From contig NZ_JAIMBY010000001.1 of NCBI RefSeq assembly GCF_026191915.1, forward strand, positions 1-64,000: DNA of 64,000 nt, read 5' to 3'. A model generated the notes under the pieces. The model ran no database searches, was not told the origin of the DNA, and saw nothing but the letters and a program-made list of their open reading frames with translations. Origin of the DNA: Acidiphilium sp. PA. GTDB lineage: Bacteria; Pseudomonadota; Alphaproteobacteria; Acetobacterales; Acetobacteraceae. Every line of letters starts with the position of its first letter. Within the stretch, counting starts at the first letter, position 1. Positions 1 to 64,000 of this stretch are shown here, piece by piece. A program made the translations under genes and the position numbers.

Positions 1-82
1 ACCACCCGTCCCGCCCTGGCACCACCCCTTCGTGCCCTCGTTCGACGCCAAAAAAATGTGGCGCAAAGGCCCGCGGGGCTGA
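1..82 (+). CDS. 3' end of a proline-rich protein of unknown function (partial)
   Basis: Only the last 26 codons and a TGA stop (80-82) lie in the window; the reading frame starts at base 2. The encoded tail (PPVPPWHHPFVPSF, then DAKKMWRKGPRG) is identical to the C-terminus of the complete gene at 37832-38563. Over these 82 bases the two copies differ at three sites, all third positions and all synonymous (Pro, Ser, Arg codons), so both copies look like selected coding sequence. Function unknown. The similarity continues past the stop into the hairpin repeat that follows both copies. Confidence 0.8.
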   Translation, partial: PPVPPWHHPFVPSFDAKKMWRKGPRG

Positions 83-129
83 TGCACGCCTAATTCGTTA
101 CGATAACGAAACAATATACCCAAAAAAGC

Positions 130-324
130 AAGGGAAGCCCTTCTTTTTTGTGAACAAAAAAGAAGCAAAAAAAACTTTGTTAATTTGGGTCTGCGGCTGT
201 GAAAACGCCCGTGACCCAGATTAAAAAACTTTGTTAATCTGGGTCCGTGCCGGTGAAAACGCCCGTGACCCAGATTAAAGAAAGTTTTTTGCTTCTTTTT
301 TTCAAAAAAGAAGCCTTCCCTTCC
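130..324. repeat. Composite hairpin repeat, copy R1 (with internal 54-bp duplication)
   Basis: Bounded by AAGGGAAG on the left and CTTCCCTTCC on the right. Each end carries its own AT-rich hairpin (left at 140-165: CTTCTTTTTTGT, loop GA, then the exact complement), and the two ends are also complementary to each other. The GC-richer centre contains GGGTC, GTGAAAACGCCCGTG and GACCC. In this copy the centre is present twice in tandem with a 54-base period (173-226 and 227-280). Related copies lie at about 10935, 23404, 38610/39041, 40905, 44751 and 46814. I see nothing convincing from 325 to 481. Confidence 0.85.
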
Positions 325-481
325 GCAAAACCCCAAAGGATCTTCAGCATGCCCGGATTTATCATACCCTCATGCCCGATCAGCGGCGTCGCCCGGCCTG
401 ACGCGCCCGGTCAAGCGTGGTGCAGATCGCGCAGGCGCGTCATATCGCCTCGCGCCGCAGCGGCCGCTCGCAGGTCAAAAG

Positions 482-500
482 TGTCAGGAAATTTTACACA
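482..500 (+). promoter_or_regulatory. Putative upstream activator site of PEP-CTERM gene 1
   Basis: TGTCAGGAAATTTTACACA, an imperfect dyad (TGT...ACA around AAATTT). The same element, differing at one of its first 18 bases, precedes the second PEP-CTERM gene at 27629. It lies about 80 bases upstream of the sigma-54 -24 element, as expected for an enhancer-binding response regulator. In families with exosortase/PEP-CTERM sorting, the known regulator of this kind is PrsR; its gene is not in the window, so the binding protein is inferred. Confidence 0.65.
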
Positions 501-560
501 TTGGAAGACACGCTTTGCATGATATCCTGTATCTATTTGAATTAATTATATAATTTTTTT

Positions 561-576
561 TGGCATGAAACATGCA
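561..576 (+). promoter_or_regulatory. Sigma-54 (-24/-12) promoter of PEP-CTERM gene 1
   Basis: TGGCATGAAACATGCA has the invariant GG (562-563) and GC (574-575) separated by exactly ten bases, close to the RpoN consensus TGGCAyr-N4-TTGCw; the -12 TTGC is ATGC here. Transcription should start near 586, giving a leader of about 48 bases before the ATG at 634. A matching promoter precedes the other PEP-CTERM gene. Confidence 0.65.
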
Positions 577-633
577 TATTTTTCACCAGCAGTTAGTAAC
601 CCTGCGTCAATTATCTCGATCATGGAGTCCAGC

Positions 634-1341
634 ATGTCATTCAAAACTTTCCTCCTCACCGGCTCGGTCGCCGCAGCGCTACTATCCTTTGGCACAGCCC
701 ACGCGTCGCCCATTAATCTGGTCCAGAACGGCACGTTCGGCACGGGCGATTTCACCGGCTGGAACATGGGCACCGTCCCACCAGTCAACAGCGCCGAACA
801 GGTCATCGCGACCGATAACGTTGCTCGCAACTACCCGCAGGGCGCCTACGGCCAGGCCGTCGCGAGAGATATGCTGACCTCTGGCAGTCCGGATGCCAGC
901 AGCGGTTACGCTGCCTATTTCTCGACGGATACGGGCACCGAGACCCTCTCGCAGACCATTGCTCTGAACGCCGGCACCTACAGCATCGGGTTCGACGTCT
1001 ACGTCCCGGCCAACGGCTATGCCAACCCGAACGATGCGACCTTCAGCGGCAGCGTCGTCGGTACCAACCTGATCTCCTCCGCCAGTGTCGCCGCAATCGG
1101 TGCGGCCGATGGCACCAACACATGGACGCTGGTTTACGGTACAGCCGACATCGCAACCGCCGGCTCATACAAAGTCAATTTCAGCTTCACCGGCGGCGGC
1201 GTCACTGCCAAAGATATCCTGGTTGATCGGATCTTCGTCGTCCCCGGCACTGTCAGCGTGCCGGAACCCGGCTCGCTCGCTCTGTTCGGCACCGCGCTGA
1301 TCGGCCTCGGCCTCGTTCTGCGTCGCCGCAACCGCGCCTGA
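634..1341 (+). CDS. PEP-CTERM sorting domain protein (secreted)
   Basis: Exported protein of 235 aa. The N-terminus MSFKTFLLTGSVAAALLSFG ending in THA is a signal peptide. The middle (about residues 25-205) is Gly/Thr/Ser-rich and beta-like, with one DxG-rich repeat region and no enzyme motif. The C-terminus is a textbook PEP-CTERM signal: VPEPGS, a hydrophobic segment (LALFGTALIGLGLVL) and RRRNRA. Such tails are processed by exosortase, and the proteins are usually tied to exopolysaccharide or biofilm. The start at 634 is preferred over upstream in-frame ATGs (565, 622) because GGAG sits six bases before it and the signal peptide begins there. Single gene with a sigma-54 promoter and its own terminator. 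No exosortase gene is present in the window. Confidence 0.88.
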   Translation: MSFKTFLLTGSVAAALLSFGTAHASPINLVQNGTFGTGDFTGWNMGTVPPVNSAEQVIATDNVARNYPQGAYGQAVARDMLTSGSPDASSGYAAYFSTDTGTETLSQTIALNAGTYSIGFDVYVPANGYANPNDATFSGSVVGTNLISSASVAAIGAADGTNTWTLVYGTADIATAGSYKVNFSFTGGGVTAKDILVDRIFVVPGTVSVPEPGSLALFGTALIGLGLVLRRRNRA

Positions 1342-1374
1342 AACCGCAATCCGGCTAAAAATGGGTGGGGACCC

Positions 1375-1407
1375 AACGCCTCCGGTTCGCCGGAGGCGTT
1401 TTCGTTT
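1375..1407 (+). terminator. Rho-independent terminator after PEP-CTERM gene 1
   Basis: An 11-bp perfect stem (1375-1385 with 1390-1400, AACGCCTCCGG and its complement) is closed by a stable TTCG tetraloop and followed by TTCGTTT. It separates the PEP-CTERM gene from the following operon. Confidence 0.85.
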
Positions 1408-1450
1408 CCACCACATTGACGACCGCGCGGCCGCCCGATAGCCCCGCTCC

Positions 1451-1969
1451 ATGAACCCCGCCGAACCGCCCAGCTTTACGATCCGCGCCGCCCGAAAGGA
1501 CGATGCTCTCGCGATCACCGCGTTGCGAAACATGCCCGGCGTCCGGCACGGCACCCTCGCAGTGCCATTCGGCCAGACAGCCGCCAGCATCGCCTACCTC
1601 GAAAAGCTCGGACCAGATAATCATCTCCTCGTGGCCGAAGCGGGCACCGAACTGGTCGGTACCGCAAGTCTGAACCGCCATACGGGCCGCCGCGCGCATG
1701 TCGCGGGCCTTGGCATCAGCATCGCCGATCCCTGGCAAGGAAAGGGCGCCGGCACCGCACTGATGTCCGCGCTGATCGACCTGGCCGACAACTGGCTGGG
1801 CCTAGTGCGGATCGAACTCAACGTGTTCACCGATAACCGCCGCGCCATCGCACTCTATGAGAAGTTCGGCTTCATGATCGAAGGGCGCCAGCGCGCCTAT
1901 GCGCTGCGCGATGGTGTGCTGATCGATTCCCTTTCAATGGCCCGAATCCATCCCGCCCCATCGCCATGA
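1451..1969 (+). CDS. GNAT family N-acetyltransferase
   Basis: A 172-aa single-domain acetyltransferase of the RimI/PhnO-like type. Visible family features are the beta4/alpha3 acetyl-CoA binding region IADPWQGKGAGTALMSALI (Q/RxxGxG/A-like loop) near residues 94-112, and the C-terminal NRRAIALYEKFGF signature near 130-142. The substrate is not evident. It starts an apparent operon: its stop overlaps the ATG of the YfhO-like gene by four bases (ATGA, 1966-1969). No clear Shine-Dalgarno precedes the ATG. Confidence 0.85.
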   Translation: MNPAEPPSFTIRAARKDDALAITALRNMPGVRHGTLAVPFGQTAASIAYLEKLGPDNHLLVAEAGTELVGTASLNRHTGRRAHVAGLGISIADPWQGKGAGTALMSALIDLADNWLGLVRIELNVFTDNRRAIALYEKFGFMIEGRQRAYALRDGVLIDSLSMARIHPAPSP

Positions 1970-4563
1970 AAGCGGCCGCACGGCACGCCGGGCCGCTCAT
2001 CGGCCTCATCGCCCTGCCCTGCCTTGCGAACCTGTTGCTGATCCTGGGCGTCATGCATGCCGACCCCGCGCTGTTCTATCGCGGTCTCACCGTCGATCTG
2101 CGCACCGGCCCGTTCCCCGCACCCGGCTCACCAACCTGGGCGGACCCGACGATCGGCCTGATCACCCAGGCGCAGGGCATGCTGAGCGCGAAGGACTGGC
2201 TTGCCGGCATCATCCCCTGGTGGAACCCCTATACCGGGGTCGGTATGCCGCTCGCGGCCGAAATGCAGACCTTGTCGTTCTTTCTGCCCTTCGTCCTGCT
2301 GCTCCGCCTCGCCCATGGCTGGCTGATCCTGCGGCTGGTGCTGCAAAGCCTCAGCGGCGCCGCGCTCTATGCTCTGCTGCTCGACCTCGGCACCACGCGG
2401 TTCGCCGCTTTCATCGCTGGTGCGCTCTATGGGCTGAGCGGCATTTTCTTCCTCGTGCCCCACGCCGCCGGCCCGCTGCCGTTCATGCCGCTGCTGCTGC
2501 TCGGCATCGAACGCGCGACACGCGCCGCCCGAAGCGGCACCCCGTGCGGCTGGGGTCTGATCGCCGCGGCCACCGCCGCGATGATCTATGCGGGCTACCC
2601 GGAAACCGCCTATTTCGGCGGCCTGCTCGCCGCCGCGTGGACGCTGCGCGCCCTCGCCCTAGCCGGTGCGGCGCGCATCCGCCTCGCGGGCAAGATCATG
2701 CTCGGGCTGATCCTCGCGCCCGCCCTCGCCGCCCCGTTGCTGATCCCCTTCGCCGATTACGTCCGGGTGTCCTACTACGGCCCGCACGATGGATATTTTT
2801 CGCTGATCGCATGGCCCGCCTCGGCCATGCTGTCGGTGTTGCCCTTCATCGTCGGCCCGATCGCGGGGCCGATCCCGCCCGCGCTCGCCGCCGCCGCAGC
2901 GGGCCCGATCGACAATGCCTGGTGGCAGACCGGCACCTGGTTCGGCATCATCGCCATCGCCATCGCGCTGATGGCGGTCATTGCGCGCCATCGTGAACGC
3001 GGCCGCGCCATCCTGCTCGGCTGCATCATCACATTCGGAATGCTGCGGATCGAGGGGATCAATCGTGCGCGCGAAGCGTTCAATCTGATCCCCTTCGTCG
3101 GCACCACGGATGCGATCCGCTTCGTCACCCCCGCGCTCGACCTCGCACTGCTGATCATGGTCGGCCTCGCGCTCGATCACTGGCAGCGCCGCGGTGCCCT
3201 GCCCCGCCGCGCCGCGGCGATCGCCGGGGCGACTTGCCTCGGCCTGATCCTGATCGTGACCCTGCCCCACCGCGCGCAACTGCGCGCCTGGTACCGCGCG
3301 AGCCCATTCGATCACCACGTCGTCCTGATCGCCTGCGGCACCGAACTCGCCGCCGCACTGGCCTGCCTCGCGCTCCTGACCGGGCGACCAGGCCGGCTTG
3401 CCACAACCATGCTCGCATGCCTCGCCCTGGGCGATGCCACGGCGACCATGGCATCCGGTCAGGCTGCCGCCGCGTGGTCGGGCGAACAGGCGACCGGCGG
3501 CATCCGCTTTCTGCAGACACATCAAAAACTAGGGCGGTTCTTCACGCTGGGACCCTTCGGCCCGGATTACCCCGCCGCCGATCGCCTCGCCTCGATCAAC
3601 ACCAACCAGTTGCCGGTCGCCGCCTCCTGGATCGGCTTCGGCAATACCGCACTCGGCCTGCAACCCACCGCACCGCTTGCCGGCCAGGCCGCAGCCCTGC
3701 GCGACCACCTCGCTGGCTTCCGCGCGGTGGGCGTCACCACCATCCTGACCCCGCCGGGCCTCGATCCCTTTCGCGACAGCACGAGCCTGACGCTCGATGC
3801 CAGCGCGCCCGGTGTCTCGCTCCAGGGCAGCGCGACAATCCAGGGCAGCCTGCCGGCATCCACCCCCCTCCCCCGGCGGATCAGCGCCATCGGCGTCCGG
3901 ATCGGCACCTATGACGGCGCCTCGACCGGCCGGTTGAACGTAACGCTCTGCGCCGGCAGCGATTGCGCGACCGGCCAGGCCAGCCTGGATCACGCCGCCG
4001 ATGACGCGAGCCTGCCTATCACCCTGACCCACCCGCTGCGCATCCCGCCCCACGCGGCGCTGCATTACAAATTCAGCCACCACGCCGGCAACGCCGTGAT
4101 GATCTGGAGGGGCCGGATCGCCGGCACCACCATCATCGCGCCGTACCTGCGCTTCGATGGGCCGAAACCAACCCCGGCGCCGCGCCTGATCTATCGCGAT
4201 CGCGCCATGTGGATCTACCACCTGCCGGGGGCCGCGCCCTTCTACACCGCACCCGGCTGCACGATATCGAACGCCAGCCTGAACCGCGTCATTACAGATT
4301 GCGCGGCACCCGCAACACTGATCCGCCGCGAAGCGTGGTTCGGCGGATGGCACGCGGTCATCGGCGATCGCGCCGTCGTCATCGCCCGGCACGGTCCGCT
4401 GTTCCAGGCGATCGCGCTGCCCGCAGGGCGCAGCCGCATCCGGTTTTTCTACCGCCCGCGCCACACCCGCCTCGCCTGCCTGCTCGCCCTTGCCGCCCTC
4501 GGTCTCGCGGTTGTGCTGCAAACACGGGGCCGGCTTGGCGGCGGCGCGGGCGCACGCCTATAA
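1966..4563 (+). CDS. YfhO-like large multi-pass membrane protein
   Basis: 865 aa. Roughly residues 1-500 contain about a dozen hydrophobic segments in GT-C/YfhO style, with an early periplasmic loop holding WWNPYTGVGMPL (the conserved WNP...G.P motif seen in YfhO-type proteins near the first loop). Residues about 510-830 form a soluble, probably periplasmic domain, and a last membrane segment lies near 838-858. YfhO family members are implicated in glycosylation of cell-surface polymers; the substrate here is unknown. Translationally coupled to the upstream GNAT gene (ATGA), with only six bases to aroC. Confidence 0.7.
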   Translation: MKAAARHAGPLIGLIALPCLANLLLILGVMHADPALFYRGLTVDLRTGPFPAPGSPTWADPTIGLITQAQGMLSAKDWLAGIIPWWNPYTGVGMPLAAEMQTLSFFLPFVLLLRLAHGWLILRLVLQSLSGAALYALLLDLGTTRFAAFIAGALYGLSGIFFLVPHAAGPLPFMPLLLLGIERATRAARSGTPCGWGLIAAATAAMIYAGYPETAYFGGLLAAAWTLRALALAGAARIRLAGKIMLGLILAPALAAPLLIPFADYVRVSYYGPHDGYFSLIAWPASAMLSVLPFIVGPIAGPIPPALAAAAAGPIDNAWWQTGTWFGIIAIAIALMAVIARHRERGRAILLGCIITFGMLRIEGINRAREAFNLIPFVGTTDAIRFVTPALDLALLIMVGLALDHWQRRGALPRRAAAIAGATCLGLILIVTLPHRAQLRAWYRASPFDHHVVLIACGTELAAALACLALLTGRPGRLATTMLACLALGDATATMASGQAAAAWSGEQATGGIRFLQTHQKLGRFFTLGPFGPDYPAADRLASINTNQLPVAASWIGFGNTALGLQPTAPLAGQAAALRDHLAGFRAVGVTTILTPPGLDPFRDSTSLTLDASAPGVSLQGSATIQGSLPASTPLPRRISAIGVRIGTYDGASTGRLNVTLCAGSDCATGQASLDHAADDASLPITLTHPLRIPPHAALHYKFSHHAGNAVMIWRGRIAGTTIIAPYLRFDGPKPTPAPRLIYRDRAMWIYHLPGAAPFYTAPGCTISNASLNRVITDCAAPATLIRREAWFGGWHAVIGDRAVVIARHGPLFQAIALPAGRSRIRFFYRPRHTRLACLLALAALGLAVVLQTRGRLGGGAGARL

Positions 4564-4569
4564 ACCCGC

Positions 4570-5679
4570 ATGTCGCATAACAGCTTCGGCCATCTGTTCC
4601 GTGTCACCACCTGGGGCGAGAGCCACGGCCCCGCGATCGGCTGCGTGGTCGATGGCGTGCCGCCCCGCATCGCCCTGTCCGAGGCCGATATCCAGCCGTT
4701 TCTCGATCGCCGCCGCCCCGGCCAGTCGCGCTTCACCACCCAGCGCCGCGAGCCTGACACCGTGAAAATCCTCTCCGGCGTCTATCAGGGCCAGACCACC
4801 GGCACGCCGATCGCGCTGATGATCGAAAACACCGATCAGCGGAGCAAGGACTACGCCAACATCGCCGACCGGTTCCGTCCCGGCCATGCCGATATCGCCT
4901 ATCACTGGAAATACGGTATCCGCGACCCGCGCGGCGGCGGACGATCCTCGGCGCGCGAGACCGCCATGCGCGTCGCCGCCGGTGCCATCGCCCGCAAGAT
5001 CCTCGGTGATGGCATCATCATCCGCGGCGCTTTGGTGCAGATGGGACCCCACGCCATCGACCGCAGCCGCTTCGACGATGCCGAGATCGATCGCAACGAT
5101 TTCTTCTGCCCGGACCCGCTCGCCGCCCGTCTGTGGGAGACCGAACTCGATGCCGTCCGCAAATCCGGCTCCTCGGTCGGTGCGGTGGTCGAAATCACCG
5201 CGCGCGGTGCGCCGCCCGGCCTCGGCGCGCCGGTCTATGCCAAACTCGATGCCGATCTGGCGGGTGCGATGATGAGCATCAACGCCGTCAAGGCGGTCGA
5301 GATCGGCGATGGGTTCGCCGCCGCCGCCCTGCGCGGCGAAGAGAACGCGGACGAGATGCGCATGAACCCTGATGGCACGGTGCGTTTCCTCGCGAACCAC
5401 GCCGGCGGCGTGCTGGGCGGCATTTCGACCGGCCAGCCGATCGTGGTGCGCTTCGCGGTCAAGCCGACCAGTTCGATCCTGACCGAGGTCGCGAGCGTCG
5501 ATGCCGAAGGCGCCGAGGTCGATATCCAGACCAAAGGCCGGCACGACCCCTGCGTCGGCATCCGGGCCGTGCCGGTCGGCGAGGCGATGATGGCCTGCGT
5601 CCTCGCCGATCATTGGCTGCGCCACCGCGCCCAATGCGGCGCATTCGTACCGGCGCGGTTACCTATCACAACAATGTGA
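4570..5679 (+). CDS. aroC: Chorismate synthase
   Basis: Catalyses conversion of 5-enolpyruvylshikimate 3-phosphate to chorismate, the last step of the shikimate pathway, using reduced FMN. 369 aa, the normal length. The N-terminal [18 protein letters not shown] and the central RPGHAD and [10 protein letters not shown] signatures are intact, including the conserved histidines and arginines that bind FMN and substrate. No good Shine-Dalgarno precedes the ATG, so translation probably depends on coupling to the YfhO-like gene six bases upstream. A class II DAHP synthase (first step of the same pathway) is at 25003. Confidence 0.97.
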
Positions 5680-5717
5680 TAGCAGGACGACCGTCCGACC
5701 TGTAGTATGCGCGTATC

Positions 5718-6914
5718 ATGAATATGACACGCACGCCGACCCAGCGCACCAAGGACATCAAGTCGATCATTTCGGTCGCCGGTCGAAAATTCTGGGCCGA
5801 TCGGCTGGTGGCATTGCAGGCCAAAGTCGGGGCCGGCGCGCGCTATGGCAAGCTGGTTGCCAAACGCTATGCCGCTGAATTCGCGGCAGAAAAATGCCGC
5901 CTCGGGCGGGAGATGTCGCCGCTTGAAACCAGCCTCGCCAGCCGCGTCGCCGGGCTTTCCGCGCTCGATGCAAGGCTGAATGCCGCCGGCAAGGTCCGGT
6001 TCCGCGCCGCGCTCACCGCCGCACTGACCGGCGAGGCGACGCTGATACCATTACTACATCTTCATCGCACCGCCATCTTGCACGAAGCCGCCGGTTTCGA
6101 GGTTCAGTTCGCCGGATTCGAGGATGGCGCCCCGTTCGACCTGCTGATCACGCGCGACGGCGTCACCGCCGAGATCGCCTGCGACACGCTCTCGGCCGAA
6201 GAGGGCCGGCTGGTCCATCAATCCGCCTGGATGCGCCTGATGGACCGGATCGACCCCGACCTGCAGACCTGGCTTTCCGCCCACCCCGGCCGCTACCTCC
6301 TGAAAATGACGCTGCCGCAGGGTTTGCGCGATGCCGCGGCAGCCGATGGCACCAACGCTCTCGCCGCGCTGCATGAGCGCATCAACACCATGCTCTCGAC
6401 CGCCAAACGCTCCGATCATGACGAAGCGGCGGTGCTGCGCCTCGACCCGCTGATGCTCGCGGCCGCGCAGGCGGGCGAGAACGGGCTGATGAACAAGCTG
6501 CGCCGCGAGTTCGGCCCGGAAGCTAATCTCGCGGTCACCGGCGCCGGCAACGGCATTTTCGTGCTCGCCGCGCGGGCCGGCAGCGAGAATGAAATCGCGG
6601 TCGCCATGCGCAAACGCCTCGCCGCCCTGGCGCCGGCCCGGCTGACCGGCACCCGGCCAGGCATTCTGGCCATGTTCATCGAAGACACCGATCGCCTGGA
6701 ATGGACCCTGCTGCGCGACCATCTGACCCTGGAAGGTGAGGCACGGCAGTTCCTGACGTTCCCGGAAGCCCGCATCGTCGTCGCGGTCACCTGCGCCTCG
6801 CGGTTCGAGCTGTATGCCGAAATCGGTGCCGACAGTGCCATGCGCTTTCGCAATCCATCGCACCCCGCCGCCAAGCTGCCAGCGCTCGCACCGGCGATCC
6901 TCTCGACGATGTAA
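5718..6914 (+). CDS. Conserved protein of unknown function, 398 aa
   Basis: I do not recognise a named family. The N-terminus (about 1-60) is basic and Ala/Lys-rich (KFWADRLVALQAKV, ARYGKLVAKRYAAEFA). The middle segment around residues 130-170 reads FEVQFAGFEDGAPFDLLITRDGVTAEIAC in pieces, a beta-strand pattern reminiscent of restriction-endonuclease-like folds (D...ExK), but the lysine is replaced (AEIAC), so catalysis by that mechanism is doubtful. No signal peptide or membrane segment. Start is ATG 5718, or 5724 six bases later; neither has a strong ribosome site. It follows aroC by 38 bases on the same strand and may be in its operon. Confidence 0.6.
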   Translation: MNMTRTPTQRTKDIKSIISVAGRKFWADRLVALQAKVGAGARYGKLVAKRYAAEFAAEKCRLGREMSPLETSLASRVAGLSALDARLNAAGKVRFRAALTAALTGEATLIPLLHLHRTAILHEAAGFEVQFAGFEDGAPFDLLITRDGVTAEIACDTLSAEEGRLVHQSAWMRLMDRIDPDLQTWLSAHPGRYLLKMTLPQGLRDAAAADGTNALAALHERINTMLSTAKRSDHDEAAVLRLDPLMLAAAQAGENGLMNKLRREFGPEANLAVTGAGNGIFVLAARAGSENEIAVAMRKRLAALAPARLTGTRPGILAMFIEDTDRLEWTLLRDHLTLEGEARQFLTFPEARIVVAVTCASRFELYAEIGADSAMRFRNPSHPAAKLPALAPAILSTM

Positions 6915-6920
6915 GGACGG

Positions 6921-7589
6921 TTACGCGCCGATCTGCCCGGTCACGACCGCGCCGTGGCGCATTTCAGCCGGCAGGCTCATCGCGATCAGGCGCGCCGCGG
7001 CCATGTCCGACGAGAGCATCGCCGGGTCGAACAGATTGACCCGTAGCCGGGTGCGCGCGACTTCCGCTGCCCAGGACAAAACCAGAGCACGCCGCGCCGC
7101 CATCGATGCGCTGACCACGCCCGCATAGGCGGCTGGCGCGCCCTTGCGGATCAACACCACCGCCCGCCCATAGGGCGCATCGCGCAGCAAACCGCCGCAG
7201 GCGCGGATCAAGCGCCATGTCGCGGTTGCATTGATGCCGAACGCGGGCTCCCAGTCGCTCTGCTCGACCTGGCCGACCGGCATCGACCGGCCGACCGTCG
7301 CGGCGGCGTGGACCAGAATATCCAGCCGGCCGAACCGCTCATACAGGCTGATGCCGATCTGATCGGTCACGTCGCCCTTGGTCAGATCCGCCGGCAGCAG
7401 CGTCGCTTCGCCGCCCTGCGCACGGATCGCGTCATCGGTGGCGGCGAGCCCGGCGTCGTCGCGCGCCGCGATCACGACATGGGCACCAAGCCGGGCGAGG
7501 CCGGCCGCCGTGGCCGCACCGATCCCGCGGCTGGCCCCGGTCACCAGCGCGACGGTGCCGCTCAATATCTGTGTGCTCGGTTCATCCAT
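6921..7589 (-). CDS. Short-chain dehydrogenase-like protein lacking the catalytic triad
   Basis: 222 aa. The Rossmann nucleotide-binding motif TGASRGIG (about residues 17-24) is intact. The usual NNAG is HAAA. Where the Ser...Tyr-x3-Lys catalytic residues should be, it has VVLIRKG and VSASMAAR: Val replaces Tyr (about 159) and Met replaces Lys (about 163). It probably binds a nucleotide but is not a classical SDR oxidoreductase. Start at 7589 (MDEPST...) is chosen because the protein begins there just before the Rossmann fold; longer readings add low-complexity sequence. It follows the TSUP gene on the same strand and is convergent with the 5718 gene. Confidence 0.8.
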   Translation of the reverse strand: MDEPSTQILSGTVALVTGASRGIGAATAAGLARLGAHVVIAARDDAGLAATDDAIRAQGGEATLLPADLTKGDVTDQIGISLYERFGRLDILVHAAATVGRSMPVGQVEQSDWEPAFGINATATWRLIRACGGLLRDAPYGRAVVLIRKGAPAAYAGVVSASMAARRALVLSWAAEVARTRLRVNLFDPAMLSSDMAAARLIAMSLPAEMRHGAVVTGQIGA

Positions 7590-7603
7590 CGCCCGATTAT
7601 GGG

Positions 7604-8353
7604 TCAGCGCATGTCGATGAACAAGCCAATTGTCAGCCCGAGTCCGACCAGAACCACGCCCGCGCGCAGGATGCGCTCGTTGATCCGGCGCAGCAGGAAC
7701 ACACCCGCCTGCCCGCCCAGCACCGCCGCGATCGCCACGTAAAGCACCAGCCCCCATGCGATGTGGGCACGGGCCAGAAACACCACGACGGCGGCCGCGT
7801 TCATCACCCCGGCCAGCACGTTCTTGGTCGCCCCGGCCTGGCGCACCGCAACACCCGTCGCGGTCAGCGCCGCGAGCATCAGAATACCGATGCCGCCGCC
7901 GAAATATCCGCCGTAGATCGAGATCAGGAACTGCGCCGCCGCAGCACCCCGCACGCCGAGCCGTGCCGCCATCGCCGTATCCGGGCGCCGGCCGAAACTG
8001 CCCCAGGCGAACACGCTCGTCGCGAACAGCACCAGAAACGGCACCATGTGCGCGAACACGCCGGCCGGCGTGGTCAGCAGCAGCACCGCCCCGAGCGCGC
8101 CGCCGATGAGGCTGATGCCGAACAACGTGGCAAATCCCAATCCCGCCGCGCCGGTTACCAGATTGCGCCCGGCGATGCCGGTGGTGACCTGCCCCGGGAA
8201 CAGCGCGATGGTGGAGGTGATGTTCGCGGCCCGCGGATCGAGTCCGGCGAGCAGCAGCGCCGGAAAGGTCAGGAACGAGCCGCCGCCGGCCAGCGCATTC
8301 TGCGCACCGGCGACGAACGACACGGCCACGAGCACGAGGTCACGCCAGTTCAT
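7604..8353 (-). CDS. TSUP (TauE/SafE) family membrane transporter
   Basis: 249 aa, almost entirely hydrophobic with about eight membrane segments. The N-terminal VSFVAGAQNALAGGGSFLTFP is the typical TauE/SafE first repeat (G-A-GGGS-FLTFP), echoed in the second half by ISIYGGYFGGGIGILML. Members export or import sulfite, sulfoacetate or other organic anions; the substrate cannot be told here. Its ATG (8353) overlaps the glpR stop by four bases (ATGA), so it is co-transcribed with the regulator. This might hint at an organic anion linked to glycerol metabolism, but that is inference. Confidence 0.87.
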   Translation of the reverse strand: MNWRDLVLVAVSFVAGAQNALAGGGSFLTFPALLLAGLDPRAANITSTIALFPGQVTTGIAGRNLVTGAAGLGFATLFGISLIGGALGAVLLLTTPAGVFAHMVPFLVLFATSVFAWGSFGRRPDTAMAARLGVRGAAAAQFLISIYGGYFGGGIGILMLAALTATGVAVRQAGATKNVLAGVMNAAAVVVFLARAHIAWGLVLYVAIAAVLGGQAGVFLLRRINERILRAGVVLVGLGLTIGLFIDMR

Positions 8354-9144
8354 TCCGCGCCACCCGCCTCCGGCGGCGCAATGTGCAATTCGACCCCGAG
8401 GGAAGCGAGCAGCGCGATCATCGCCGCCGGCGGCGGCTGATCGGTATAGAGGGCCGAGATCTGCGCCAGCGTACCCACCCGCATCAACGCCGGGCGACCG
8501 AACTTGGTATGATCCGTCACCAAAAGAACACGGCGGGCGTTGCGGATGATCGCTTGCGAACAAATCACCTCATCCATATCGTAATCATACAAACCGCCAT
8601 CGGCATCGATTCCGGAAATGCCGATGATGCCGATATCGGCGCGGAACTGGTCCAGCATGTCCCGAGTCGCCTGCCCGGTGATGCCGCCGTCGCCGTTCCG
8701 CACCATGCCGCCGGTCAGCACGATGCGAAAATCGGTGTTCTCGCTCAGGATGCGCGCGACGTTCAGATTGTTGGTGATGATGCGCAGATGCTGGTGATCG
8801 AGCAGCGCGCGCGCCACCTGCTCGGTGGTCGAACCGATGTTGATGAACAGCGACGCGCGCTCGGGCACATCCGCCGCCACCCTGATCGCGATCCGCCGCT
8901 TGGCGGCCAGATTGACCACTTTGCGCCGGGCATATTCCATGTTCTCGATGCTCGACGGCAGGCCGGCGCCGCCGCGATAGCGGCTGATCCGCCCCTCGGC
9001 GGCCAGGGTGTTCAGGTCGCGCCGGATGGTCTGCACCGTCACATCGAAATGCTGGGCCAAGGCGTCGATCGTCTGAAAACCGCGCGACCCGACCAAGGCG
9101 ACGATCTCGCTCAGCCGGTTCGAAGTGGTCGGTCGGTCGGACAG
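8350..9144 (-). CDS. glpR: DeoR-family glycerol-3-phosphate regulon repressor, CTG start
   Basis: 264 aa. N-terminal winged helix (about 8-60) includes the DeoR signature TVQTIRRDLNTLA; the C-terminal sugar-phosphate sensor domain has the family motifs ITNNLNVA, GGxxR...GGITG, GISGID and DHTKFGR. Very similar in layout to E. coli GlpR, which releases DNA on binding glycerol 3-phosphate. No ATG, GTG or TTG allows a full first helix: TTG at 9096 would cut it. CTG at 9144 has AGGAG six bases upstream and gives the expected N-terminus (SDRPTTSNRLSEIVALV), so CTG initiation is inferred. Divergent from glpD-glpK-glpF, which it presumably represses. Confidence 0.9.
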   Translation of the reverse strand: MSDRPTTSNRLSEIVALVGSRGFQTIDALAQHFDVTVQTIRRDLNTLAAEGRISRYRGGAGLPSSIENMEYARRKVVNLAAKRRIAIRVAADVPERASLFINIGSTTEQVARALLDHQHLRIITNNLNVARILSENTDFRIVLTGGMVRNGDGGITGQATRDMLDQFRADIGIIGISGIDADGGLYDYDMDEVICSQAIIRNARRVLLVTDHTKFGRPALMRVGTLAQISALYTDQPPPAAMIALLASLGVELHIAPPEAGGAE

Positions 9145-9280
9145 TGTCGTCTCCTGCGATCAACGGCGGCACACGACCGCCGGAAGGGCGACAGATGCCG
9201 CGCCCGCACCGTCTTGGCAAACCGGCGCGGGTTTGATGGCCGTACAAAGCGCGTCGCCAGTCACCGATCCCGGTGTTTTT

Positions 9281-9292
9281 TTCGCTTGCGAA
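9281..9292. promoter_or_regulatory. Candidate GlpR operator
   Basis: TTCGCTTGCGAA is a perfect dyad (TTCGC-TT-GCGAA) in the 264-bp divergent glpR/glpD intergenic region, followed directly by CATT so that GCGAACATT matches the GAACAT half-site style of GlpR boxes. Further TTCG half-sites are at 9343 (TTCGCAC) and 9386 (TTGTTCGA). Position and symmetry fit a repressor site; binding is inferred. Confidence 0.4.
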
Positions 9293-9408
9293 CATTGCAC
9301 GGGCCTGATAGGAGCAATTCAACAATAACCTTGAGGAAATGGTTCGCACATGGTGAATTCCATGACACATTCCGAATGTTTCATTGTTCGACCCGGCGGC
9401 GTGCGCCC

Positions 9409-10932
9409 ATGAGCACCCCGGTCGATCTGCTGATCATCGGCGGGGGCATCAACGGGACCGGCATCGCGCGCGATGCCGCCGGACGGGGCTTGTCGGTCCT
9501 GCTGGTCGAACAGGACGATCTCGCATCCCACACGTCCTCGGCCAGCACCAAGCTGATCCACGGCGGGCTGCGTTACCTCGAATACTACGAGTTCCGCCTG
9601 GTCCGCGAAGCGCTGATGGAGCGCGAACGCCTGCTCGGCATCGCCCCGCACATCATCTGGCCGCTCGAATTCGTCCTGCCCCACTCGGCCGACCAGCGCC
9701 CCGCCTGGATGATCCGCGCCGGCCTATTCCTGTATGATCATCTGGCCAGCCGCAAACGCCTGCCGGCGTCGCGCGCCGTCACGTTCGGCCCGCATCCGGC
9801 CGCCGCCGTGCTGAAACCGCAGAACCGCCGGGGCTTCACCTATGCCGATTGCTGGGTCGAAGACAGCCGCCTCGTCGTGCTCAACGCGATGGACGCCGCC
9901 GAACGCGGCGCCGATGTTCGAACCCGAACAAAACTGATCACCGCCCGCCCGGATGGTGCGCTCTGGCGCGCCGAAATCGAAGACGGTGCCACCGGCGCGC
10001 GCGAGTCGATCACCGCGCACGCCATGGTCAACGCCGCCGGCCCCTGGGTGGGCGAGGTGCTGAGCGCCAAGCTCGGCCGCAACACCCAGAAAACCGTGCG
10101 GATGATCAAGGGCAGCCACATCATCACCCGCAAACTCTACGATGGCGAGTTCGCTTTCATTCTGCAGAACCCGGACAAGCGCATCATCTTCGCGGTGCCT
10201 TACGAGCACGATTTCACGCTGATCGGCACGACCGACATCCCCTACGAGGCCGATCCGTCCAAGGTCGAGATCACCCCGGCCGAGACCGATTATCTCTGCG
10301 AAAGCATCTCGCGCTATTTCCGCACCCAAATCACCGCGGCGGATGTCGTGCGCAGCTATTCCGGTGTGCGCCCGCTGTATGATGATCACGCCGAGAATGC
10401 CTCCGCCGTGACGCGCGACTACGTGCTCGATGTCGAAGGCGGGGACGGTAAACCGGCGTTGCTCTCGGTGTTCGGCGGCAAGATCACCACCTACCGCAGG
10501 CTCGCGGAACACGCGCTCGAAAAACTCCTGCCCGCGATGGGCCGCCCGATCGGCACCGGCTGGACCGCCGGCGCCGCGCTGCCGGGCGGCGACATGCCGG
10601 GCGCGAATTTCGATGCCTATCTCGCGAGTCTTGCGCGAAAATATCCCGCCCTGCCGGCGCCCCTGCTCCACCGCCTCGCCCGCGCCTACGGCACCCGCGC
10701 CGAGCGCGTGCTGGGCAACGCAACCACCATCGCCGATCTCGGCACCGATTTCGGCGGCGGCCTCACCGCGGCCGAGCTTGATTACCTCGTCGCCCACGAA
10801 TGGGTGCGCGCGGTTGAAGATGTTCTCTGGCGGCGCTCGAAGCTCGCGTTGCACGTGCCCGAAGACACGGCAACGCGGGTCGCCGCCTATCTGCAGAGAA
10901 CGAAAGTCAAGGAAAGCGCCTCTTTGCTGTAA
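9409..10932 (+). CDS. glpD: Aerobic glycerol-3-phosphate dehydrogenase
   Basis: FAD flavoprotein at the inner membrane that oxidises glycerol 3-phosphate to dihydroxyacetone phosphate and passes electrons to quinone. 507 aa, normal for GlpD. The N-terminal FAD motif GGGINGTGIARDAAGRG and the family segments STKLIHGGLRYLE, IKGSHI and GVRPLYDD are intact; a C-terminal helical domain (about 390-507) is present. The start is the ATG immediately before the FAD motif; an in-frame ATG at 9376 would add 11 residues. First gene of glpDKF, opposite glpR. Confidence 0.96.
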   Translation: MSTPVDLLIIGGGINGTGIARDAAGRGLSVLLVEQDDLASHTSSASTKLIHGGLRYLEYYEFRLVREALMERERLLGIAPHIIWPLEFVLPHSADQRPAWMIRAGLFLYDHLASRKRLPASRAVTFGPHPAAAVLKPQNRRGFTYADCWVEDSRLVVLNAMDAAERGADVRTRTKLITARPDGALWRAEIEDGATGARESITAHAMVNAAGPWVGEVLSAKLGRNTQKTVRMIKGSHIITRKLYDGEFAFILQNPDKRIIFAVPYEHDFTLIGTTDIPYEADPSKVEITPAETDYLCESISRYFRTQITAADVVRSYSGVRPLYDDHAENASAVTRDYVLDVEGGDGKPALLSVFGGKITTYRRLAEHALEKLLPAMGRPIGTGWTAGAALPGGDMPGANFDAYLASLARKYPALPAPLLHRLARAYGTRAERVLGNATTIADLGTDFGGGLTAAELDYLVAHEWVRAVEDVLWRRSKLALHVPEDTATRVAAYLQRTKVKESASLL

Positions 10933-10934
10933 AA

Positions 10935-11042
10935 GAGACGCAAAAGACTTTTATTGATTTGGGTCCCCGGGAAACCGGGAGACCGTACACAATACAATAA
11001 TTTTTACTTCTTTTTTCTTGAAAAAGAAGACCGTGCTTCCCG
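10935..11042. repeat. Degenerate hairpin repeat, copy R2, inside the glp operon
   Basis: Between glpD and glpK. Remnants of both ends remain: AAAAGAGACGCAAAAGACTT followed by TTATTGATTTGGGTC on the left, and CTTCTTTTTTCTTGAAAAAGAAG (a self-complementary hairpin, about 11008-11031) on the right. The centre forms another hairpin with a GAAA loop (GTCCCCGG / CCGGGAGAC, about 10962-10983). The resemblance to R1 is clear in order and spacing, but the sequence is worn. Confidence 0.65.
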
Positions 11043-11070
11043 AGGAAATGCAACAAAGGAGGAAATCATA

Positions 11071-12570
11071 ATGTCACGATACGTCGGTGCCATCGACCAG
11101 GGCACCACCAGTTCACGCTTCATCGTGTTCGACAAAGGCGGCAACATCGTCTCCGTCGCGCAGAAGGAACACAGGCAGATCTATCCCAAGCCCGGCTGGG
11201 TCGAGCACGATCCGCTGGAAATCATGGCCAATACCAACGAAGTCATCGGCGCCGCCCTCGCCCGCGCCAACCTCACCGCGACCGATCTGGTCGCGGTCGG
11301 CATCACCAACCAGCGCGAAACCACCTTGCTGTGGGACAGGAAAACCGGCCAGCCGCTCTGCAACGCTCTGGTCTGGATGGACACCCGTACCGACCAGCTG
11401 GTCCAGCGCTTCACCCGGGATGGCGGGCAGGACCGGTTCCGCGCCAAGACCGGCCTGCCGCTCGCGACCTACTTTTCGGGCCTGAAACTGCTCTGGATTC
11501 TCGAAAACGTCGAAGGCGCGCGCGCCAAGGCGGAAGCGGGTGACGCGCTGTTCGGCACGATCGACAGCTGGATGGCCTGGAACCTCACCGGCGGCGTCAA
11601 TGGTGGCATCCACCTCACCGATGTCACCAACGCCAGCCGCACCATGCTGATCGACCTCGCCACCTGCGACTGGGACGAGACGATGCTCGGGCATTTCAAC
11701 ATCCCTCGTGCCTGCCTGCCGAAAATCGTACCCTCCTCGGCGGTCTATGGCGAAATCCACACGGCCCCGCTGCGCGGCACCAGCCTTGCCGGCATTCTCG
11801 GCGATCAACAGGCCGCCCTGGTCGGGCAGACCTGTTTTTCGCCCGGCGAAGCCAAAAACACCTACGGCACGGGCTCGTTCATGCTGATGAACACCGGCAC
11901 CGAGCCGGTTCAGTCCAAGGCCGGGCTGCTCACCACGCTCGCCTATCAATTCGGCGATGAAAAGCCGCATTACGCGCTCGAAGGCGCCATCGCCATCACC
12001 GGCGCCCTAGTGCAATGGCTGCGCGACAATCTGAAACTATTCGATGTCGCGCCGCAAATCGAACCGCTCGCCGCCAGTGTCGAGGAGAATGGCGATGTCT
12101 ATATCGTGCCCGCCTTTTCGGGGCTTTATGCACCATATTGGAAGGACGATGCCCGCGGTGTCATCGCCGGCCTTACCCGCTATGCCACCCGCGCCCATCT
12201 TGCCCGTGCCGCCCTCGAATCCACCGCCTATCAGGTGCGCGACGTGGTCGAGGCGATGCAGGCCGACAGCGGCATCACCCTCGCGGCGCTGAAGACCGAT
12301 GGCGGCATGGTCGCCAACGAACTGCTGATGCAGTTCCAGTCCGACATTCTCGATGCGCCGGTGGTGCGCCCGAAAATGACCGAAACCACCGCGCTCGGCG
12401 CCGCCTACGCCGCGGGTCTCGCGGTCGGATACTGGGCCAATGTCGAGGATCTCCGCGCCAACTGGGGGATCGACAAGACCTGGGAGCCGAAAATGAGCGG
12501 CGAACGCCGCGACCATCACTATAAATCCTGGAAAAAAGCCGTTCAGCGCTCGTTCGCCTGGGTCGACTGA
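11071..12570 (+). CDS. glpK: Glycerol kinase
   Basis: Phosphorylates glycerol to glycerol 3-phosphate with ATP, trapping it in the cytoplasm. 499 aa, the usual length. FGGY-family features: [16 protein letters not shown] phosphate loop at the N-terminus, [10 protein letters not shown], the glycerol-binding WMDTRT region, and [13 protein letters not shown] plus [10 protein letters not shown] in the second domain. ATG 11071 is selected because AAAGGAGG lies eight bases upstream; in-frame sequence further upstream is repeat R2. Lies between glpD and glpF. Confidence 0.97.
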
Positions 12571-12595
12571 GCGCAATATTGGGGGAAATTGAACG

Positions 12596-13612
12596 ATGTC
12601 CAACACATCCGAATATACATCTCAAGTCATCACGCCATCGCGCTCGCCCGCACGCATGGGCGTCAAATCCGGCTGGCGTGCCACATCGATCTATGCGGAA
12701 ATGATCGCCGAGTTCCTCGGCTGCATCGTGCTGATCGCATTCGGTGCCGGCGTGGTTGCCGTCGCCGTGGTCGGCCTTACGGAATCGGGCCGCACCGCCG
12801 TCATTTTCAACGGCGCGGGCGGCTGGCTGTTGATCACCTGGGGCTGGGCGTTTGCGGTCACGCTCGCGGTCTATGTCGCCGGCGGCGTCACCGGCGCGCA
12901 TCTCAACCCGGCGGTCAGCCTGGCCTTCGCGGTCAAGGGCGACTTTCCCTGGCGCAAGGTGCTGCCCTATTGGGTCGCCCAGATCGCGGGGTGCTTCGTC
13001 GGCGCCGCGCTGGTCTATGCCGACTACTTCCGCGCAATCGATGCGTGGAACGCCGCACACCACGTCGCCTCCTACGCGGCCAAGGGCGGGCTGACGACGT
13101 TCAGCATCTTCGCCACCTTCCCCGCCTCCTACCTCGGCGCGCATATGGGTCTGGCCCTGCTCGACCAGATCATCGGCACGTTCTTCCTGCTTTTGTTCAT
13201 TCTCGCGATCTCGGACAATCTGAACCTCAGCCCGCAGTCGAATATGGGTCCGTTCCTGGTCGGCATCGCGGTCGCCGCCATCGGCATGTCGTACGGTGTC
13301 GACGCCGGGTATGCAATCAACCCGGCCCGCGACTTCGGCCCGCGGCTGTTCACCTGGGTCGCCGGCTGGGGCCCGAACGCTTTCCCGGGTCCGCACGGCT
13401 ATTGGTGGGTGCCGGTCCTGGGCCCCATGATCGGTGCGGTGCTCGCGGTCTATGTCTACAAATGGGCGATCGGCCTCACCCTGGTCGCGCGCAACGAGCT
13501 GCTGAAATCCGAGCACCCGATGCCGCCGCAGGAAGGCATCGGCTACAGTCTTGAACAGCTGCAGGCCGCCCTCGACAAAGCCAAGAAAGCGCACGCACCC
13601 AGCCTGAACTGA
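12596..13612 (+). CDS. glpF: Glycerol facilitator (aquaglyceroporin, MIP family)
   Basis: Inner-membrane channel for glycerol uptake. 338 aa with six membrane segments. Both pore signatures are present: HLNPAVSL (first half, about residue 102) and AINPARDFGPR (second half, about 238); the Asp after the second NPAR is typical of glycerol-conducting members. It is longer than E. coli GlpF (281 aa), through a hydrophilic N-terminal stretch of about 30 residues and a C-terminal tail of about 40. GGGGGAAA precedes the ATG by about seven bases. Last gene of the glp operon, followed by a strong terminator. Confidence 0.94.
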   Translation: MSNTSEYTSQVITPSRSPARMGVKSGWRATSIYAEMIAEFLGCIVLIAFGAGVVAVAVVGLTESGRTAVIFNGAGGWLLITWGWAFAVTLAVYVAGGVTGAHLNPAVSLAFAVKGDFPWRKVLPYWVAQIAGCFVGAALVYADYFRAIDAWNAAHHVASYAAKGGLTTFSIFATFPASYLGAHMGLALLDQIIGTFFLLLFILAISDNLNLSPQSNMGPFLVGIAVAAIGMSYGVDAGYAINPARDFGPRLFTWVAGWGPNAFPGPHGYWWVPVLGPMIGAVLAVYVYKWAIGLTLVARNELLKSEHPMPPQEGIGYSLEQLQAALDKAKKAHAPSLN

Positions 13613-13634
13613 CATCGGGTTCGCAGCGACATGG

Positions 13635-13667
13635 AAAAGGCCGGTCACACCTGACCGGCCTTTTTTT
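13635..13667. terminator. Bidirectional rho-independent terminator between glpF and mucR
   Basis: AAAAGGCCGGTCA (13635-13647), loop CACC, then the perfect complement TGACCGGCC and seven T. The A tract on the left side makes it usable on both strands, which fits the convergent mucR gene. Confidence 0.9.
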
Positions 13668-13710
13668 CACGATCCGACCGGCAGCGACCCGGTTATGCCA
13701 TACCAGACAA

Positions 13711-14169
13711 TCAGGCGCTCTTTTTGCCCCGTGTGGCGGGGGTGGCGGGCGCCGGTGCGGCGGCGGCGGCCGGCTTGGTGCCGAGGCCGATTTTCTTCGC
13801 CAGGTTCGAGCGCTGCTTGGCATAGCTCGGGGCGACCATCGGGTATTCGGCCGGCAGCTGCCAACGCTCACGATACTGTTCCGGCGTCAGATTATACGCC
13901 GATTTCAAATGACGGCGCAGCATTTTCAGTTTCTTGCCGTCTTCAAGACAGATGATGTAGTCGTTGAACACCGACTTCTTCGGATTGACCGCAGGTTCCG
14001 GCGGCGGGCTGACCTCGGCAACCGGGGTTTCGGTGCCGCTCAGGCTCTGGTAGACTTCACGAATGAGCGTTGGCAGCATATCCGTCGTGACCGAATTATG
14101 CGAAACATGTGCCGCAATAATCTGCGCGGTCAGTTGCAGTAGCTGGCTGTTGGATTGTGACTCAGACAT
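13711..14169 (-). CDS. mucR: MucR/Ros family transcriptional regulator
   Basis: 152 aa. The MucR core is clear: SVFNDYIICLEDGKKLKMLR, then RHLKSAYNLTPEQYRERW, LPAEYPMVAPSYAKQRSNLA. MucR/Ros proteins bind AT-rich DNA and silence exopolysaccharide, virulence and cell-cycle genes. In the zinc finger the second cysteine is Asp (as in other MucR proteins) and the second histidine of the RHLxTH motif is replaced (RHLKSAY), so zinc binding may be altered or absent. The C-terminal tail is Ala/Pro-rich and basic (RGKKSA). ATG 14169 is preferred over 14172 because AGGA is six rather than three bases away. Could bear on regulation of the PEP-CTERM or exopolysaccharide genes, by inference only. Confidence 0.9.
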   Translation of the reverse strand: MSESQSNSQLLQLTAQIIAAHVSHNSVTTDMLPTLIREVYQSLSGTETPVAEVSPPPEPAVNPKKSVFNDYIICLEDGKKLKMLRRHLKSAYNLTPEQYRERWQLPAEYPMVAPSYAKQRSNLAKKIGLGTKPAAAAAPAPATPATRGKKSA

Positions 14170-14325
14170 CATTAGTCCTTCGGAAATCGTTGTTGCAGGA
14201 TGACTATCGACCCATTTGACCGATTTTTGGGACGATTGCAACAAACGGCATGAAAAAACCAGGGGCACGTCAGACGATATCATGCGACAATTGGTCAAAA
14301 CTCCGGCCATGATTGGAAAGCTTCA

Positions 14326-14589
14326 ATGCAGGACATGAAAATCCTAGACCTGCCCGCGCACGACCGCGCGATCGATATTACTGCCGAAACCTGCCCGATG
14401 ACTTTCGTCCGCACCCGACTCGCACTCGATTCGCTGCCGGCGGGCGCGGTTCTATTGGTGCGGCTGAAAGGAGACGATCCGCGCGCGAATGTGCCGCGCG
14501 CCGCGGCCGATCAGGGGCATGATCTGCTCGACATGTTCGACCTCGACGATGGCAGTGCGATACTGGTCATTCGCAAAGCGGGCGCTTGA
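14326..14589 (+). CDS. TusA-family sulfurtransferase-like protein
   Basis: 87 aa. Matches the TusA/SirA fold: DITAETCPMTFVRTRLALD carries the reactive cysteine (CPM, about residue 23), followed by AGAVLLVRLKGDDPRANVPR and a C-terminal strand. TusA proteins relay persulfide sulfur to tRNA thiolation or other acceptors. The usual CPxP is CPMT here, as in a common alphaproteobacterial subgroup. ATG 14326 or 14335 may be used. Divergent from mucR and convergent with rimI, whose 3' end it overlaps by 23 bases. Confidence 0.82.
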   Translation: MQDMKILDLPAHDRAIDITAETCPMTFVRTRLALDSLPAGAVLLVRLKGDDPRANVPRAAADQGHDLLDMFDLDDGSAILVIRKAGA

Positions 14590-15001
14590 GCAGGAGCGCA
14601 TCGCGGCCGCGCCCGTAGTAATCGCGGCGGATAGCGCAATCCGCGAACCCAAAGGCGCGATAGAGACAAAGCGCCGGCTCGTTGTCGGCGGCGACTTCCA
14701 GAAACAGCGTCGCCGCGCCCCGCCGCCCCGCCTCGGCCGCCGCCAGCCCGAGCAACCGCCGGGCCAGGCCCTGCCGGCGCGCCGCCGGAACCACGCCGAT
14801 CGTCAAGATCTCGGCCTCGTCAGCCACCGCGCGCGCCAGAACCATCCCCCCGGGTTCGAGGGCGTAGCCGAATACCAGCCCGGTTGTGAACAACGCCGCG
14901 ATGCTGGCGGCCGACCATGCCGCGGGGCCGAAACATGCCCGATGCACCCCGGCCAGGAGATCGGCACAGAGGGGCGATGCGGTGATCACCGGCGCGGTCA
15001 A
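14567..15001 (-). CDS. rimI: Ribosomal-protein-alanine N-acetyltransferase (RimI-like)
   Basis: GNAT acetyltransferase of about 144 aa, RimI-type; in E. coli RimI acetylates the N-terminus of ribosomal protein S18. Seen: EILTIGVVPAARRQGLARRLL (acetyl-CoA loop RRQGLA) and NEPALCLYRAFGF. The start is taken as TTG 15001, which overlaps the tsaB stop as TTGA; GTG 14989 is possible. The tsaB-rimI pairing is widespread and supports both calls. Last gene of the nifU-like operon; its 3' end overlaps the convergent TusA-like gene. Confidence 0.85.
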   Translation of the reverse strand: MTAPVITASPLCADLLAGVHRACFGPAAWSAASIAALFTTGLVFGYALEPGGMVLARAVADEAEILTIGVVPAARRQGLARRLLGLAAAEAGRRGAATLFLEVAADNEPALCLYRAFGFADCAIRRDYYGRGRDALLLKRPLCE

Positions 15002-15657
15002 ATCGGTGCGGGACGCAACCCGCCCGCCGGCAGTTTCGCTTCCGGCGGGTCGACGTACAGCGGCATCGCCGGCCGCACCGGCAGCCCTGCCGCCACGCGG
15101 CGGCGCAGCGCTGCCGCAATCGCCGTGCCCGAACAATAGCGCGCATCGGTCAGCATCACATTCGCACCCCGGGCAGCCAGCCTTGCCGCGACGGCACCGG
15201 CCTGTTCACCGGCCAGGGCGATCGGGCCTGCCGGTTGCGGCAGATCCGCCTCATCGAAACCGGCGGCAACGCCATCCCGCTCCAGGAAAACCCGGCCGCG
15301 CCGCGCCGTCAGCGCAACCCAGAGCGGCCGCTGCAGCAGCGGCAGCGCCGCCCCGAACGCTTCACCCATCGAAATGCCGTGCACCGGCACATCGGCGGCC
15401 AGCCCCACCCCCTGCGCGAGCGCGATCGAGGCGCGCAGGCCGGTAAAACTGCCCGGCCCGATCGTCACGCCGATCGCATCGAGCGCGCCGGGTTCGATGG
15501 CAGCCTCGGTGAGGCATTCGCTGACCCAGACCGCCAGGAGCTCGGCAAGCCCCGTCTCCGGCGCACCGGCCCGCGCGGCCAAAACCGCACCATCATCCAG
15601 CAGCGTGACCGACGCATGGCGCTGCGCGGCATCGATCGCCAGAATCCGGTGGGGCAT
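14998..15657 (-). CDS. tsaB: tRNA threonylcarbamoyladenosine biosynthesis protein TsaB
   Basis: Partner of TsaD in the complex that adds the t6A modification next to the anticodon of ANN-decoding tRNAs. 219 aa. N-terminal ASKHA fold start RILAIDAAQRHASVTLLDDG, then the diagnostic IGPGSFTGLRASIALAQGV (about residues 70-90). It lacks the metal-binding histidines of TsaD, as expected for TsaB. The ATG at 15657 shares one base with the preceding stop (TGATG), so it is coupled to the nitroreductase gene. Confidence 0.93.
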   Translation of the reverse strand: MPHRILAIDAAQRHASVTLLDDGAVLAARAGAPETGLAELLAVWVSECLTEAAIEPGALDAIGVTIGPGSFTGLRASIALAQGVGLAADVPVHGISMGEAFGAALPLLQRPLWVALTARRGRVFLERDGVAAGFDEADLPQPAGPIALAGEQAGAVAARLAARGANVMLTDARYCSGTAIAAALRRRVAAGLPVRPAMPLYVDPPEAKLPAGGLRPAPI

Positions 15658-16250
15658 CACGCCAGGACGCACGCCTCCTCGAACGTCAGGCGCGGCGACC
15701 GCTCGAACGGGTCGGCCGCCACCCCGTGACCCAGATTGACCAGGAAATTCGACCGCCAGCCCTGCTCGGACAGAAACAGCTGATCCACCTTGTGCCGGTC
15801 GAACCCGGACATCGGGCCACAATCCAGCCCCAGGGCGCGGGCCGCGATCATGAGATAGGCGCCTTGCAGCGTGCCGTTGCGCATCGCCGTCTCATCGGCC
15901 AGATCGGGATTGCCGGAAAACCAGGACCGCGCATCGGCATGCGGAAACAAAACCGGCAGTTTCTCGTAGAACTGCGGATCGTAGGCGACGATCACGGTCA
16001 CCGGCGCGGTCATGGTCTTGTCGATATTGCCGGGGTTCAGCGCCGGCTTGAGCTTTTCCCGCGCCTCCGGCGTGCGCAGAAACACGAACCGCGCCGGCGA
16101 GCAATTGGCCGAGGTCGGGCCGAATTTCAGAACCTCGTACAACGCCTGCAACACATCGTCGCCAACGGGCTCGTCGGTCCATGCGTTCTTGGTCCGTGCG
16201 GTGCGGAACAGAACATCGAGCGCCGCGTCATCCACGGGAGACCGGCTCAC
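15657..16250 (-). CDS. Nitroreductase family, malonic semialdehyde reductase-like (RutE/HadB type)
   Basis: FMN-dependent oxidoreductase of 197 aa. The sequence follows the RutE/HadB subgroup closely: [56 protein letters not shown] in pieces, and [11 protein letters not shown]. RutE reduces malonic semialdehyde to 3-hydroxypropionate in uracil breakdown, but no other rut gene is nearby, so a general reductase role is equally possible. GTG start 16250 overlaps the nifU-like stop (GTGA), which fixes the start and gives the family length. Confidence 0.85.
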
Positions 16251-16804
16251 GCGGCGACCTGCTCGACCGACGTGACCTCCGGCACATAATGCCGCAACAG
16301 GTTCTCGATGCCCATTTTCAACGTCGCGGTCGAAGACGGGCACCCCGAGCAGGCACCCTGCATATGCAGCGTCACCACACCGGCGCGGAAACCGCGGAAC
16401 ACGATGTCACCGCCATCGCCGGCGACGGCCGGGCGCACCCGCGCATCGAGCAATTCCTTGATCTGATCTGCAATTTCACGATCGGCAGGATCGACGTCCT
16501 CATCGGCGAGCCGGGCATCGCTCGCCATCACCGGCCGGCCCGACAGGAAATGCTCCATGATCGCGCCGAGCACCTGCGGCTTCAGCGCGGGCCAGTCCAT
16601 CGCGTCGCTCTTGGTCACGGAGATGAAATCGGTGCCGAGAAACACGCGCTCGACCGCCGGCAGCTCAAACAGGGCCGCGGCGAGCGGGCTGATCGATGCC
16701 GCCTCGGCACGATCAAAATCGGCCGACCCCTGCTCCAGCACCGTCCGGCCCGGCAGAAACTTCAGGGTTGCGGGGTTGGGCGTGACATCCGTCTCGATGA
16801 ACAT
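16247..16804 (-). CDS. NifU-like (Nfu-type) iron-sulfur cluster carrier
   Basis: 185 aa, two domains: an N-terminal Nfu domain ([19 protein letters not shown]...) and a C-terminal NifU-like domain with the cluster-binding CSGCPSS (CxxC) near residue 150. Such proteins carry 4Fe-4S clusters to target enzymes, like human NFU1. The start at 16804 has GAGGAG upstream; an earlier in-frame start lacks family similarity. First gene of a four-gene operon (nifU-like, nitroreductase, tsaB, rimI) in which every junction overlaps. Confidence 0.92.
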
Positions 16805-17031
16805 GGCAGAACTCCTCAGGAAAATGAGTACCCTTAAACCGGACAACTCCGGTCCGCTCTACACCATCGTGATCGCGATCGCAAAACACAACCGCCGGAT
16901 CACGCGGCGCTGTCGCGCGCATTAAACAACCGTAGGCCATGATTCCGACACCGCCCCGCCAGTATCCCGTCATCGCGCAAACCGTATAAGACGGCAGCGA
17001 TCTGCCCGACCACCTGTAACGGAGACCACAC

Positions 17032-17550
17032 ATGCCTTCGATGTTCCATCGCAAACCCACCCTGGCCGCCCTGGCTCTGACCACCGGCCTCGGCCTGGCC
17101 GCCATCGGTGCCACCCACGCCGCCACCACCACGACGGCGGCACCCGGCGCAACCGCCAGCACCACCACCGCGATGACCCCGGCGCAAAAAGCCATCATCG
17201 CTCATGTCGATGCCCGGCTCGCCACGCTGAAGAAATCGATCGGCATCACCACGGCCGAGGAATCGAGCTGGCACGGCTTCACCCAGGTGTCGCGCGCTAA
17301 TGCGCTCAACCTTTCGGCGATGTATGAACAGCGCGCCAAGACGCTCTCGACCATGAATGCCGTGCAGAACATGGAATCCTACGCGGCCATCTCGGCCAAG
17401 AACGCGGACGACATGAACGCCTTGTCCGCCGCCTTTCAGACCCTGTACGCCAAGCTCTCACCGGCCCAGCAGAAAAAGATCGACGCCGCGTTTCGCGCCA
17501 AGGCCGAGGCCATGACCAAAAAGCACCTCAAGAAACTCAAACATAGCTGA
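17032..17550 (+). CDS. Spy/CpxP-like periplasmic protein (LTXXQ type)
   Basis: 172 aa with an N-terminal signal peptide ending near THA (residue 30). The mature protein is helical and rich in Ala, Lys and Met, with LSPAQQKKIDAAF near the end, the LTxxQ-type motif of Spy/CpxP chaperones. Spy-like proteins prevent aggregation of unfolded periplasmic proteins. A low-complexity Thr/Ala stretch follows the signal peptide. CGGAG precedes the ATG by eight bases. Stands alone between the divergent nifU-like gene and the convergent methyltransferase. Confidence 0.75.
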   Translation: MPSMFHRKPTLAALALTTGLGLAAIGATHAATTTTAAPGATASTTTAMTPAQKAIIAHVDARLATLKKSIGITTAEESSWHGFTQVSRANALNLSAMYEQRAKTLSTMNAVQNMESYAAISAKNADDMNALSAAFQTLYAKLSPAQQKKIDAAFRAKAEAMTKKHLKKLKHS

Positions 17551-17561
17551 TCCCGCCGCCG

Positions 17562-18269
17562 TCAGCGGGATTCCGCAAACACCAGCCGCCGGCGTCCCCG
17601 CATCAGCGGGATCACGCCGGCGACATCCTTGATCGCCTCGGCCAGCACGACCCCGCCGAGCTGCGGCACCGCGCGCCGGCCGATCCGCTCGAGCAGATCG
17701 GCCGTGCTCAGATCCTTGCCCAGACCCAGGGGCGGCATCAGCAAAGCCATATCCCGCCGCTCCACCCGAAACATCGAGCCTGCCAGCACCCGGCCCAGCT
17801 GTGCCGCGCTGTAGGGCTGGCCATGACCGAACGGCGTGCGCTCCAGATACGCCCAGGGCGATGCCCGGTTCGGCACCACCACGATCATCCGCCCTTCCGG
17901 CCGCAGGACGCGCCACGCCTCGCGCAACATGCGCCGGGCCGTCTCGGCGTGTTCCAGCCCATGGATCATCAGCAACCGGTCGATGCTGACATCGGCCAGC
18001 GGCAGACTGTCCTCCTCCGCCGTCGCGCTCAGGTTGAGCCGCGATGCCGGCCATCGTGTCACGCCCATCTGCGCCGGCGTGATCACGACACAGCGCGCCG
18101 CCTGCTCGCGCCACACCCGCAGGTAGGGCGCCGGATAGCCCACGCCCAGCACCTCCATGCCCGTCAGATCCGGCCAGAGTGAAGCAAGGCGCGCGCGAAT
18201 CTGCCGGGCTGCCATCACACCGTGCCGCGTGGCATAGAAATCGGCCATCGCCGTCGCATCTATAGTCAT
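17562..18269 (-). CDS. Class I SAM-dependent methyltransferase
   Basis: 235 aa. A Methyltransf_11-like core is present, though the first glycine motif is poor (MEVLGVGYPAPYL around 38-50); SIDRLLMIHGLEHAE matches motif II and LREAWRVLRPEGRMIVVVPN motif III. The substrate is unknown. It is transcribed divergently from gloB with 32 bases between the starts, a pairing common in alphaproteobacteria, which hints at a role connected with glutathione or methylglyoxal metabolism but does not prove it. Confidence 0.82.
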   Translation of the reverse strand: MTIDATAMADFYATRHGVMAARQIRARLASLWPDLTGMEVLGVGYPAPYLRVWREQAARCVVITPAQMGVTRWPASRLNLSATAEEDSLPLADVSIDRLLMIHGLEHAETARRMLREAWRVLRPEGRMIVVVPNRASPWAYLERTPFGHGQPYSAAQLGRVLAGSMFRVERRDMALLMPPLGLGKDLSTADLLERIGRRAVPQLGGVVLAEAIKDVAGVIPLMRGRRRLVFAESR

Positions 18270-18301
18270 CCACGCTCTATAGCACTTCTGAAGGATCGAT
18301 C

Positions 18302-19033
18302 ATGTCCATCGCCTACGCCGGCTTCACCATCACCCGCGTGCCCATGCTGACCGATAACTACGCCTGGTTCGTCGCGCACGACGGCGCCACCGCCTTCATC
18401 GATCCGGCCGATGCCGAAGCCGCCATTTTCGCGGTCGACCGCGAAGGCTCGAAGCTCGACTATGTCCTGCTCACCCACCATCACGACGATCATATCGCCG
18501 GCGCCCGCGCCCTCGCTGCCCGGTTCGATGCCAAGATCGTCGGCAACGCGGCCGATGCCAGCCGCCTGCCGCCGCTCGACATCGCGTTGAAAGACAACGA
18601 AACCGTCGATTTCGGTGGTGCCAGGCTGAAAATGATCACGACACCCGGCCACACCACCGGCCATGTCACCTACCTGTTCGGCGATGAAATCGCCGCCGTC
18701 GGCGATACGCTGTTCAGCCTCGGCTGCGGGCGCATGTTCGAGGGCACGGCGGAGGCGTTCCACACCAGCCTGCACCGGATCGCGACGCTGTCACCCGACA
18801 CCATGCTGCTGTGCGGCCATGAATATACCCTGTCCAACGCCCGCTTCGCCCGCAGCGTCGACCCCGACAACGAGGCGCTGATGGCCCGCGCCAACGAGGT
18901 CGAACGCCTTCGCGCCGAGGGCCAGGCCACCCTGCCGGTGCGCCTGGCCGATGAGCTGCTGACCAACCCGTTCCTGCGCGCCCAGACGCCGGAAGAATTC
19001 GCCCGCCTGCGCACGGCCAAGGATAATTTCTGA
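18302..19033 (+). CDS. gloB: Hydroxyacylglutathione hydrolase (glyoxalase II)
   Basis: Hydrolyses S-lactoylglutathione to D-lactate and glutathione, the second step of methylglyoxal detoxification. 243 aa. The metallo-beta-lactamase zinc motif is THHHDDH (about 58-64), with further ligands in TPGHTTGH, GDTLFSLGCGRMFEG and the C-terminal CGHEYT. The C-terminal glyoxalase II domain includes NPFLR. AAGGA lies eight bases before the ATG. A glutathione reductase gene occurs at 23581. Confidence 0.96.
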   Translation: MSIAYAGFTITRVPMLTDNYAWFVAHDGATAFIDPADAEAAIFAVDREGSKLDYVLLTHHHDDHIAGARALAARFDAKIVGNAADASRLPPLDIALKDNETVDFGGARLKMITTPGHTTGHVTYLFGDEIAAVGDTLFSLGCGRMFEGTAEAFHTSLHRIATLSPDTMLLCGHEYTLSNARFARSVDPDNEALMARANEVERLRAEGQATLPVRLADELLTNPFLRAQTPEEFARLRTAKDNF

Positions 19034-19126
19034 TGTCACGCGCATGTCATGAATAAATCTTTCTCACCCCCCCGGCTTCGCGCTACCTGAACTCGGCACG
19101 AAACACGACTTTAAATAGAGGGTTGC

Positions 19127-20308
19127 ATGAGCAAACATCACCACGGCAAGGCGCACCAGTTCGGTGCGCCGATGGCGGAACACCACGGCGTCCATTCGCA
19201 GATGGCGCCGCTGAGCAAGGGCTCCGGCTTTCAGCCCCTGCCCGCGCCGACCGGCCCGTACCCCTACCGGCTCGACCTTGCGAGCATCATCCCCGATCAG
19301 GTCGCGGCGATGAAATTGGCCGGCGGCATGAGCATGCACCTGATCGCCGATACCGGCGGCGTGCTCGACCCGACGCCGCAGGAACTCGTCGCCGCCGGCA
19401 TGATCACCGATGCCGGCCTCGCCGGCCCTTACGGCAAACCGGCCTTTGCCTATCACTGCGGCGACGTGATCTATTTCGATGGCCAGGCGAGCCGGTATTA
19501 CGCCCAGTTCTACCTGCCCTACGAGTTCTACCCGATCCCGATTCTCGGCATCCCCGGCAATCACGACGGCGACATCTACGACAACGGCACACTGGTCGAT
19601 ACCGTCCCCTCGCTCACCGCCTTCGTCAATAATTTCTGCGCCGCCCAACCCGGCACGCACACGCCCGAAGCGATGGACATTCCCCGCACCGCGATGACCC
19701 AGCCCAACGTCTATTTCACGCTGGAAACGCCCTTCGCGACCTTCATCGGCCTCTACACCAACGTCCCCGAAGGCGGCGAGGTCCATCAGGACCAGCGCGA
19801 CTGGTTCGCCGCCGAGCTCAAAGCCGCCGACCCGGCGAAACCGATCATCGTCTGCATGCACCACCCGATCCACTCGCTCGATGCATACCATTCCGGCAGC
19901 AAGACCATGGCCGCCGTCCTCACCGAAGCCGAAACCACCGCGGGCGTCGCCGCCCACATGGTGTTCGCCGGGCATGTTCATAACTACCAGCGGTTCACCG
20001 AGACCGATGACGCCGGCAATCAGAAACCCTTCTTCGTCGCCGGTTTCGGCGGCTACCATAATCTGCACCGCATGGAGACAAACGGCGGCCAGGACATCGT
20101 CGCCCCGTTCACCCCGCCCGACCAGCCCAATGTCACGCTGGAGAGTTTCGTCGACGATCGGTTCGGCTTCCTCCGCCTCGAAATCGACGAGACCACGATC
20201 ACCGTGAAAACCTACTCCGTCCCCCGCCCGCAGGAGTCATACCGCGCGCCACCCCGCCTGCGCGATACCATGAAACTCGACTGGAAGAACCGCCGCCTGG
20301 TCGCGTGA
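19127..20308 (+). CDS. Calcineurin-like metallophosphoesterase (purple acid phosphatase type)
   Basis: 393 aa. Phosphoesterase metal motifs appear in order: CGDVIYF (about 115), GNHDG (about 145), MHHPIH (about 246) and GHVHNYQRF (about 284). It resembles purple acid phosphatase-like proteins, which act on phosphomonoesters or related compounds. The N-terminus is unusual: a His-rich stretch (MSKHHHGKAHQ) and no signal peptide, so it is predicted to be cytoplasmic or exported by another route. The true substrate is unknown. Single gene between gloB and the convergent Kef-type antiporter. Confidence 0.88.
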   Translation: MSKHHHGKAHQFGAPMAEHHGVHSQMAPLSKGSGFQPLPAPTGPYPYRLDLASIIPDQVAAMKLAGGMSMHLIADTGGVLDPTPQELVAAGMITDAGLAGPYGKPAFAYHCGDVIYFDGQASRYYAQFYLPYEFYPIPILGIPGNHDGDIYDNGTLVDTVPSLTAFVNNFCAAQPGTHTPEAMDIPRTAMTQPNVYFTLETPFATFIGLYTNVPEGGEVHQDQRDWFAAELKAADPAKPIIVCMHHPIHSLDAYHSGSKTMAAVLTEAETTAGVAAHMVFAGHVHNYQRFTETDDAGNQKPFFVAGFGGYHNLHRMETNGGQDIVAPFTPPDQPNVTLESFVDDRFGFLRLEIDETTITVKTYSVPRPQESYRAPPRLRDTMKLDWKNRRLVA

Positions 20309-20437
20309 ACACACAGACGAGCGCGAGCGATCTGACGGTCCGACCCCGTCTGACCGGTCGCGCTGGTCATCTGGGTATCCGCAATCGATCCACCCTCATG
20401 TCGTCTCGCGCCCCGGTCATCGTGCTCGAAGGCACAC

Positions 20438-22243
20438 TCAGCCCTGAACGGCCCTGCGTGCCCCCCCGGCGCCGGACGCCTCGCGGTCAGCTTCGAAGAG
20501 TTCCTGCAACTCGGTGACACTCTGCTGCAGACCGGCGATGACCCGCGGCTCATCGCCGGCAAAGCCGAGCGTCTCGCTCAGCAGCGCCTCATCACGCGCG
20601 GCGAATTCCGCAACGGTTCGCGCCGCATCGTCGGGCTCGATCGCAAGCGCCGTCAGCGCCATCTCGCCCAGTTTCAGGCTCGACAACAGCGTCTCGCGCA
20701 CGATCAGCGTGACGCCCAGATCCATCAGCAGCTGGGCATGCCGCCGATTGCGGGCGCGTGCCAGGATCACAAGGTGCGGCAGATGCCGCAGTGCGAGTTC
20801 GGCCAGTTTCAGCGCCGCCTCGGCATCGTCGAGCGCGATGACCAGCACCTTGGCCGACTCCGCCCCGGCCGCGCGCAACACCGTGATCCGCGTCGGGTCG
20901 CCGAAATAGGCGCGCGCGCCAAACCGGCGCACGAAGGCGACATGCTCGGCATTCTGATCGAGCGCCGTGAAAGCGATACGCCGCACCGACAGCAGCCGCC
21001 CCACGATCTGCCCGACCCGGCCGAACCCGCAGATCAGCACCGGCGTCGGCCGGTCTGGCGCGATCGCCACCGAAGCGACCTGACGCTTGTTCATCCGCGG
21101 GATGGCGAACCGCTCGATCCCGGCGAACAGCAGCGGCACCACCAGCATCGACAGCGCCACGGTCAGCGTCGCCAACCCCGCCTGGGTTTTCGATAGCGCC
21201 CCCGCCGTCACCGCGGCCCCGAACAGCACGAAACTGAACTCGCTGCCCTCCGGCAGCGCCACCGCGAACCGCAGCGCCGTCGCGGCACTCCGCCGCTTGA
21301 TGAATGAGACGACGAACCCGACCACGATCTTCACGGCCAGCGTCGCCGCGACCGCCGCCACAATGGTCAAGGGCTGGGCCAGCAGCAATGAAAAATCGAC
21401 CGACATGCCGACCGAGATGAAAAAGAACCCGAGCAGCAACCCCTCGAACGGCTCGACATCGGCCTGAATCGCATGGCGAAACTCGGAATCCGACAGCAGC
21501 GCCCCGGCCATGAACGCCCCCAGCGAGGCGGACAGCCCGGCCCAATGCGCGAGCGCTGCCGTGCCGACCACGATCAGCAGCGTCATCGCGGTGAACACTT
21601 CCGGCGTACGCGTGCCCCCGACCAGGCGAAAAATCCGCTCCACCAGATAGATCCCGCCAGCCAGGATCGCGACCACCGCGATCAACGCCCGGCCTACCGC
21701 GAACCACGGCACATGGCTGGGCAGATGGTTCGGCAGGTGCCCGCTCGCGAACAGCGGCACCAGTGCTACCAGGGGAATGAACGCCATGTCCTGAAACAGC
21801 AGCACCGCGAACGCATCGCGCCCGGACGCCGCACTCAGCAAACTCCGCTCGCCCAGCATCGGCAGCACGATGGCGGTCGAAGACAGCGCGAGACCCAGCC
21901 CGACCAGCGCCGCCGCCGTCCAGCTCAACCCGGCCCAATGGGCCAGCACCGCCAGCAATGCCGCACTCGGCACCATCTGACCAAAGCCGAGCCCCAGGAT
22001 GGTCTTGCGCAGAATCCACAGCCGATGCGGCCTGATTTCCAACCCGATCAGGAACAGCAGCATGATGACGCCGAGTTCCGATATGTTCTGGATCTGCGAA
22101 ACCCCGGTGACCAGCCGCAACCCGTCCGGCCCGATCGCGAGACCGGCCACCAGATAGCCGACGATGCTGCCGACACCGAGGCGCCGGGCAATCGGCACCA
22201 TGATCACCGTCGCGGCCAGCAAGGCCACCAGCGTCTCTATCAT
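20438..22243 (-). CDS. Kef-type/CPA2 monovalent cation:proton antiporter with TrkA-N domain
   Basis: 601 aa. Residues about 1-385 are a Na+/H+ exchanger (CPA2) membrane domain with the sequence features GYLVAGLAIGPDGL and SELGVIMLLFLIGLEI. The soluble C-terminus begins with the Rossmann motif ICGFGRVGQIVG (about 412-423), a TrkA-N/RCK nucleotide-binding domain, as in KefB/KefC/YbaL. Probably glutathione- or nucleotide-gated potassium efflux protecting against electrophiles, which would fit the nearby gloB and gor. The start is ATG 22243, at the first membrane helix; longer readings are not family-like. Confidence 0.92.
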   Translation of the reverse strand: MIETLVALLAATVIMVPIARRLGVGSIVGYLVAGLAIGPDGLRLVTGVSQIQNISELGVIMLLFLIGLEIRPHRLWILRKTILGLGFGQMVPSAALLAVLAHWAGLSWTAAALVGLGLALSSTAIVLPMLGERSLLSAASGRDAFAVLLFQDMAFIPLVALVPLFASGHLPNHLPSHVPWFAVGRALIAVVAILAGGIYLVERIFRLVGGTRTPEVFTAMTLLIVVGTAALAHWAGLSASLGAFMAGALLSDSEFRHAIQADVEPFEGLLLGFFFISVGMSVDFSLLLAQPLTIVAAVAATLAVKIVVGFVVSFIKRRSAATALRFAVALPEGSEFSFVLFGAAVTAGALSKTQAGLATLTVALSMLVVPLLFAGIERFAIPRMNKRQVASVAIAPDRPTPVLICGFGRVGQIVGRLLSVRRIAFTALDQNAEHVAFVRRFGARAYFGDPTRITVLRAAGAESAKVLVIALDDAEAALKLAELALRHLPHLVILARARNRRHAQLLMDLGVTLIVRETLLSSLKLGEMALTALAIEPDDAARTVAEFAARDEALLSETLGFAGDEPRVIAGLQQSVTELQELFEADREASGAGGARRAVQG

Positions 22244-22396
22244 CGGTCGATGTCCTGTTTGTGAAGGACCACACGACCAGCCCCGGCCCGCGCCTGTCAA
22301 GCGGATTGCGCCGGATGGACAGATCGTCATCTCAACCACCCTGCTATCGCAGCGTCGGCGTTCCAACATCGGCTCAGATCATCAAGGAGTTTGAGA

Positions 22397-23398
22397 ATGC
22401 GTAAAATAGCCGTCATCACGGGCGCCGGTGCCGGCGTGGGCCGCGCCACCGCCCAACAATTCGCGCACGCCGGCTGCGATATCGGCCTGATCGGCCGCGA
22501 TCGCGACCGGTTGGAAACCGCCGCCGCCGAGCTGCGCACACTCGGAATCCGCGCCTGCGTCGCCCCGGCCGACATGGCCGATGCCGAGGCGGTCGACCGC
22601 GCCGCCGACACGATCGAGGCCGCGCTGGGCCCGATCGATATCTGGGTCAACAACGCGATGGCGACGATTTTCGCGCCGGTTTCCGAGATCACGCCGGCCG
22701 AATTCAAGCGCGCGACCGAGGCGACCTACCTCGGCACCGTGCACGGCGTCATGACCGCCCTGCGCGCCATGAAGCGGCGCGATCAGGGAACCATCATCAA
22801 TGTCGGCTCCGCCCTCGCCTACCGCTCGGTGCCCCTGCAATCGCCCTATTGCGGCGCGAAAGCCGCGATCAAGGGGTTTACCGACAGTCTGCGCAGCGAG
22901 CTCATCCACGACCGCAGCGCGATCAAACTGAGCATGGTCCACCTGCCGGCGGTGAACACGCCGCAATTCGATTGGGCGCTCAACAAAATGGGCCGCCGCG
23001 CCCAGCCGGTGCCTCCGATCTACGACCCCGAGGTTCCGGCCAAGGCAATCGTGTTCGCCGCCTTTCACCACCGCCGCGAAATCTGGGTCGGCATGCCGAC
23101 CGTGGTCGCCATCATGGCCAACCGTATCGCGCCTGGTTTTGCAGACCGATACCTCGCCACCCATGGCTATTCGACCCAGATGTCGAACCAGCCGCTCCCG
23201 CCCGACGCGCCCGCCAATCTGTTCGAGCCGGTGCCCGGCCGGCGCGGTGCCCGTGGCCGATTCACGGACCGCTCGCGTCGCGGCAGCCTGGAAATGTTCA
23301 CCGACCGTCATAAAGCCACCGCCCTTACCCTCCTTGCGGTTGCCGGCGCCGCAGCGATCACCGGGTTGCATCAGCTCGCCAAGAAGTATGATTTCTAG
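22397..23398 (+). CDS. Short-chain dehydrogenase with C-terminal membrane anchor
   Basis: 333 aa. Rossmann motif [12 protein letters not shown] at the N-terminus, NNAM in place of NNAG, and an intact catalytic set (NVGSALAYRS and SPYCGAKAAIKG, i.e. Ser, Tyr, Lys). Residues about 200-300 are family-specific, and a hydrophobic segment (TALTLLAVAGAAAITGL, about 306-322) near the C-terminus suggests membrane attachment. Substrate unknown; resembles the SDR group annotated as ketoacyl or glucose/ribitol dehydrogenases. AAGGAG seven bases before ATG 22397 fixes the start. Confidence 0.87.
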   Translation: MRKIAVITGAGAGVGRATAQQFAHAGCDIGLIGRDRDRLETAAAELRTLGIRACVAPADMADAEAVDRAADTIEAALGPIDIWVNNAMATIFAPVSEITPAEFKRATEATYLGTVHGVMTALRAMKRRDQGTIINVGSALAYRSVPLQSPYCGAKAAIKGFTDSLRSELIHDRSAIKLSMVHLPAVNTPQFDWALNKMGRRAQPVPPIYDPEVPAKAIVFAAFHHRREIWVGMPTVVAIMANRIAPGFADRYLATHGYSTQMSNQPLPPDAPANLFEPVPGRRGARGRFTDRSRRGSLEMFTDRHKATALTLLAVAGAAAITGLHQLAKKYDF

Positions 23399-23403
23399 GC
23401 GGC

Positions 23404-23502
23404 AATAGTTAAGGAAGGCCTACTTTCCTGCAAAAAGGACGCAGAAAACGCCCGGTCGCTTAGGGTGCGGGTGCGGGACACGCCCGTACAGATTATTGGC
23501 CG
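23404..23502. repeat. Degenerate hairpin repeat, copy R3
   Basis: Between the SDR and gor. Recognisable parts are AAGGAAGGCCTACTTTCCTG followed by CAAAAAGGACGCAGAAAACG and CGCCCGTACAG. The order (AAGGAAG, hairpin, A-rich tract, GC-rich core) follows R1, but the T-rich right end is missing. This is the most eroded copy I accept. Confidence 0.5.
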
Positions 23503-23580
23503 CCGTGCATCATGGTTTATTTCATTCCTGCCGCTCCCATGCGAAACACAGTGTTAAGTTTTCAGGAGCATTGTGTTCGC

Positions 23581-24954
23581 ATGACCTTTGATTTCGACCT
23601 GTTCGTGATCGGCGGCGGTTCGGCCGGTGTCCGCCTGGCACGGATCGCCGCCGGGCATGGCGCGAAAGTCGCCATCGCCGAAGATCGGTTCTGGGGCGGA
23701 ACCTGCGTCAACATCGGCTGCGTGCCGAAAAAACTGATGGTGATGGCCGCGGAATACGGCCTCGCCGCCGATGACGCCACCGGGTTCGGCTGGCGCATGG
23801 CCAGGGGCACGCATGACTGGCCCGGCTTCATCCGCGCCAAGAATGCCGAAATCGCCCGGCTCAACGGAGCCTACACCGGGCTGCTGGAACGCGCCGGTGC
23901 GACGATCTTCAACGCCCGCGCCACCATGCTCGACGCCCATACGATCGATGTCGGCGGCACCAACCATACCGCAGCCCGCATCGCCATCGCGACCGGCGGC
24001 CATCCGATCCGCCCGGACATCCCCGGTGGCGAACTCGGCATCATTTCCGACGATGCGTTCTATCTGCCCGAACGCCCCAACCGCGTCGTCATGATCGGCG
24101 GCGGCTATATCGGCGTCGAATTCGCCGGTATTTTCAATGGACTCGGCGCAAAGGTCGATCTGGTCTATCGCCAGCCGCTGCCGCTGCGCGGTTTCGATGC
24201 CGATCTGCGCTACAGTCTGGCCGAAGCGCTCGATGCCAACGGCATCACCCTGCATCCGGGCCACGCGCCGCTGCGGATCGAGGATCGGGGCGACGCCCGG
24301 CGGCTGCATCTCTCGAACGGACAGCATATCGATGCGGATTGCATCTTTTTCGCGACCGGCCGCGCCCCCAACACCGCGGGCCTTGGCCTCGAACGGGCCG
24401 GCGTCGCCCTGGCACCGAGCGGCGCTATCCCGATCGATGAGGGGTTTCATACCAATATCCCGCATATTTTCGCCCTCGGCGACGTCACCGACCGGCTGAA
24501 CCTCACCCCCGTCGCCACCGCCGAAGGCCATGCGCTGGCCGACACGTTGTTCGGCAACAAACCACGCGCGGTCTCGCTGAACAACGTCGCGAGCGCCGTG
24601 TTCTCGATCCCGCCGCTCGCGACCATCGGCGTCACCGAGGACGAGGCCCCGCCGGGGTCGCGCATTTTCCTGACGCGGTTCACCGCCATGCGCCACGCGC
24701 TCAGCGGCCGGGCGCGCAAGACGCTGATGAAACTGATCGTCGATGCCACGACCGACCGGGTGATCGGCGCGCATATGCTGGGCGAAGATGCCGCCGAGAT
24801 CATGCAGGGCATCGCGATTGCCATCACCGCCGGCGCGACCAAGGCGGATTTCGACCGGACCATCGGCATCCACCCGACCGCCGCCGAGGAATTCGTCACC
24901 CTGCGGACCCAGACCCGCCTGACCGGCACGGCCGATGCGAAAGCAGCGGAGTAG
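23581..24954 (+). CDS. gor: Glutathione-disulfide reductase
   Basis: NADPH-dependent FAD enzyme that keeps glutathione reduced. 457 aa, the usual length. N-terminal FAD motif GGGSAGVRLARIAA, redox-active WGGTCVNIGCVPKK, central NADPH motif GGGYIGVEFA, and the C-terminal catalytic GIHPTAAEE with the His-Glu pair. The close match to glutathione reductase rather than mercuric reductase or lipoamide dehydrogenase rests on the GCVPKK and HPTxxEE forms. Start ATG 23581; AGGAG is a rather distant 12 bases upstream. Confidence 0.94.
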   Translation: MTFDFDLFVIGGGSAGVRLARIAAGHGAKVAIAEDRFWGGTCVNIGCVPKKLMVMAAEYGLAADDATGFGWRMARGTHDWPGFIRAKNAEIARLNGAYTGLLERAGATIFNARATMLDAHTIDVGGTNHTAARIAIATGGHPIRPDIPGGELGIISDDAFYLPERPNRVVMIGGGYIGVEFAGIFNGLGAKVDLVYRQPLPLRGFDADLRYSLAEALDANGITLHPGHAPLRIEDRGDARRLHLSNGQHIDADCIFFATGRAPNTAGLGLERAGVALAPSGAIPIDEGFHTNIPHIFALGDVTDRLNLTPVATAEGHALADTLFGNKPRAVSLNNVASAVFSIPPLATIGVTEDEAPPGSRIFLTRFTAMRHALSGRARKTLMKLIVDATTDRVIGAHMLGEDAAEIMQGIAIAITAGATKADFDRTIGIHPTAAEEFVTLRTQTRLTGTADAKAAE

Positions 24955-25002
24955 CATGTTGCGGCGTTTCCGGATTATAGCGATGCCTTCGAGGAGATCG
25001 CC

Positions 25003-26409
25003 ATGCCAGCAACGACCGTGACTCAAACCGCTCTTGCACCGTGGACGCCGGAGTCCTGGCGCGCGAAACCGATTTTGCAGGTTCCGAGCTATCCGGACCA
25101 GGATAAGCTCGCCGCGATGGAAGCACGGCTGCACCGGTTTCCGCCCCTGGTGTTCGCGGGCGAAGCGCGCCGGCTGAAAACCGCCCTCGGCCTCGCCGCC
25201 GAAGGCCGCGCCTTCGTGCTGCACGGCGGCGATTGCGCGGAAAGCTTCGGCGATTTCACCGCCAACATCATCCGCGACACGTTCCGCGTCCTGCTGCAGA
25301 TGGCCGTGGTGCTGACCTATGGTGGATCGGTGCCGGTGGTGAAACTCGGCCGCATGGCCGGGCAATTCGCCAAGCCGCGCAGTTCCGATACCGAGACGAT
25401 CGGCGGTGTCACCCTGCCATCTTACCGGGGCGACATCGTCAACGGGCCGGATTTCAGCCCGCAAGCCCGCATCCCCGACCCGGCGCGGATGGAGTTCGGC
25501 TATTTCCAATCCGCCGGCACGCTCAACCTGCTGCGCGCCTTCGCCTCCGGCGGCTATGCCGATCTGCATCAGGTGCATCGCTGGAACCTCGATTTCGTGC
25601 GCCGCTCGCCGCTGGCGGAGCGTTACCGCGATCTGTCCTCGCGCATCGATGAAACCCTGCAATTCATGGCCGCCTGCGGCATGACCAGCCAATCCACACC
25701 GCAGATCCACGAGACCGAATTCTACACCAGCCACGAATCCCTGCTGCTGCCCTATGAGCAGGCGTTGACCCGGATCGATTCCACCACCGGCGATTATTAT
25801 GCCTGTTCGGCGCATTTCCTGTGGATCGGCGATCGCACCCGGCAACTCGATGGCGCGCATGTCGAATTCATGCGCGGCGTGAAAAATCCCATCGGCATGA
25901 AAATCGGGCCGAGCATGGAGGAGGACGACATGCTCCGCCTGATCGACCGGCTCGACCCTGACAATGAACCAGGCCGGCTGACCCTGATCGCCCGCATGGG
26001 CGTCGATCATGTCGCGGCGAAACTGCCGAAACTGCTGCGCGCCGCCAAGCGCGAGGGGCGGCGCAACGCCTGGCTGTGCGACCCGATGCACGGCAACACG
26101 ATCACCACCGCCGGGCGGATCAAGACCAGGCGTTTCGATGCGATCCTGTCCGAAGTGCGCGGGTTTTTCGACATTCACGAGGCGGAGGGCACCATCCCCG
26201 GCGGCGTGCATGTCGAAATGACCGGCCAGGACGTCACGGAATGCGTCGGCGGCGCGCGCCAGCTGTCGGAGGCCGATTTGTCTTCGCGCTATGAAACCTT
26301 CTGCGATCCCCGGCTGAACGCCGAGCAATCGCTCGAACTCGCCTTCCTGATCGCGGCCGAGTTGAAAGCCCGCCGGGCGCCGCGCAGCACCGAGATCGCC
26401 GCGGAATAA
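25003..26409 (+). CDS. 3-deoxy-7-phosphoheptulonate synthase, class II
   Basis: First step of the shikimate pathway: condenses phosphoenolpyruvate and erythrose 4-phosphate to DAHP. 468 aa, plant/actinobacterial class II form. Metal and substrate motifs are intact: [10 protein letters not shown] (metal Cys), [20 protein letters not shown] (His), [15 protein letters not shown] (Glu) and CDPRLNAEQ (Asp). GAGGAG precedes the ATG by seven bases. Its stop overlaps the pncB start by one base (TAATG), so the two genes are coupled. aroC is at 4570. Confidence 0.95.
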
Positions 26410-27572
26410 TGAGCCGGGTCATCCGCCGGAGCGCTGCTGGCACCGGCACGCGGGCCGCGCTCGATGCCACGATCGCAGCGCGCACCGATGCGTATTTCAA
26501 CCGCACCAAAGCGATCGTCGAGAAATTCGGCGACAGCCGGGTGACCTACGCCTATTTTCTGCGCCGCCCGGTGGTCTCCGCCCCGGCGTTGATGCTGCGC
26601 TGGTTGAACGAGGTCGTGGCCGCCCGGGGCGAGCGGATCGACATCGAACTGCCGCACCCCGAAGGCGCCTGGGTCGGCGCGGGCGAACCGATCGCCTACA
26701 TCACCGGCAGTTTCATCACGCTGGTCGATCTCGAGACCATTCTGCTGCAGAAACTCGGCCCCGCCTGTGTCGCCGCCCATAACGCCTACCAGATGTGCGC
26801 CGCGCTGCCGAAATCCGCCTTTCTCGCAATGGAGGCGCGCCATTGCGCCGGGGCGGAGATGCAGGACATGATGGCCTATGCCGCCGCGGTCGGCTCGCGC
26901 GCGGCGCAGGCCGAAGGCGCGCGTGGCTTTATCGGTAACGCCAATGACGCGACGGCGCATTATTTCGGCGCGCCGCACGGCTACGGCACCATGCCGCACG
27001 CCCTGATCGGCTATGCCGGCTCGACGCTGCGCGCCGCCGAAATGTTCCGCGACACCTTCCCCGACACCGATCTGACCGTGCTGACCGATTATTTCGGCAT
27101 GGAAATCACCGATGCGCTGGCGGTCTGCCAGCGTTTTCCCGATCTGGCGGCGGCCGGCAGGCTCTCAGTGCGACTCGACACCCATGGCGGTCGGTTCCTC
27201 GAAGGGCTCGATCCGCAGGCTAGCTACGCTGTCATGGAACGCCACGCGCCGGGGGCGATCCGCCGCTATCGCAGCCATAACGAGCTGCGCTACCTGATCG
27301 GCACCGGCGTATCGGCCGCGGCGATCTGGCGGATGCGCGAGGCGCTCGACGAGGCCGGGTTCATCCGGGTGAAAATCGTGGCGTCATCGGGGTTCGGCGT
27401 CGAGAAATGCAGCGTGCTGGCCGATGCCCATACGCCGATCGACGTGGTCGGCACCGGCAGCTTCATCCCCGAGACCTGGGGCGAGACCTACGCGACCGCC
27501 GACATCGTCGCCTATGACGGGGCGCCGCGGGTAAAGATCGGCCGGGAATTCCTGCTGCGCGACCGGGTCTGA
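26409..27572 (+). CDS. pncB: Nicotinate phosphoribosyltransferase
   Basis: Forms nicotinate mononucleotide from nicotinate and phosphoribosyl pyrophosphate in the NAD salvage (Preiss-Handler) pathway. 387 aa. Recognisable are TDAYFNRTKAI at the N-terminus, FIGNANDATAHYFG, a GTMPHALI region before residue 200, RLDTHGGRF and SSGFGVEKC, in the arrangement of the shorter bacterial/archaeal nicotinate/quinolinate phosphoribosyltransferase-like group. Its ATG shares a base with the aroG-type stop. nadE at 30050 would complete NAD formation. Confidence 0.9.
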   Translation: MSRVIRRSAAGTGTRAALDATIAARTDAYFNRTKAIVEKFGDSRVTYAYFLRRPVVSAPALMLRWLNEVVAARGERIDIELPHPEGAWVGAGEPIAYITGSFITLVDLETILLQKLGPACVAAHNAYQMCAALPKSAFLAMEARHCAGAEMQDMMAYAAAVGSRAAQAEGARGFIGNANDATAHYFGAPHGYGTMPHALIGYAGSTLRAAEMFRDTFPDTDLTVLTDYFGMEITDALAVCQRFPDLAAAGRLSVRLDTHGGRFLEGLDPQASYAVMERHAPGAIRRYRSHNELRYLIGTGVSAAAIWRMREALDEAGFIRVKIVASSGFGVEKCSVLADAHTPIDVVGTGSFIPETWGETYATADIVAYDGAPRVKIGREFLLRDRV

Positions 27573-27628
27573 TCGAGCGGCCCGTTCTCCGCGGCGCGGC
27601 CTGATCGTGCGATCAAGGTTCACGAAAT

Positions 27629-27646
27629 TGTCAGAAAATTTTACAC
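27629..27646 (+). promoter_or_regulatory. Putative upstream activator site of PEP-CTERM gene 2
   Basis: TGTCAGAAAATTTTACAC matches 17 of 18 bases of the element at 482, and the following TTGG is also shared. It sits 60 bases upstream of the -24 GG of the sigma-54 promoter (80 bases in gene 1), a difference of about two helical turns. Confidence 0.65.
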
Positions 27647-27687
27647 TTGGCAGATGTCGAACGGGTTAAGTTATTGAAATTACGGGT

Positions 27688-27703
27688 TGGCATCGGTTTT
27701 GCA
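27688..27703 (+). promoter_or_regulatory. Sigma-54 (-24/-12) promoter of PEP-CTERM gene 2
   Basis: TGGCATCGGTTTTGCA has GG (27689-27690) and GC (27701-27702) exactly ten bases apart, with a consensus TTGCA -12 element. It predicts a start near 27713 and a 40-base leader before ATG 27753. Confidence 0.75.
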
Positions 27704-27752
27704 TGTTCAAACGGCGATCGCGTAATGACCATGCAACATCCGGAGATGATCC

Positions 27753-28535
27753 ATGAAAACGCCATTTGTCCCGCTGCTCCTGATCACCGCCCTCAGTCTT
27801 CCGGTGGCGGCATCGGCCAGTGTCGTAATCCGGTTCTATCCCACGGTGCCATCGACCAACACCACCGCGACCATCAGTTACAGCGGCAGTTACATTACCC
27901 CCTCACCGGCGACGGCGCCTTTCGCCGCCTCACCATTCTCATTCACGGCCACGCTGCCCGCGCAATCCTACGCGCCTGACGGTATCGGCACCGGGCTGGC
28001 CTTTTCCGGCGTAAGCGGCACCTATACCAACAATGGCGTCACGACTGACTACAGCAACGCGACGCTCGAACTGCTTGGACAGTATATCCAGACCTTCTCG
28101 AACGGTCGGGTCGTGCAGCAGACCGAACAGACGCAGTTCTTCCTCACGATCGGTTCATTGCTGCAGAGCGGCGACCACTACGCGCTGTCCATGATCGCCA
28201 ATCAGTTTCTATACACCGAGAGCGATCCCCTGGTGGCCAATCCGCTGACCGCCCCTCCCAGGCCCTGCAGTTACTGCACACCTGCGATCGTGACGATGCT
28301 GCCGGGGCCGTTTTCGGTTCTGTCCGGCGGCATCGCCAGTTACACGCCCCCGTCGCTGCCCGACCCTCAGGCGAACGTTAACGCCGGCGGTAGCGGCAGC
28401 ATCGCATCGCCGCTGGTCGCGGTGCCTGAGCCGGGCAGCCTGATCCTGCTCGGCGGCGGCGTTCTGATGTTTGCGCTGATCAACTGGTGGCTCCGCCGCC
28501 GGGCGGCGCGCTCCTTGATTTTAAGGCTGCGGTAA
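27753..28535 (+). CDS. PEP-CTERM sorting domain protein (secreted)
   Basis: 260 aa. The signal peptide is MKTPFVPLLLITALSLPVAA up to about SASA. The central region (25-220) is Ser/Thr/Pro-rich, beta-like and without catalytic motifs; a CSYC pair occurs near 168-171. The C-terminus is a PEP-CTERM signal: VPEPGS, a hydrophobic segment (LILLGGGVLMFALINWW) and a basic end (RRRAARS plus eight residues more than usual). CGGAG lies seven bases upstream of the ATG. Not obviously homologous to the other PEP-CTERM protein outside signal and tail, yet both share the same promoter architecture. Confidence 0.87.
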   Translation: MKTPFVPLLLITALSLPVAASASVVIRFYPTVPSTNTTATISYSGSYITPSPATAPFAASPFSFTATLPAQSYAPDGIGTGLAFSGVSGTYTNNGVTTDYSNATLELLGQYIQTFSNGRVVQQTEQTQFFLTIGSLLQSGDHYALSMIANQFLYTESDPLVANPLTAPPRPCSYCTPAIVTMLPGPFSVLSGGIASYTPPSLPDPQANVNAGGSGSIASPLVAVPEPGSLILLGGGVLMFALINWWLRRRAARSLILRLR

Positions 28536-28552
28536 GGCGTCGCTGCGCCGGT

Positions 28553-29107
28553 TCAGGGGCGCAGACGCACGCCCCAGTCCCGCAGCGCCGCGACCTGCTG
28601 GCCGATGAACTGCCGCGTCGTCGCATCGGTCAGCATGCCGGCGCCGTCGAATTTCTGGGCGGCGCCGCCGATCATGATTTCCGGCTTGTTCAGCACATGC
28701 GCATCGAGAAAGACGAATACTTTCCGCAGATCGTACTGGGCCCGCGCGGTGCCGATCATGCCGGGGCTCGCGCCCATAATAGCAACCGGCTTGCCGCGGA
28801 AGGGCTGCGGCTCGCAGCGGGACAGCCAGTCGATGGTGTTTTTGAGCACGCCGGGGATCGAGTAATTATATTCCGGCGTCGCGATCAGCACCGCATCCGC
28901 CGCGGCGATCCGGCCGGCGAGCGCCAGGACCGGGTCGGGCATGCCGATCACGCGGACATCATCATTATAGAGAGGAATGTCGCCGATGCCGGCAATGTCG
29001 ATCGCGACACCCTCGGGCACCAGATCGGCCGCCGCGCGGAGCGCGGCCATATTGAACGATCCGTGCCTCAGACTGCCACACAGACCCACGATATTGAACG
29101 CGGCCAC
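28553..29107 (-). CDS. NAD(P)H-dependent FMN reductase
   Basis: 184-aa flavodoxin-like enzyme of the NADPH-dependent FMN reductase/azoreductase (ChrR/YieF-like) family. Seen: GLCGSLRHGSFNMAALRA (phosphate loop, GSLR.xSxN), ATPEYNYSIPGVLKNTIDW (the family signature PEYNxxxPGxLKN.IDW) and GKPVAIMGASPG. It reduces FMN, quinones or chromate. The start is taken as GTG 29107, six bases below the upstream YidB-like stop; no strong ribosome site is visible. Convergent with PEP-CTERM gene 2. Confidence 0.9.
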   Translation of the reverse strand: MAAFNIVGLCGSLRHGSFNMAALRAAADLVPEGVAIDIAGIGDIPLYNDDVRVIGMPDPVLALAGRIAAADAVLIATPEYNYSIPGVLKNTIDWLSRCEPQPFRGKPVAIMGASPGMIGTARAQYDLRKVFVFLDAHVLNKPEIMIGGAAQKFDGAGMLTDATTRQFIGQQVAALRDWGVRLRP

Positions 29108-29112
29108 GCGCG

Positions 29113-29481
29113 TTACGATCCGTCCGGCGTCGCCTGATCGACCGCCGCCGGCAGGTGTTGCGCCAGCAGGCTGGCCGCCGTGGTGGGATCGATGCCGAAT
29201 CGCGCGGCGATCGAGGCGATGACCGGGCTGCCGAGCGCCTGCTGCACCTGATCGGCCGAAATCGGCAGGTTCTGGCCGTCGCCGATCCACGAGGCGACAT
29301 GGGCACCCATGCCCGATTGCTCGAATTGCTGCATCACGCCGGACACGCCATCGATGCCATGCTGCTGCAACACGCTCATCACCTGGGCCTGGACATCGCC
29401 ACCCTGGACACCGCCACCCTGGACATCACCGCCGCCGAGCGCGGAACTGACCATGCCGGAAATCTGATCGAACAAGCCCAT
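29113..29481 (-). CDS. YidB family (DUF937-like) protein
   Basis: 122 aa. MGLFDQISGMVSSALGG start, a Gly/Gln repeat (GGGDVQGGGVQGGDVQ, about 16-31), then the YidB core: FEQSGMGAHVASWIG, GQNLPISADQVQQALG and FGIDPTTAASLLAQHLP. Function of the family is not established. It is followed six bases later by the FMN reductase start, so the two are probably co-transcribed. Confidence 0.88.
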   Translation of the reverse strand: MGLFDQISGMVSSALGGGDVQGGGVQGGDVQAQVMSVLQQHGIDGVSGVMQQFEQSGMGAHVASWIGDGQNLPISADQVQQALGSPVIASIAARFGIDPTTAASLLAQHLPAAVDQATPDGS

Positions 29482-29563
29482 AACCCCCCCCCATGAATGA
29501 AATCGCGACCGGATCAGACAGGGAAATCCGGTCGCGAGTCAACAAAATCGGCCGCCGTCGTGC

Positions 29564-29878
29564 TTAATTCTTCGCGGCGTGCAGATGATCTTCCATCGCC
29601 GCTTTTTCGCAGACATAGGCGCCGTGCTTCGTCTTGCCGAAATATTTCGATTTCGCAGTATGATAGGCCTTGCTGCCGGTGGCGTGCCACACGACACCGC
29701 CCATGCCGCAGGCAGTCTTGGCCTCGGCTTCGGTCTTGTAGCCCGGCAGCTTGCTGTGGCTCATGTGGCTCTCGGTGGTCTTTTTCTTGGTGCTGGCATG
29801 GGCGGTGCCGATCGCGCTCATGCTGAAAGCGAGTGCCAGAGCGGGGACCGCCGCGCACATCATTTTGGTCATCGTCAT
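29564..29878 (-). CDS. Small secreted protein of unknown function
   Basis: About 104 aa with a signal peptide (cleavage near AHA), leaving a mature protein of about 78 residues rich in Lys and His. Contains LPGYKTEAEAKTACG, VVWHATGSKAYHTAKSKYFG and TKHGAYVCEK; the two cysteines could form a disulfide. The layout resembles small exported proteins seen in acetic acid bacteria and relatives; no activity is known. The start is placed at ATG 29878 because GGAG is nine bases upstream; ATG 29887 abuts the GGAG directly. Confidence 0.72.
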   Translation of the reverse strand: MTMTKMMCAAVPALALAFSMSAIGTAHASTKKKTTESHMSHSKLPGYKTEAEAKTACGMGGVVWHATGSKAYHTAKSKYFGKTKHGAYVCEKAAMEDHLHAAKN

Positions 29879-30049
29879 AGGGATCATCTCCGTGAATTGC
29901 AGGTAGCCGGGCAGGATTGCACGCCGCGCCCGCGGATCGGTGGGACCTCACAGGCGCGTGAGCCGCATTAGCGCCGGGTTGCGGCCAAAACAAGGCGGGT
30001 CCCCGCCGCCGCCCATGACGGAAGGCGCGTTTCACCCTATCATCGTCGC

Positions 30050-31714
30050 ATGACCGAAACGCTCACCATTGCGATCGCCCAGCTCGACCTGCATGTCGGC
30101 TCGATCGATAAAAATCTCGCCGCGATCCGGGCGGCCCGCGCGCAAGCCGCAGCGGCCGGGGCCGATCTGCTGGTGACGCCCGAACTCAGCATCGCCGGCT
30201 ATCCGCCGGAGGATCTGGTGCTCAAACCGGCGTTCGTCGCCGCCTGTCAGGCGGCGGCCGAGGCGCTGGCGGCCGATACCGCCGATGGCGGTCCGGGCAT
30301 CGTGGCCGGCCTGCCCTGGCGGACCGATGGAAGCCTGCACAACGCGGCCTTCGTGATGGATGGCGGGGCGATCATCGCCCGGCGGGCCAAGCACGAACTG
30401 CCGAATTACGGCGTGTTCGACGAGAAACGCGTCTTCGTCGCCGGCCCGGCGCCGGGCCCCGTGCCGTTTCGCGGCTTTCGGCTCGGCCTGCTGATCTGCG
30501 AGGATTGGTGGTTTCCCGCCGTGCCGGAGACCCTGGCGGAATCCGGGGCGGAAATCCTGATTTCGACCAACGCCTCACCATTCGAGGACGGCAAGCAGGG
30601 CCGCCGGATCCAGCTGGCGCTGAACCGGGTGGTCGAGACCGGGTTGCCGTTCATCTTTGCGGCCTTGACGGGCGGGCAGGACGAGATCGTGTTCGACGGC
30701 GCTTCGTTCGCGCTCAATGCCGATCGCTCGATCGCGCTGCGGATGGCGCATTTCGAGACCGGCCTGGCGGTGACGCAATGGCGGCGCGGCAATGCCGGGC
30801 TCGCGTGTACGCCGCAGCCTATACCGCCCGACCCCGAACGGCTCGACCTGGTCTACCGGGCGATGGTGATGGGGCTTGCGGATTATGTGAACAAGAACGC
30901 CTTTCCGGGCGTGATCCTGGGCCTCTCCGGCGGGATCGACAGCGCCTTGTCCGCGGCCGTCGCGGTCGATGCGCTGGGGGCGGACCGGGTGCGGGCCGTG
31001 ATGATGCCGAGCCGCTACACCAGCGCGCATAGTCTGGAGGATGCGGCCGCCTGCGCCGCGCTGCTCGGAATCCGCTGCGATACCGTGCCGATCAGCGCGG
31101 CGACCGGCGCGTTCGAAGCCGCGCTCGCACCGTTGTTCGAGGGGCGGGCGCCGGATATCACCGAGGAGAACATCCAGTCACGCGCGCGCGGACTGATCCT
31201 GATGGCCTTGTCGAACAAGCTGGGCGCGATGGTGCTGACCACGGGCAACAAATCGGAAATGTCGGTCGGCTACGCCACGCTGTATGGCGACATGTGCGGC
31301 GGGTATTCCGTGCTCAAGGATGTCTACAAGACCACCGTGTTCGATTTGTGCCGCTGGCGGAACGCGCATCTGCCGGATAACGCGCGCGGGCCGGCCGGGC
31401 CGGTGATGCCCGAACGGGTGATCAGCAAACCGCCGAGTGCGGAATTGCGCGACAACCAGACCGACCAGGACAGCCTGCCCCCCTACGAGGTGCTCGATGC
31501 GATACTGGCGGCGCTGATCGAGGGTGAAGCGGCGATCGAGGATGTCGTCGCGGCCGGCCACGACGAGGCAACGGTCGCGCGCGTCTGGCGCCTGCTCGAC
31601 CGCGCCGAATACAAGCGCCGCCAGGCACCGCCGGGCGTCAAGATAACGCCCAGAGCGTTCGGCCGCGACCGGCGCTATCCGATCACCAACGGATTCACCA
31701 CGCTGGTGACCTGA
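30050..31714 (+). CDS. nadE: NAD+ synthase, glutamine-hydrolysing
   Basis: Final step of NAD synthesis: amidates nicotinate adenine dinucleotide using ammonia released from glutamine. 554 aa. N-terminal nitrilase-like glutaminase (about 1-260) has the Glu-Lys-Cys set in TPELSIAGYPPEDL, RRAKHELPNYGVFDE and LLICEDWWFP. The C-terminal synthetase has the ATP loop LGLSGGIDSALSAAVAV and TGNKSEMSVGYATLYGD. The full two-domain form rather than the ammonia-only form. Together with pncB (26409) it covers salvage to NAD. Confidence 0.96.
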   Translation: MTETLTIAIAQLDLHVGSIDKNLAAIRAARAQAAAAGADLLVTPELSIAGYPPEDLVLKPAFVAACQAAAEALAADTADGGPGIVAGLPWRTDGSLHNAAFVMDGGAIIARRAKHELPNYGVFDEKRVFVAGPAPGPVPFRGFRLGLLICEDWWFPAVPETLAESGAEILISTNASPFEDGKQGRRIQLALNRVVETGLPFIFAALTGGQDEIVFDGASFALNADRSIALRMAHFETGLAVTQWRRGNAGLACTPQPIPPDPERLDLVYRAMVMGLADYVNKNAFPGVILGLSGGIDSALSAAVAVDALGADRVRAVMMPSRYTSAHSLEDAAACAALLGIRCDTVPISAATGAFEAALAPLFEGRAPDITEENIQSRARGLILMALSNKLGAMVLTTGNKSEMSVGYATLYGDMCGGYSVLKDVYKTTVFDLCRWRNAHLPDNARGPAGPVMPERVISKPPSAELRDNQTDQDSLPPYEVLDAILAALIEGEAAIEDVVAAGHDEATVARVWRLLDRAEYKRRQAPPGVKITPRAFGRDRRYPITNGFTTLVT

Positions 31715-31730
31715 TCGCGCTGGTCGTCGC

Positions 31731-33410
31731 TCATTCCAACAGGCCGAGCCGGCGCAGCGCGGTCATCTGGCGAACCATGACCAGATCAGCGACGCGGGCG
31801 GCATCGCGCTCCGCCGCCGGATCGGCGGCATAGGTCGCAAGCGCGTTCAGGCGGATGATCAGCGCCTGGCCGCCTTCGAGCAGGCTGGCGGGAACCAGCG
31901 CCTCGCCGTTGGTCCAGCGGTGGGTTTCCTCATCGTCATGCCAGCCCGCCCGCAAGCGCGGCTCGCCGAGCCCGATGGTCCGGCTGCCGCCCATGGTCTC
32001 GACTTCAAGCGACGCGATGTCGAGACCCAGCCGGCGGCGATCGCGCGAGGCCGCGTCGTATTCCGCGGGCACCATCGCGTTGGAGACCAGCATGACGTTG
32101 GCCGACGGATGGATCAGATCGATCCGGTAGGTCAGGCTGTCGATCACAGTAATCGGCAGGGCGCCTTGATCGGTCAAAGCGCGCAGGCGGCAATCATGCG
32201 TCTGGCGCAGTTTTGGCAGGCGCTCGATCAGGCGGGCGCGCACCCGTGTCACGATATCGCCCGACTCAACGAAGGGCGCGCACCCCTCCGCCTCGCGTTT
32301 AGCCTGCGCCATATGCGGATGCAGAACCAGCGGGGCGCCGCCGTTTTCAAAGAAGCTGCGATTCCCGGTTTCAAGGTATGATTCCACGGGCAGAGATTCC
32401 GCGAGCAGGATATCGTGGCTTTCGAGTTCGACGTGGAAATAGCTGATCCGGTCCCGCGGTTCCTGCACGATCGACCGCCCGTTCACCAATATTTTCGCGG
32501 GAATCAGGCAACCATCGATGAACAGGGCGTGGTCGGGCGACACATACAGCGTGCGTTCCGGCAGGCCATGGTCGATCGCGCCGGCTTCGATCCGGATCGG
32601 CCAGACGGTTTCCGGCCGCGGGTGGCGGGTGGCGTCGATCGTGCGGTGGCCGACCCATTTGACCGGCCGCATCGCGCCGCTGTCGGTGATCAGCCGATCA
32701 CCGGGTTCCATCTCCTCGACCGCGATATCGCCGTGCAGGCCGAGCAGACGGGTCCCCTCGAGGAAACAGACCGTGAGATCGACGCCCCCGTTCGGATCGG
32801 CAGCGACCTGAAAGGCGTTGGAGGCGAAGGTGCCGGTGGAGAGGTCGATGGAACCCGCCAACGTGCCGTTATCGAACAGCTTGACCACGCCGCCCGGGGC
32901 CGGCGATCCCAGCAGGCCGGTGTTCTGGGTGAAGGTCGCGGAAGTGGCGGTCACACCTTTCAATTCGATCTGGTCGCCCGCGCCGAACCCGTTGAGCGCG
33001 CCCAACAGATTGATGTTAAGGCCCGGGTCGACCACCAATTTATTGCCGGTGCCGTCGAAATTGATGGTGTCGAGCAGACCGAGGCCGATCGAGGACCCCA
33101 GTTCCAGTGTCCCGTTGCCGACCGCCGATCCCTGACCGTTGGCGCCGATATTGAAATCAGACAACGCCGAGACACCGACCAGCCCCGTCAGAACTTCATC
33201 GGCGTTGGCGATGTTTGTCGTGGTCAACGCACTGATCCCGGCGATGGATTCACTGACGTTCGCGAGGATCGGGGCCGCTCCGGGGGTGCCCTGGATGTCA
33301 AGCGTATCGCCCACACCGACACCCAGATCGACCGAGACATCATAGGTTCCTGATGTCGTTATCGAACCGGTACCGAGTGCTGCGATCGTGATTAAAGTGG
33401 TCCCGCTCAT
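31731..33410 (-). CDS. Hint-domain (Hedgehog/intein-like) secreted-type protein
   Basis: 559 aa. Residues 1-210 are Gly/Asp/Asn-rich with a repetitive beta character (VGDTLDIQGTPG, FDGTGNKLVVDPG, LKGVTATSATF), like proteins exported by type I secretion or adhesins; there is no signal peptide. A Hint module starts at Cys215 (CFLEGTRLLGLHGD, EEMEPGDRLIT) and contains YVSPDHALFIDGCLIPAK, the Hint histidine block. About residues 360-559 form a C-terminal region seen in Acetobacteraceae Hint_2 proteins. The Hint fold may self-cleave, but the target and function are unknown. AGGAG six bases before the ATG supports the start. Confidence 0.85.
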   Translation of the reverse strand: MSGTTLITIAALGTGSITTSGTYDVSVDLGVGVGDTLDIQGTPGAAPILANVSESIAGISALTTTNIANADEVLTGLVGVSALSDFNIGANGQGSAVGNGTLELGSSIGLGLLDTINFDGTGNKLVVDPGLNINLLGALNGFGAGDQIELKGVTATSATFTQNTGLLGSPAPGGVVKLFDNGTLAGSIDLSTGTFASNAFQVAADPNGGVDLTVCFLEGTRLLGLHGDIAVEEMEPGDRLITDSGAMRPVKWVGHRTIDATRHPRPETVWPIRIEAGAIDHGLPERTLYVSPDHALFIDGCLIPAKILVNGRSIVQEPRDRISYFHVELESHDILLAESLPVESYLETGNRSFFENGGAPLVLHPHMAQAKREAEGCAPFVESGDIVTRVRARLIERLPKLRQTHDCRLRALTDQGALPITVIDSLTYRIDLIHPSANVMLVSNAMVPAEYDAASRDRRRLGLDIASLEVETMGGSRTIGLGEPRLRAGWHDDEETHRWTNGEALVPASLLEGGQALIIRLNALATYAADPAAERDAARVADLVMVRQMTALRRLGLLE

Positions 33411-34305
33411 GGCGCGCTCCTGAAGTATGTTTAACCGTATCAGGAATACGTACGAGGAACGGGAAACGGTTTCAATCTTTTTAATTTTTGTTAATAACCA
33501 AATAAAGCAAATAATATTTTTTTAGAGATGACCGTACAAAACTTTATATCGTTATCGCACCGATAATCAGTGAGCAAACTAATCGCGATAAAAATAAATC
33601 AGATCAATCAGTTGCCGACGCCGTTGATTTCATTGCCACGCCGACTGACCCGATCAGCCGCGCAATCATCTCAGGTTAAAGATCGGACCGATCAAAAACC
33701 GGACCGAATGTTAGGGTACGATCAGGCAGCGTGGCAACCCCTGGCGCGCCTTGAAGGCTCCGCGCGATGCTCACCCTAATCTTTCCTCGATCAATTTCAC
33801 GCGACGATGCCCCCACCGCCACGCATACGGAACCAGGCCCCCGCGGGATCTTCCGATTGCCCCCCATCTTGACGCCCGATCTTGACGACCCGCCTTGACG
33901 CCCCATCTTGACGCCCCGCCTTGACGCCCCGTCAGTAACAGGAAGTCCATGCGTGATCCAAACAACCCGCAACCCGGTATGCGACGCCGGCCGCCACGGC
34001 GGCGGGGGTCTCAACGGCGCCGGTCCAGCGCCGGATCTCATCGCCGCGGTGGAGCGATCCCCGGTCGCACCGCGACGGCATCGCCCCGCGGGTCGAACGC
34101 ACCGGGCGTCTCCGCGCCGAAAACCCCACGGCCGCAACCGCACGACCGCGCAACATCCAACCATAACAGGGGGGGGGTCGCCTTGCGTTTCTGACACGCC
34201 GCTATAACGGGCCCGTCAGTCGGTGAAGTCACATCTTGTCAGTCTCTCCGCGCGCCCCGAATGACGGGTGCCGCAGAGCGACCCGTCATCCCGCTCGCGG
34301 CCGAT
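33411..34305. other. Gene-poor region of about 0.9 kb
   Basis: No open frame here looks like a protein. The left part (33411-33620) is AT-rich, with long A and T runs and probable promoter sequence for the Hint gene. A perfect short dyad GATCGG-A-CCGATC is at 33681-33693. Five 13-base tandem units occupy 33868-33932, and a run of nine G starts near 34167. From 33940 the sequence is GC-rich, without recognisable signals. Confidence 0.6.
33868..33932. repeat. Five 13-bp direct repeats
   Basis: CTTGACG begins at 33868, 33881, 33894, 33907 and 33920, an exact 13-base period; the unit is CTTGACGCCCCGY with one or two changes per copy. A degraded sixth unit may precede it. Regular spacing and conserved cores suggest a protein-binding array or recent slippage; no protein reading is convincing. 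Confidence 0.8.
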
Positions 34306-34575
34306 TCAAACCATTTTCTTCAGCGAGGGCGATGCCTTGAAACGCACCGTCTTGCCGGCCTTGACCTTGATTTCCTCGCCGGTGCGCGGATTGACGCCCT
34401 TGCGCGCCTTGGTTTTGCGCACCGTGAACGTGCCGAAGCTCGGCAAGGTGAATTTGCCGTTCTTTTTCAGTTCCTTGACGATCGCCTCCATCAGGTCGGT
34501 CGCCGCCCGGTTGGAGGCAACGCCGGTGATCTCGGCCGATTTCTGAATGACTTCCGCGAGAAACGCTTTCGACAT
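34306..34575 (-). CDS. HU family DNA-binding protein
   Basis: Nucleoid-associated, DNA-bending protein, 89 aa. Typical HU sequence: MSKAFLAEVIQKSAEITG, GKFTLPSFGTFTVRKTKARKG and the DNA-contacting arm GVNPRTGEEIKVKAGKTVRF, ending in KASPSLKKMV. Acts as a dimer. Single gene next to the gene-poor region. IHF is unlikely because the arm has HU-type RNPxTG/GEEIxI features. Confidence 0.95.
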   Translation of the reverse strand: MSKAFLAEVIQKSAEITGVASNRAATDLMEAIVKELKKNGKFTLPSFGTFTVRKTKARKGVNPRTGEEIKVKAGKTVRFKASPSLKKMV

Positions 34576-34781
34576 GGTCGAAGCCTCTTTCCTGTTCTTG
34601 ATCGGTCCCAGCGCGATGACGGGCGAACCGATGCCGGCGCTTCCGGCAGGTTGAAGATTCTGACGCGCCGATCAACAACGAATCGGCGTGCCGCGATTCT
34701 TCTAGCGATTCACGGCAAGGTTGAACAGGGGGTTTATGGCGCGCGCTGCAAAATAGGCGCAAGCACGCACCGCGATCTCGG

Positions 34782-35360
34782 TCAGAGGAACGCCATCACG
34801 CCGATGCCGCCAACGAACGCGAGCGCACCAAGGCCGATGGCGGCGAAGCCGAAGGCGACGATTTCGGTCACGACCGAAACCGAGGCGAGCACGATGGCGA
34901 TCTGCAGCGCGCCCACCGCGATTTCCAGAAAATGATAGCGTTCCAGCTGGTGGTCGCGCGCTTCGGTCTGGCGCAGCGCCTGTTGCTTGAGCTGCGCCTT
35001 GCCTTCCCGGCCGGCGGGGTCGGATGCCTCCTTGGCGGCACGGGCTTCCGCCGCGCGCGCCAGCGCCTGCGCCGTCGCATCGCTGCCATGGGTCGCGAGC
35101 GCGGACAATGTGGCGGCCTGGCTCGACGCGATATCCGCCTTGATCGATTTCGCCTGGTAGAATGCCCAGGTATCGCTGACCGCGATCTGTTTGGCGATGT
35201 AATCGTTCTGCGCGGATTTTTCGCCCATTTCGCAGATCGCAAGGGCGGCCGCGAGAATGCCGATCACCAGCGCCATCCGCCGGGCATGATGCGCTTCGGG
35301 GTGTTCCTTCAGATGCTGGTGCCGTTCCAGACTGTCCGTCGCGGTTTCAATTCCGTCCAT
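34782..35360 (-). CDS. DUF4337-type membrane protein
   Basis: 192 aa. One membrane helix near 28-46 (MALVIGILAAALAICEMG), a soluble helical region (50-145) with NDYIAKQIAVSDTWAFYQAKSIKAD in pieces, and two hydrophobic segments at the C-terminus (about 150-190). This is the DUF4337 layout; function unknown. ATG 35360 is chosen because an open frame further upstream runs into the tRNA gene. It lies 41 bases downstream of tRNA-Phe on the same strand. Confidence 0.8.
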   Translation of the reverse strand: MDGIETATDSLERHQHLKEHPEAHHARRMALVIGILAAALAICEMGEKSAQNDYIAKQIAVSDTWAFYQAKSIKADIASSQAATLSALATHGSDATAQALARAAEARAAKEASDPAGREGKAQLKQQALRQTEARDHQLERYHFLEIAVGALQIAIVLASVSVVTEIVAFGFAAIGLGALAFVGGIGVMAFL

Positions 35361-35401
35361 GAGGTTTCGCCCTGTCAGACCAAGCCGGGTTAGGAGGAAA
35401 A

Positions 35402-35477
35402 TGGTGCCCAGGGGCGGAATCGAACCACCGACACTGCGATTTTCAGTCGCATGCTCTACCAACTGAGCTACCTGGGC
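35402..35477 (-). tRNA. tRNA-Phe (anticodon GAA)
   Basis: 76 nt including an encoded CCA (35402-35404). The minus strand reads GCCCAGG-TA-GCTC-AGTTGGTA-GAGC for acceptor and D arm, then the anticodon stem TGCGA/TCGCA around the loop CTGAAAA (GAA), the variable loop GTGTC, the T arm GGTGG-TTCGATT-CCGCC, and the acceptor CCTGGGC with discriminator A. All stems pair. Confidence 0.97.
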
Positions 35478-35492
35478 CGCGCGTGAAGAGGG

Positions 35493-35520
35493 GTCTAGCC
35501 GATGCGGGGTTTGGCATCAA
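35493..35520 (-). promoter_or_regulatory. Candidate promoter of tRNA-Phe
   Basis: On the minus strand TTGATG (35520-35515) and CTAGAC (35498-35493) are 16 bases apart, ending 16 bases before the tRNA 5' end. The fit to -35/-10 is moderate. Confidence 0.35.
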
Positions 35521-35576
35521 GAGCAAGGCGGGATGTGTTGCCGTTTTATGGCAGTGACGCGAAAAACACTTATGAA

Positions 35577-35837
35577 TCAGTTTTTTAAGGCGACCGCTTC
35601 AGGCATTTCGATGTCGATTTCGAGGGTGGAGATCGTACCGTCGCGGTCGAGTTTGACTTTGACCTTCTCGCGGTCGATCGCAATGTGCTTGGCAATGACC
35701 GCCAGAATCTCCTCCTGCAGGATCGCCGCGAGGTCGGACTTGCCGGACAGCGCGCGTTCGTGGGCCAGCAGCAGCTGCAGGCGCTCGCGCGCCACCGGTG
35801 CGGTGCGCGTGCGCGTGAAGAACCCGAAAATGCTCAT
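35577..35837 (-). CDS. minE: Cell division topological specificity factor MinE
   Basis: 86 aa. Displaces MinC from MinD and drives Min oscillation so that FtsZ rings form at mid-cell. [14 protein letters not shown] is the membrane-targeting N-terminus, [14 protein letters not shown] the anti-MinCD helix, and [21 protein letters not shown] the dimer domain. ATG 35837 overlaps the minD stop (ATGA). Last gene of minCDE. Confidence 0.96.
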
Positions 35838-36649
35838 GCGACACTCCGGCCGAACCACCGGCTCATCAAACTCTTTTTCTCGACCGGCATGGTGACCGCG
35901 ATGGTCTCGCCCAGCAGGCGCCGGGCGGCTTCGGCATAGGCGCGGGCCGGGCCGGAGAGCGGGTTGTGCAGCGTGACCGGGCAGCCGACGTTGGAGGCTT
36001 TCAGCACGTCCTCGCTGTCGGGGATGATGCCGAGCAGCGGGATCGCCAGGATTTCCAGGACGTCCTCAACCTTGAGCATCTCACCGCGTGCGGCACGGGT
36101 GGCATCGTAGCGGGTGAGCAGAAGATGTTTTTCGATCGTCTCGCCGGCTTCGGCGCGGGCGGTCTTGGAATCGAGCAGGCCGATGATACGATCGGAGTCG
36201 CGGACCGAGGAGACTTCGGGGTTGGTCACCACCACGGCCATATCGGCATGGCGCATCGCGAGTGTCGCGCCACGCTCGATGCCGGCCGGGCTGTCACACA
36301 CGATCCAGTCGAATTTTTCCCGCAATTCATCGATCACCCGCTCCACCCCTTCGGGGGTCAGGGCGTCCTTGTCGCGGGTCTGCGAGGCGGGCAGCAGCGA
36401 AAGGGTTTCAACCCGCTTGTCGCGGATCAGGGCCTGGGCGAGTTTGGCGTCGCCCTGCACGACATTGACCAGATCGAACACGACGCGCCGCTCCGCCCCC
36501 ATGATGAGGTCGAGGTTGCGCAGACCGACGTCGAAATCGACGACGACGACGTTTTTGCCGGCCTGGGCGAGCGCTGCACCCAGTGCGGCCGACGAGGTGG
36601 TTTTACCGACCCCGCCCTTGCCCGATGTAACGACCAGAACCTTCGACAT
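35834..36649 (-). CDS. minD: Septum site-determining ATPase MinD
   Basis: 271-aa deviant Walker ATPase. [21 protein letters not shown] is the signature loop, [17 protein letters not shown] switch I, and [13 protein letters not shown] switch II; the C-terminal amphipathic helix is likely at the end ([11 protein letters not shown]) and inserts in the membrane. Recruits MinC. ATG 36649 begins directly at the P-loop strand; longer readings are not MinD-like. Confidence 0.97.
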
Positions 36650-36720
36650 GTATTCTCTTCCTTCAATCCCGCCCCGCAGGGCGCAAACAGTCCAGTATGA
36701 TGCCGCAGGGCGCGGGCATC

Positions 36721-37461
36721 CTATTCGAGGGCCGCGAGACGCAGTTCCTTGTCGTCGAGCCAGACCTGGACCGGCTTGCCTTGCAGGCCGTGGCCCCAAT
36801 GGTCCGCGGTACGGTATAGCCCATCGATCGCGAGAAGCTCGGCGGCGAGCCTGGTGCAGAAAATGCGCGCCTCGGCACCACCCAGCAGCCCGGCCACGGC
36901 GCGGCCGCGCAGGGTGCCATAAATATGGATCGAGCCGCCGGCGATGATTTCCGCCCCCGACGAGACCGGCCCGATCACCGTGACATCACCCTCCTCGAAC
37001 ACGATCGACTGGCCGGAGCGGACCGGCCGGTTGATCAGCAGCGAAGGGCGGCGGACGGGTTCGGGCGGTGGCGGTTCGGGCGGGGTTGGCGCGGCGGCTT
37101 CCGGGAGGTCGATGAATTTGTCCGGCTTGCCTTCGCGGCCAGGCGCGGCGAGCGTGGCGCCGAACCAGGGTGTGCCGCGCAGGGCGGCCATATCGACACC
37201 TTCAACGCCGATAATCCGGAGGTCGCGCGCTTCGAGGGCGGCGAGCACCTGGGCGGGATCGTCATCGGCTTCGGCCATGGCAGACAGGTTGACCACCACC
37301 GGCCGGTCGACGAAAAAGCCGGCGGACCGGGCCATCTGTTGGTCAAGCGCCGTCAACCAGGCCTCGAACGGCGGTTCGGGGACTACGATCAGCGCCATGA
37401 ACGACCGGCCACGAATCCGGATCGCCGGTAAGGGGACTGTAGTGTTCGACACGATCAGCAC
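36721..37461 (-). CDS. minC: Septum site-determining protein MinC
   Basis: 246 aa. Inhibits FtsZ polymerisation at the poles. N-terminal MinC domain (about 1-110), a Pro-rich linker (PPEPPPPEPVRRP), then a C-terminal beta-helix with RSGQSIVFEEGDVTVIGPVSSGAEIIAGGSIHIYGTLRGRA in pieces, the classic MinC_C repeat pattern. Start GTG 37461 is the longest; GTG 37452 is possible. First gene of minCDE, 71 bases before minD. Confidence 0.93.
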   Translation of the reverse strand: MLIVSNTTVPLPAIRIRGRSFMALIVVPEPPFEAWLTALDQQMARSAGFFVDRPVVVNLSAMAEADDDPAQVLAALEARDLRIIGVEGVDMAALRGTPWFGATLAAPGREGKPDKFIDLPEAAAPTPPEPPPPEPVRRPSLLINRPVRSGQSIVFEEGDVTVIGPVSSGAEIIAGGSIHIYGTLRGRAVAGLLGGAEARIFCTRLAAELLAIDGLYRTADHWGHGLQGKPVQVWLDDKELRLAALE

Positions 37462-37831
37462 CTAGCGGTCCGTGCTCGACCGCGTCAACCGATGATTGCG
37501 GTCGGGCGGTGGATCTGGCGAATTCGCTTGCGGATTCAGCACTGTTGGCAAGCGGCCATTACAGTGCCGTGATGGTGAGACAGTTGGTGCGACTCGGATC
37601 TGACCGGCCACGCGCCGATACTGTCACGAACCGGCCGGGCGCAGTCGCCAGTGTAGCGCCGGCAGCGATCCCGCGTCCAAAAGCGCGATGCCCATCAGCC
37701 GCCCCAAGCCCGCACCGTCCCCGCAAGCGCAACACCGCAATCCACCCCAACCAACCCCCAAACAAAGAATCTAACAAACCCCCTAACAAACCCCTTTCTC
37801 ACCCCCCACCCCGCATGGTTTATATGCGGTC
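37462..37831. other. Intergenic region between minC and the proline-rich gene, no gene seen
   Basis: Divergent promoter region. The last hundred bases (37722-37817) are a C-rich, G-poor tract with repeated AACAAACCCCC-like units, extending into the C-rich gene that follows. Open frames here are low-complexity (Pro/Asn/Lys) and unlikely to be real. Confidence 0.55.
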
Positions 37832-38563
37832 ATGATCGCAAACGCGCCGTTCATGCCTGCCGACCCGACCGAGCGCTTCGCGGTGATCTTCCGTGCCCTG
37901 CAGCGCTCGGTCGCCGACAACGGCTACCGCCTCAAAATCCACGGCCCGCTCATCGTCCTGATCTGGAACTACCTCGCCCGCCAGATCGCCCGCTTCGCCC
38001 GCATCGCATCCCGCCCACCCCAATCCCCCCGCATCCGCACCCGCGCTCCCAAACCGGTCGAGCGCGAACCCGCCACCGCCACCCCCAATCCCAAACCCAA
38101 ACCACCCCTCACGCTCCCGCGCGGCTTCGCCTGGCTCATCCGCCTGCTCCCCAACGGCCCCGCCACCGTCGTCGGCGGTGCCGCCGCCCGCGCCGATCTC
38201 CAGCTTTTCATGGAAGACCCCATCGTGCTGGACCTGCTCGCCACCCACCCCAGCCTCGGCCGCATCCTCCGCCCCCTCCACACCATGCTCGGCCTGCGTC
38301 CCCCCCAAATCATCAAACGCCCCAGAAAACCCCGGCGCGAACCCACAGGCGAACCAAAACCCCGCCCCAAACGCCCCCGCCCCAAGCGCCAGCCCGACTT
38401 CATGGCCCAATACAAAGTCAACCCCGACGGCAGCATCGACTTCACCCCCGAACAACTCCGCGACATCCTCGGCCCACCCCCACCACCCGTCCCGCCCTGG
38501 CACCACCCTTTCGTGCCCTCCTTCGACGCCAAAAAAATGTGGCGCAAAGGCCCGCGCGGCTGA
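37832..38563 (+). CDS. Proline- and arginine-rich protein of unknown function
   Basis: 243 aa. A helical N-terminus (1-55: DPTERFAVIFRALQRSVADN, IVLIWNYLARQIARFARIA), a basic Pro-rich linker, a second conserved block (about 90-150: LPRGFAWLIRLLPNGPATV, FMEDPIVLDLLATHPSLGR), another basic linker, and an acidic-aromatic tail ending with WHHPFVPSFDAKKMWRKG. No signal peptide or clear membrane span. A second copy of the tail is at 1-82 of this window, so it belongs to a paralogous family in this genome. The sense strand is very C-rich. Not assignable to a known family. Confidence 0.8.
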   Translation: MIANAPFMPADPTERFAVIFRALQRSVADNGYRLKIHGPLIVLIWNYLARQIARFARIASRPPQSPRIRTRAPKPVEREPATATPNPKPKPPLTLPRGFAWLIRLLPNGPATVVGGAAARADLQLFMEDPIVLDLLATHPSLGRILRPLHTMLGLRPPQIIKRPRKPRREPTGEPKPRPKRPRPKRQPDFMAQYKVNPDGSIDFTPEQLRDILGPPPPPVPPWHHPFVPSFDAKKMWRKGPRG

Positions 38564-38609
38564 TGCACGCCTAAATCGTTACGAAAACGAAACAATACAC
38601 CCAAAAACC

Positions 38610-38690
38610 AAGGGAAGTTCTTCTTTTTTGTGAACAAAAAAGAAGCAAAAAAAACTTTGTTCATTTGGGTCTGCGCTTTTGAAAACACCT
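38610..38690. repeat. Left half of hairpin repeat R4
   Basis: AAGGGAAG, the CTTCTTTTTTGT hairpin, A-rich tract and TTTGTTCATTTGGGTCTG match the left half of R1, as do the bases upstream to 38482 (which pair with window position 1). After about 38690 the match to R1 stops; the right half is found at 39041. Confidence 0.85.
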
Positions 38691-38706
38691 GGGTATCGGG
38701 CGTCGA

Positions 38707-38991
38707 TCAAGCTTTGGGTCGGTTGGTATCGGTTGGTCTTTTGGGGTCCCGCCGAAACGCCGCATGGTGTCGTTCAGTCACGGTAAAATCAACCTGCCGG
38801 CACAGCGCGGGCCAGGCGATGGCGTCTTGCGGGGTGGGTGGGGCGCTGAAGATCAGCAGATTGCCGAAGAAGAAGCCGGGGTTGGTTGGGGTGCGGATGA
38901 CGAGGTAGTCGGCGCGTTCGATCACCTGGCCGTCGAAGCGGTGGAACAGGAGGTCGGTTCTGATGCCAAGGGATCGATCGTTTCGCAGCAT
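38707..38991 (-). pseudogene. Remnant of a GNAT acetyltransferase (N-terminal part)
   Basis: The minus-strand frame begins with ATG 38991, preceded by AAGGA four bases upstream, and encodes GIRTDLLFHRFDGQVIERADYL, LVIRTPTNPGFFFGNLLIF and TPQDAIAWPALCRQ (in pieces), the start of a GNAT subfamily whose members I recall as roughly 200-250 aa. Resemblance ends about residue 67 and a stop follows at residue 94, so the acetyl-CoA binding half is missing. It lies exactly between the two halves of hairpin repeat R4, which suggests a deletion or recombination through the repeat. Confidence 0.65.
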
Positions 38992-39040
38992 AGGGTCCTT
39001 CCCATGAAGTATGTGGGCGCCGCCGGCACGGACCAGATCG

Positions 39041-39093
39041 ACCAGAGTTTTTTGCTTCTTTTTTTGCAAAAAAAGAAGTGCTTCGCCTGCCTT
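39041..39093. repeat. Right half of hairpin repeat R4
   Basis: CCAGAGTTTTTTGCTTCTTT with a following A-rich AAAAAAAGAAG hairpin and GCTTCGCCTGCCTT match the right half of R1 and R5. It is separated from the left half by the acetyltransferase remnant. Confidence 0.8.
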
Positions 39094-39112
39094 GAACCAT
39101 GAACGCCGTCGG

Positions 39113-39805
39113 TCAGGCGGCGTCGTGGAAGATGATGCCGAGGGTGTGGCGCTGGCCGGCGCGGATGGTGCTGACGCCGTGGCGGAGGATGACCCGGTGA
39201 TCGCCGCGGCTGCCGCGGACCGGGCGGCTGTTGACCGCGAAGACGACCGCATCGCCCCTTCCGAGCGGAACGACGCCAGCCCGGGATTGCCGGCGGGGGC
39301 GTTGTTCGGTGAGGACGAATTCGCCGCCTTCGAAATCGGTGCCCGGCGTCGAGAGCAGGGTTGCGACCTGGAGCGGAAAGATTTGAGGGCCGTAGATGTC
39401 CTGGTGGAGGCAGTTGTAGTCGCCGGCACGGTATTGCAGCAGCAGCGGGGTTGGTTTGGTCTGGCCGGCGGCGTGGCAGTTCGCGATGAAATCGGCATGG
39501 TCGGCGGGGAAGCGGGTTTCGATGGCGAGGCGCTCGTGCCAGCGGTTGGCGAGCGGGGCCAGGGCTGCGTAAAGGCTGCGGCGCAGGCGGGCGACCAAGG
39601 GGGGCAGTTGGTAGGCGAAGTAGCGGTATTCGCCTTCGCCATAGCCGTGGCGGCCCATGACGACGTGTTTGCGGAAATGCGACGGGTCGCTGTAAAGCGC
39701 GACGGTTTCGGTGCATTCGTCCGCGCTGAGCAGGCGCGGCAGGACGGCCCAGCCTTGCTCGTCGAGCGATGCGATAGTGGCTTGCCAATCGATTGCGGCG
39801 GTCAT
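39113..39805 (-). CDS. 2-oxoglutarate/Fe(II) oxygenase (Oxygenase-NA type)
   Basis: 230 aa. Iron ligands appear as HQDIYG (His, Asp; about 145-150) and a distal His in RAGQRHTLGIIFHD, with LQVATLLSTPGTDFEGGEF between. It is a PF09859-type prolyl-hydroxylase-like protein. ATG 39805 overlaps the ada stop (ATGA), so it is translated with Ada. By association it may repair alkylated DNA oxidatively, as AlkB does, although it is not AlkB itself. Confidence 0.85.
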   Translation of the reverse strand: MTAAIDWQATIASLDEQGWAVLPRLLSADECTETVALYSDPSHFRKHVVMGRHGYGEGEYRYFAYQLPPLVARLRRSLYAALAPLANRWHERLAIETRFPADHADFIANCHAAGQTKPTPLLLQYRAGDYNCLHQDIYGPQIFPLQVATLLSTPGTDFEGGEFVLTEQRPRRQSRAGVVPLGRGDAVVFAVNSRPVRGSRGDHRVILRHGVSTIRAGQRHTLGIIFHDAA

Positions 39806-40863
39806 GCGGTGGTTTCCTGTTCGAGCAGGCGGCGTTTGCGTTCGATGCCCCAGCGGTAGCCGGACAGAGTGCCATCCGTGCGGATGACGCGATGGCAGGG
39901 GATGGCGATCGCGATGGTATTCGCGGCGCAGGCCCCGGCGACCGCGCGGGTGGCGCTGGGGGTGCCGATGGCGCGGGCGATCTCGGCATAGGTTGCGGTC
40001 TGGCCTGGCGGGATGGCGCGCAGGGCCTGCCAGACGCGCTGCTGGAAGGCGGTGCCGCGGATATCGAGCGCGAGGTCGGCTGGCTGGCGCGGGGTTTCAA
40101 TCAGGCCGACGACGCGGGCGATGAGGGATTGGTATGCGGGATCATCGCCGATAAGGGTGGCGTTGGGAAACCGGGTTTCAAGGTCGTGGATCAGCGCCTC
40201 GGGCTCGTCCCCGAGCAGGATGGCGACGACGCCCTGGGTGCTGGAGGCGACCAGGATGGCACCGAGGCTGCATTGGCCGACGGCGAAGCGGATGGTCTCG
40301 CTGGCGCCGCCAGCGCGGTAGCGGGTGGGGGTCATGCCGAGCAGGGCGGTGGATCGGGCGTAGAAACGACCGCTGGATTGGAAACCGGACTCGTAGATCG
40401 CCTCGGTCACGCCACCGGCATTGGGCAAGGCGGCGCGCAGGCGGCCGGCGCGCCGGGCTTCGGCGTAGTGTTTCGGGGTGAGGCCGGTGATCGCCTTGAA
40501 ACTGCGATGGAAATGCCCGGGGCTGAGGCCGGCGGCGGCGGCGAGCCGGGTGAGGCTGGGCGGTTCGGCGGCGGATTCGATCTGGCGGCAGGCGGCCTCG
40601 ATACGGGCGACGAGGGCGGATCGGGGGCCGGGGTCGTCCGGCCGGCAGCGCAGGCAGGGGCGAAAGCCGGCGGCGCGGGCGGCGGATGGGGAGGCATGGA
40701 GGGCGATGTTGGCGGGGTTGGCGTGGCGCGACGGGCACGACGGGCGGCAATAGACGCCGGTGGTGGCGACGGAATACCAGAAAGTGCCATCGGCGGTGCG
40801 GTCACGCACGGTGATCTGGGCGAGGCGGGGATCTTGTACGATACGGTTGAAGTGGGTCGGCAT
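39802..40863 (-). CDS. ada: Ada: bifunctional transcriptional activator and O6-methylguanine-DNA methyltransferase
   Basis: 353 aa, full three-part Ada. N-terminal zinc domain with TTGVYCRPSCPSR and FRPCLRCRPD (methylphosphotriester-accepting Cys in VYCRPSC); central AraC-type HTH (about 85-185, LSPGHFHRSFKAITGLTP); C-terminal methyltransferase with TAFQQRVWQALRAIPPGQT and the active-site AIPCHRVIRTDG. Methylation of the N-domain turns it into an activator. First gene of ada-oxygenase. The downstream side of the promoter lies in the 40.9 kb repeat region. Confidence 0.96.
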   Translation of the reverse strand: MPTHFNRIVQDPRLAQITVRDRTADGTFWYSVATTGVYCRPSCPSRHANPANIALHASPSAARAAGFRPCLRCRPDDPGPRSALVARIEAACRQIESAAEPPSLTRLAAAAGLSPGHFHRSFKAITGLTPKHYAEARRAGRLRAALPNAGGVTEAIYESGFQSSGRFYARSTALLGMTPTRYRAGGASETIRFAVGQCSLGAILVASSTQGVVAILLGDEPEALIHDLETRFPNATLIGDDPAYQSLIARVVGLIETPRQPADLALDIRGTAFQQRVWQALRAIPPGQTATYAEIARAIGTPSATRAVAGACAANTIAIAIPCHRVIRTDGTLSGYRWGIERKRRLLEQETTA

Positions 40864-40904
40864 GGTATTTGTCCTGGAGATCGGGGCGATGAGGTAGGTG
40901 AGGA

Positions 40905-41045
40905 CAAGGAAGTCTTCTTTTTTGTGAACAAAAAAGAAGCAAAAAAAACTTTGTTAATTTGGGACTGAGCGCGTGAAAACGCCCGTGCCCCAGATTCAAA
41001 AAGTTTTTTGCTTCTTTTTTTCAAAAAAGAAGTCCTCCCTTGCCT
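40905..41045. repeat. Composite hairpin repeat, copy R5
   Basis: Complete copy: CAAGGAAGTCTTCTTTTTTG with its A-rich partner, TTTGTTAATTTGGGACTGAG, GTGAAAACGCCCGTG, CCCCAGATTC, AAAAAGTTTTTTGCTTC and its complement, ending CCTCCCTTGCC. It lies between the start of ada and the end of the Gfo/Idh gene, both on the minus strand. It has a single central unit, unlike R1. Confidence 0.85.
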
Positions 41046-41108
41046 TGCGCTCACTTAACCAGACCGGCGCCACGCTGAAACTCCGTTCCCTGCTTTCGAA
41101 TCCAGATT

Positions 41109-42077
41109 TCAGCGGATCAACCCGGAGGCGACGGCGCGGGCGCGGCTTGCGGTGATCGAGGCGGCGACGGCGATGGCGGCTTCGAGGGCGCGGCGGCCGG
41201 CGGCGGCGTCGACCAGGACGGGGGCGCCGTCGAGGCAGGCGGCGTGGAAGGCGGCGTGTTCGGCGGCGAGGGCGTCGTGCTCGTCCCAGCTTGCGGTTTC
41301 GATGCCGAATTCCTCAAAGCCGGGGAGTGCGATGCCGCGGTCGCGGCCGATCAGGGTGAGTTTTTTGGTGGCGAAATCGACGGTCAGGTAGCCGGATTCG
41401 GCGAAGATGCGCATTTTTCGTTCGGTTTTCAGCGAGATGCGGCTGGCGGTGATGGTGGCGACGCAGCCATCGGCGAAGTGGACGCGGGCGTTGGCGATAT
41501 CGTCGTGCGCGCTGGCGACGGCGGCGCCGACGGCATCGACGCTGTCGATTTTCTGACCGACCAGGGCGAGCACGAGGTCGAGGTCGTGGATCATGAGGTC
41601 GAGGATGACCGAGACATCGGTGCCGCGGGGTTTGAAGGGGGCGACGCGGACGGCTTCGATATAGAGCGGGCGGCCCATGCGGGCGGCGACGGCGCCGTGG
41701 GCGGCGGAGAATCGCTCGAGGTGGCCGACCTGAAGGACAAGGCCGCGGGCGGTGGCGGCGGCGGCGAGTTGATCGGCCTCCTGAAGTGTCGCCGCGATCG
41801 GTTTTTCGATCAGGACGTGGCGGCCGGCCGCGAGGGATTGCATGGCGAGGGGGAAATGGGCATCGGCCGGAGCGGCGATGATCAGGGCGTCGGCGGCTGC
41901 GATCAGGGCATCGAGCGGCAGGGCGGGGCAGTTGGCCTCGGCCGCGACGAGGGTGGCGCGGGCGGCATCGGGATCGTGCAGGCCGACCAGGACGGCGCGT
42001 TCGGCCGCCGCCGTTTTCAGGGCGTGGAACCGCCCGAAATGTCCTGCACCGATCACACCGACCTTGAGCCTGTCCAC
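41109..42077 (-). CDS. Gfo/Idh/MocA family oxidoreductase
   Basis: 322 aa. N-terminal Rossmann motif GVIGAGHFGRFHA, then VLIEKPIAATLQEAD (the conserved EKP), VGHLERFSAAH, and a C-terminal domain with LMIHDLDLVLALV and NARVHFADGCVATITASR. This subgroup in alphaproteobacteria often sits with lpxA-lpxB genes and may act on UDP-sugars for lipid A, but no lpx gene is nearby here. Start taken as GTG 42077 at the Rossmann strand. Divergent from secD. Confidence 0.85.
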   Translation of the reverse strand: MDRLKVGVIGAGHFGRFHALKTAAAERAVLVGLHDPDAARATLVAAEANCPALPLDALIAAADALIIAAPADAHFPLAMQSLAAGRHVLIEKPIAATLQEADQLAAAATARGLVLQVGHLERFSAAHGAVAARMGRPLYIEAVRVAPFKPRGTDVSVILDLMIHDLDLVLALVGQKIDSVDAVGAAVASAHDDIANARVHFADGCVATITASRISLKTERKMRIFAESGYLTVDFATKKLTLIGRDRGIALPGFEEFGIETASWDEHDALAAEHAAFHAACLDGAPVLVDAAAGRRALEAAIAVAASITASRARAVASGLIR

Positions 42078-42186
42078 CGCAATCCTCCCGAATTGGGGCC
42101 ACACTTGCACGCGCAAGCCGGCCCCGCCATACCACCCCCGCCCGCCCGCCCACTGTCGCGGCACGTTCAAGGACCCACTGCCGACC

Positions 42187-43767
42187 ATGCTTTATTTCAC
42201 GCGCCTGAAAACCACCATGATCCTGCTGTTCTGCGCCATCGGGGTGCTGCTGGCGGTGCCGAACCTGATCAAGCGGCCGCTGCCGGGGGTGCCGTGGCCG
42301 CAGATCCATCTGGGGCTCGATTTGCGCGGCGGGTCGTATCTGCTGATGCAGGTGGATATGAACGCGGTGGTGAAGGAGCAGTTGACCGGGCTGACCGACG
42401 ACGTGCGCCAGGCGCTGCTGAAGGCGGATATCGGGTATACCGATCTTGGCGCGAATGTCGCGGCGAAGCGGGTGCAGTTCAATCTGTTGAAACCCTCCGA
42501 TGCGGCGGCGGCGAAGCCGATCCTGCAAAAGCTGATCAGCCCGGTTGCGGCGGCGGGCGGGGCGCCGGATATCGATGTGCGGATCGATCCTTCGGGGGCG
42601 GCGACGCTCACCTTGTCGCGCGCGGGGCTGATTGCCAAGCAGAGCCAGGCGATCGCGCAGTCGATCACGATCATCGGGCGGCGCATCGATGGGTCGGGCG
42701 TGGTCGATCCGCAGATTGCGCGGCAGGGCAGCGACAAGATCGTGATCCAGTTGCCGGGGGTTTCGGACCCGAACCGGATCAAGCGGTTGCTGGGCAAGAC
42801 CGCGCACATGACGTTTCATATGGTGGCGCAGAATGTGAACCCGGAGACCAAGACGCCGCCGCCGGGGGTCGAGATTCTGCCGATGCTGAACGATCCGGCG
42901 CAGTTGATGGCGATCCGCTCGCGGGTGGCGGTGGATGGCGCGGACCTGACCAATGCGCAGGCCGGGCAGGACCCGCAGACCGGCGGCTGGGTGGTGAATT
43001 TTACGTTCAACGGCACCGGGGCGCGCAAATTCGCCGAGATCACCACCAAGAACGTGGGCAAATTGTTCGCGATCGAGCTGGATCACAAGATTATCGAGGC
43101 GCCGGTGATCCAGACGCCGATCATTGGTGGTCAGGGGCAGATTACCGGTGGGTTCACCGCGCAATCGGCGACGGATCTGGCGTTGCTGCTGCGGGCGGGC
43201 GCGCTGCCGGCGCCGCTGCGGGTGGTGGAGCAGCAGAGCGTCGGGCCGGAATTGGGCGCGGATGCGATAAGGGCGGGGATTTTGTCGCTCGCGGTCGGGT
43301 TCGTGCTGGTCATTCTGTTCATGGCGAGTTTTTACGGGCTGTTCGGCTGGTTCGCGAACATCGCGCTGGTGGTCAATCTGCTGCTGCTGGTGGCTGTGCT
43401 GTCGGTGATGGGGGCGACGCTGACCTTGCCGGGCATGGCGGGGATTTTGCTGACGCTGGGCATGGCGGTGGACGCCAACGTGCTGATCAACGAGCGTGTG
43501 CGCGAGGAGGTGAAGCTGGGGCGCAAGCCGCTGGCGGCGCTGGAAGCGGGGTATAAGCGGGCGTATGGCACGATCATCGATTCCAACGTGACGACGCTGC
43601 TGGCTCATATCATGCTGTTCATTTTCGGCTCGCCGCCTGTGCGCGGGTTTGCCGTGACGATCTGCGTGGGCATTGTGACGACGCTGTTCACCTCGACCGT
43701 GCTGGTCCGGTTGATCACCGCGCGCTGGTACATTGCCCGCCGTCCTGCCGCTTTGCCGGTTTTTTGA
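42187..43767 (+). CDS. secD: Protein translocase subunit SecD
   Basis: 526 aa. With SecF forms a membrane complex that uses the proton gradient to pull exported proteins through SecYEG. N-terminal helix, large periplasmic P1 domain (about 40-330), then five membrane helices; motifs LGLDLRGGSYLLMQVD near the N-terminus and GMAVDANVLINERVREEV near the end are typical. ATG 42187 is the usual SecD start. YajC, the usual upstream gene, is absent here. Confidence 0.97.
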   Translation: MLYFTRLKTTMILLFCAIGVLLAVPNLIKRPLPGVPWPQIHLGLDLRGGSYLLMQVDMNAVVKEQLTGLTDDVRQALLKADIGYTDLGANVAAKRVQFNLLKPSDAAAAKPILQKLISPVAAAGGAPDIDVRIDPSGAATLTLSRAGLIAKQSQAIAQSITIIGRRIDGSGVVDPQIARQGSDKIVIQLPGVSDPNRIKRLLGKTAHMTFHMVAQNVNPETKTPPPGVEILPMLNDPAQLMAIRSRVAVDGADLTNAQAGQDPQTGGWVVNFTFNGTGARKFAEITTKNVGKLFAIELDHKIIEAPVIQTPIIGGQGQITGGFTAQSATDLALLLRAGALPAPLRVVEQQSVGPELGADAIRAGILSLAVGFVLVILFMASFYGLFGWFANIALVVNLLLLVAVLSVMGATLTLPGMAGILLTLGMAVDANVLINERVREEVKLGRKPLAALEAGYKRAYGTIIDSNVTTLLAHIMLFIFGSPPVRGFAVTICVGIVTTLFTSTVLVRLITARWYIARRPAALPVF

Positions 43768-43777
43768 GGCTCATCCG

Positions 43778-44752
43778 ATGAAATTCATCACCACTCCCGC
43801 GTTCCGCCTGGTGCCGGACGGCACGCGCATCCGCTTCATGAAGGGGCGGTTCATCGGCCTGATGGTGTCGGCCGTGCTGTCGACCGCGTCGATCATTCTG
43901 TTTTTCCATCCGGGATTGAACCTGGGGTTGGATTTCAAGGGCGGCGTGGTGATCCAGGTGGCGACGCCGAGCAAGCCGGATTTCAGCAAGCTGCGGAGCG
44001 GGTTGGATGCGGCGCATTTGCAGGGGGCGGCGCTGCAGGGGTTCGGCAATGGCAAGGGCGTGCTGATCAGCCTGGAATCCAAGGCCAATGCCAACGCGAC
44101 CCAGCGATCGCTCACGGCGGCGGAGGGCGTGGTGAAGGCGACGATTCCGGGGGCGACGATCGAATCGACCCAGGCGATCGGGGCTTCGGTGTCGAATACG
44201 CTGTTCCAGCAGGGGTTGGTGGCGCTCGGGCTGAGCTTTCTGATGATTTTGGTCTATATCTGGTTCCGGTTCGAATGGCAGTTCGCGGTGGGCGCGGTGG
44301 CGACGCTGGTGCTGGATGTGACCAAGACGGTCGGGTTCATGGTGATCACGCAGATTCCATTCGACCTGGTGACGATTGCGGCGATTCTGACAGTGATCGG
44401 CTATTCGACCAACGACAAGGTGGTGGTTTACGACCGGATGCGGGAGAATTTGCGCAAGTATAAGACGATGCCGCTGCGCGAGTTGATCGACCTTTCGATC
44501 AATGAGACGCTGAACCGGACGTTGGGGACATCGAGCACGGTGTTTCTGGCGGCGCTGCCGCTGGCGCTGTTCGGCGGGGCTTCGCTGTCGGGGTTTGCGT
44601 GGATCATGCTGTTCGGCATCGTGGTTGGCACGTCGTCGAGCATTTATATCGCGGCACCCATTCTGCTGCTGCTCGGCGAGCACCGGTTGCGGCGGGGGCC
44701 GAAGACGAACGAGGACCCGACGGTGGCGAAGGCGCAAGTGCGAGGTCGGTAA
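43778..44752 (+). CDS. secF: Protein translocase subunit SecF
   Basis: 324 aa, six membrane helices. LNLGLDFKGGVVIQV and the late GYSTNDKVVVYDRMREN are SecF signatures. Ten bases after the secD stop; the ATG 43778 has GAGG about eight bases upstream. Acts together with SecD. The stop abuts repeat R6. Confidence 0.97.
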   Translation: MKFITTPAFRLVPDGTRIRFMKGRFIGLMVSAVLSTASIILFFHPGLNLGLDFKGGVVIQVATPSKPDFSKLRSGLDAAHLQGAALQGFGNGKGVLISLESKANANATQRSLTAAEGVVKATIPGATIESTQAIGASVSNTLFQQGLVALGLSFLMILVYIWFRFEWQFAVGAVATLVLDVTKTVGFMVITQIPFDLVTIAAILTVIGYSTNDKVVVYDRMRENLRKYKTMPLRELIDLSINETLNRTLGTSSTVFLAALPLALFGGASLSGFAWIMLFGIVVGTSSSIYIAAPILLLLGEHRLRRGPKTNEDPTVAKAQVRGR

Positions 44753-44890
44753 GGGAAGGTCTGCTTTTTTGTAAAAAAGCAGCAAAAAACTTTCGGTCAT
44801 TGAGTCGCCGGCTTTTCAACGGTGAAAACCCAGCGAACAAAAGTTTTTTTGCTTCTTTTTTTACAAAAAAAGAAGTGCTTGCCTTCCTTA
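44751..44890. repeat. Composite hairpin repeat, copy R6
   Basis: AAGGGAAG, a left hairpin of the CTGC subtype (CTGCTTTTTTGTAAAAAAGC), GTGAAAACCCAGCG, AACAAAAGTTTTTTTGCTTC and a right hairpin of the CTTC subtype, ending GCTTGCCTTCC. Starts on the secF stop codon and ends before the htpG promoter. The left and right hairpins are of different subtypes. Confidence 0.8.
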
Positions 44891-44897
44891 ACCCAGG

Positions 44898-44926
44898 ATT
44901 GCAACCGCGCAATCCGTGACCTATCT
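44898..44926 (+). promoter_or_regulatory. Candidate RpoH (heat-shock) promoter of htpG
   Basis: ATTGCA (44898-44903) and CCTATCT (44920-44926) are 16 bases apart. CCTATCT fits the alphaproteobacterial RpoH -10 consensus CYTATnT; the -35 fits CTTGAA only in TTG. The leader would be about 28 bases. Confidence 0.4.
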
Positions 44927-44960
44927 CAAGGCGCCGTTCGTTCTTTTAGTGAGGAATATC

Positions 44961-46772
44961 ATGAGTTCGACAACTGACACGACCCGTCCGTTCGATGCCG
45001 AAGTGGGCCGCCTGCTCGATCTGGTGGTGCATTCGTTGTACTCCGAGCGGGAGATTTTTCTCCGTGAGCTGGTCGCCAACGCGGCCGATGCGATCGATCG
45101 CCGGCGGTTTCTGGCGCTGTCCGATGAGAGCCTGGCGCTGCCGGAGGATGCCTCGATCCGCATCAGCGTCGACAAGGCGGCGCGGACGATTACGATTGCC
45201 GATGACGGGATTGGCATGACCGCCGAGGATCTGGCGAGCCATTTGGGCACGATTGCGCGCTCGGGCACCCGCGCGTTTACCGAGACGCTGGCGGATGCGA
45301 AGCCGGAGGAGCGGCCCAGCCTGATCGGGCAGTTCGGCGTCGGGTTCTATTCGGCGTTCATGGTGGCCGATACGGTCGAGATGATTTCGCGCCGGGCCGG
45401 GACCGAGATTGCGCATAAATGGTCATCGGACGGGCGGGGCGGCTACCGGATCAGCGAGGCGACGCGCGAGACGCCGGGTTCGGACGTGGTGCTGCATATC
45501 AAGGCCGACGCCGATGAATATCTTGAGCCGGTGCGGCTCGAGACGATTTTGCGGAAATGGGCCGATCATATTTCGGTGCCGATCAAGATCGAGCGGGATG
45601 GCAGTTTCCAGGCCGCCAACGAGGGTACCGCGCTGTGGCGCAAGCGGAAATCGGATGTCTCCGAGCAGGATTATACCGAGTTCTATCGCCACCTCGGCCA
45701 TATGTTCGACCAGCCCTGGGCGACGATCCATTGGAGTGCGGAGGGTTCGATCGCGTTTTCGGCCCTGTTGTTCATCCCCGGCCGGTCACCGTTTCCGGTA
45801 ACCGAGGATGACCGTGAAAGCCATGTGCGGCTGCATGTGCGCCGGATGTTCATTACCGATGACGCCAAATTGCTGCCGGGGTGGCTGCGCTTCATTGAAG
45901 GCGTGGTCGATACCGAGGATCTGCCGCTGAACGTGTCGCGGGAGATGCTGCAGGCAACACCGGTGCTGGCGCGCATTCGCAAGGCGCTGGTCAACCGGGT
46001 GATCACGGAGTTGAAGACCCGTGCGAAGGATGCCGAGGCGTATAAACCCTTCATCGAGCAGTTCGGGCCGGTGCTGAAGGAAGGGATCTACGACGACAGC
46101 GAGCACCGGACCGAGATTGCCGGGCTTGCGCGGTTCCGTTCGACCCATGGCGATGAACTCACCTCGCTCGATGAGTATGTGGCGCGGATGCCCGAAGGGC
46201 AGAAGGATATTTACTACATCACCGGTGAGGATGCCGAGCGTATCCGCACGTCACCGCAGATCGAAGGGTTGCGCGCCAAGGGGTTCGAGGTGCTGCTGCT
46301 GTCCGACCAGATCGATTTTTTCTGGCCCGAGCGGCTCGCGACCTATGCCGAGAAAAAACTGGTCCACGCCGGGGCTGCGAACGACGTGTTCGAAACCGCC
46401 GCGATGCCGGCGGCGATGAGCACGCTGGCCGCGGCGCTGAAATCGGCGCTGAGCGAACAGGTTTCGGACGTGGTGGCATCATCGCGGCTGACCGATAGCC
46501 CCGCCGCGCTCGCCGCCGCCGGTGGGCAACCCGACCTTGCACTGCAACGGCTGATGCGCCGGGCCGGGCGGCAGAGCTACGCGCCGAAACCGGCGCTCGA
46601 ACTCAACCCTTCGCACAAGCTGATCGAGAGCCTGATACCGCGCGCCGATGCCGGTGAGGATATGACGGATTGGGCGGCGTTGCTGCTCGATCTCGCGCGC
46701 ATTCAGGACGGTGAGGCGCCGATCGACCCGGCACGGTTCGCGCGGCTGGTGGCGGAGAAGGTTGCGGGCTGA
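44961..46772 (+). CDS. htpG: Molecular chaperone HtpG (Hsp90)
   Basis: 603 aa, cytoplasmic dimeric chaperone. ATP-binding GHKL motifs: [27 protein letters not shown] and [15 protein letters not shown]; the middle and C-terminal domains are complete. GAGGA eight bases before ATG 44961 supports the start. Slightly shorter than E. coli HtpG (624). Flanked on both sides by hairpin repeats R6 and R7. Confidence 0.97.
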
Positions 46773-46780
46773 GGGGTAGG

Positions 46781-46813
46781 CGAGGCCAGGGGGCGCCGAC
46801 CCCCCTGGCCTCG
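46781..46813 (+). terminator. Strong hairpin after htpG
   Basis: A 13-bp stem, CGAGGCCAGGGGG with its complement CCCCCTGGCCTCG, around a 7-base loop. It is followed by TTAAAAAA rather than a T run, so termination would be mediocre on the plus strand. It may instead stabilise the mRNA end, and it abuts repeat R7. Confidence 0.55.
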
Positions 46814-46930
46814 TTAAAAAAGCAGCAAAGAAGCGCCCTCAATTGAGCGCGTGAATACCAAACCGCCCGCGCCCCCGATTCAAAAAAGTTTTTTGCTGCT
46901 TTTTTACAAAAAAGCAGCGCTTCCCTTCCC
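46814..46930. repeat. Composite hairpin repeat, copy R7
   Basis: TTAAAAAAGCAGCAAAGAAG at the left, GAGCGCGTGAATACCAAACC in the centre, and AAAGTTTTTTGCTGCTTTTT with its complementary AAAAAAGCAGCGCTTCCCTTCC on the right. Of the CTGC subtype; the left hairpin is partly lost. Between htpG and the convergent dipeptidase gene. Confidence 0.7.
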
Positions 46931-46934
46931 TGCC

Positions 46935-47933
46935 CTACACGCTGACGTCTTCGGCGATCCGCAGCAGCCGCAGGAAATTGCCGCCCCAGATTTTGGCGAG
47001 GGCGGGTTCGTCGTAGCCGCGTTTGATCAGTTCCTCGGTGAGGCTGGGGGTCTGGCCGGCGTGCATGTAGCCGGCGACGCCGCCGCCGCCGTCGAAATCG
47101 GTGCCGATGCCGACATGGTCGATGCCGATGCGTTGGGCCACGTAGTCGACGTGATCGGCGATGGCGGCGACGCCGATATCGGAAGGTTTGGCGCTGCGTT
47201 TGAGGAAGGCGGAGACCATGGTGATCTGGATCAGGCCGCCGGTGTCGCGCAGGGCGGCGAGTTGTTCATCATCGAGGTTGCGGGGGTGATCGCACAGGGC
47301 GCGCACGCAGGAATGGGTGGCGACGATAGGGGTGCGTGACAGGCCGACCGCCTGCATCATGCTGGATTTGGAGGCATGGCTGACGTCGATCAGGATGCCG
47401 AGGTCGTTCATGCGGGCGATGGCAGCGCGGCCAAGGGCGGACAGGCCGCCATGTTCGGTGGGGGCATCGCCGAGGTCGGCGCGGGGGATGGCGGCATCGG
47501 CCAAGGCATTGTGGCCGTTGTGGGTCAGGGTGATGTAGCGGACGCCGCGGGCGGCGAAATCGTCGAGCACGGCGAGGTCGCCGCCGAGGGCGGTGCCGTT
47601 TTCGACCGCGGGGATGACCGCGACCTGGCCGGCGCGGTGGGCGGCCTCGATCGCGGCGGCGGTGTGGGCGGGTACGGCGCCGGCGGCGCGGCCCATGGCG
47701 GCGATGGTATCGAGCATGGCCAGCGCGCGGGTGCGGGCTTCGGTGTTGCCGGCATCATCGCGCCTGCCCTGGGGCACGTAGGCCGCGAAGCAGATGGCGC
47801 CGACGCCGCCGCGGCGGATTTTCGGCAGGTCGACGCAACGCGGGCCATCGGTGGTGAAATCGGGGCCGTTCGGCCAGGGGATGTCGACATGCGTGTCGAG
47901 AATCAGGAGTCGGTCGTGCAGTTCATGTGCCAT
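46935..47933 (-). CDS. Membrane dipeptidase (peptidase M19 family)
   Basis: 332-aa TIM-barrel zinc hydrolase. Family ligands: LDTHVDIPW (HxD) at the N-terminus, VENGTAL (Glu), THNGHNALADAA, IDVSHAS (His), ATHSCVRALCDHPRN (His) and HVGIGTDFDGGG (Asp). Renal dipeptidase-like enzymes cleave dipeptides, including D-amino-acid-containing ones. The ATG at 47933 is preferred to an upstream TTG at 47939. Located 45 bases after the zinc-ribbon protein gene on the same strand. Confidence 0.92.
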   Translation of the reverse strand: MAHELHDRLLILDTHVDIPWPNGPDFTTDGPRCVDLPKIRRGGVGAICFAAYVPQGRRDDAGNTEARTRALAMLDTIAAMGRAAGAVPAHTAAAIEAAHRAGQVAVIPAVENGTALGGDLAVLDDFAARGVRYITLTHNGHNALADAAIPRADLGDAPTEHGGLSALGRAAIARMNDLGILIDVSHASKSSMMQAVGLSRTPIVATHSCVRALCDHPRNLDDEQLAALRDTGGLIQITMVSAFLKRSAKPSDIGVAAIADHVDYVAQRIGIDHVGIGTDFDGGGGVAGYMHAGQTPSLTEELIKRGYDEPALAKIWGGNFLRLLRIAEDVSV

Positions 47934-47978
47934 GCGCAACCCTCGCCGCTGCGGGGGCTCGCGGTCAAGGGGGCGGGC

Positions 47979-48470
47979 TCAGGACAGGCCGAGGGCGTCG
48001 AACAGGCGCAGCGAGGGCGGCCAGATGCGGCTGATCGGGCCGTGCAGGGCCAGGATGAGAGCGATCAGGGCGATCAACAGGACGATCGAGCCGATCCACA
48101 GGGTGCGGGCACTGGGCGAGCCGGCCGGCGGCGCGGGTGGGGAGCGTGGCGCCGGTTGTCTGATCGGGGGTTCGATCCGCGTTTCGACGGGCGGGGGCGG
48201 TTCGGGCGGCGCGGGCGGGATGGTTTCGGATTCGGATTTGGATTCAGATTCGGGCTCGGACTCGGACTCGGACTCGGATGCGGGGGACTGGATTGGTTTG
48301 AATTCGAAATCGTCGTCGGCGCCGGGCGATGCGACGGGTTCGGCCGGGGGCGGTGGTTCGACTTGCCATTCGGTGCCGCACTGGGCGCAGCGGACGCGCC
48401 GGGGCAGGCGAGCCAGGGCCTGGGGCGGCAATTCATACTGCGCAGCGCATTCCGGGCAGGTTATTCGCAT
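47979..48470 (-). CDS. MJ0042-type zinc-ribbon membrane protein
   Basis: 163 aa. The N-terminal zinc ribbon has ITCPECAAQYELP and RVRCAQCGTEWQV (two CxxC). A long Pro/Ser/Glu linker follows, including an ESESESEPESESKSES repeat (about 75-93), then a single C-terminal membrane helix (SIVLLIALIALILALHG). Family of unknown function, frequent near ftsEX or dipeptidase genes in alphaproteobacteria. ATG 48470 starts right before the first CxxC. The linker repeat corresponds to a GAATCC-like microsatellite in the DNA (48225-48280). Confidence 0.85.
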   Translation of the reverse strand: MRITCPECAAQYELPPQALARLPRRVRCAQCGTEWQVEPPPPAEPVASPGADDDFEFKPIQSPASESESESEPESESKSESETIPPAPPEPPPPVETRIEPPIRQPAPRSPPAPPAGSPSARTLWIGSIVLLIALIALILALHGPISRIWPPSLRLFDALGLS

Positions 48471-48584
48471 GAGGGAGCGAATGACATTTTCATTGGCCGG
48501 GTGCAACCTGCGTGACGTTCGGGACGGCGGATGGCGTTTTTTAGGGTGCGAACCGGATTTGTGTCGCGCCGGGTCGTGCTTGCG

Positions 48585-49658
48585 CTATCGGGACGGTGTG
48601 GCACCGCGCACGACATTCCAACCCGTATTCGCGACGGCGATGCACATGTCGTGCATCCGTCCGGCGCGCTGGTCCGCCGCGTTGCCGGCGAGGGAACGGG
48701 CGTAGACCCCTTCGACGATCGCGGCGGAGCGGAACAGCGAGAAACCCATGAAGAATTGCCAGTGTTCGATCGCCGCGCGCCCGGTCAGGCGGGCGTAGAG
48801 GGCGAGCGCCTCGGCCTCGCTCATCAGGCCCATCGCCGCGACATCGATGCCCTGGTACCCGGCCATTGCGGGACCCGATCCGGGCGGCAGATGGTAGGAC
48901 ATGCAGCAATAGGCGAGATCGGCGAGCGGATGGCCGAGGGTGGACAATTCCCAGTCGAGCACGGCGACGATGCGGGGCTCGTCCTGATGGATGACCATGT
49001 TGCCGAGCCGGAAATCGCCGTGCACGATGGCGGTTTCGTCGCGCGCGGGGATGTTGGCGCGCAGCCAGGCGATCAGATTGGTCATGGCCGGGAGGTCTTC
49101 GGTTTTCGAGGCCTCGTACTGGCGGGTCCAGCGATCGATCTGGCGGGCGACGTAGTGATCGGGCCGGCCGAAGGTTTCGAGCCCGACCGCGCGATAGTCG
49201 ACGCTGTGCAGCGCGGCGATGGCCTCGATCAGGTTGCGCTGGACCGCGCCGCGATCGGGCGGGCTGACGCCGGGCATCATGACATCGTGGAAGACGCGGC
49301 CTGCGACATGGGCCATGAGGTAGAAGCTGGTGCCGATGATCGTTGCGTCTTCGCAGTAGTGCAGCATCGGTGCGACCGGCACGGCGGTGGCGGCGAGCGC
49401 GCTCTGGATGCGGTATTCACGGTCGATCTGGTGGGCCGAGGGCAGCAGCGTGCCGGGCGGTTTTTTGCGCAGCACGTAGCGCTGGCCCGACGCCTCGATC
49501 AGGTAGGTGGGGTTGGATTGGCCGCCCTGGAACTGGCGGATGACGGCGGGCGGGGTGAAACCGGGGATGTGGCGGGCGAGGTATTCGATCAGCCGCGCCT
49601 CATCGAGGCGATGGTGCGGCAGAACCTCAACCAGTTTTGGTGCCGATGCGTCGTTCAT
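48585..49658 (-). CDS. Aminoglycoside phosphotransferase-like kinase (ACAD10/LvaA type)
   Basis: 357 aa. Protein-kinase-like fold: QGGQSNPTYLIEASGQRYVLRKKPPG (ATP loop and Lys), then AIVHGDFRLGNMVIH (catalytic HGDxxxxN) and VAVLDWELSTLGHPLADLAY (metal DWE). These are hallmarks of the APH family in the ACAD10/ACAD11 and LvaA subgroup, which phosphorylate 4-hydroxyacyl-CoA. The start at 49658 is 147 bases from the divergent acyl-CoA dehydrogenase gene, supporting the functional pairing. Confidence 0.85.
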   Translation of the reverse strand: MNDASAPKLVEVLPHHRLDEARLIEYLARHIPGFTPPAVIRQFQGGQSNPTYLIEASGQRYVLRKKPPGTLLPSAHQIDREYRIQSALAATAVPVAPMLHYCEDATIIGTSFYLMAHVAGRVFHDVMMPGVSPPDRGAVQRNLIEAIAALHSVDYRAVGLETFGRPDHYVARQIDRWTRQYEASKTEDLPAMTNLIAWLRANIPARDETAIVHGDFRLGNMVIHQDEPRIVAVLDWELSTLGHPLADLAYCCMSYHLPPGSGPAMAGYQGIDVAAMGLMSEAEALALYARLTGRAAIEHWQFFMGFSLFRSAAIVEGVYARSLAGNAADQRAGRMHDMCIAVANTGWNVVRGATPSR

Positions 49659-49804
49659 CCCGAATTTCCCCCACTCGGGGCGGAGCATCCTGATCGCGCC
49701 GGGGCCTGTCAAGCGGCGGGCCGATGCCGCAAGGGGGACTTGCGTAACGCATGGGCAAGCCGCACAATCGGGCAAAATCGCACGATGATAAGGGAAATGC
49801 CGCC

Positions 49805-51088
49805 ATGGACTTCGCCTATTCCACCAAGACCGAGGCCTTGCGCGCGCGCGTCGCGGATTTCATGGCGGCGCATATCTATCCCAACGAACAGGCGCTGTTT
49901 CACACCGCGCACACCCAGGCGGACCGCTGGCAGCCGCTCGCTCTGTTAGGCGAGATCAAGCAGAAGGCGAAAGCCGAGGGGTTGTGGAATCTGTTTCTGC
50001 CGCAGTCCGAGCATGGCGCGGGGCTGACCAATATGGAATACGCGCCGCTTGCCGAAATCATGGGACGCAGCCCGTTCGGGCCAGAGGCGTTCAATTGTTC
50101 GGCGCCGGATACCGGCAATATGGAAGTCCTGACGCGCTATGCGGCGGCGGAGCACAAGGAGCGGTGGCTGAAGCCGCTGCTGGCCGGGGAAATCCGTTCG
50201 GCTTTCGCGATGACCGAGCCGCGTGTGGCATCGTCCGATGCGACCAATATCGAGACCGAGATCCGGCGCGATGGCGATGAGTATGTGATCAACGGCCATA
50301 AATGGTGGATTTCCGGCGCGCCCGATCCGCGCTGCCGCGTGCTGATCGTGATGGGAAAATCCGACCCCGCCAACCCGGATCGGCACAAGCAGCAATCGAT
50401 GATCCTGGTGCCGTTTCCCCATCCCGGTGTCACGATGAAGCGTGCGCTGCCGGTATTCGGCGATGACGATGCGCCGCACGGGCATGCGGAGCTGATTTTC
50501 GACAATGTGCGCGTGCCGGCCGCCAACATTCTGTTAGGGGAAGGGCGCGGCTTCGAAATTGCCCAGGGCCGGCTTGGGCCGGGACGGATTCACCACTGCA
50601 TGCGCTCGATCGGCGTTGCCGAACGGGCGCTGGAACGCATGGTCCGCCGGTTGGAATCGCGCACCGCGTTCGGCAAGCCGGTGGTTGAGCAGAGCGTATG
50701 GCGCGAGCGGATTGCGGAATCGCGCATCATGATCGATCAGGCGCGGCTGCTGACGCTCAAGGCCGCATCGATGATGGATACGGTCGGCAACAAGGGCGCG
50801 CGGGCCGAGATTGCGATGATCAAGGTGGTGGCACCAAATGTCGCGTGCAAGATTGTGGATTGGGCGATCCAGGCGTTCGGCGGCGGTGGCGTGGCGGATA
50901 CCTGGCTGTCGAGTTCCTACGCGCATCAGCGCACGCTGCGGCTCGCCGATGGACCGGATGAAGTCCATCGCGATCAACTGGCCCGGCTTGAGCAGCGGCG
51001 CTACCAGAATAGCGATCCGGCACGGTCGGGCGGGTATCCGAACGTGATGATCGCGGATGGACTATCCGAACCGGGGTTGCCGGTCTGA
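49805..51088 (+). CDS. Acyl-CoA dehydrogenase, ACAD10/ACAD11-like
   Basis: 427-aa FAD flavoprotein. [18 protein letters not shown] (flavin-binding MTEP-AS), [15 protein letters not shown], and near the C-terminus [19 protein letters not shown] and [17 protein letters not shown]. The DGPDEVH motif is that of the ACAD10/ACAD11 subgroup rather than classical MCAD. These act on 4-phosphoacyl-CoA made by a kinase, yielding an enoyl-CoA. AAGGGAAA precedes the ATG. Its stop overlaps the next ATG by one base (TGATG). Confidence 0.93.
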
Positions 51089-52062
51089 TGCGGGCCATCG
51101 TCTGCGCGGCGTGGGGCGGGCCGGAGACGCTGCAGCACCGCGAGATTGCCGATCCGGTCGCGCGCGAGGGTGAGGTCGTCATCAGAATTCATGCCGCGGG
51201 CGTGAATTTTCCCGATGTGCTGATCATTCAGAAAAAATATCAGGTCCAGCCGATCCTGCCGTTCACCCCGGGTGCGGAGGTGGCGGGCGAGATCGAGGCG
51301 GTGGGCGACGGCGTGACCGACTTCAAGATCGGCGACCGGGTTCTGGCCTTGTGCTCGACCGGCGGGTTTGCCGAGAAGATCGCGCTCAATGCGCATCTGT
51401 GCGTGCCGATTCCCGACCATGTGCCCTATGATGTTGCCGCGGGGTTCATTCTGGCGTTCGGCACGTCGCACCATGCGCTGATCGATCGGGGCGGCGTCAA
51501 GCAGGGCGATACCGTGCTGGTCCTGGGTGCGGCCGGGGGCGTGGGGCTGGCGGCGGTCGAGATCGCGAAGGCACGCGGTGCGAAGGTGATCGCGGCGGCT
51601 TCGAGCGATGCCAAATTGGTGATCTGCCGTGAGCGCGGCGCCGATGCGACGATCAACTACAGCACCGAGGATCTGCGCGCCGCGATCAAGACTCATACCG
51701 AGGGGCGCGGGCCCGATGTTATTTTCGACCCGGTCGGCGGGCGATTTGCCGAGCCGGCGTTTCGGTCGATTGCCTGGCGCGGGCGCTATCTGGTGATCGG
51801 CTTCGCGGATGGTGAGATCCCCAGCCTGCCGCTCAATTTGCCGTTGCTCAAAGGGGCTGCGGTGGTGGGTGTGTTCTGGGGCGAGTTCGCCCGGCGCGAG
51901 CCCGGGAACCAGATTGCGATGATGCAGGATCTGTTTGCGATGTTGCAGAACGGCCAGATCCGTCCGCTGATTTCGAAAGCCTATCCGCTGGCCGAGACGG
52001 CGCAGGCGCTGCAGGACATGGCGGACCGCAAGGTGACCGGAAAGATCGTGGTGGTGCCATGA
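51088..52062 (+). CDS. NADPH:quinone oxidoreductase family (MDR, zinc-independent)
   Basis: 324 aa. RIHAAGVNFPDVLIIQKKYQ, PGAEVAGEIEAVGDGV and the NADPH loop VLVLGAAGGVGLAAVEIAKA are typical quinone reductase-like/crotonyl-CoA reductase-like MDR features. No zinc cysteines. The substrate in this cluster is unknown; an enoyl-reductase role is possible. Coupled to the dehydrogenase upstream (TGATG) and to the SDR downstream (ATGA). Confidence 0.9.
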   Translation: MRAIVCAAWGGPETLQHREIADPVAREGEVVIRIHAAGVNFPDVLIIQKKYQVQPILPFTPGAEVAGEIEAVGDGVTDFKIGDRVLALCSTGGFAEKIALNAHLCVPIPDHVPYDVAAGFILAFGTSHHALIDRGGVKQGDTVLVLGAAGGVGLAAVEIAKARGAKVIAAASSDAKLVICRERGADATINYSTEDLRAAIKTHTEGRGPDVIFDPVGGRFAEPAFRSIAWRGRYLVIGFADGEIPSLPLNLPLLKGAAVVGVFWGEFARREPGNQIAMMQDLFAMLQNGQIRPLISKAYPLAETAQALQDMADRKVTGKIVVVP

Positions 52063-52934
52063 AGGTTTTCAAGGATCGTATCGCCGTCATCACCGGTGCG
52101 GGCAGCGGGTTCGGGCGCGAGTTTGCCCGGATTGCGGCGGCGCGGGGGATGAAACTGGCGTTGGCGGACATCCAGCAGGACGCGCTCGATGCGGTCATCG
52201 CCGAGCTTGCAGCCACGGGTGCCGAGGTGATCGGGCACCGGCTCGATGTTAGTGACGCCGGGGCGATGGATGGGTTTGCCGACAGGGTGTTTGCGACGTT
52301 CGGCGATGTGCACCTGCTGTTCAACAATGCCGGCGTCGGTACCGGCGGCTTGATCTGGGAGCATTCGGTTGCGGATTGGCAATGGGTGCTCGGCGTTAAT
52401 CTGTGGGGTGTGATCCACGGTGTGCGCTGCTTCGTGCCGCGGATGATCGCGAGTAAGCAGGAAGGTCATATCATCAATACCGCCTCGGTCGCGGGATTGC
52501 TTTCGGCGCAGACGATGGGGCCGTACAATGTTTCGAAACATGGCGTGGTCACGCTGTCCGAAACGCTGTTTCATGATTTGCGGATCACCGGTTCGACGCT
52601 CGGCGTCACGGTGCTGTGCCCGGCCTTCGTCGATACCGGCATCAAGGATGCGGGGCGCAACCGGCCGGCCGATCTGACCAACCCGACGCCCGCGACCGAG
52701 AGCCAGCGGCTTGCCGAGGAGCAGACGCGCAAGGCGGTGACGTCCGGGCGGCTGAGTGCCGCAGATGTCGCGGCAAGGACCTTTGCGGCGATCGAGGCGG
52801 AGCAGTTCTACTGCCTGACGCATCCGCGGATTCTGGGTTCGGTCGAGTTGCGGCTCGCGGATATCCTCGCGCAGCGCAACCCGACCGATCCGTTTTCGCT
52901 GAAGAAAGACGTGGCGTTTACCGCACCGGCGTGA
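52059..52934 (+). CDS. Short-chain dehydrogenase, last gene of the 4-hydroxyacid-like operon
   Basis: 291 aa. TGAGSGFGREFARIAA (Rossmann), NNAGVG, and catalytic NTASVAGLL plus PYNVSKHGVV (Ser, Tyr, Lys). Resembles SDRs annotated as 3-hydroxyacyl or alcohol dehydrogenases; in the LvaABCD pathway the equivalent SDR (LvaD) reduces the 4-keto group. ATG overlaps the preceding stop by four bases. Convergent with thiL. Confidence 0.88.
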   Translation: MKVFKDRIAVITGAGSGFGREFARIAAARGMKLALADIQQDALDAVIAELAATGAEVIGHRLDVSDAGAMDGFADRVFATFGDVHLLFNNAGVGTGGLIWEHSVADWQWVLGVNLWGVIHGVRCFVPRMIASKQEGHIINTASVAGLLSAQTMGPYNVSKHGVVTLSETLFHDLRITGSTLGVTVLCPAFVDTGIKDAGRNRPADLTNPTPATESQRLAEEQTRKAVTSGRLSAADVAARTFAAIEAEQFYCLTHPRILGSVELRLADILAQRNPTDPFSLKKDVAFTAPA

Positions 52935-52940
52935 ACCGGC

Positions 52941-53882
52941 TCAGAAATGCCGCCAGCCCTGCCGGGCGAATTGTAGCGGGGTGCCCGAGGCATCGTTGAT
53001 GCGGATAGCGCGGTGCGCGTCCGTCATGATGCCGATGCGGGTGAGCGGGACGGTGCCGCAGGCCGCCCGCAGCGCGGGCTCGGCGGCGGCGGGTGCGGCC
53101 AGGATCAGCTCGTAATCATCGCCGCCGGTCAGCCGGGTTTCGAGCCAGGCATTGCCGGCGGCGCGCGCGGCGGGTGAGTGCGGCACCCGCGCCGCCTCGA
53201 TCACCGCGCCGAGTCCCGCGTTGGTGCAGAGATGGCCGAGGTCCTGGATCAGACCGTCCGATACATCGATGGCGGCATGAGCGAGGCCCGCGAGCGGCAA
53301 GCCCACCCGGGGTTCGGGCAGCAGGCGGCGGGTGGAAAAAAACCCGCCCGGATCGGCGATGTTGCCACGGGCCGCCTCCAGCCCCAGTGCCGCATCGCCG
53401 ATCGTGCCGGTCACGAAGATCGCATCACCGGGCCGGGCCCCGGTGCGCAGCAGCGCCGCGCCGGGTGCTACGTGCCCGATCATGGTGACCGATGTCATGA
53501 TGGGGCCGGTGGTCGAGGTGCTGTCACCGCCGAACAGCGTGATGTCATACCTGCGCTGATCCTGCGCCAGACCGGCGGCAAACTCAGCGAGCCACGCCTG
53601 CGGTGTTGCCGTGCGCAGCGCCGTGGTCAGCAGATAGCCGATCGGCGTGGCACCCATCGCGGCGAGATCGGACAGGTTGCGGCGGAGCAGTTTGCGGGCG
53701 ACGCAATCGGGCGGGTCGTCGGGCAGGAAATGGATGCCTTCGATCATCTGATCGACGGTGAGCACGAGTTGGCGGCCGGGGGGCGGCGACCAAACCGCCG
53801 CGTCATCGGTCAGTCCGAGTGCCGCCTGGTTCGCCAGGGGTGCGAAATAACGCGCGATCCGGTCGAACTCACCGCCGCTCAC
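52941..53882 (-). CDS. thiL: Thiamine-monophosphate kinase
   Basis: Makes the cofactor thiamine diphosphate from the monophosphate. 313 aa. Metal-binding TDDAAVW, VDQMIEGIHF, LAAMGATPIGYLL, GGDSTST and AIDVSDGLIQDL are ThiL landmarks (AIR synthase-related fold). GTG start 53882 overlaps the nusB stop (GTGA), giving the family length. Last gene of the rpiB operon. Confidence 0.95.
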   Translation of the reverse strand: MSGGEFDRIARYFAPLANQAALGLTDDAAVWSPPPGRQLVLTVDQMIEGIHFLPDDPPDCVARKLLRRNLSDLAAMGATPIGYLLTTALRTATPQAWLAEFAAGLAQDQRRYDITLFGGDSTSTTGPIMTSVTMIGHVAPGAALLRTGARPGDAIFVTGTIGDAALGLEAARGNIADPGGFFSTRRLLPEPRVGLPLAGLAHAAIDVSDGLIQDLGHLCTNAGLGAVIEAARVPHSPAARAAGNAWLETRLTGGDDYELILAAPAAAEPALRAACGTVPLTRIGIMTDAHRAIRINDASGTPLQFARQGWRHF

Positions 53883-54373
53883 CCGGCTTCGGCGAAATCG
53901 TTCGGGCGCAGCATGCGGGCCATGCGGTCGAGCACGGCGTTGCCGAGCTGCACGGCGTCCTCCTTCAGGAATCCGTGGGCGACATCGAGATATTCATTGA
54001 TCACGACGCGGGGCGGCGGCCCGTCGGTCATCCACAACTCGGCGCCGCCGGCGCGCAGCAGGGCGCGCAGCACCGGGTCGAGCCGCGCCATCGGCCAGGC
54101 TTCGGGCAGGAGGCTGACGATCATCGGGTCGATCACATCCTGCTGTTCGGTCGCGACGCGCACGATGCGGCTGAACAGCGGCGCGTGCGCTTCCGGCACC
54201 CGGCCATCGGCCACGCCAGGCTTGCCGGGCAGCGCGCCGATGCGGTGGCGGATGAATTGTCCGATGACGGTTTCAGCGGTTTCGCCGTTCTGCTCGCATT
54301 GGTACAAAGCCTGCACCGCGGCGACACGCGCCAGTGTGCGCGGCCGCACGCCCTTGCCGGGTGCGGCTGTCAT
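53879..54373 (-). CDS. nusB: Transcription antitermination factor NusB
   Basis: 164-aa helical RNA-binding protein; with NusE (S10) binds boxA and supports rRNA antitermination. RVAAVQALYQCEQNGE and the C-terminal PRVVINEYLDVAHGFLKEDAVQLGNAVLDRMA in pieces are conserved. Overlaps ribH by four bases (ATGA). The ribH-nusB-thiL order is widely conserved. Confidence 0.96.
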   Translation of the reverse strand: MTAAPGKGVRPRTLARVAAVQALYQCEQNGETAETVIGQFIRHRIGALPGKPGVADGRVPEAHAPLFSRIVRVATEQQDVIDPMIVSLLPEAWPMARLDPVLRALLRAGGAELWMTDGPPPRVVINEYLDVAHGFLKEDAVQLGNAVLDRMARMLRPNDFAEAG

Positions 54374-54852
54374 GCCGCCCCCAATTGGCGCGCGAGCGCG
54401 ATCTGCCTGAGGCAGGCGGCGGCGGCTTCCGCACCTTTGTTAGAGCCGGTCTCGGCCGACCGCGCCTCGGCCTGGGCGATGGTATCGACCGTGAGCAGCG
54501 CGGTGCCGAGGCAGATGCCGTATTGCAGGGCGACGTTCATCAGCCCGTTCATGGCCGTGCTGCAGATGTAATCGTAATGATCGGTCTCGCCGCGCACGAC
54601 GCAGCCGAGGACGACGAAACCATCGAAGGTTTGTTTGCCGCGCAGCGCGATGCGCAGGGCCTGGGGAAGTTCGTAGGCGCCGGCGACGTCGATGGTCTCG
54701 ACGGTAGCGTTGGCCTCGGCCAGCAGGAGCGCGGCCGCCGTGGTCATGCCGTCAACGATATCGCGGTAATACGGCGCGCGGATCACCAGCACGCGCGGTG
54801 CGCTGCCCGGCACGACCGGCACAATGGGTGCCATTGCATCGGCGGTGCTCAT
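54370..54852 (-). CDS. ribH: 6,7-dimethyl-8-ribityllumazine synthase
   Basis: 160 aa. Penultimate step of riboflavin synthesis. The active site is present in VAGAYELPQALRIAL, FVVLGCVVRGETDHYDYIC and the conserved GxCxGTALLTVDTIAQAEAR region. Start at 54852, where a four-base overlap with the ribBX stop is found. It needs the product of the DHBP synthase domain encoded by the next upstream gene. Confidence 0.96.
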   Translation of the reverse strand: MSTADAMAPIVPVVPGSAPRVLVIRAPYYRDIVDGMTTAAALLLAEANATVETIDVAGAYELPQALRIALRGKQTFDGFVVLGCVVRGETDHYDYICSTAMNGLMNVALQYGICLGTALLTVDTIAQAEARSAETGSNKGAEAAAACLRQIALARQLGAA

Positions 54853-55991
54853 GGGATTGCCTTGCCCTCGATCGGCAGTTGATCGACGATGTTCAACCCG
54901 TAGCCCTCCAGCCCGATAACGGCGCGTTTGTGGTTCGATAGCAGGATCATGTCGTGCACGCCGAGATCGGTCAGAATCTGTGCGCCGATGCCGTAGTCGC
55001 GCAGCACGGTGCCGGTGCGCGCGCCGCCCATGATCTGGGCGAGGCGGGTCGAGATCGCATCGGGCCTTGCCTCGCGGATCAGCACGACGACCCCCCTGCC
55101 CGCCTCGGCGATCTGTGCCATCGCGCGGCGCAGATCGCGAATATGTTCGCCGCCCAGAATATCGTCGATCGTGCTGATGGCGTGCATGCGGACCAACACC
55201 GGCTCGTTGGCCGCGACATCGCCCTTCACCAGGGCGAGATGCTCGACATGATCGATGGTGTTTTCGAAACTGACCATGCGCCATTGCTGGCCGGCACCAT
55301 CGGTCAGCGCGCCGTCGCCGGTCCGGCGGACCAGTTTTTCGACCCGCCGGCGATAGCCGATCAGATCGGCGATCGTGCCGAGTTTGAGGTTGTGGTATTG
55401 GGCGAAGCTCACGAGGTCGGGCAGCCGCGCCATCGTGCCGTCCTCGTTCATGATCTCGCAGATCACGCCGGCCGGGGTGAGGCCGGCGAGCCGCGCGATA
55501 TCGACCGCGGCTTCGGTGTGGCCCGTGCGCACCAGGGTACCGCCGTCCCGCGCCATCAGGGGGAAGATATGGCCCGGTGTCGTGATATCGGCGGCGCTGG
55601 ATTCCGGATTGATCGCGACCGCGATGGTGCGCGCCCGGTCAGCCGCCGAGATGCCGGTGGTGACACCCTCGCGCGCCTCGATCGAGACGGTGAAGGCGGT
55701 TTCGTGGCGCGAACCGTTCGATTGCGCCATCATTTTCAGCCCTAGCGTCTCGCAGCGCGCCTTGGTCAAGGCGAGGCAGATCAGGCCGCGGGCATGTTTG
55801 GCCATGAAATTCACCGCATCCGGCGTCGCGAACTGGGCGGGGATCACGAGATCGCCTTCGTTTTCGCGATCTTCGTCGTCCACCAGGATGAACATGCGCC
55901 CGGCGCGCGCTTCATCGATGATTTCAGCGGCCGAGGACAAATAGGTCTGCAGCGATGCGGTCTGCATTGCGTTCATCTTGCTCTGATCCAT
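54849..55991 (-). CDS. ribBX: DHBP synthase with degenerate GTP cyclohydrolase II domain (RibBX type)
   Basis: 380 aa. N-terminal RibB domain (about 1-215) makes 3,4-dihydroxy-2-butanone 4-phosphate from ribulose 5-phosphate; VDDEDRENEGDLVIP and TGHTEAAVDIARL are intact. The C-terminal half follows the GTP cyclohydrolase II fold (RDYGIGAQILTDLGV, LEGYGLNIVDQLPI), but the zinc-binding block that normally has three Cys (HSECLTGD...RCDC) reads MHAISTIDDILGGEHIRDL, so this domain should be inactive. GTP cyclohydrolase II must come from another gene. ATG 55991 shares a base with the ribE stop. Confidence 0.92.
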   Translation of the reverse strand: MDQSKMNAMQTASLQTYLSSAAEIIDEARAGRMFILVDDEDRENEGDLVIPAQFATPDAVNFMAKHARGLICLALTKARCETLGLKMMAQSNGSRHETAFTVSIEAREGVTTGISAADRARTIAVAINPESSAADITTPGHIFPLMARDGGTLVRTGHTEAAVDIARLAGLTPAGVICEIMNEDGTMARLPDLVSFAQYHNLKLGTIADLIGYRRRVEKLVRRTGDGALTDGAGQQWRMVSFENTIDHVEHLALVKGDVAANEPVLVRMHAISTIDDILGGEHIRDLRRAMAQIAEAGRGVVVLIREARPDAISTRLAQIMGGARTGTVLRDYGIGAQILTDLGVHDMILLSNHKRAVIGLEGYGLNIVDQLPIEGKAIP

Positions 55992-56605
55992 CACGAAACC
56001 TCCGCCAGCCGCGCGACATAGCGGGCCAGCATGTCTATTTCGACATTCACCGCATCGCCTACCGCCAGCGTGCCGAAATTGGTGACACGTTCGGTATGCG
56101 GGATGATATTGACGCCGAAGGTGTTGCCCTCAACCTCGTTGACGGTGAGTGACACGCCATTGATCGCAACGCTACCCTTGGGGGCAATGAACCGCGCGAG
56201 CGCCTGCGGCACGCTGAACCGCCAGCGGGTCGAGCCGTGTTCCGGCGTCGTCGATATGACGGTGCCCAGACCATCGACATGGCCGGATACCACGTGACCG
56301 CCGAGCTCATCGCCCATCCTCAGGGCGCGCTCCAGATTGATCGGGCTCTGTTCGGTCCAGGCGCCGAGGGTGGTCTTCGACAGGGTCTCGCCGGAGACAT
56401 CGACCGCGAACCAGTCGCTGCCGGCCTCGACCACGGTGAGGCAGCAGCCCGAGCAATTGATCGAGGCACCGAGCGCGATCCGGTCGAGATCGGCCCAGGC
56501 GGCATTGCGATCCGGCACGCCGATCACGAAACGGGCGTCGCGCTCGCCGGTCGGCGGGGATTTGCTGGTCAGCCGCCCGACGGCGGTGATGATCCCGGTA
56601 AACAT
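55991..56605 (-). CDS. ribE: Riboflavin synthase alpha subunit
   Basis: 204 aa, two lumazine-binding beta-barrel repeats. Dismutates two 6,7-dimethyl-8-ribityllumazine to riboflavin. [12 protein letters not shown] opens repeat 1 (with NCSGCCLTVVE), GHVVSGHVDGLGTV opens repeat 2, and SVAINGVSLTVNEV is the conserved second-repeat block. ATG 56605 overlaps the ribD stop as TGATG. An alternative longer start is not needed. Confidence 0.96.
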   Translation of the reverse strand: MFTGIITAVGRLTSKSPPTGERDARFVIGVPDRNAAWADLDRIALGASINCSGCCLTVVEAGSDWFAVDVSGETLSKTTLGAWTEQSPINLERALRMGDELGGHVVSGHVDGLGTVISTTPEHGSTRWRFSVPQALARFIAPKGSVAINGVSLTVNEVEGNTFGVNIIPHTERVTNFGTLAVGDAVNVEIDMLARYVARLAEVS

Positions 56606-57699
56606 CAGTCCTGTCTCCGATAGGTTGCCAGGCGGTCCGCACCGCTGGCGTTTGCGCTCAGCATGGTCAGTCGTTTCGCGGCCGCGAGCGCCGCGACGCC
56701 GAACCCGGCGATCGCGGCAATGCCGTCGCCGCCGATCACGAGCGGGGCGGTGAACCAGGCGATCTGGTCGACCAGATCGGCACGCAGCAACGAGGCCGCA
56801 AGGCTGCCGCCGCCTTCGACCAGCAACCGCGTGATGCCCGCGGCGCCGAGTGCGCGCAGGGCGGCGAGCGGATCGACGCCGGTTTCGGCGGCGGGCACCG
56901 CGAACAGGCGGGCGCCGAGCGCGGCGAAAGCATCGTGCCGGGCGGGATCGGCGCCGTCGCGATGGATGATCCACAGCGGATGGGTATCGGCGCCGCGCGC
57001 GAGGCGGCTGTTCAGGGGCAGGCGCAGATGTGAATCGACCACGATGCGGATCAATGGTGCGGCACGAAACCCATCGATCCGGCAGGTCAGTTCGGGATCG
57101 TCGGCCAGGGCGGTGCCGACGCCGATCATCACGGCGTCATGCGCGCCGCGCAGCGCGTGGGCGGTGCGGCGGGAGGCATCGCCGGTGATCCATTGGCTGT
57201 CGCCGGTGCGTGTCGCGATGCGGCCATCGAGCGAGGTGGCGAGTTTGAGCGTGACTGCGGGCCGGCCATGCTCGATCAGGGAGACGAACCCGGCATTCAC
57301 CGCCAGCGCCGCCGGCAAGCCGATCCCCTCGGTCACTGCGATGCCGGCGGCGCGCAGCATGGCGAGTCCGGCCCCGTTCACCCGGGGATTGGGGTCGCGC
57401 ATCGCAACGACCACGCGCGCCACCCCGGCATCGATCAGGGCTTGCGCGCAGGGCGGCGTGCGGCCGTGATGCGCGCAGGGTTCGAGCGTGACATGAACGG
57501 TCGCCCCCCGCGCGGCGGCTCCGGCCATGGCGAGCGCCTGCGTCTCGGCATGCGGCCGGCCGCCCGGCGCCGTGCGGCCACGCCCCACGACAATGCCGGC
57601 GTTGACGACGACGCAGCCGACGCTGGGGTTGGGTGCCGTCTCGCCCAGGCCGCGCCTTGCCAGGCCGATGGCCGCGGCCATGCAATCGGCATCGGTCAT
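56605..57699 (-). CDS. ribD: Bifunctional riboflavin deaminase/reductase RibD
   Basis: 364 aa. The N-terminal zinc deaminase domain has HAETQAL and [14 protein letters not shown] (HAE, PCxxC-type ligands) and [14 protein letters not shown]. The reductase domain (about 150-364) has [24 protein letters not shown] and the NADPH strand [14 protein letters not shown]. Start ATG 57699 overlaps nrdR (ATGA). Second step set of riboflavin synthesis. Confidence 0.96.
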
Positions 57700-58151
57700 T
57701 TCGGCGGGTCCATTGCGCCGAGGAAGGTCTTGAAATCCTTGGCTTCACGGAAATCGCGATAGACCGAGGCGAAGCGGACATAGGCGACCGCATCGACCTC
57801 CTTGAGCGTGTCCATCACCAGTTCGCCGATCGCGGTGGAGGCAATCTCGGCATCGCCGGAGGCTTCGAGCTTGCGCACGATGCCGTTGACGATCCGCTCG
57901 ATCCGTTCGTCCTCGACCGGACGTTTGCGCAGGGCGATCCGTACCGAACGGGCCAGCTTGTCGCGGTCGAAAGCGACGCGGCGCTGATCGGCCTTGACCA
58001 CGACCAGTTCGCGCAGCTGCACGCGTTCGACCGTGGTGAAGCGCTGGCTGCATTGCGGGCAGAACCGCCGCCGGCGAATGGCGCTGCCGTCTTCGCTCGG
58101 GCGGCTATCCTTGACCTGCGTATCGGCCTCGCCACAGAACGGGCAGCGCAT
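57696..58151 (-). CDS. nrdR: Transcriptional repressor NrdR
   Basis: 151 aa. N-terminal zinc ribbon [17 protein letters not shown]...[18 protein letters not shown], then an ATP-cone. NrdR senses dATP and represses ribonucleotide reductase genes at NrdR boxes. It sits between glyA and ribD in the order typical of alphaproteobacteria; the nrd genes are not in the window. Confidence 0.97.
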
Positions 58152-58157
58152 CGGGCC

Positions 58158-59456
58158 TTACCGATAGATCGGGAAACGCTTGCAGAGGTCCAGCACTTTC
58201 GCACCGACGGCGGCTTCGACCGCGCTGTTCGCGCCGTCGTTCGAGGCCGACAGACCATCGAGGACCTCGACGATATATTGGCCGACCAGGCGGAATTCGG
58301 CGGCACCGAAGCCGCGCGTGGTCGCGGCGGGCGTGCCGAGACGAATGCCGGAGGTCACGGCGGGTTTGGCCGGATCGAACGGAATGGCGTTTTTGTTCGC
58401 GGTCATGTGCGCGCGCTCGAGCGAGGCTTCGGCGGCCTTGCCGGTGACGTTTTTCGGCCGCAGATCGACCAGCATCAGATGCGAATCGGTGCCACCAGTG
58501 ACGATGTCGACACCGCCCTCGACCAGCGTTGCGGCGAGCACCTTGGCGTTTTCAGCGAGGGCTTTCTGATAGGCGCGGAACTCGGGACGCAGCGCTTCAC
58601 CGAAGGCGACCGCTTTCGCCGCGATCACGTGCATCAGCGGGCCGCCCTGCAGGCCGGGGAATACGGCCGCGTTGAACTTTTTGCCGAGCTCGAGGTCGTT
58701 GCTCAGGATCATGCCGCCGCGCGGGCCGCGCAGGGTCTTGTGGGTCGTGGTGGTGACGACATGCGCGTGCGGCAGCGGCGAGGGAAACACACCGGCCGCG
58801 ACGAGGCCGGCGAAATGGGCCATGTCGACCATGAAATAGGCGCCGACCTCATCGGCCACCTTGCGGATGCGGGCGAAGTCGATCACGCGGGGATAGGCGG
58901 AGCCGCCGGCGATGATGATGCGCGGCTTGTGTTCGCGCGCCAGGCGTTCGAGCTCTTCGTAGTCGAGCACGCCGTCTTCGCGGCGTACGCCGTATTGCAC
59001 CGGCTTGAACCATTTGCCGGACAGGTTGGGCGCCGCGCCGTGGGTAAGGTGGCCGCCGGCCGCGAGCGACATGCCGAGAATGGTGTCGCCCGCGTTCAGC
59101 AGCGCGAGGAACACCGCCTGGTTGGCCTGCGCGCCGGAATGGGGCTGGACGTTCGCGTATTCGCACCCGAACAATTGCTTGGCCCGGTCGATCGCGAGTT
59201 GTTCGGCGATGTCGACCGCGGCACAGCCGCCGTAGTAGCGCTTGCCGGGATAGCCTTCGGCATATTTGTTGGTCAGCACGGAGCCCTGGGCTTCGAGCAC
59301 GGCGCGCGAGACGATGTTTTCCGAGGCGATCAGTTCAATGCCGTCCTGCTGGCGCGCCAGTTCCTGCGCGATGGCGGCGGCGAGATCGGGGTCGGTTTCC
59401 GCGAGCGATGCGTTGAAAAACCGGTCCATGCTTGCAATCGGGGTCTGCTGGTTCAT
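58158..59456 (-). CDS. glyA: Serine hydroxymethyltransferase
   Basis: 432-aa PLP enzyme interconverting serine and glycine with one-carbon units on tetrahydrofolate. The PLP lysine lies in [15 protein letters not shown] (about 230), and [15 protein letters not shown] and [12 protein letters not shown] are conserved. ATG 59456 overlaps the rpiB stop (ATGA). Confidence 0.97.
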
Positions 59457-59905
59457 CGGGTCCGCTCCGGGTTGAGTTTTGCGAGCCGCAGATCGTGCCG
59501 CCCGCCTTGATAATCGGTCGAAAGGAAGGCGTGCAGCGCGTCGAGCGCCACGACCTCACCGGTGATGCGCGCACCGAGGGCGAGTATATTGGCGTTGTTG
59601 TGCGAGCGTGACAACCGCGCTTCGGTCGCGTCATGCGCCTGGGCGCAGCGGATGCCGGGGTGGCGGTTGGCGGCGATCGCCATGCCGATGCCCGAGCCGC
59701 AGACCAGCAGGCCGAGGTTTGCCTCGCCCGCTTCGATCCGGTCGCTCACCGCGTGGGCGATATCGGGGTAATCGACGCTGGCGGGGTCGTTGGTGCCGCA
59801 GTCGATCACGATCCAGCCGGCGTCGCGGGCCGCCTTGGCGAGCGTGTCTTTCAGGGCATAGCCGGCGTGGTCGGCGCCGACGATCAGGGTTTTCGCAATG
59901 CTCAT
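59453..59905 (-). CDS. rpiB: Ribose-5-phosphate isomerase B
   Basis: 150 aa. Interconverts ribose 5-phosphate and ribulose 5-phosphate, supplying substrate for the RibB domain downstream. [30 protein letters not shown], the active-site [20 protein letters not shown] in pieces, and [15 protein letters not shown] are typical. Starts the nine-gene operon rpiB-glyA-nrdR-ribD-ribE-ribBX-ribH-nusB-thiL; divergent from hemB. Confidence 0.95.
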
Positions 59906-60057
59906 CGCGCGGCTTTAGCACGCGGACCGTGCGGGATGAAACATGCCTTATCGCGCGGTCAGATGTGACAGGATGAGCGGCCGGAGCCGGAGGGAACTTG
60001 CGCAATCCGCCGCTTCGCGCGATGGCGTGATCACGCCCAGAGATGAGGAGTTCCAGC

Positions 60058-61050
<993 letters not shown>

Positions 61051-61072
61051 GCTTGCGCTGCGCGCGAACCAC

Positions 61073-61091
61073 CCAGGGGCATGGCCCCTGG
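61073..61091. terminator. Hairpin between hemB and the YeaQ-type gene
   Basis: CCAGGGGC-ATG-GCCCCTGG, an 8-bp perfect stem with a three-base loop between convergent genes, followed by ATTTCC. It resembles a weak bidirectional terminator. Confidence 0.55.
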
Positions 61092-61099
61092 ATTTCCGT

Positions 61100-61360
61100 T
61101 CAGATCCGCCGGCGGCCACCGACCAGGGCGTGGTAGATCACCAGGACCACCACCGCGCCGATCACCGCGACGATCAGACTGTATATGTTGAAGCCGGTGA
61201 CGCCGACGCTGCCGAAGGCGTTGAAGATGAAGCCGCCGACGATCGCGCCGATGATGCCGAGCACCATGTCGAGCACGATGCCCTCACCCTGCTTGTTGAC
61301 CAGCTTGCTGGCGATGAAGCCGGCGATCAGGCCGAGAACGAGCCACGCGATAATACCCAT
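61100..61360 (-). CDS. GlsB/YeaQ/YmgE family stress-response membrane protein
   Basis: 86 aa, three hydrophobic stretches. MGIIAWLVLGLIAGFIASKLV and GIVLDMVLGIIGAIVGGFIFNAFG (in pieces) match the transglycosylase-associated family; ends with basic GGRRRI. Such proteins are induced by osmotic or acid stress; the mechanism is unknown. Next to CsbD, another stress protein. Confidence 0.92.
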   Translation of the reverse strand: MGIIAWLVLGLIAGFIASKLVNKQGEGIVLDMVLGIIGAIVGGFIFNAFGSVGVTGFNIYSLIVAVIGAVVVLVIYHALVGGRRRI

Positions 61361-61443
61361 GTGAAGTCATCCCTTTGTGAGGTGGAAATACGGCCACCGA
61401 CCGGCGGGGGCCGGCGGCTGGCCGGCACTCGGAAAAGACGAGG

Positions 61444-61629
61444 TCAGCGCTTGACGGCGTCGCGGACCTTGTCCTTGGCTTCGCCGACCTTGCCCTGGGC
61501 TTTGCCGGCCACCTGCTCGGCCTTACCCTGGGCTTCGGTCTGCCGGTTGCCGGTCACCTTGCCGACGGCTTCCTTGACACTGCCCTTGACCTGCTTGGCG
61601 GCGCCTTCAACGCGATTGTGATCGACCAT
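61444..61629 (-). CDS. CsbD family stress protein
   Basis: 61 aa. MVDHNRVEGAAKQVKGSVKEAVGKVTGNRQTEAQGKAEQVAGKAQGK in overlapping pieces is the CsbD repeat (KGxVKExxGKxTGN...EGKxxQ). Hydrophilic, helical. Induced in the general stress response of many bacteria; function unclear. Start at 61629 matches the family; the longer upstream reading is not conserved. Confidence 0.92.
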   Translation of the reverse strand: MVDHNRVEGAAKQVKGSVKEAVGKVTGNRQTEAQGKAEQVAGKAQGKVGEAKDKVRDAVKR

Positions 61630-61765
61630 TGCTTCGCTCCTCGTCTGTGTTGTGCGGCGGCCGGATCGGACCGGCCTTTCGTGCATCACAGATAGGCGAG
61701 CGCGCAACCGGATCGAGAGTGGATCATCGCAATTCCGGTAATATTACCAAAACAACATGAACCGT

Positions 61766-62047
61766 TCAGACCATGCCGAGCGCGCGGCGATAGACATCGA
61801 TCAGCATTTCCTGTTCCTCGACCTCGGCGGGTTCCTGTTTGCGCATGCGGATCAACTGGCGCAGGACCTTGACGTCGAACCCGGCGGACTTGGCCTCGGA
61901 ATAGATATCCTTGATGTCGGAGGCCAGCGCCTTGCGTTCTTCTTCGAGGCGCTCGATTCGCTCGACGATGCTTTTCAGCCGATCGGCGGCGATATTGCCG
62001 GTGGTTGCATGGTCTGCGGTGGCGTGGTCAGCGGTATCGAATGCCAT
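61766..62047 (-). CDS. gapR: GapR-type nucleoid-associated protein (DUF2312)
   Basis: 93 aa. The conserved DUF2312 sequence is NIAADRLKSIVERIERLEEERKALASDIKDIYSEAKSAGFDVKVLRQLIRMR (in pieces). In Caulobacter, GapR binds overtwisted AT-rich DNA ahead of replication forks and stimulates gyrase and topoisomerase IV. The N-terminus (DTADHATADHATTGN) is a short imperfect repeat. Single gene. Confidence 0.92.
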   Translation of the reverse strand: MAFDTADHATADHATTGNIAADRLKSIVERIERLEEERKALASDIKDIYSEAKSAGFDVKVLRQLIRMRKQEPAEVEEQEMLIDVYRRALGMV

Positions 62048-62101
62048 CGGGGGTCTCCAGCCTGAGGGGAGCGGGCGGGATAGAGCCGCGCCGCCACCCG
62101 G

Positions 62102-62416
62102 TCAATGGCCGGACTTGTCCGCCGCGGCGAACGCGGCCTGCTGCTCCGGGGATGCGCTTTTCTGGTGCAGTGCCTGCCAATCCTTGTAAGGCATGCCATA
62201 CACGATTTCGCGCGCGGCCGGATCGGCGATCGTGATGCCGCGCTCGGCCGCCGCCTCGCGATACCAGCGGGAGAGGCAGTTGCGGCAGAACCCGGCGAGG
62301 TTCATCAGGTCGATATTCTGTACGTCGGTCCGCTCGCGCAGATGCGCGACGAGGCGGCGAAAGGCGGCGGCTTCGAGCGCGGTGCGGGTTGCATCGTCGA
62401 TTGTGGTCATGTCCAT
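62102..62416 (-). CDS. DUF1244 family protein
   Basis: About 104 aa. AAAFRRLVAHLRERTDVQNIDLMNLAGFCRNCLSRWY and YGMPYKDWQALHQ (in pieces) are the DUF1244 signature, a helical family with conserved Cys and Trp and of unknown function. ATG 62416 is chosen because AAGGAG lies nine bases upstream; ATG 62425 touches that site and 62410 is too far. Confidence 0.88.
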   Translation of the reverse strand: MDMTTIDDATRTALEAAAFRRLVAHLRERTDVQNIDLMNLAGFCRNCLSRWYREAAAERGITIADPAAREIVYGMPYKDWQALHQKSASPEQQAAFAAADKSGH

Positions 62417-62520
62417 AACGTCCATCTCCTTACCGGTGCGGCGTGTGGCCAGCGCGGCACTTGTTTGCCATACGGTGGTTTAGCAGAACCAGCGCTCCAG
62501 CGCGACCAAAGGGGACAAAA

Positions 62521-63945
62521 ATGGCATCTCGGCTCAGGCGGCACCGGCGCACGAAAATCATCGCGACCCTCGGCCCGGCAAGCTCCACGCTCGAAATGCT
62601 CGGGCAGTTGTTCGAGGCGGGAGCCGATGTGTTCCGGCTCAATTTCAGCCACGGCAGCCATGAGGATCATGCCGCACGGATCGAGATGATCCGTGCGCTG
62701 GAGCATAAATTCGACCGGCCGATCGGGATTCTGGCGGATATTCAGGGCCCGAAGCTACGCGTCGGCCAGTTCCGCGGCGGGCGCATCCAGTTGCAGACCG
62801 GTTCGGAGTTTCAGCTCGACCTCAACCCGGCACCCGGCGATACGCGGCGTGTCAATCTGCCACATCCCGAGATCATCGCGGCGGCGAGCATCGGGGCGAC
62901 GCTGCTGCTCGATGACGGCAAGCTGCGCCTGCGGGTGCTGCGCAAACGCGAGGATCATCTGCTGACCGAAGTGGTCAACGGCGGGCCGCTGTCGGATCGC
63001 AAAGGGGTCAATGTGCCGGATGTGGTGCTGCCGATTCCGGCGCTGACCGCAAAGGATCGGATCGATCTGGAATTCGCGTTGCAGCATGGTGTCGAATACA
63101 TCGGCCTGTCCTTCGTGCAGCGCGCCGAAGACGTGCTGGAAGCCAAGGCGATCGCGGCGGGGCGCGCCTTGATCATGACCAAGATGGAAAAACCGCAGGC
63201 GCTTGATAATCTGGACGCGATCATGGACGCGTCGGACGCGGTGATGGTAGCGCGCGGCGACCTGGGTGTGGAGTTGCCGCCCGAGGAGGTGCCGATCGCC
63301 CAGAAGCGGATCATCCGCGCGGCGCGCACACGCGGCCTGCCGGTTGTGGTGGCGACGCAGATGCTGGAGAGCATGATTTCGGCCCCCGCGCCGACCCGCG
63401 CCGAAGCCTCGGACGTTGCGACGGCGGTGTTCGACGGGGCGGATGCCGTGATGCTGTCGGCCGAAAGCGCCGCGGGTCAGTATCCGCGGGAAGCGGTCAA
63501 CATGATGGATCGGATCATAGCACGGGTGGAGCGCGACGAGGACTGGCGCCTTGGCATCGATGCCAAACGCCCGGATCTGGAACATTCATCGGCCGATGCC
63601 ATCGCCCGCGCGGCCGACCAGGTGGCGCATACCATCGGCGCTCGGGTGATCGCGGCATTCACCAATTCCGGGGCGAGCGGGCTGCGGGTGGCGCGCGAGC
63701 GGCCGCACTGCCCGGTGATCGGGCTGACACCCTCGATCGACACCGCGCGGCGGCTCGCGCTGGTGTGGGGGATACACGCGCTGGTGACCGATCAGGTGTT
63801 TTCGATGACCGAGGCCGTCAATCTTTCGGTGCGGCTGGCGCGCCAGGAGGGTTTCGTGCAGGCCGGCGAAGAGCTGGTGGTGGTGGCGGGCGTGCCGTTC
63901 GGCCAGAGCGGCAGCACGAACGCGTTGCGGGTGGCCAAAGTCTAG
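62521..63945 (+). CDS. pyk: Pyruvate kinase
   Basis: 474 aa. Last step of glycolysis, phosphoenolpyruvate to pyruvate. TKIIATLGPASS and VFRLNFSHGSHEDH at the N-terminus, MTKMEKPQALDNLD and VMVARGDLGVELP for the catalytic Lys/Glu region, and the C-terminal domain SGLRVARERPHCPVIGLTP. ATG 62521 has GGGGAC six bases upstream. The 55 bases after the stop hold no gene. Confidence 0.97.
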   Translation: MASRLRRHRRTKIIATLGPASSTLEMLGQLFEAGADVFRLNFSHGSHEDHAARIEMIRALEHKFDRPIGILADIQGPKLRVGQFRGGRIQLQTGSEFQLDLNPAPGDTRRVNLPHPEIIAAASIGATLLLDDGKLRLRVLRKREDHLLTEVVNGGPLSDRKGVNVPDVVLPIPALTAKDRIDLEFALQHGVEYIGLSFVQRAEDVLEAKAIAAGRALIMTKMEKPQALDNLDAIMDASDAVMVARGDLGVELPPEEVPIAQKRIIRAARTRGLPVVVATQMLESMISAPAPTRAEASDVATAVFDGADAVMLSAESAAGQYPREAVNMMDRIIARVERDEDWRLGIDAKRPDLEHSSADAIARAADQVAHTIGARVIAAFTNSGASGLRVARERPHCPVIGLTPSIDTARRLALVWGIHALVTDQVFSMTEAVNLSVRLARQEGFVQAGEELVVVAGVPFGQSGSTNALRVAKV

Positions 63946-64000
63946 CGCCCGGCTTGCATCGGTTTCAAGCGCACGGCAGTATGGTGCAAACTTAACGAGG

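Follow-up and report, generated by a model that had tools for sequence, protein, structure and literature searches.

What joins two PEP-CTERM genes, coding for surface proteins, that lie far apart in the window (the whole stretch of 64,000 nucleotides of Acidiphilium sp. PA analysed here), and how are their promoters built? The first-pass annotation had proposed a shared regulatory circuit rather than a recent gene duplication. The element TGTCAGRAAATTTTACAC occurs in two copies in the window, each followed by a sigma-54-type promoter and then a PEP-CTERM gene (Table 1). The two 18-mers, at 482-499 and 27629-27646, are identical at 17 of 18 positions, confirming the coordinates and the identity annotated before, and the window contains no third match even with up to three mismatches allowed. 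Shuffled versions of the window gave a mean of 0.01 matches, and two matches were reached in 0 of 100 shuffles. The dyad previously read in the element (TGTCAG...TTTACAC) is only partial, its outer TGT/ACA being symmetric and its inner CRG/TTT asymmetric. The promoters annotated at 561-576 and 27688-27703 are present, with each of these ranges ending one base late.

Table 1. Features of the two PEP-CTERM promoter regions in the window.
Feature	Sequence	Position	Strand	Details and basis
PrsR-type upstream element (Haft motif 1)	TGTCAGGAAATTTTACA	482..498	+	First PEP-CTERM gene; sequence, chance 0.01 in window
IHF-like box	TATCTATTTGAAT	530..542	+	31 nt after element, 18 nt before TGGC; 8/9 fixed positions of YAANNNNTTGAWW
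Sigma-54-type promoter	TGGCATGAAACATGC	561..575	+	GG 562-563, GC 574-575; sequence
PEP-CTERM protein gene, 235 aa		634..1341	+	PF07589 27.6 bits, cut-off 20.7
PrsR-type upstream element	TGTCAGAAAATTTTACA	27629..27645	+	Second PEP-CTERM gene; sequence, shuffle test
IHF-like box	TAAGTTATTGAAA	27667..27679	+	21 nt after element, 8 nt before TGGC; 9/9 on YAANNNNTTGAWW
Sigma-54-type promoter	TGGCATCGGTTTTGC	27688..27702	+	GG 27689-27690, GC 27701-27702; sequence
PEP-CTERM protein gene, 260 aa		27753..28535	+	PF07589 22.6 bits, cut-off 20.7

The two proteins (for the first, the ATG at 634 was picked as the start from the signal-peptide-like N-terminus) are identical at 15 of 29 positions of the PEP-CTERM tail and show no other significant similarity, in line with the earlier statement that they are not otherwise alike. 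A recent duplication of both genes is ruled out, as the C-terminal signal alone aligns. In the whole genome, the element was found at 10 places with up to three mismatches and the reversed pattern at none, and nine of the 10 sit 5' of PEP-CTERM genes. The tenth (C1:685280) was rejected as a chance match, with no GG-N10-GC in the next 130 bases and no PEP-CTERM gene found. These counts, together with the window shuffles, argue against random scatter or a chance origin of the element. Lone TGGCN8TGC matches are not rare (35 in the window vs 18.8 expected), and therefore the promoter motif is meaningful only by its pairing with the element. A genome scan for element and GG-N10-GC pairs, as suggested in the first-pass annotation, returned 12 exact pairs, all 12 of them 5' of PEP-CTERM genes. 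Including two one-mismatch copies, the unit is present at 14 of the 22 PEP-CTERM genes detected in the genome; it is absent from the other 8, among which is one (L031) without upstream sequence to inspect. This distribution, with proteins that align in the tail only, upholds the proposal of a shared regulatory circuit.

PrsK, PrsR and PrsT are encoded in one gene cluster, with 449.5, 635.5 and 375 bits against cut-offs of 300, 502.6 and 312.2, respectively. RpoN is encoded as well (384.2 bits, cut-off 277.35) and TGGC-N8-TGC matches the -24/-12 sequence of sigma-54-type promoters; the XrtA-associated genes TIGR03007 and TIGR03097 are also over cut-off. Aquincola tertiaricarbonis is a betaproteobacterium. 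The pepA gene of its strain RN12, a PEP-CTERM gene, resembles the genes described here in having a mapped -24/-12 promoter with a predicted enhancer upstream, and its transcription, with a mapped start, is RpoN1-dependent according to the text of PMC9850573. The unit itself was described in the text of Haft et al. 2006 (PMC1569441) as a 17-nt motif ending in TTTACA and then a sigma-54 motif, 5' of PEP-CTERM genes, with a mean of 62.8 nt between motif 1 and motif 2 (SD 10.6, range 32-92). Compared with that text description, not with the motif logo, TGTCAGGAAATTTTACA and TGTCAGAAAATTTTACA fit motif 1 and its terminal TTTACA, the window spacers fall inside the range of 32-92 nt, the -24 GG and -12 GC of motif 2 are present, a PEP-CTERM gene follows at both loci, and PrsK, PrsR and PrsT exceed their curated cut-offs. 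Doubled elements, which the same text mentions (PMC1569441), are rare in our set, a second element with at most one mismatch being found within 150 nt upstream in 5 of 120 rows.

Haft et al. also placed PrsK/PrsR/PrsT with the motif and named PrsR as its likely binder (PMC1569441), and PrsK/PrsR control was reported in Zoogloea (text of PMC9012009). In our data, 48 of the 59 genomes with the pattern have PrsR above cut-off, vs 0 of 21 without it, the latter picked by hand; among 40 relatives, the corresponding counts are 9 of 13 and 3 of 27. The 11 of 59 pattern-positive genomes without PrsR over cut-off include one with four sites (G233), four relatives carry sites and no such PrsR (G001, G004, G012 and G016), and three have PrsR and no exact pair (G015, G035 and G037). 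Genomes with the pair and no PrsR over cut-off might suggest that the element is read by another NtrC-type activator, for which candidates would be 10 further proteins of this genome whose match to the PrsR model covers its sigma-54-activator part and stays below cut-off. We regard this as very improbable given the co-occurrence, the phylogenetic profile published for PrsR (text of PMC1569441) and the prsR mutants reported in Zoogloea (text of PMC9012009); moreover, several of the exceptions are incomplete genomes or single odd-spaced pairs without a PEP-CTERM gene (G159, G330 and G372). The regulators over curated cut-offs and the co-occurrence of PrsR with the pattern thus support control of the PEP-CTERM genes by PrsK/PrsR and RpoN, as first annotated. 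The element is probably a PrsR operator, as was also suggested, although restricting this to the lineage was too narrow, since it was published in 2006 for proteobacteria generally (text of PMC1569441).

The distance from the 17-nt element to TGGC is 62 nt at the first gene and 42 nt at the second. The promoters had been described as lying at comparable distance, which does not hold for these lengths, but both are members of one stepped series. Spacers of the other 12 promoters in the genome are 50-63 nt long, and natural variants of the promoter that differ by one helical turn (42, 50-52 and 62-63 nt) coexist in the same cell. Across genomes, the spacers form discrete classes about 11 bp apart, with 120 of 132 promoters within the classes 42-43, 50-52, 61-65, 73-76 and 83-86. 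PEP-CTERM genes in other genomes were confirmed by a rule of our own, not by a profile, at 85 of the 132 promoters; for 11 of the 47 without confirmation, the sequence available downstream is shorter than 800 nt. Pairs numbered 158 with a forward element vs 2 with the element reversed, which is not evidence, because most loci were collected by the forward pattern. A hold-out set taken from other taxonomic classes of the same phylum gave slightly wider spacer classes (49-54, 59-64, 72-74 and 83-88), which take in 41 of its 42 spacers. A phase test, from which near-identical spacers were removed and in which promoters of related genes are non-independent samples, gave its best fit at a period of about 11.4-11.6 bp rather than 10.5, and a single sharp peak near 62 also lifts the statistic.

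Such classes could in principle stem from the common ancestry of a few promoter copies, with no structural need for helical phase, since a limited number of genera supplies most promoters and paralogues within one genome share spacer length. We consider this explanation improbable. After removal of same-length spacers more than 70% identical, 80 PEP-confirmed promoters remain, and the half-turn gaps, as we defined them, contain only 2 of these (spacers 55 and 67); in addition, the classes recur in the hold-out, and no promoter was common to it and the main set at the 17 hold-out loci checked. Helical phasing of the element is the reading that we retain.

Between element and promoter lies the third part, an IHF-like box. 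Its match is at least 7/9 in 14 of 14 promoters of the genome, 13 of them with the box 16-18 nt before TGGC (ties resolved toward 18 nt), while the box of the second window gene is one turn nearer the promoter than those of the other 13. Among the 80 deduplicated promoters whose PEP-CTERM gene was confirmed, 48 carry a box of at least 8/9 at 16-20 nt before TGGC, compared with about 1.7 in sum in shuffles and 13 of 1013 background TGGCN8TGC sites. The box is absent or elsewhere in the other 32, and in the 83-88 class 0 of 5 have it at 16-20 nt. At the 17 of 42 hold-out promoters on which the shuffle control was run, it was found at 16-20 nt in 11, with a shuffle mean of 0.34 and 1 in eight other 5-nt windows together. 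A consensus-free check on spacers of equal length made the box columns reappear. What the data establish directly is which sequence parts are present, how they are spaced and that they occur together.

The box agrees with the reverse complement of the IHF consensus WATCARxxxxTTR, as printed in PMC3897727. The genome encodes IHF alpha (NF001401, 128.4 bits, cut-off 111) and IHF beta (NF001222, 130.7 against 115; TIGR00988, 123.2 against 119.95), with a second IHF-alpha model, TIGR00987, narrowly missed (115.6-115.8, cut-off 120.25). Identification of the box as IHF-type is sequence-based; alphaproteobacterial boxes often read TTGAAA vs the consensus TTGATW, and further HU/IHF-like proteins besides the IHF pair are encoded, one of them in the window. 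Alternatively, PrsR might use the box as a second contact, or a different nucleoid or accessory protein might bind there, with PrsR alone setting the phasing. We find this unlikely, as the box is unlike both halves of the PrsR element, many hold-out boxes match YAANNNNTTGATW at 9/9, and the box lies where IHF sites usually do, between the activator site and the sigma-54 promoter. At Desulfovibrio vulgaris orp2, for instance, an activator site (-88), an IHF site (-43; AAGATGTTTGATT, in the same orientation as the box here) and a sigma-54 promoter follow in that order, the activator there being DVU2106 and the genes others than a PEP-CTERM system (text of PMC3897727).

Both window genes are very probably members of the PEP-CTERM regulon, probably served by PrsR through a phased, IHF-bent short loop to sigma-54 polymerase; from the promoter parts we infer that, in this organism, PrsR and IHF bind, the DNA is bent and transcription is activated. 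The NtrC-type activator PrsR, itself controlled by the membrane kinase PrsK, would bind the 17-bp element and stimulate transcription by sigma-54 RNA polymerase from the TGGC-N8-TGC sequence. IHF probably bends the DNA at the box, which is usually located about 18 bp 5' of -24. The bend would bring PrsR, bound on one particular side of the helix, into contact with the polymerase across a loop that is short and stiff, and the PrsR site moves relative to box and promoter by steps of about one helical turn. On balance, we think it probable that proteobacterial PEP-CTERM promoters have a three-part design that we did not find in the literature searched, in which the distance from a single PrsR site to the promoter is set in whole helical turns (about 42, 51, 62, 74 and 85 bp) around the IHF box fixed at that place. 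The searched text of Haft et al. (PMC1569441) mentions neither IHF nor helical phasing of promoters, no IHF or spacing analysis of the pepA promoter was found in the text of PMC9850573, and no description of phased spacing with an IHF box at PEP-CTERM promoters was found in the literature searched, which largely leaves subscription journals outside.

In conclusion, the circuit itself is already published (Haft et al. 2006, PMC1569441), and the spacing geometry and the third box are what this analysis adds. The exact pairs extend the published regulon to this genome and, being 5' of PEP-CTERM genes genome-wide, allow these genes and their regulator to be called from DNA alone. If the proposed design is true, the promoters of the regulon would form a set of natural enhancer-promoter loops, two to several turns long and all driven by the same activator; IHF would determine the bend, and promoter strength may depend on the number of turns. 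Steps in the spacing, together with an IHF-like box at a fixed place, offer a testable structural model of short-range sigma-54 activator action.

Downstream of each of the two elements in the window lie a sigma-54-type promoter and, behind it, a gene for a protein with a C-terminal PEP-CTERM signal above the Pfam cut-off, and no further copy of the element was found in the 64 kb at up to three mismatches (shuffle mean 0.01). The first-pass annotation had described this arrangement, which was confirmed, and had called the distances comparable, which needs correcting: the spacers measure 62 and 42 nt, and the element-promoter distances of the two genes are therefore unequal. As it also proposed, the two proteins are otherwise unlike, their alignment being limited to the PEP-CTERM tail.

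Units of this kind are already known from print, since they were preceded by the description of a 17-nt motif with TTTACA at its end, followed by a spacer (mean 62.8 nt, SD 10.6, range 32-92), a sigma-54 motif and then a PEP-CTERM gene, reported upstream of 99 among 167 PEP-CTERM genes of proteobacteria, with PrsR as the expected binder of the motif (Haft et al. 2006, PMC1569441), and by work on a PEP-CTERM gene of Aquincola, with RpoN1 dependence and start site shown (PMC9850573), and on one of Zoogloea, stated there to be under the control of RpoN and PrsK-PrsR (PMC9012009).

Features of the PEP-CTERM circuit, and an HU/IHF-family protein, in the window and elsewhere in its genome
Feature	Location	Strand	Remark
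Upstream element TGTCAGGAAATTTTACAC	482-499	+	sequence
TGGC-N8-TGC sigma-54-type promoter	561-575	+	downstream of first element
Upstream element TGTCAGAAAATTTTACAC	27629-27646	+	sequence
TGGC-N8-TGC sigma-54-type promoter	27688-27702	+	downstream of second element
HU/IHF-family DNA-binding protein	window 34306-34575	-	PF00216 85.2 bits, cut-off 22.4
22nd PEP-CTERM gene	L186:1222-1779, contig C1 about 248,222-248,779	-	found through its promoter only
PrsK gene	contig C17		449.5 bits, cut-off 300
PrsR gene	contig C17		635.5 bits, cut-off 502.6
PrsT gene	contig C17		375 bits, cut-off 312.2

Across the genome (4.54 Mb, 86 contigs), the element occurs at 10 places at up to three mismatches (reversed control 0), and the combined pattern TGTCRGN5TTTACA, 32 to 92 nt, TGGCN8TGC at 12 (control 0). 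All 12 exact pairs lie upstream of PEP-CTERM genes; 11 front genes among the 21 above the Pfam PEP-CTERM cut-off in a whole-genome search, which overlooked the gene behind the twelfth (24.6 bits against a cut-off of 20.7 on direct scan). With a one-mismatch element at two more such genes (loci L012 and L017), the unit is present at 14 of 22 PEP-CTERM genes; in seven of the eight unit-less genes (L031 left out), TGGCAYN6TGC is absent from the roughly 300 nt that precede the open frame. Several PEP-CTERM proteins (loci L014, L016, L018, L021 and L023) are very glycine-rich, with long GGGGG stretches, and partly paralogous.

Spacer lengths were pooled from 132 distinct promoters, of which 115 come from the genome itself, its relatives and its class; the remaining 17 belong to named PrsR loci in alpha-, beta- and gammaproteobacteria. 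Their distribution is discontinuous: 42-43 nt (n = 5), 50-52 (31), 61-65 (68), 73-76 (8) and 83-86 (8), the other 12 being 24, 48, 53, 54, 55, 59, 67, 89, 91, 97, 99 and 108 nt, with a confirmed PEP-CTERM gene at 5 of these 12. After removal of near-identical spacers, 80 promoters whose PEP-CTERM gene was confirmed remain, and 2 of them fall in half-turn gaps. The 42 hold-out promoters, taken from other classes of the phylum among the first places listed per genome, gave 49-54 (n = 8), 59-64 (25), 72-74 (3), 83-88 (5) and 68 nt (1), a phase concentration, among those places, that no set out of 20,000 random ones (uniform or smoothed) attained. In the pooled set and in the hold-out places listed alike, a period of about 11.4-11.6 bp fits best, part of the statistic coming from the sharp main peak; this period lies slightly above the 10.5 bp of straight B-DNA.

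Spacers of equal length, aligned without a consensus, contain a third box, YAA-N4-TTGA-WW, 31 to 19 nt before TGGC at length 62, and it recurs almost equally far from TGGC at lengths 51, 52 and 63; because this distance is nearly constant, the box keeps its place relative to the promoter, and it is the PrsR site that shifts. Requiring 8 of 9 positions and a box end 16-20 nt before TGGC, we found it in 48 of the 80 PEP-CTERM promoters left after deduplication (dinucleotide shuffles summing to about 1.7), in 13 of 1013 TGGCN8TGC sites that lack the element, and in 11 of 17 hold-out loci (shuffle mean 0.34; eight other windows together, 1 match). In the window's genome all 14 promoters carry it at 7 or more of 9 positions, 13 of them 16-18 nt before TGGC; the sole exception is the second promoter of the window, whose spacer is 42 nt because its box sits one turn closer, at 8 nt. 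The box matches, in reverse complement, the IHF consensus WATCARxxxxTTR printed in PMC3897727; the promoter studied there has a functional IHF site flanked by the activator site and the sigma-54 promoter, the same order as here. The genome encodes IHF alpha and beta; for one of the two alpha models the score falls just short of the cut-off. The window's own HU/IHF-family protein has IHF alpha as best NCBIfam model, at 61 bits below the cut-off of 111, and is among six matches to that model in the genome.

The PrsK, PrsR and PrsT genes lie side by side, adjoining an XrtA-type chain-length determinant and an O-ligase, both above cut-off, and three more neighbours match XrtA-linked families below it; RpoN is present in one copy. 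Of 59 pattern-positive genomes, 48 have PrsR above cut-off, versus 0 of 21 pattern-negative ones chosen by handle number; among 40 relatives the counts are 9 of 13 versus 3 of 27. The link between PrsR and the element-promoter pattern is thus strong but not exact, as the exceptions include complete genomes such as G233, with four in-phase sites. G233, G323 and G401 form one genus (g195), and PrsR looks intact in G401. The G323 match is truncated to positions 1-352 and contains one internal stop, yet still scores above cut-off; G233 keeps four element-promoter pairs and has no PrsR above cut-off, and no PEP-CTERM gene was found behind these promoters by our own detection rule. This genus could be a case of a regulon in the course of losing its activator. 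Exact pairs with no PrsR above cut-off also occur in four genomes of the same genus or family as the window's (G001, G004, G012, G016); G001 is 96% complete, and both its promoters read TGGCCC instead of TGGCAY.

Our literature search, with most subscription papers outside its reach, returned no match for IHF and phasing as part of PEP-CTERM promoters. Element, box and promoter were observed to occur together at recurring spacings. From this arrangement we propose that PrsR, phosphorylated by PrsK, would bind the element and that IHF would bend the DNA at the box, such that the activator may reach the polymerase, placed at -24/-12, from one constant face of the helix; a full turn added or removed would be tolerated, and a half turn would not.
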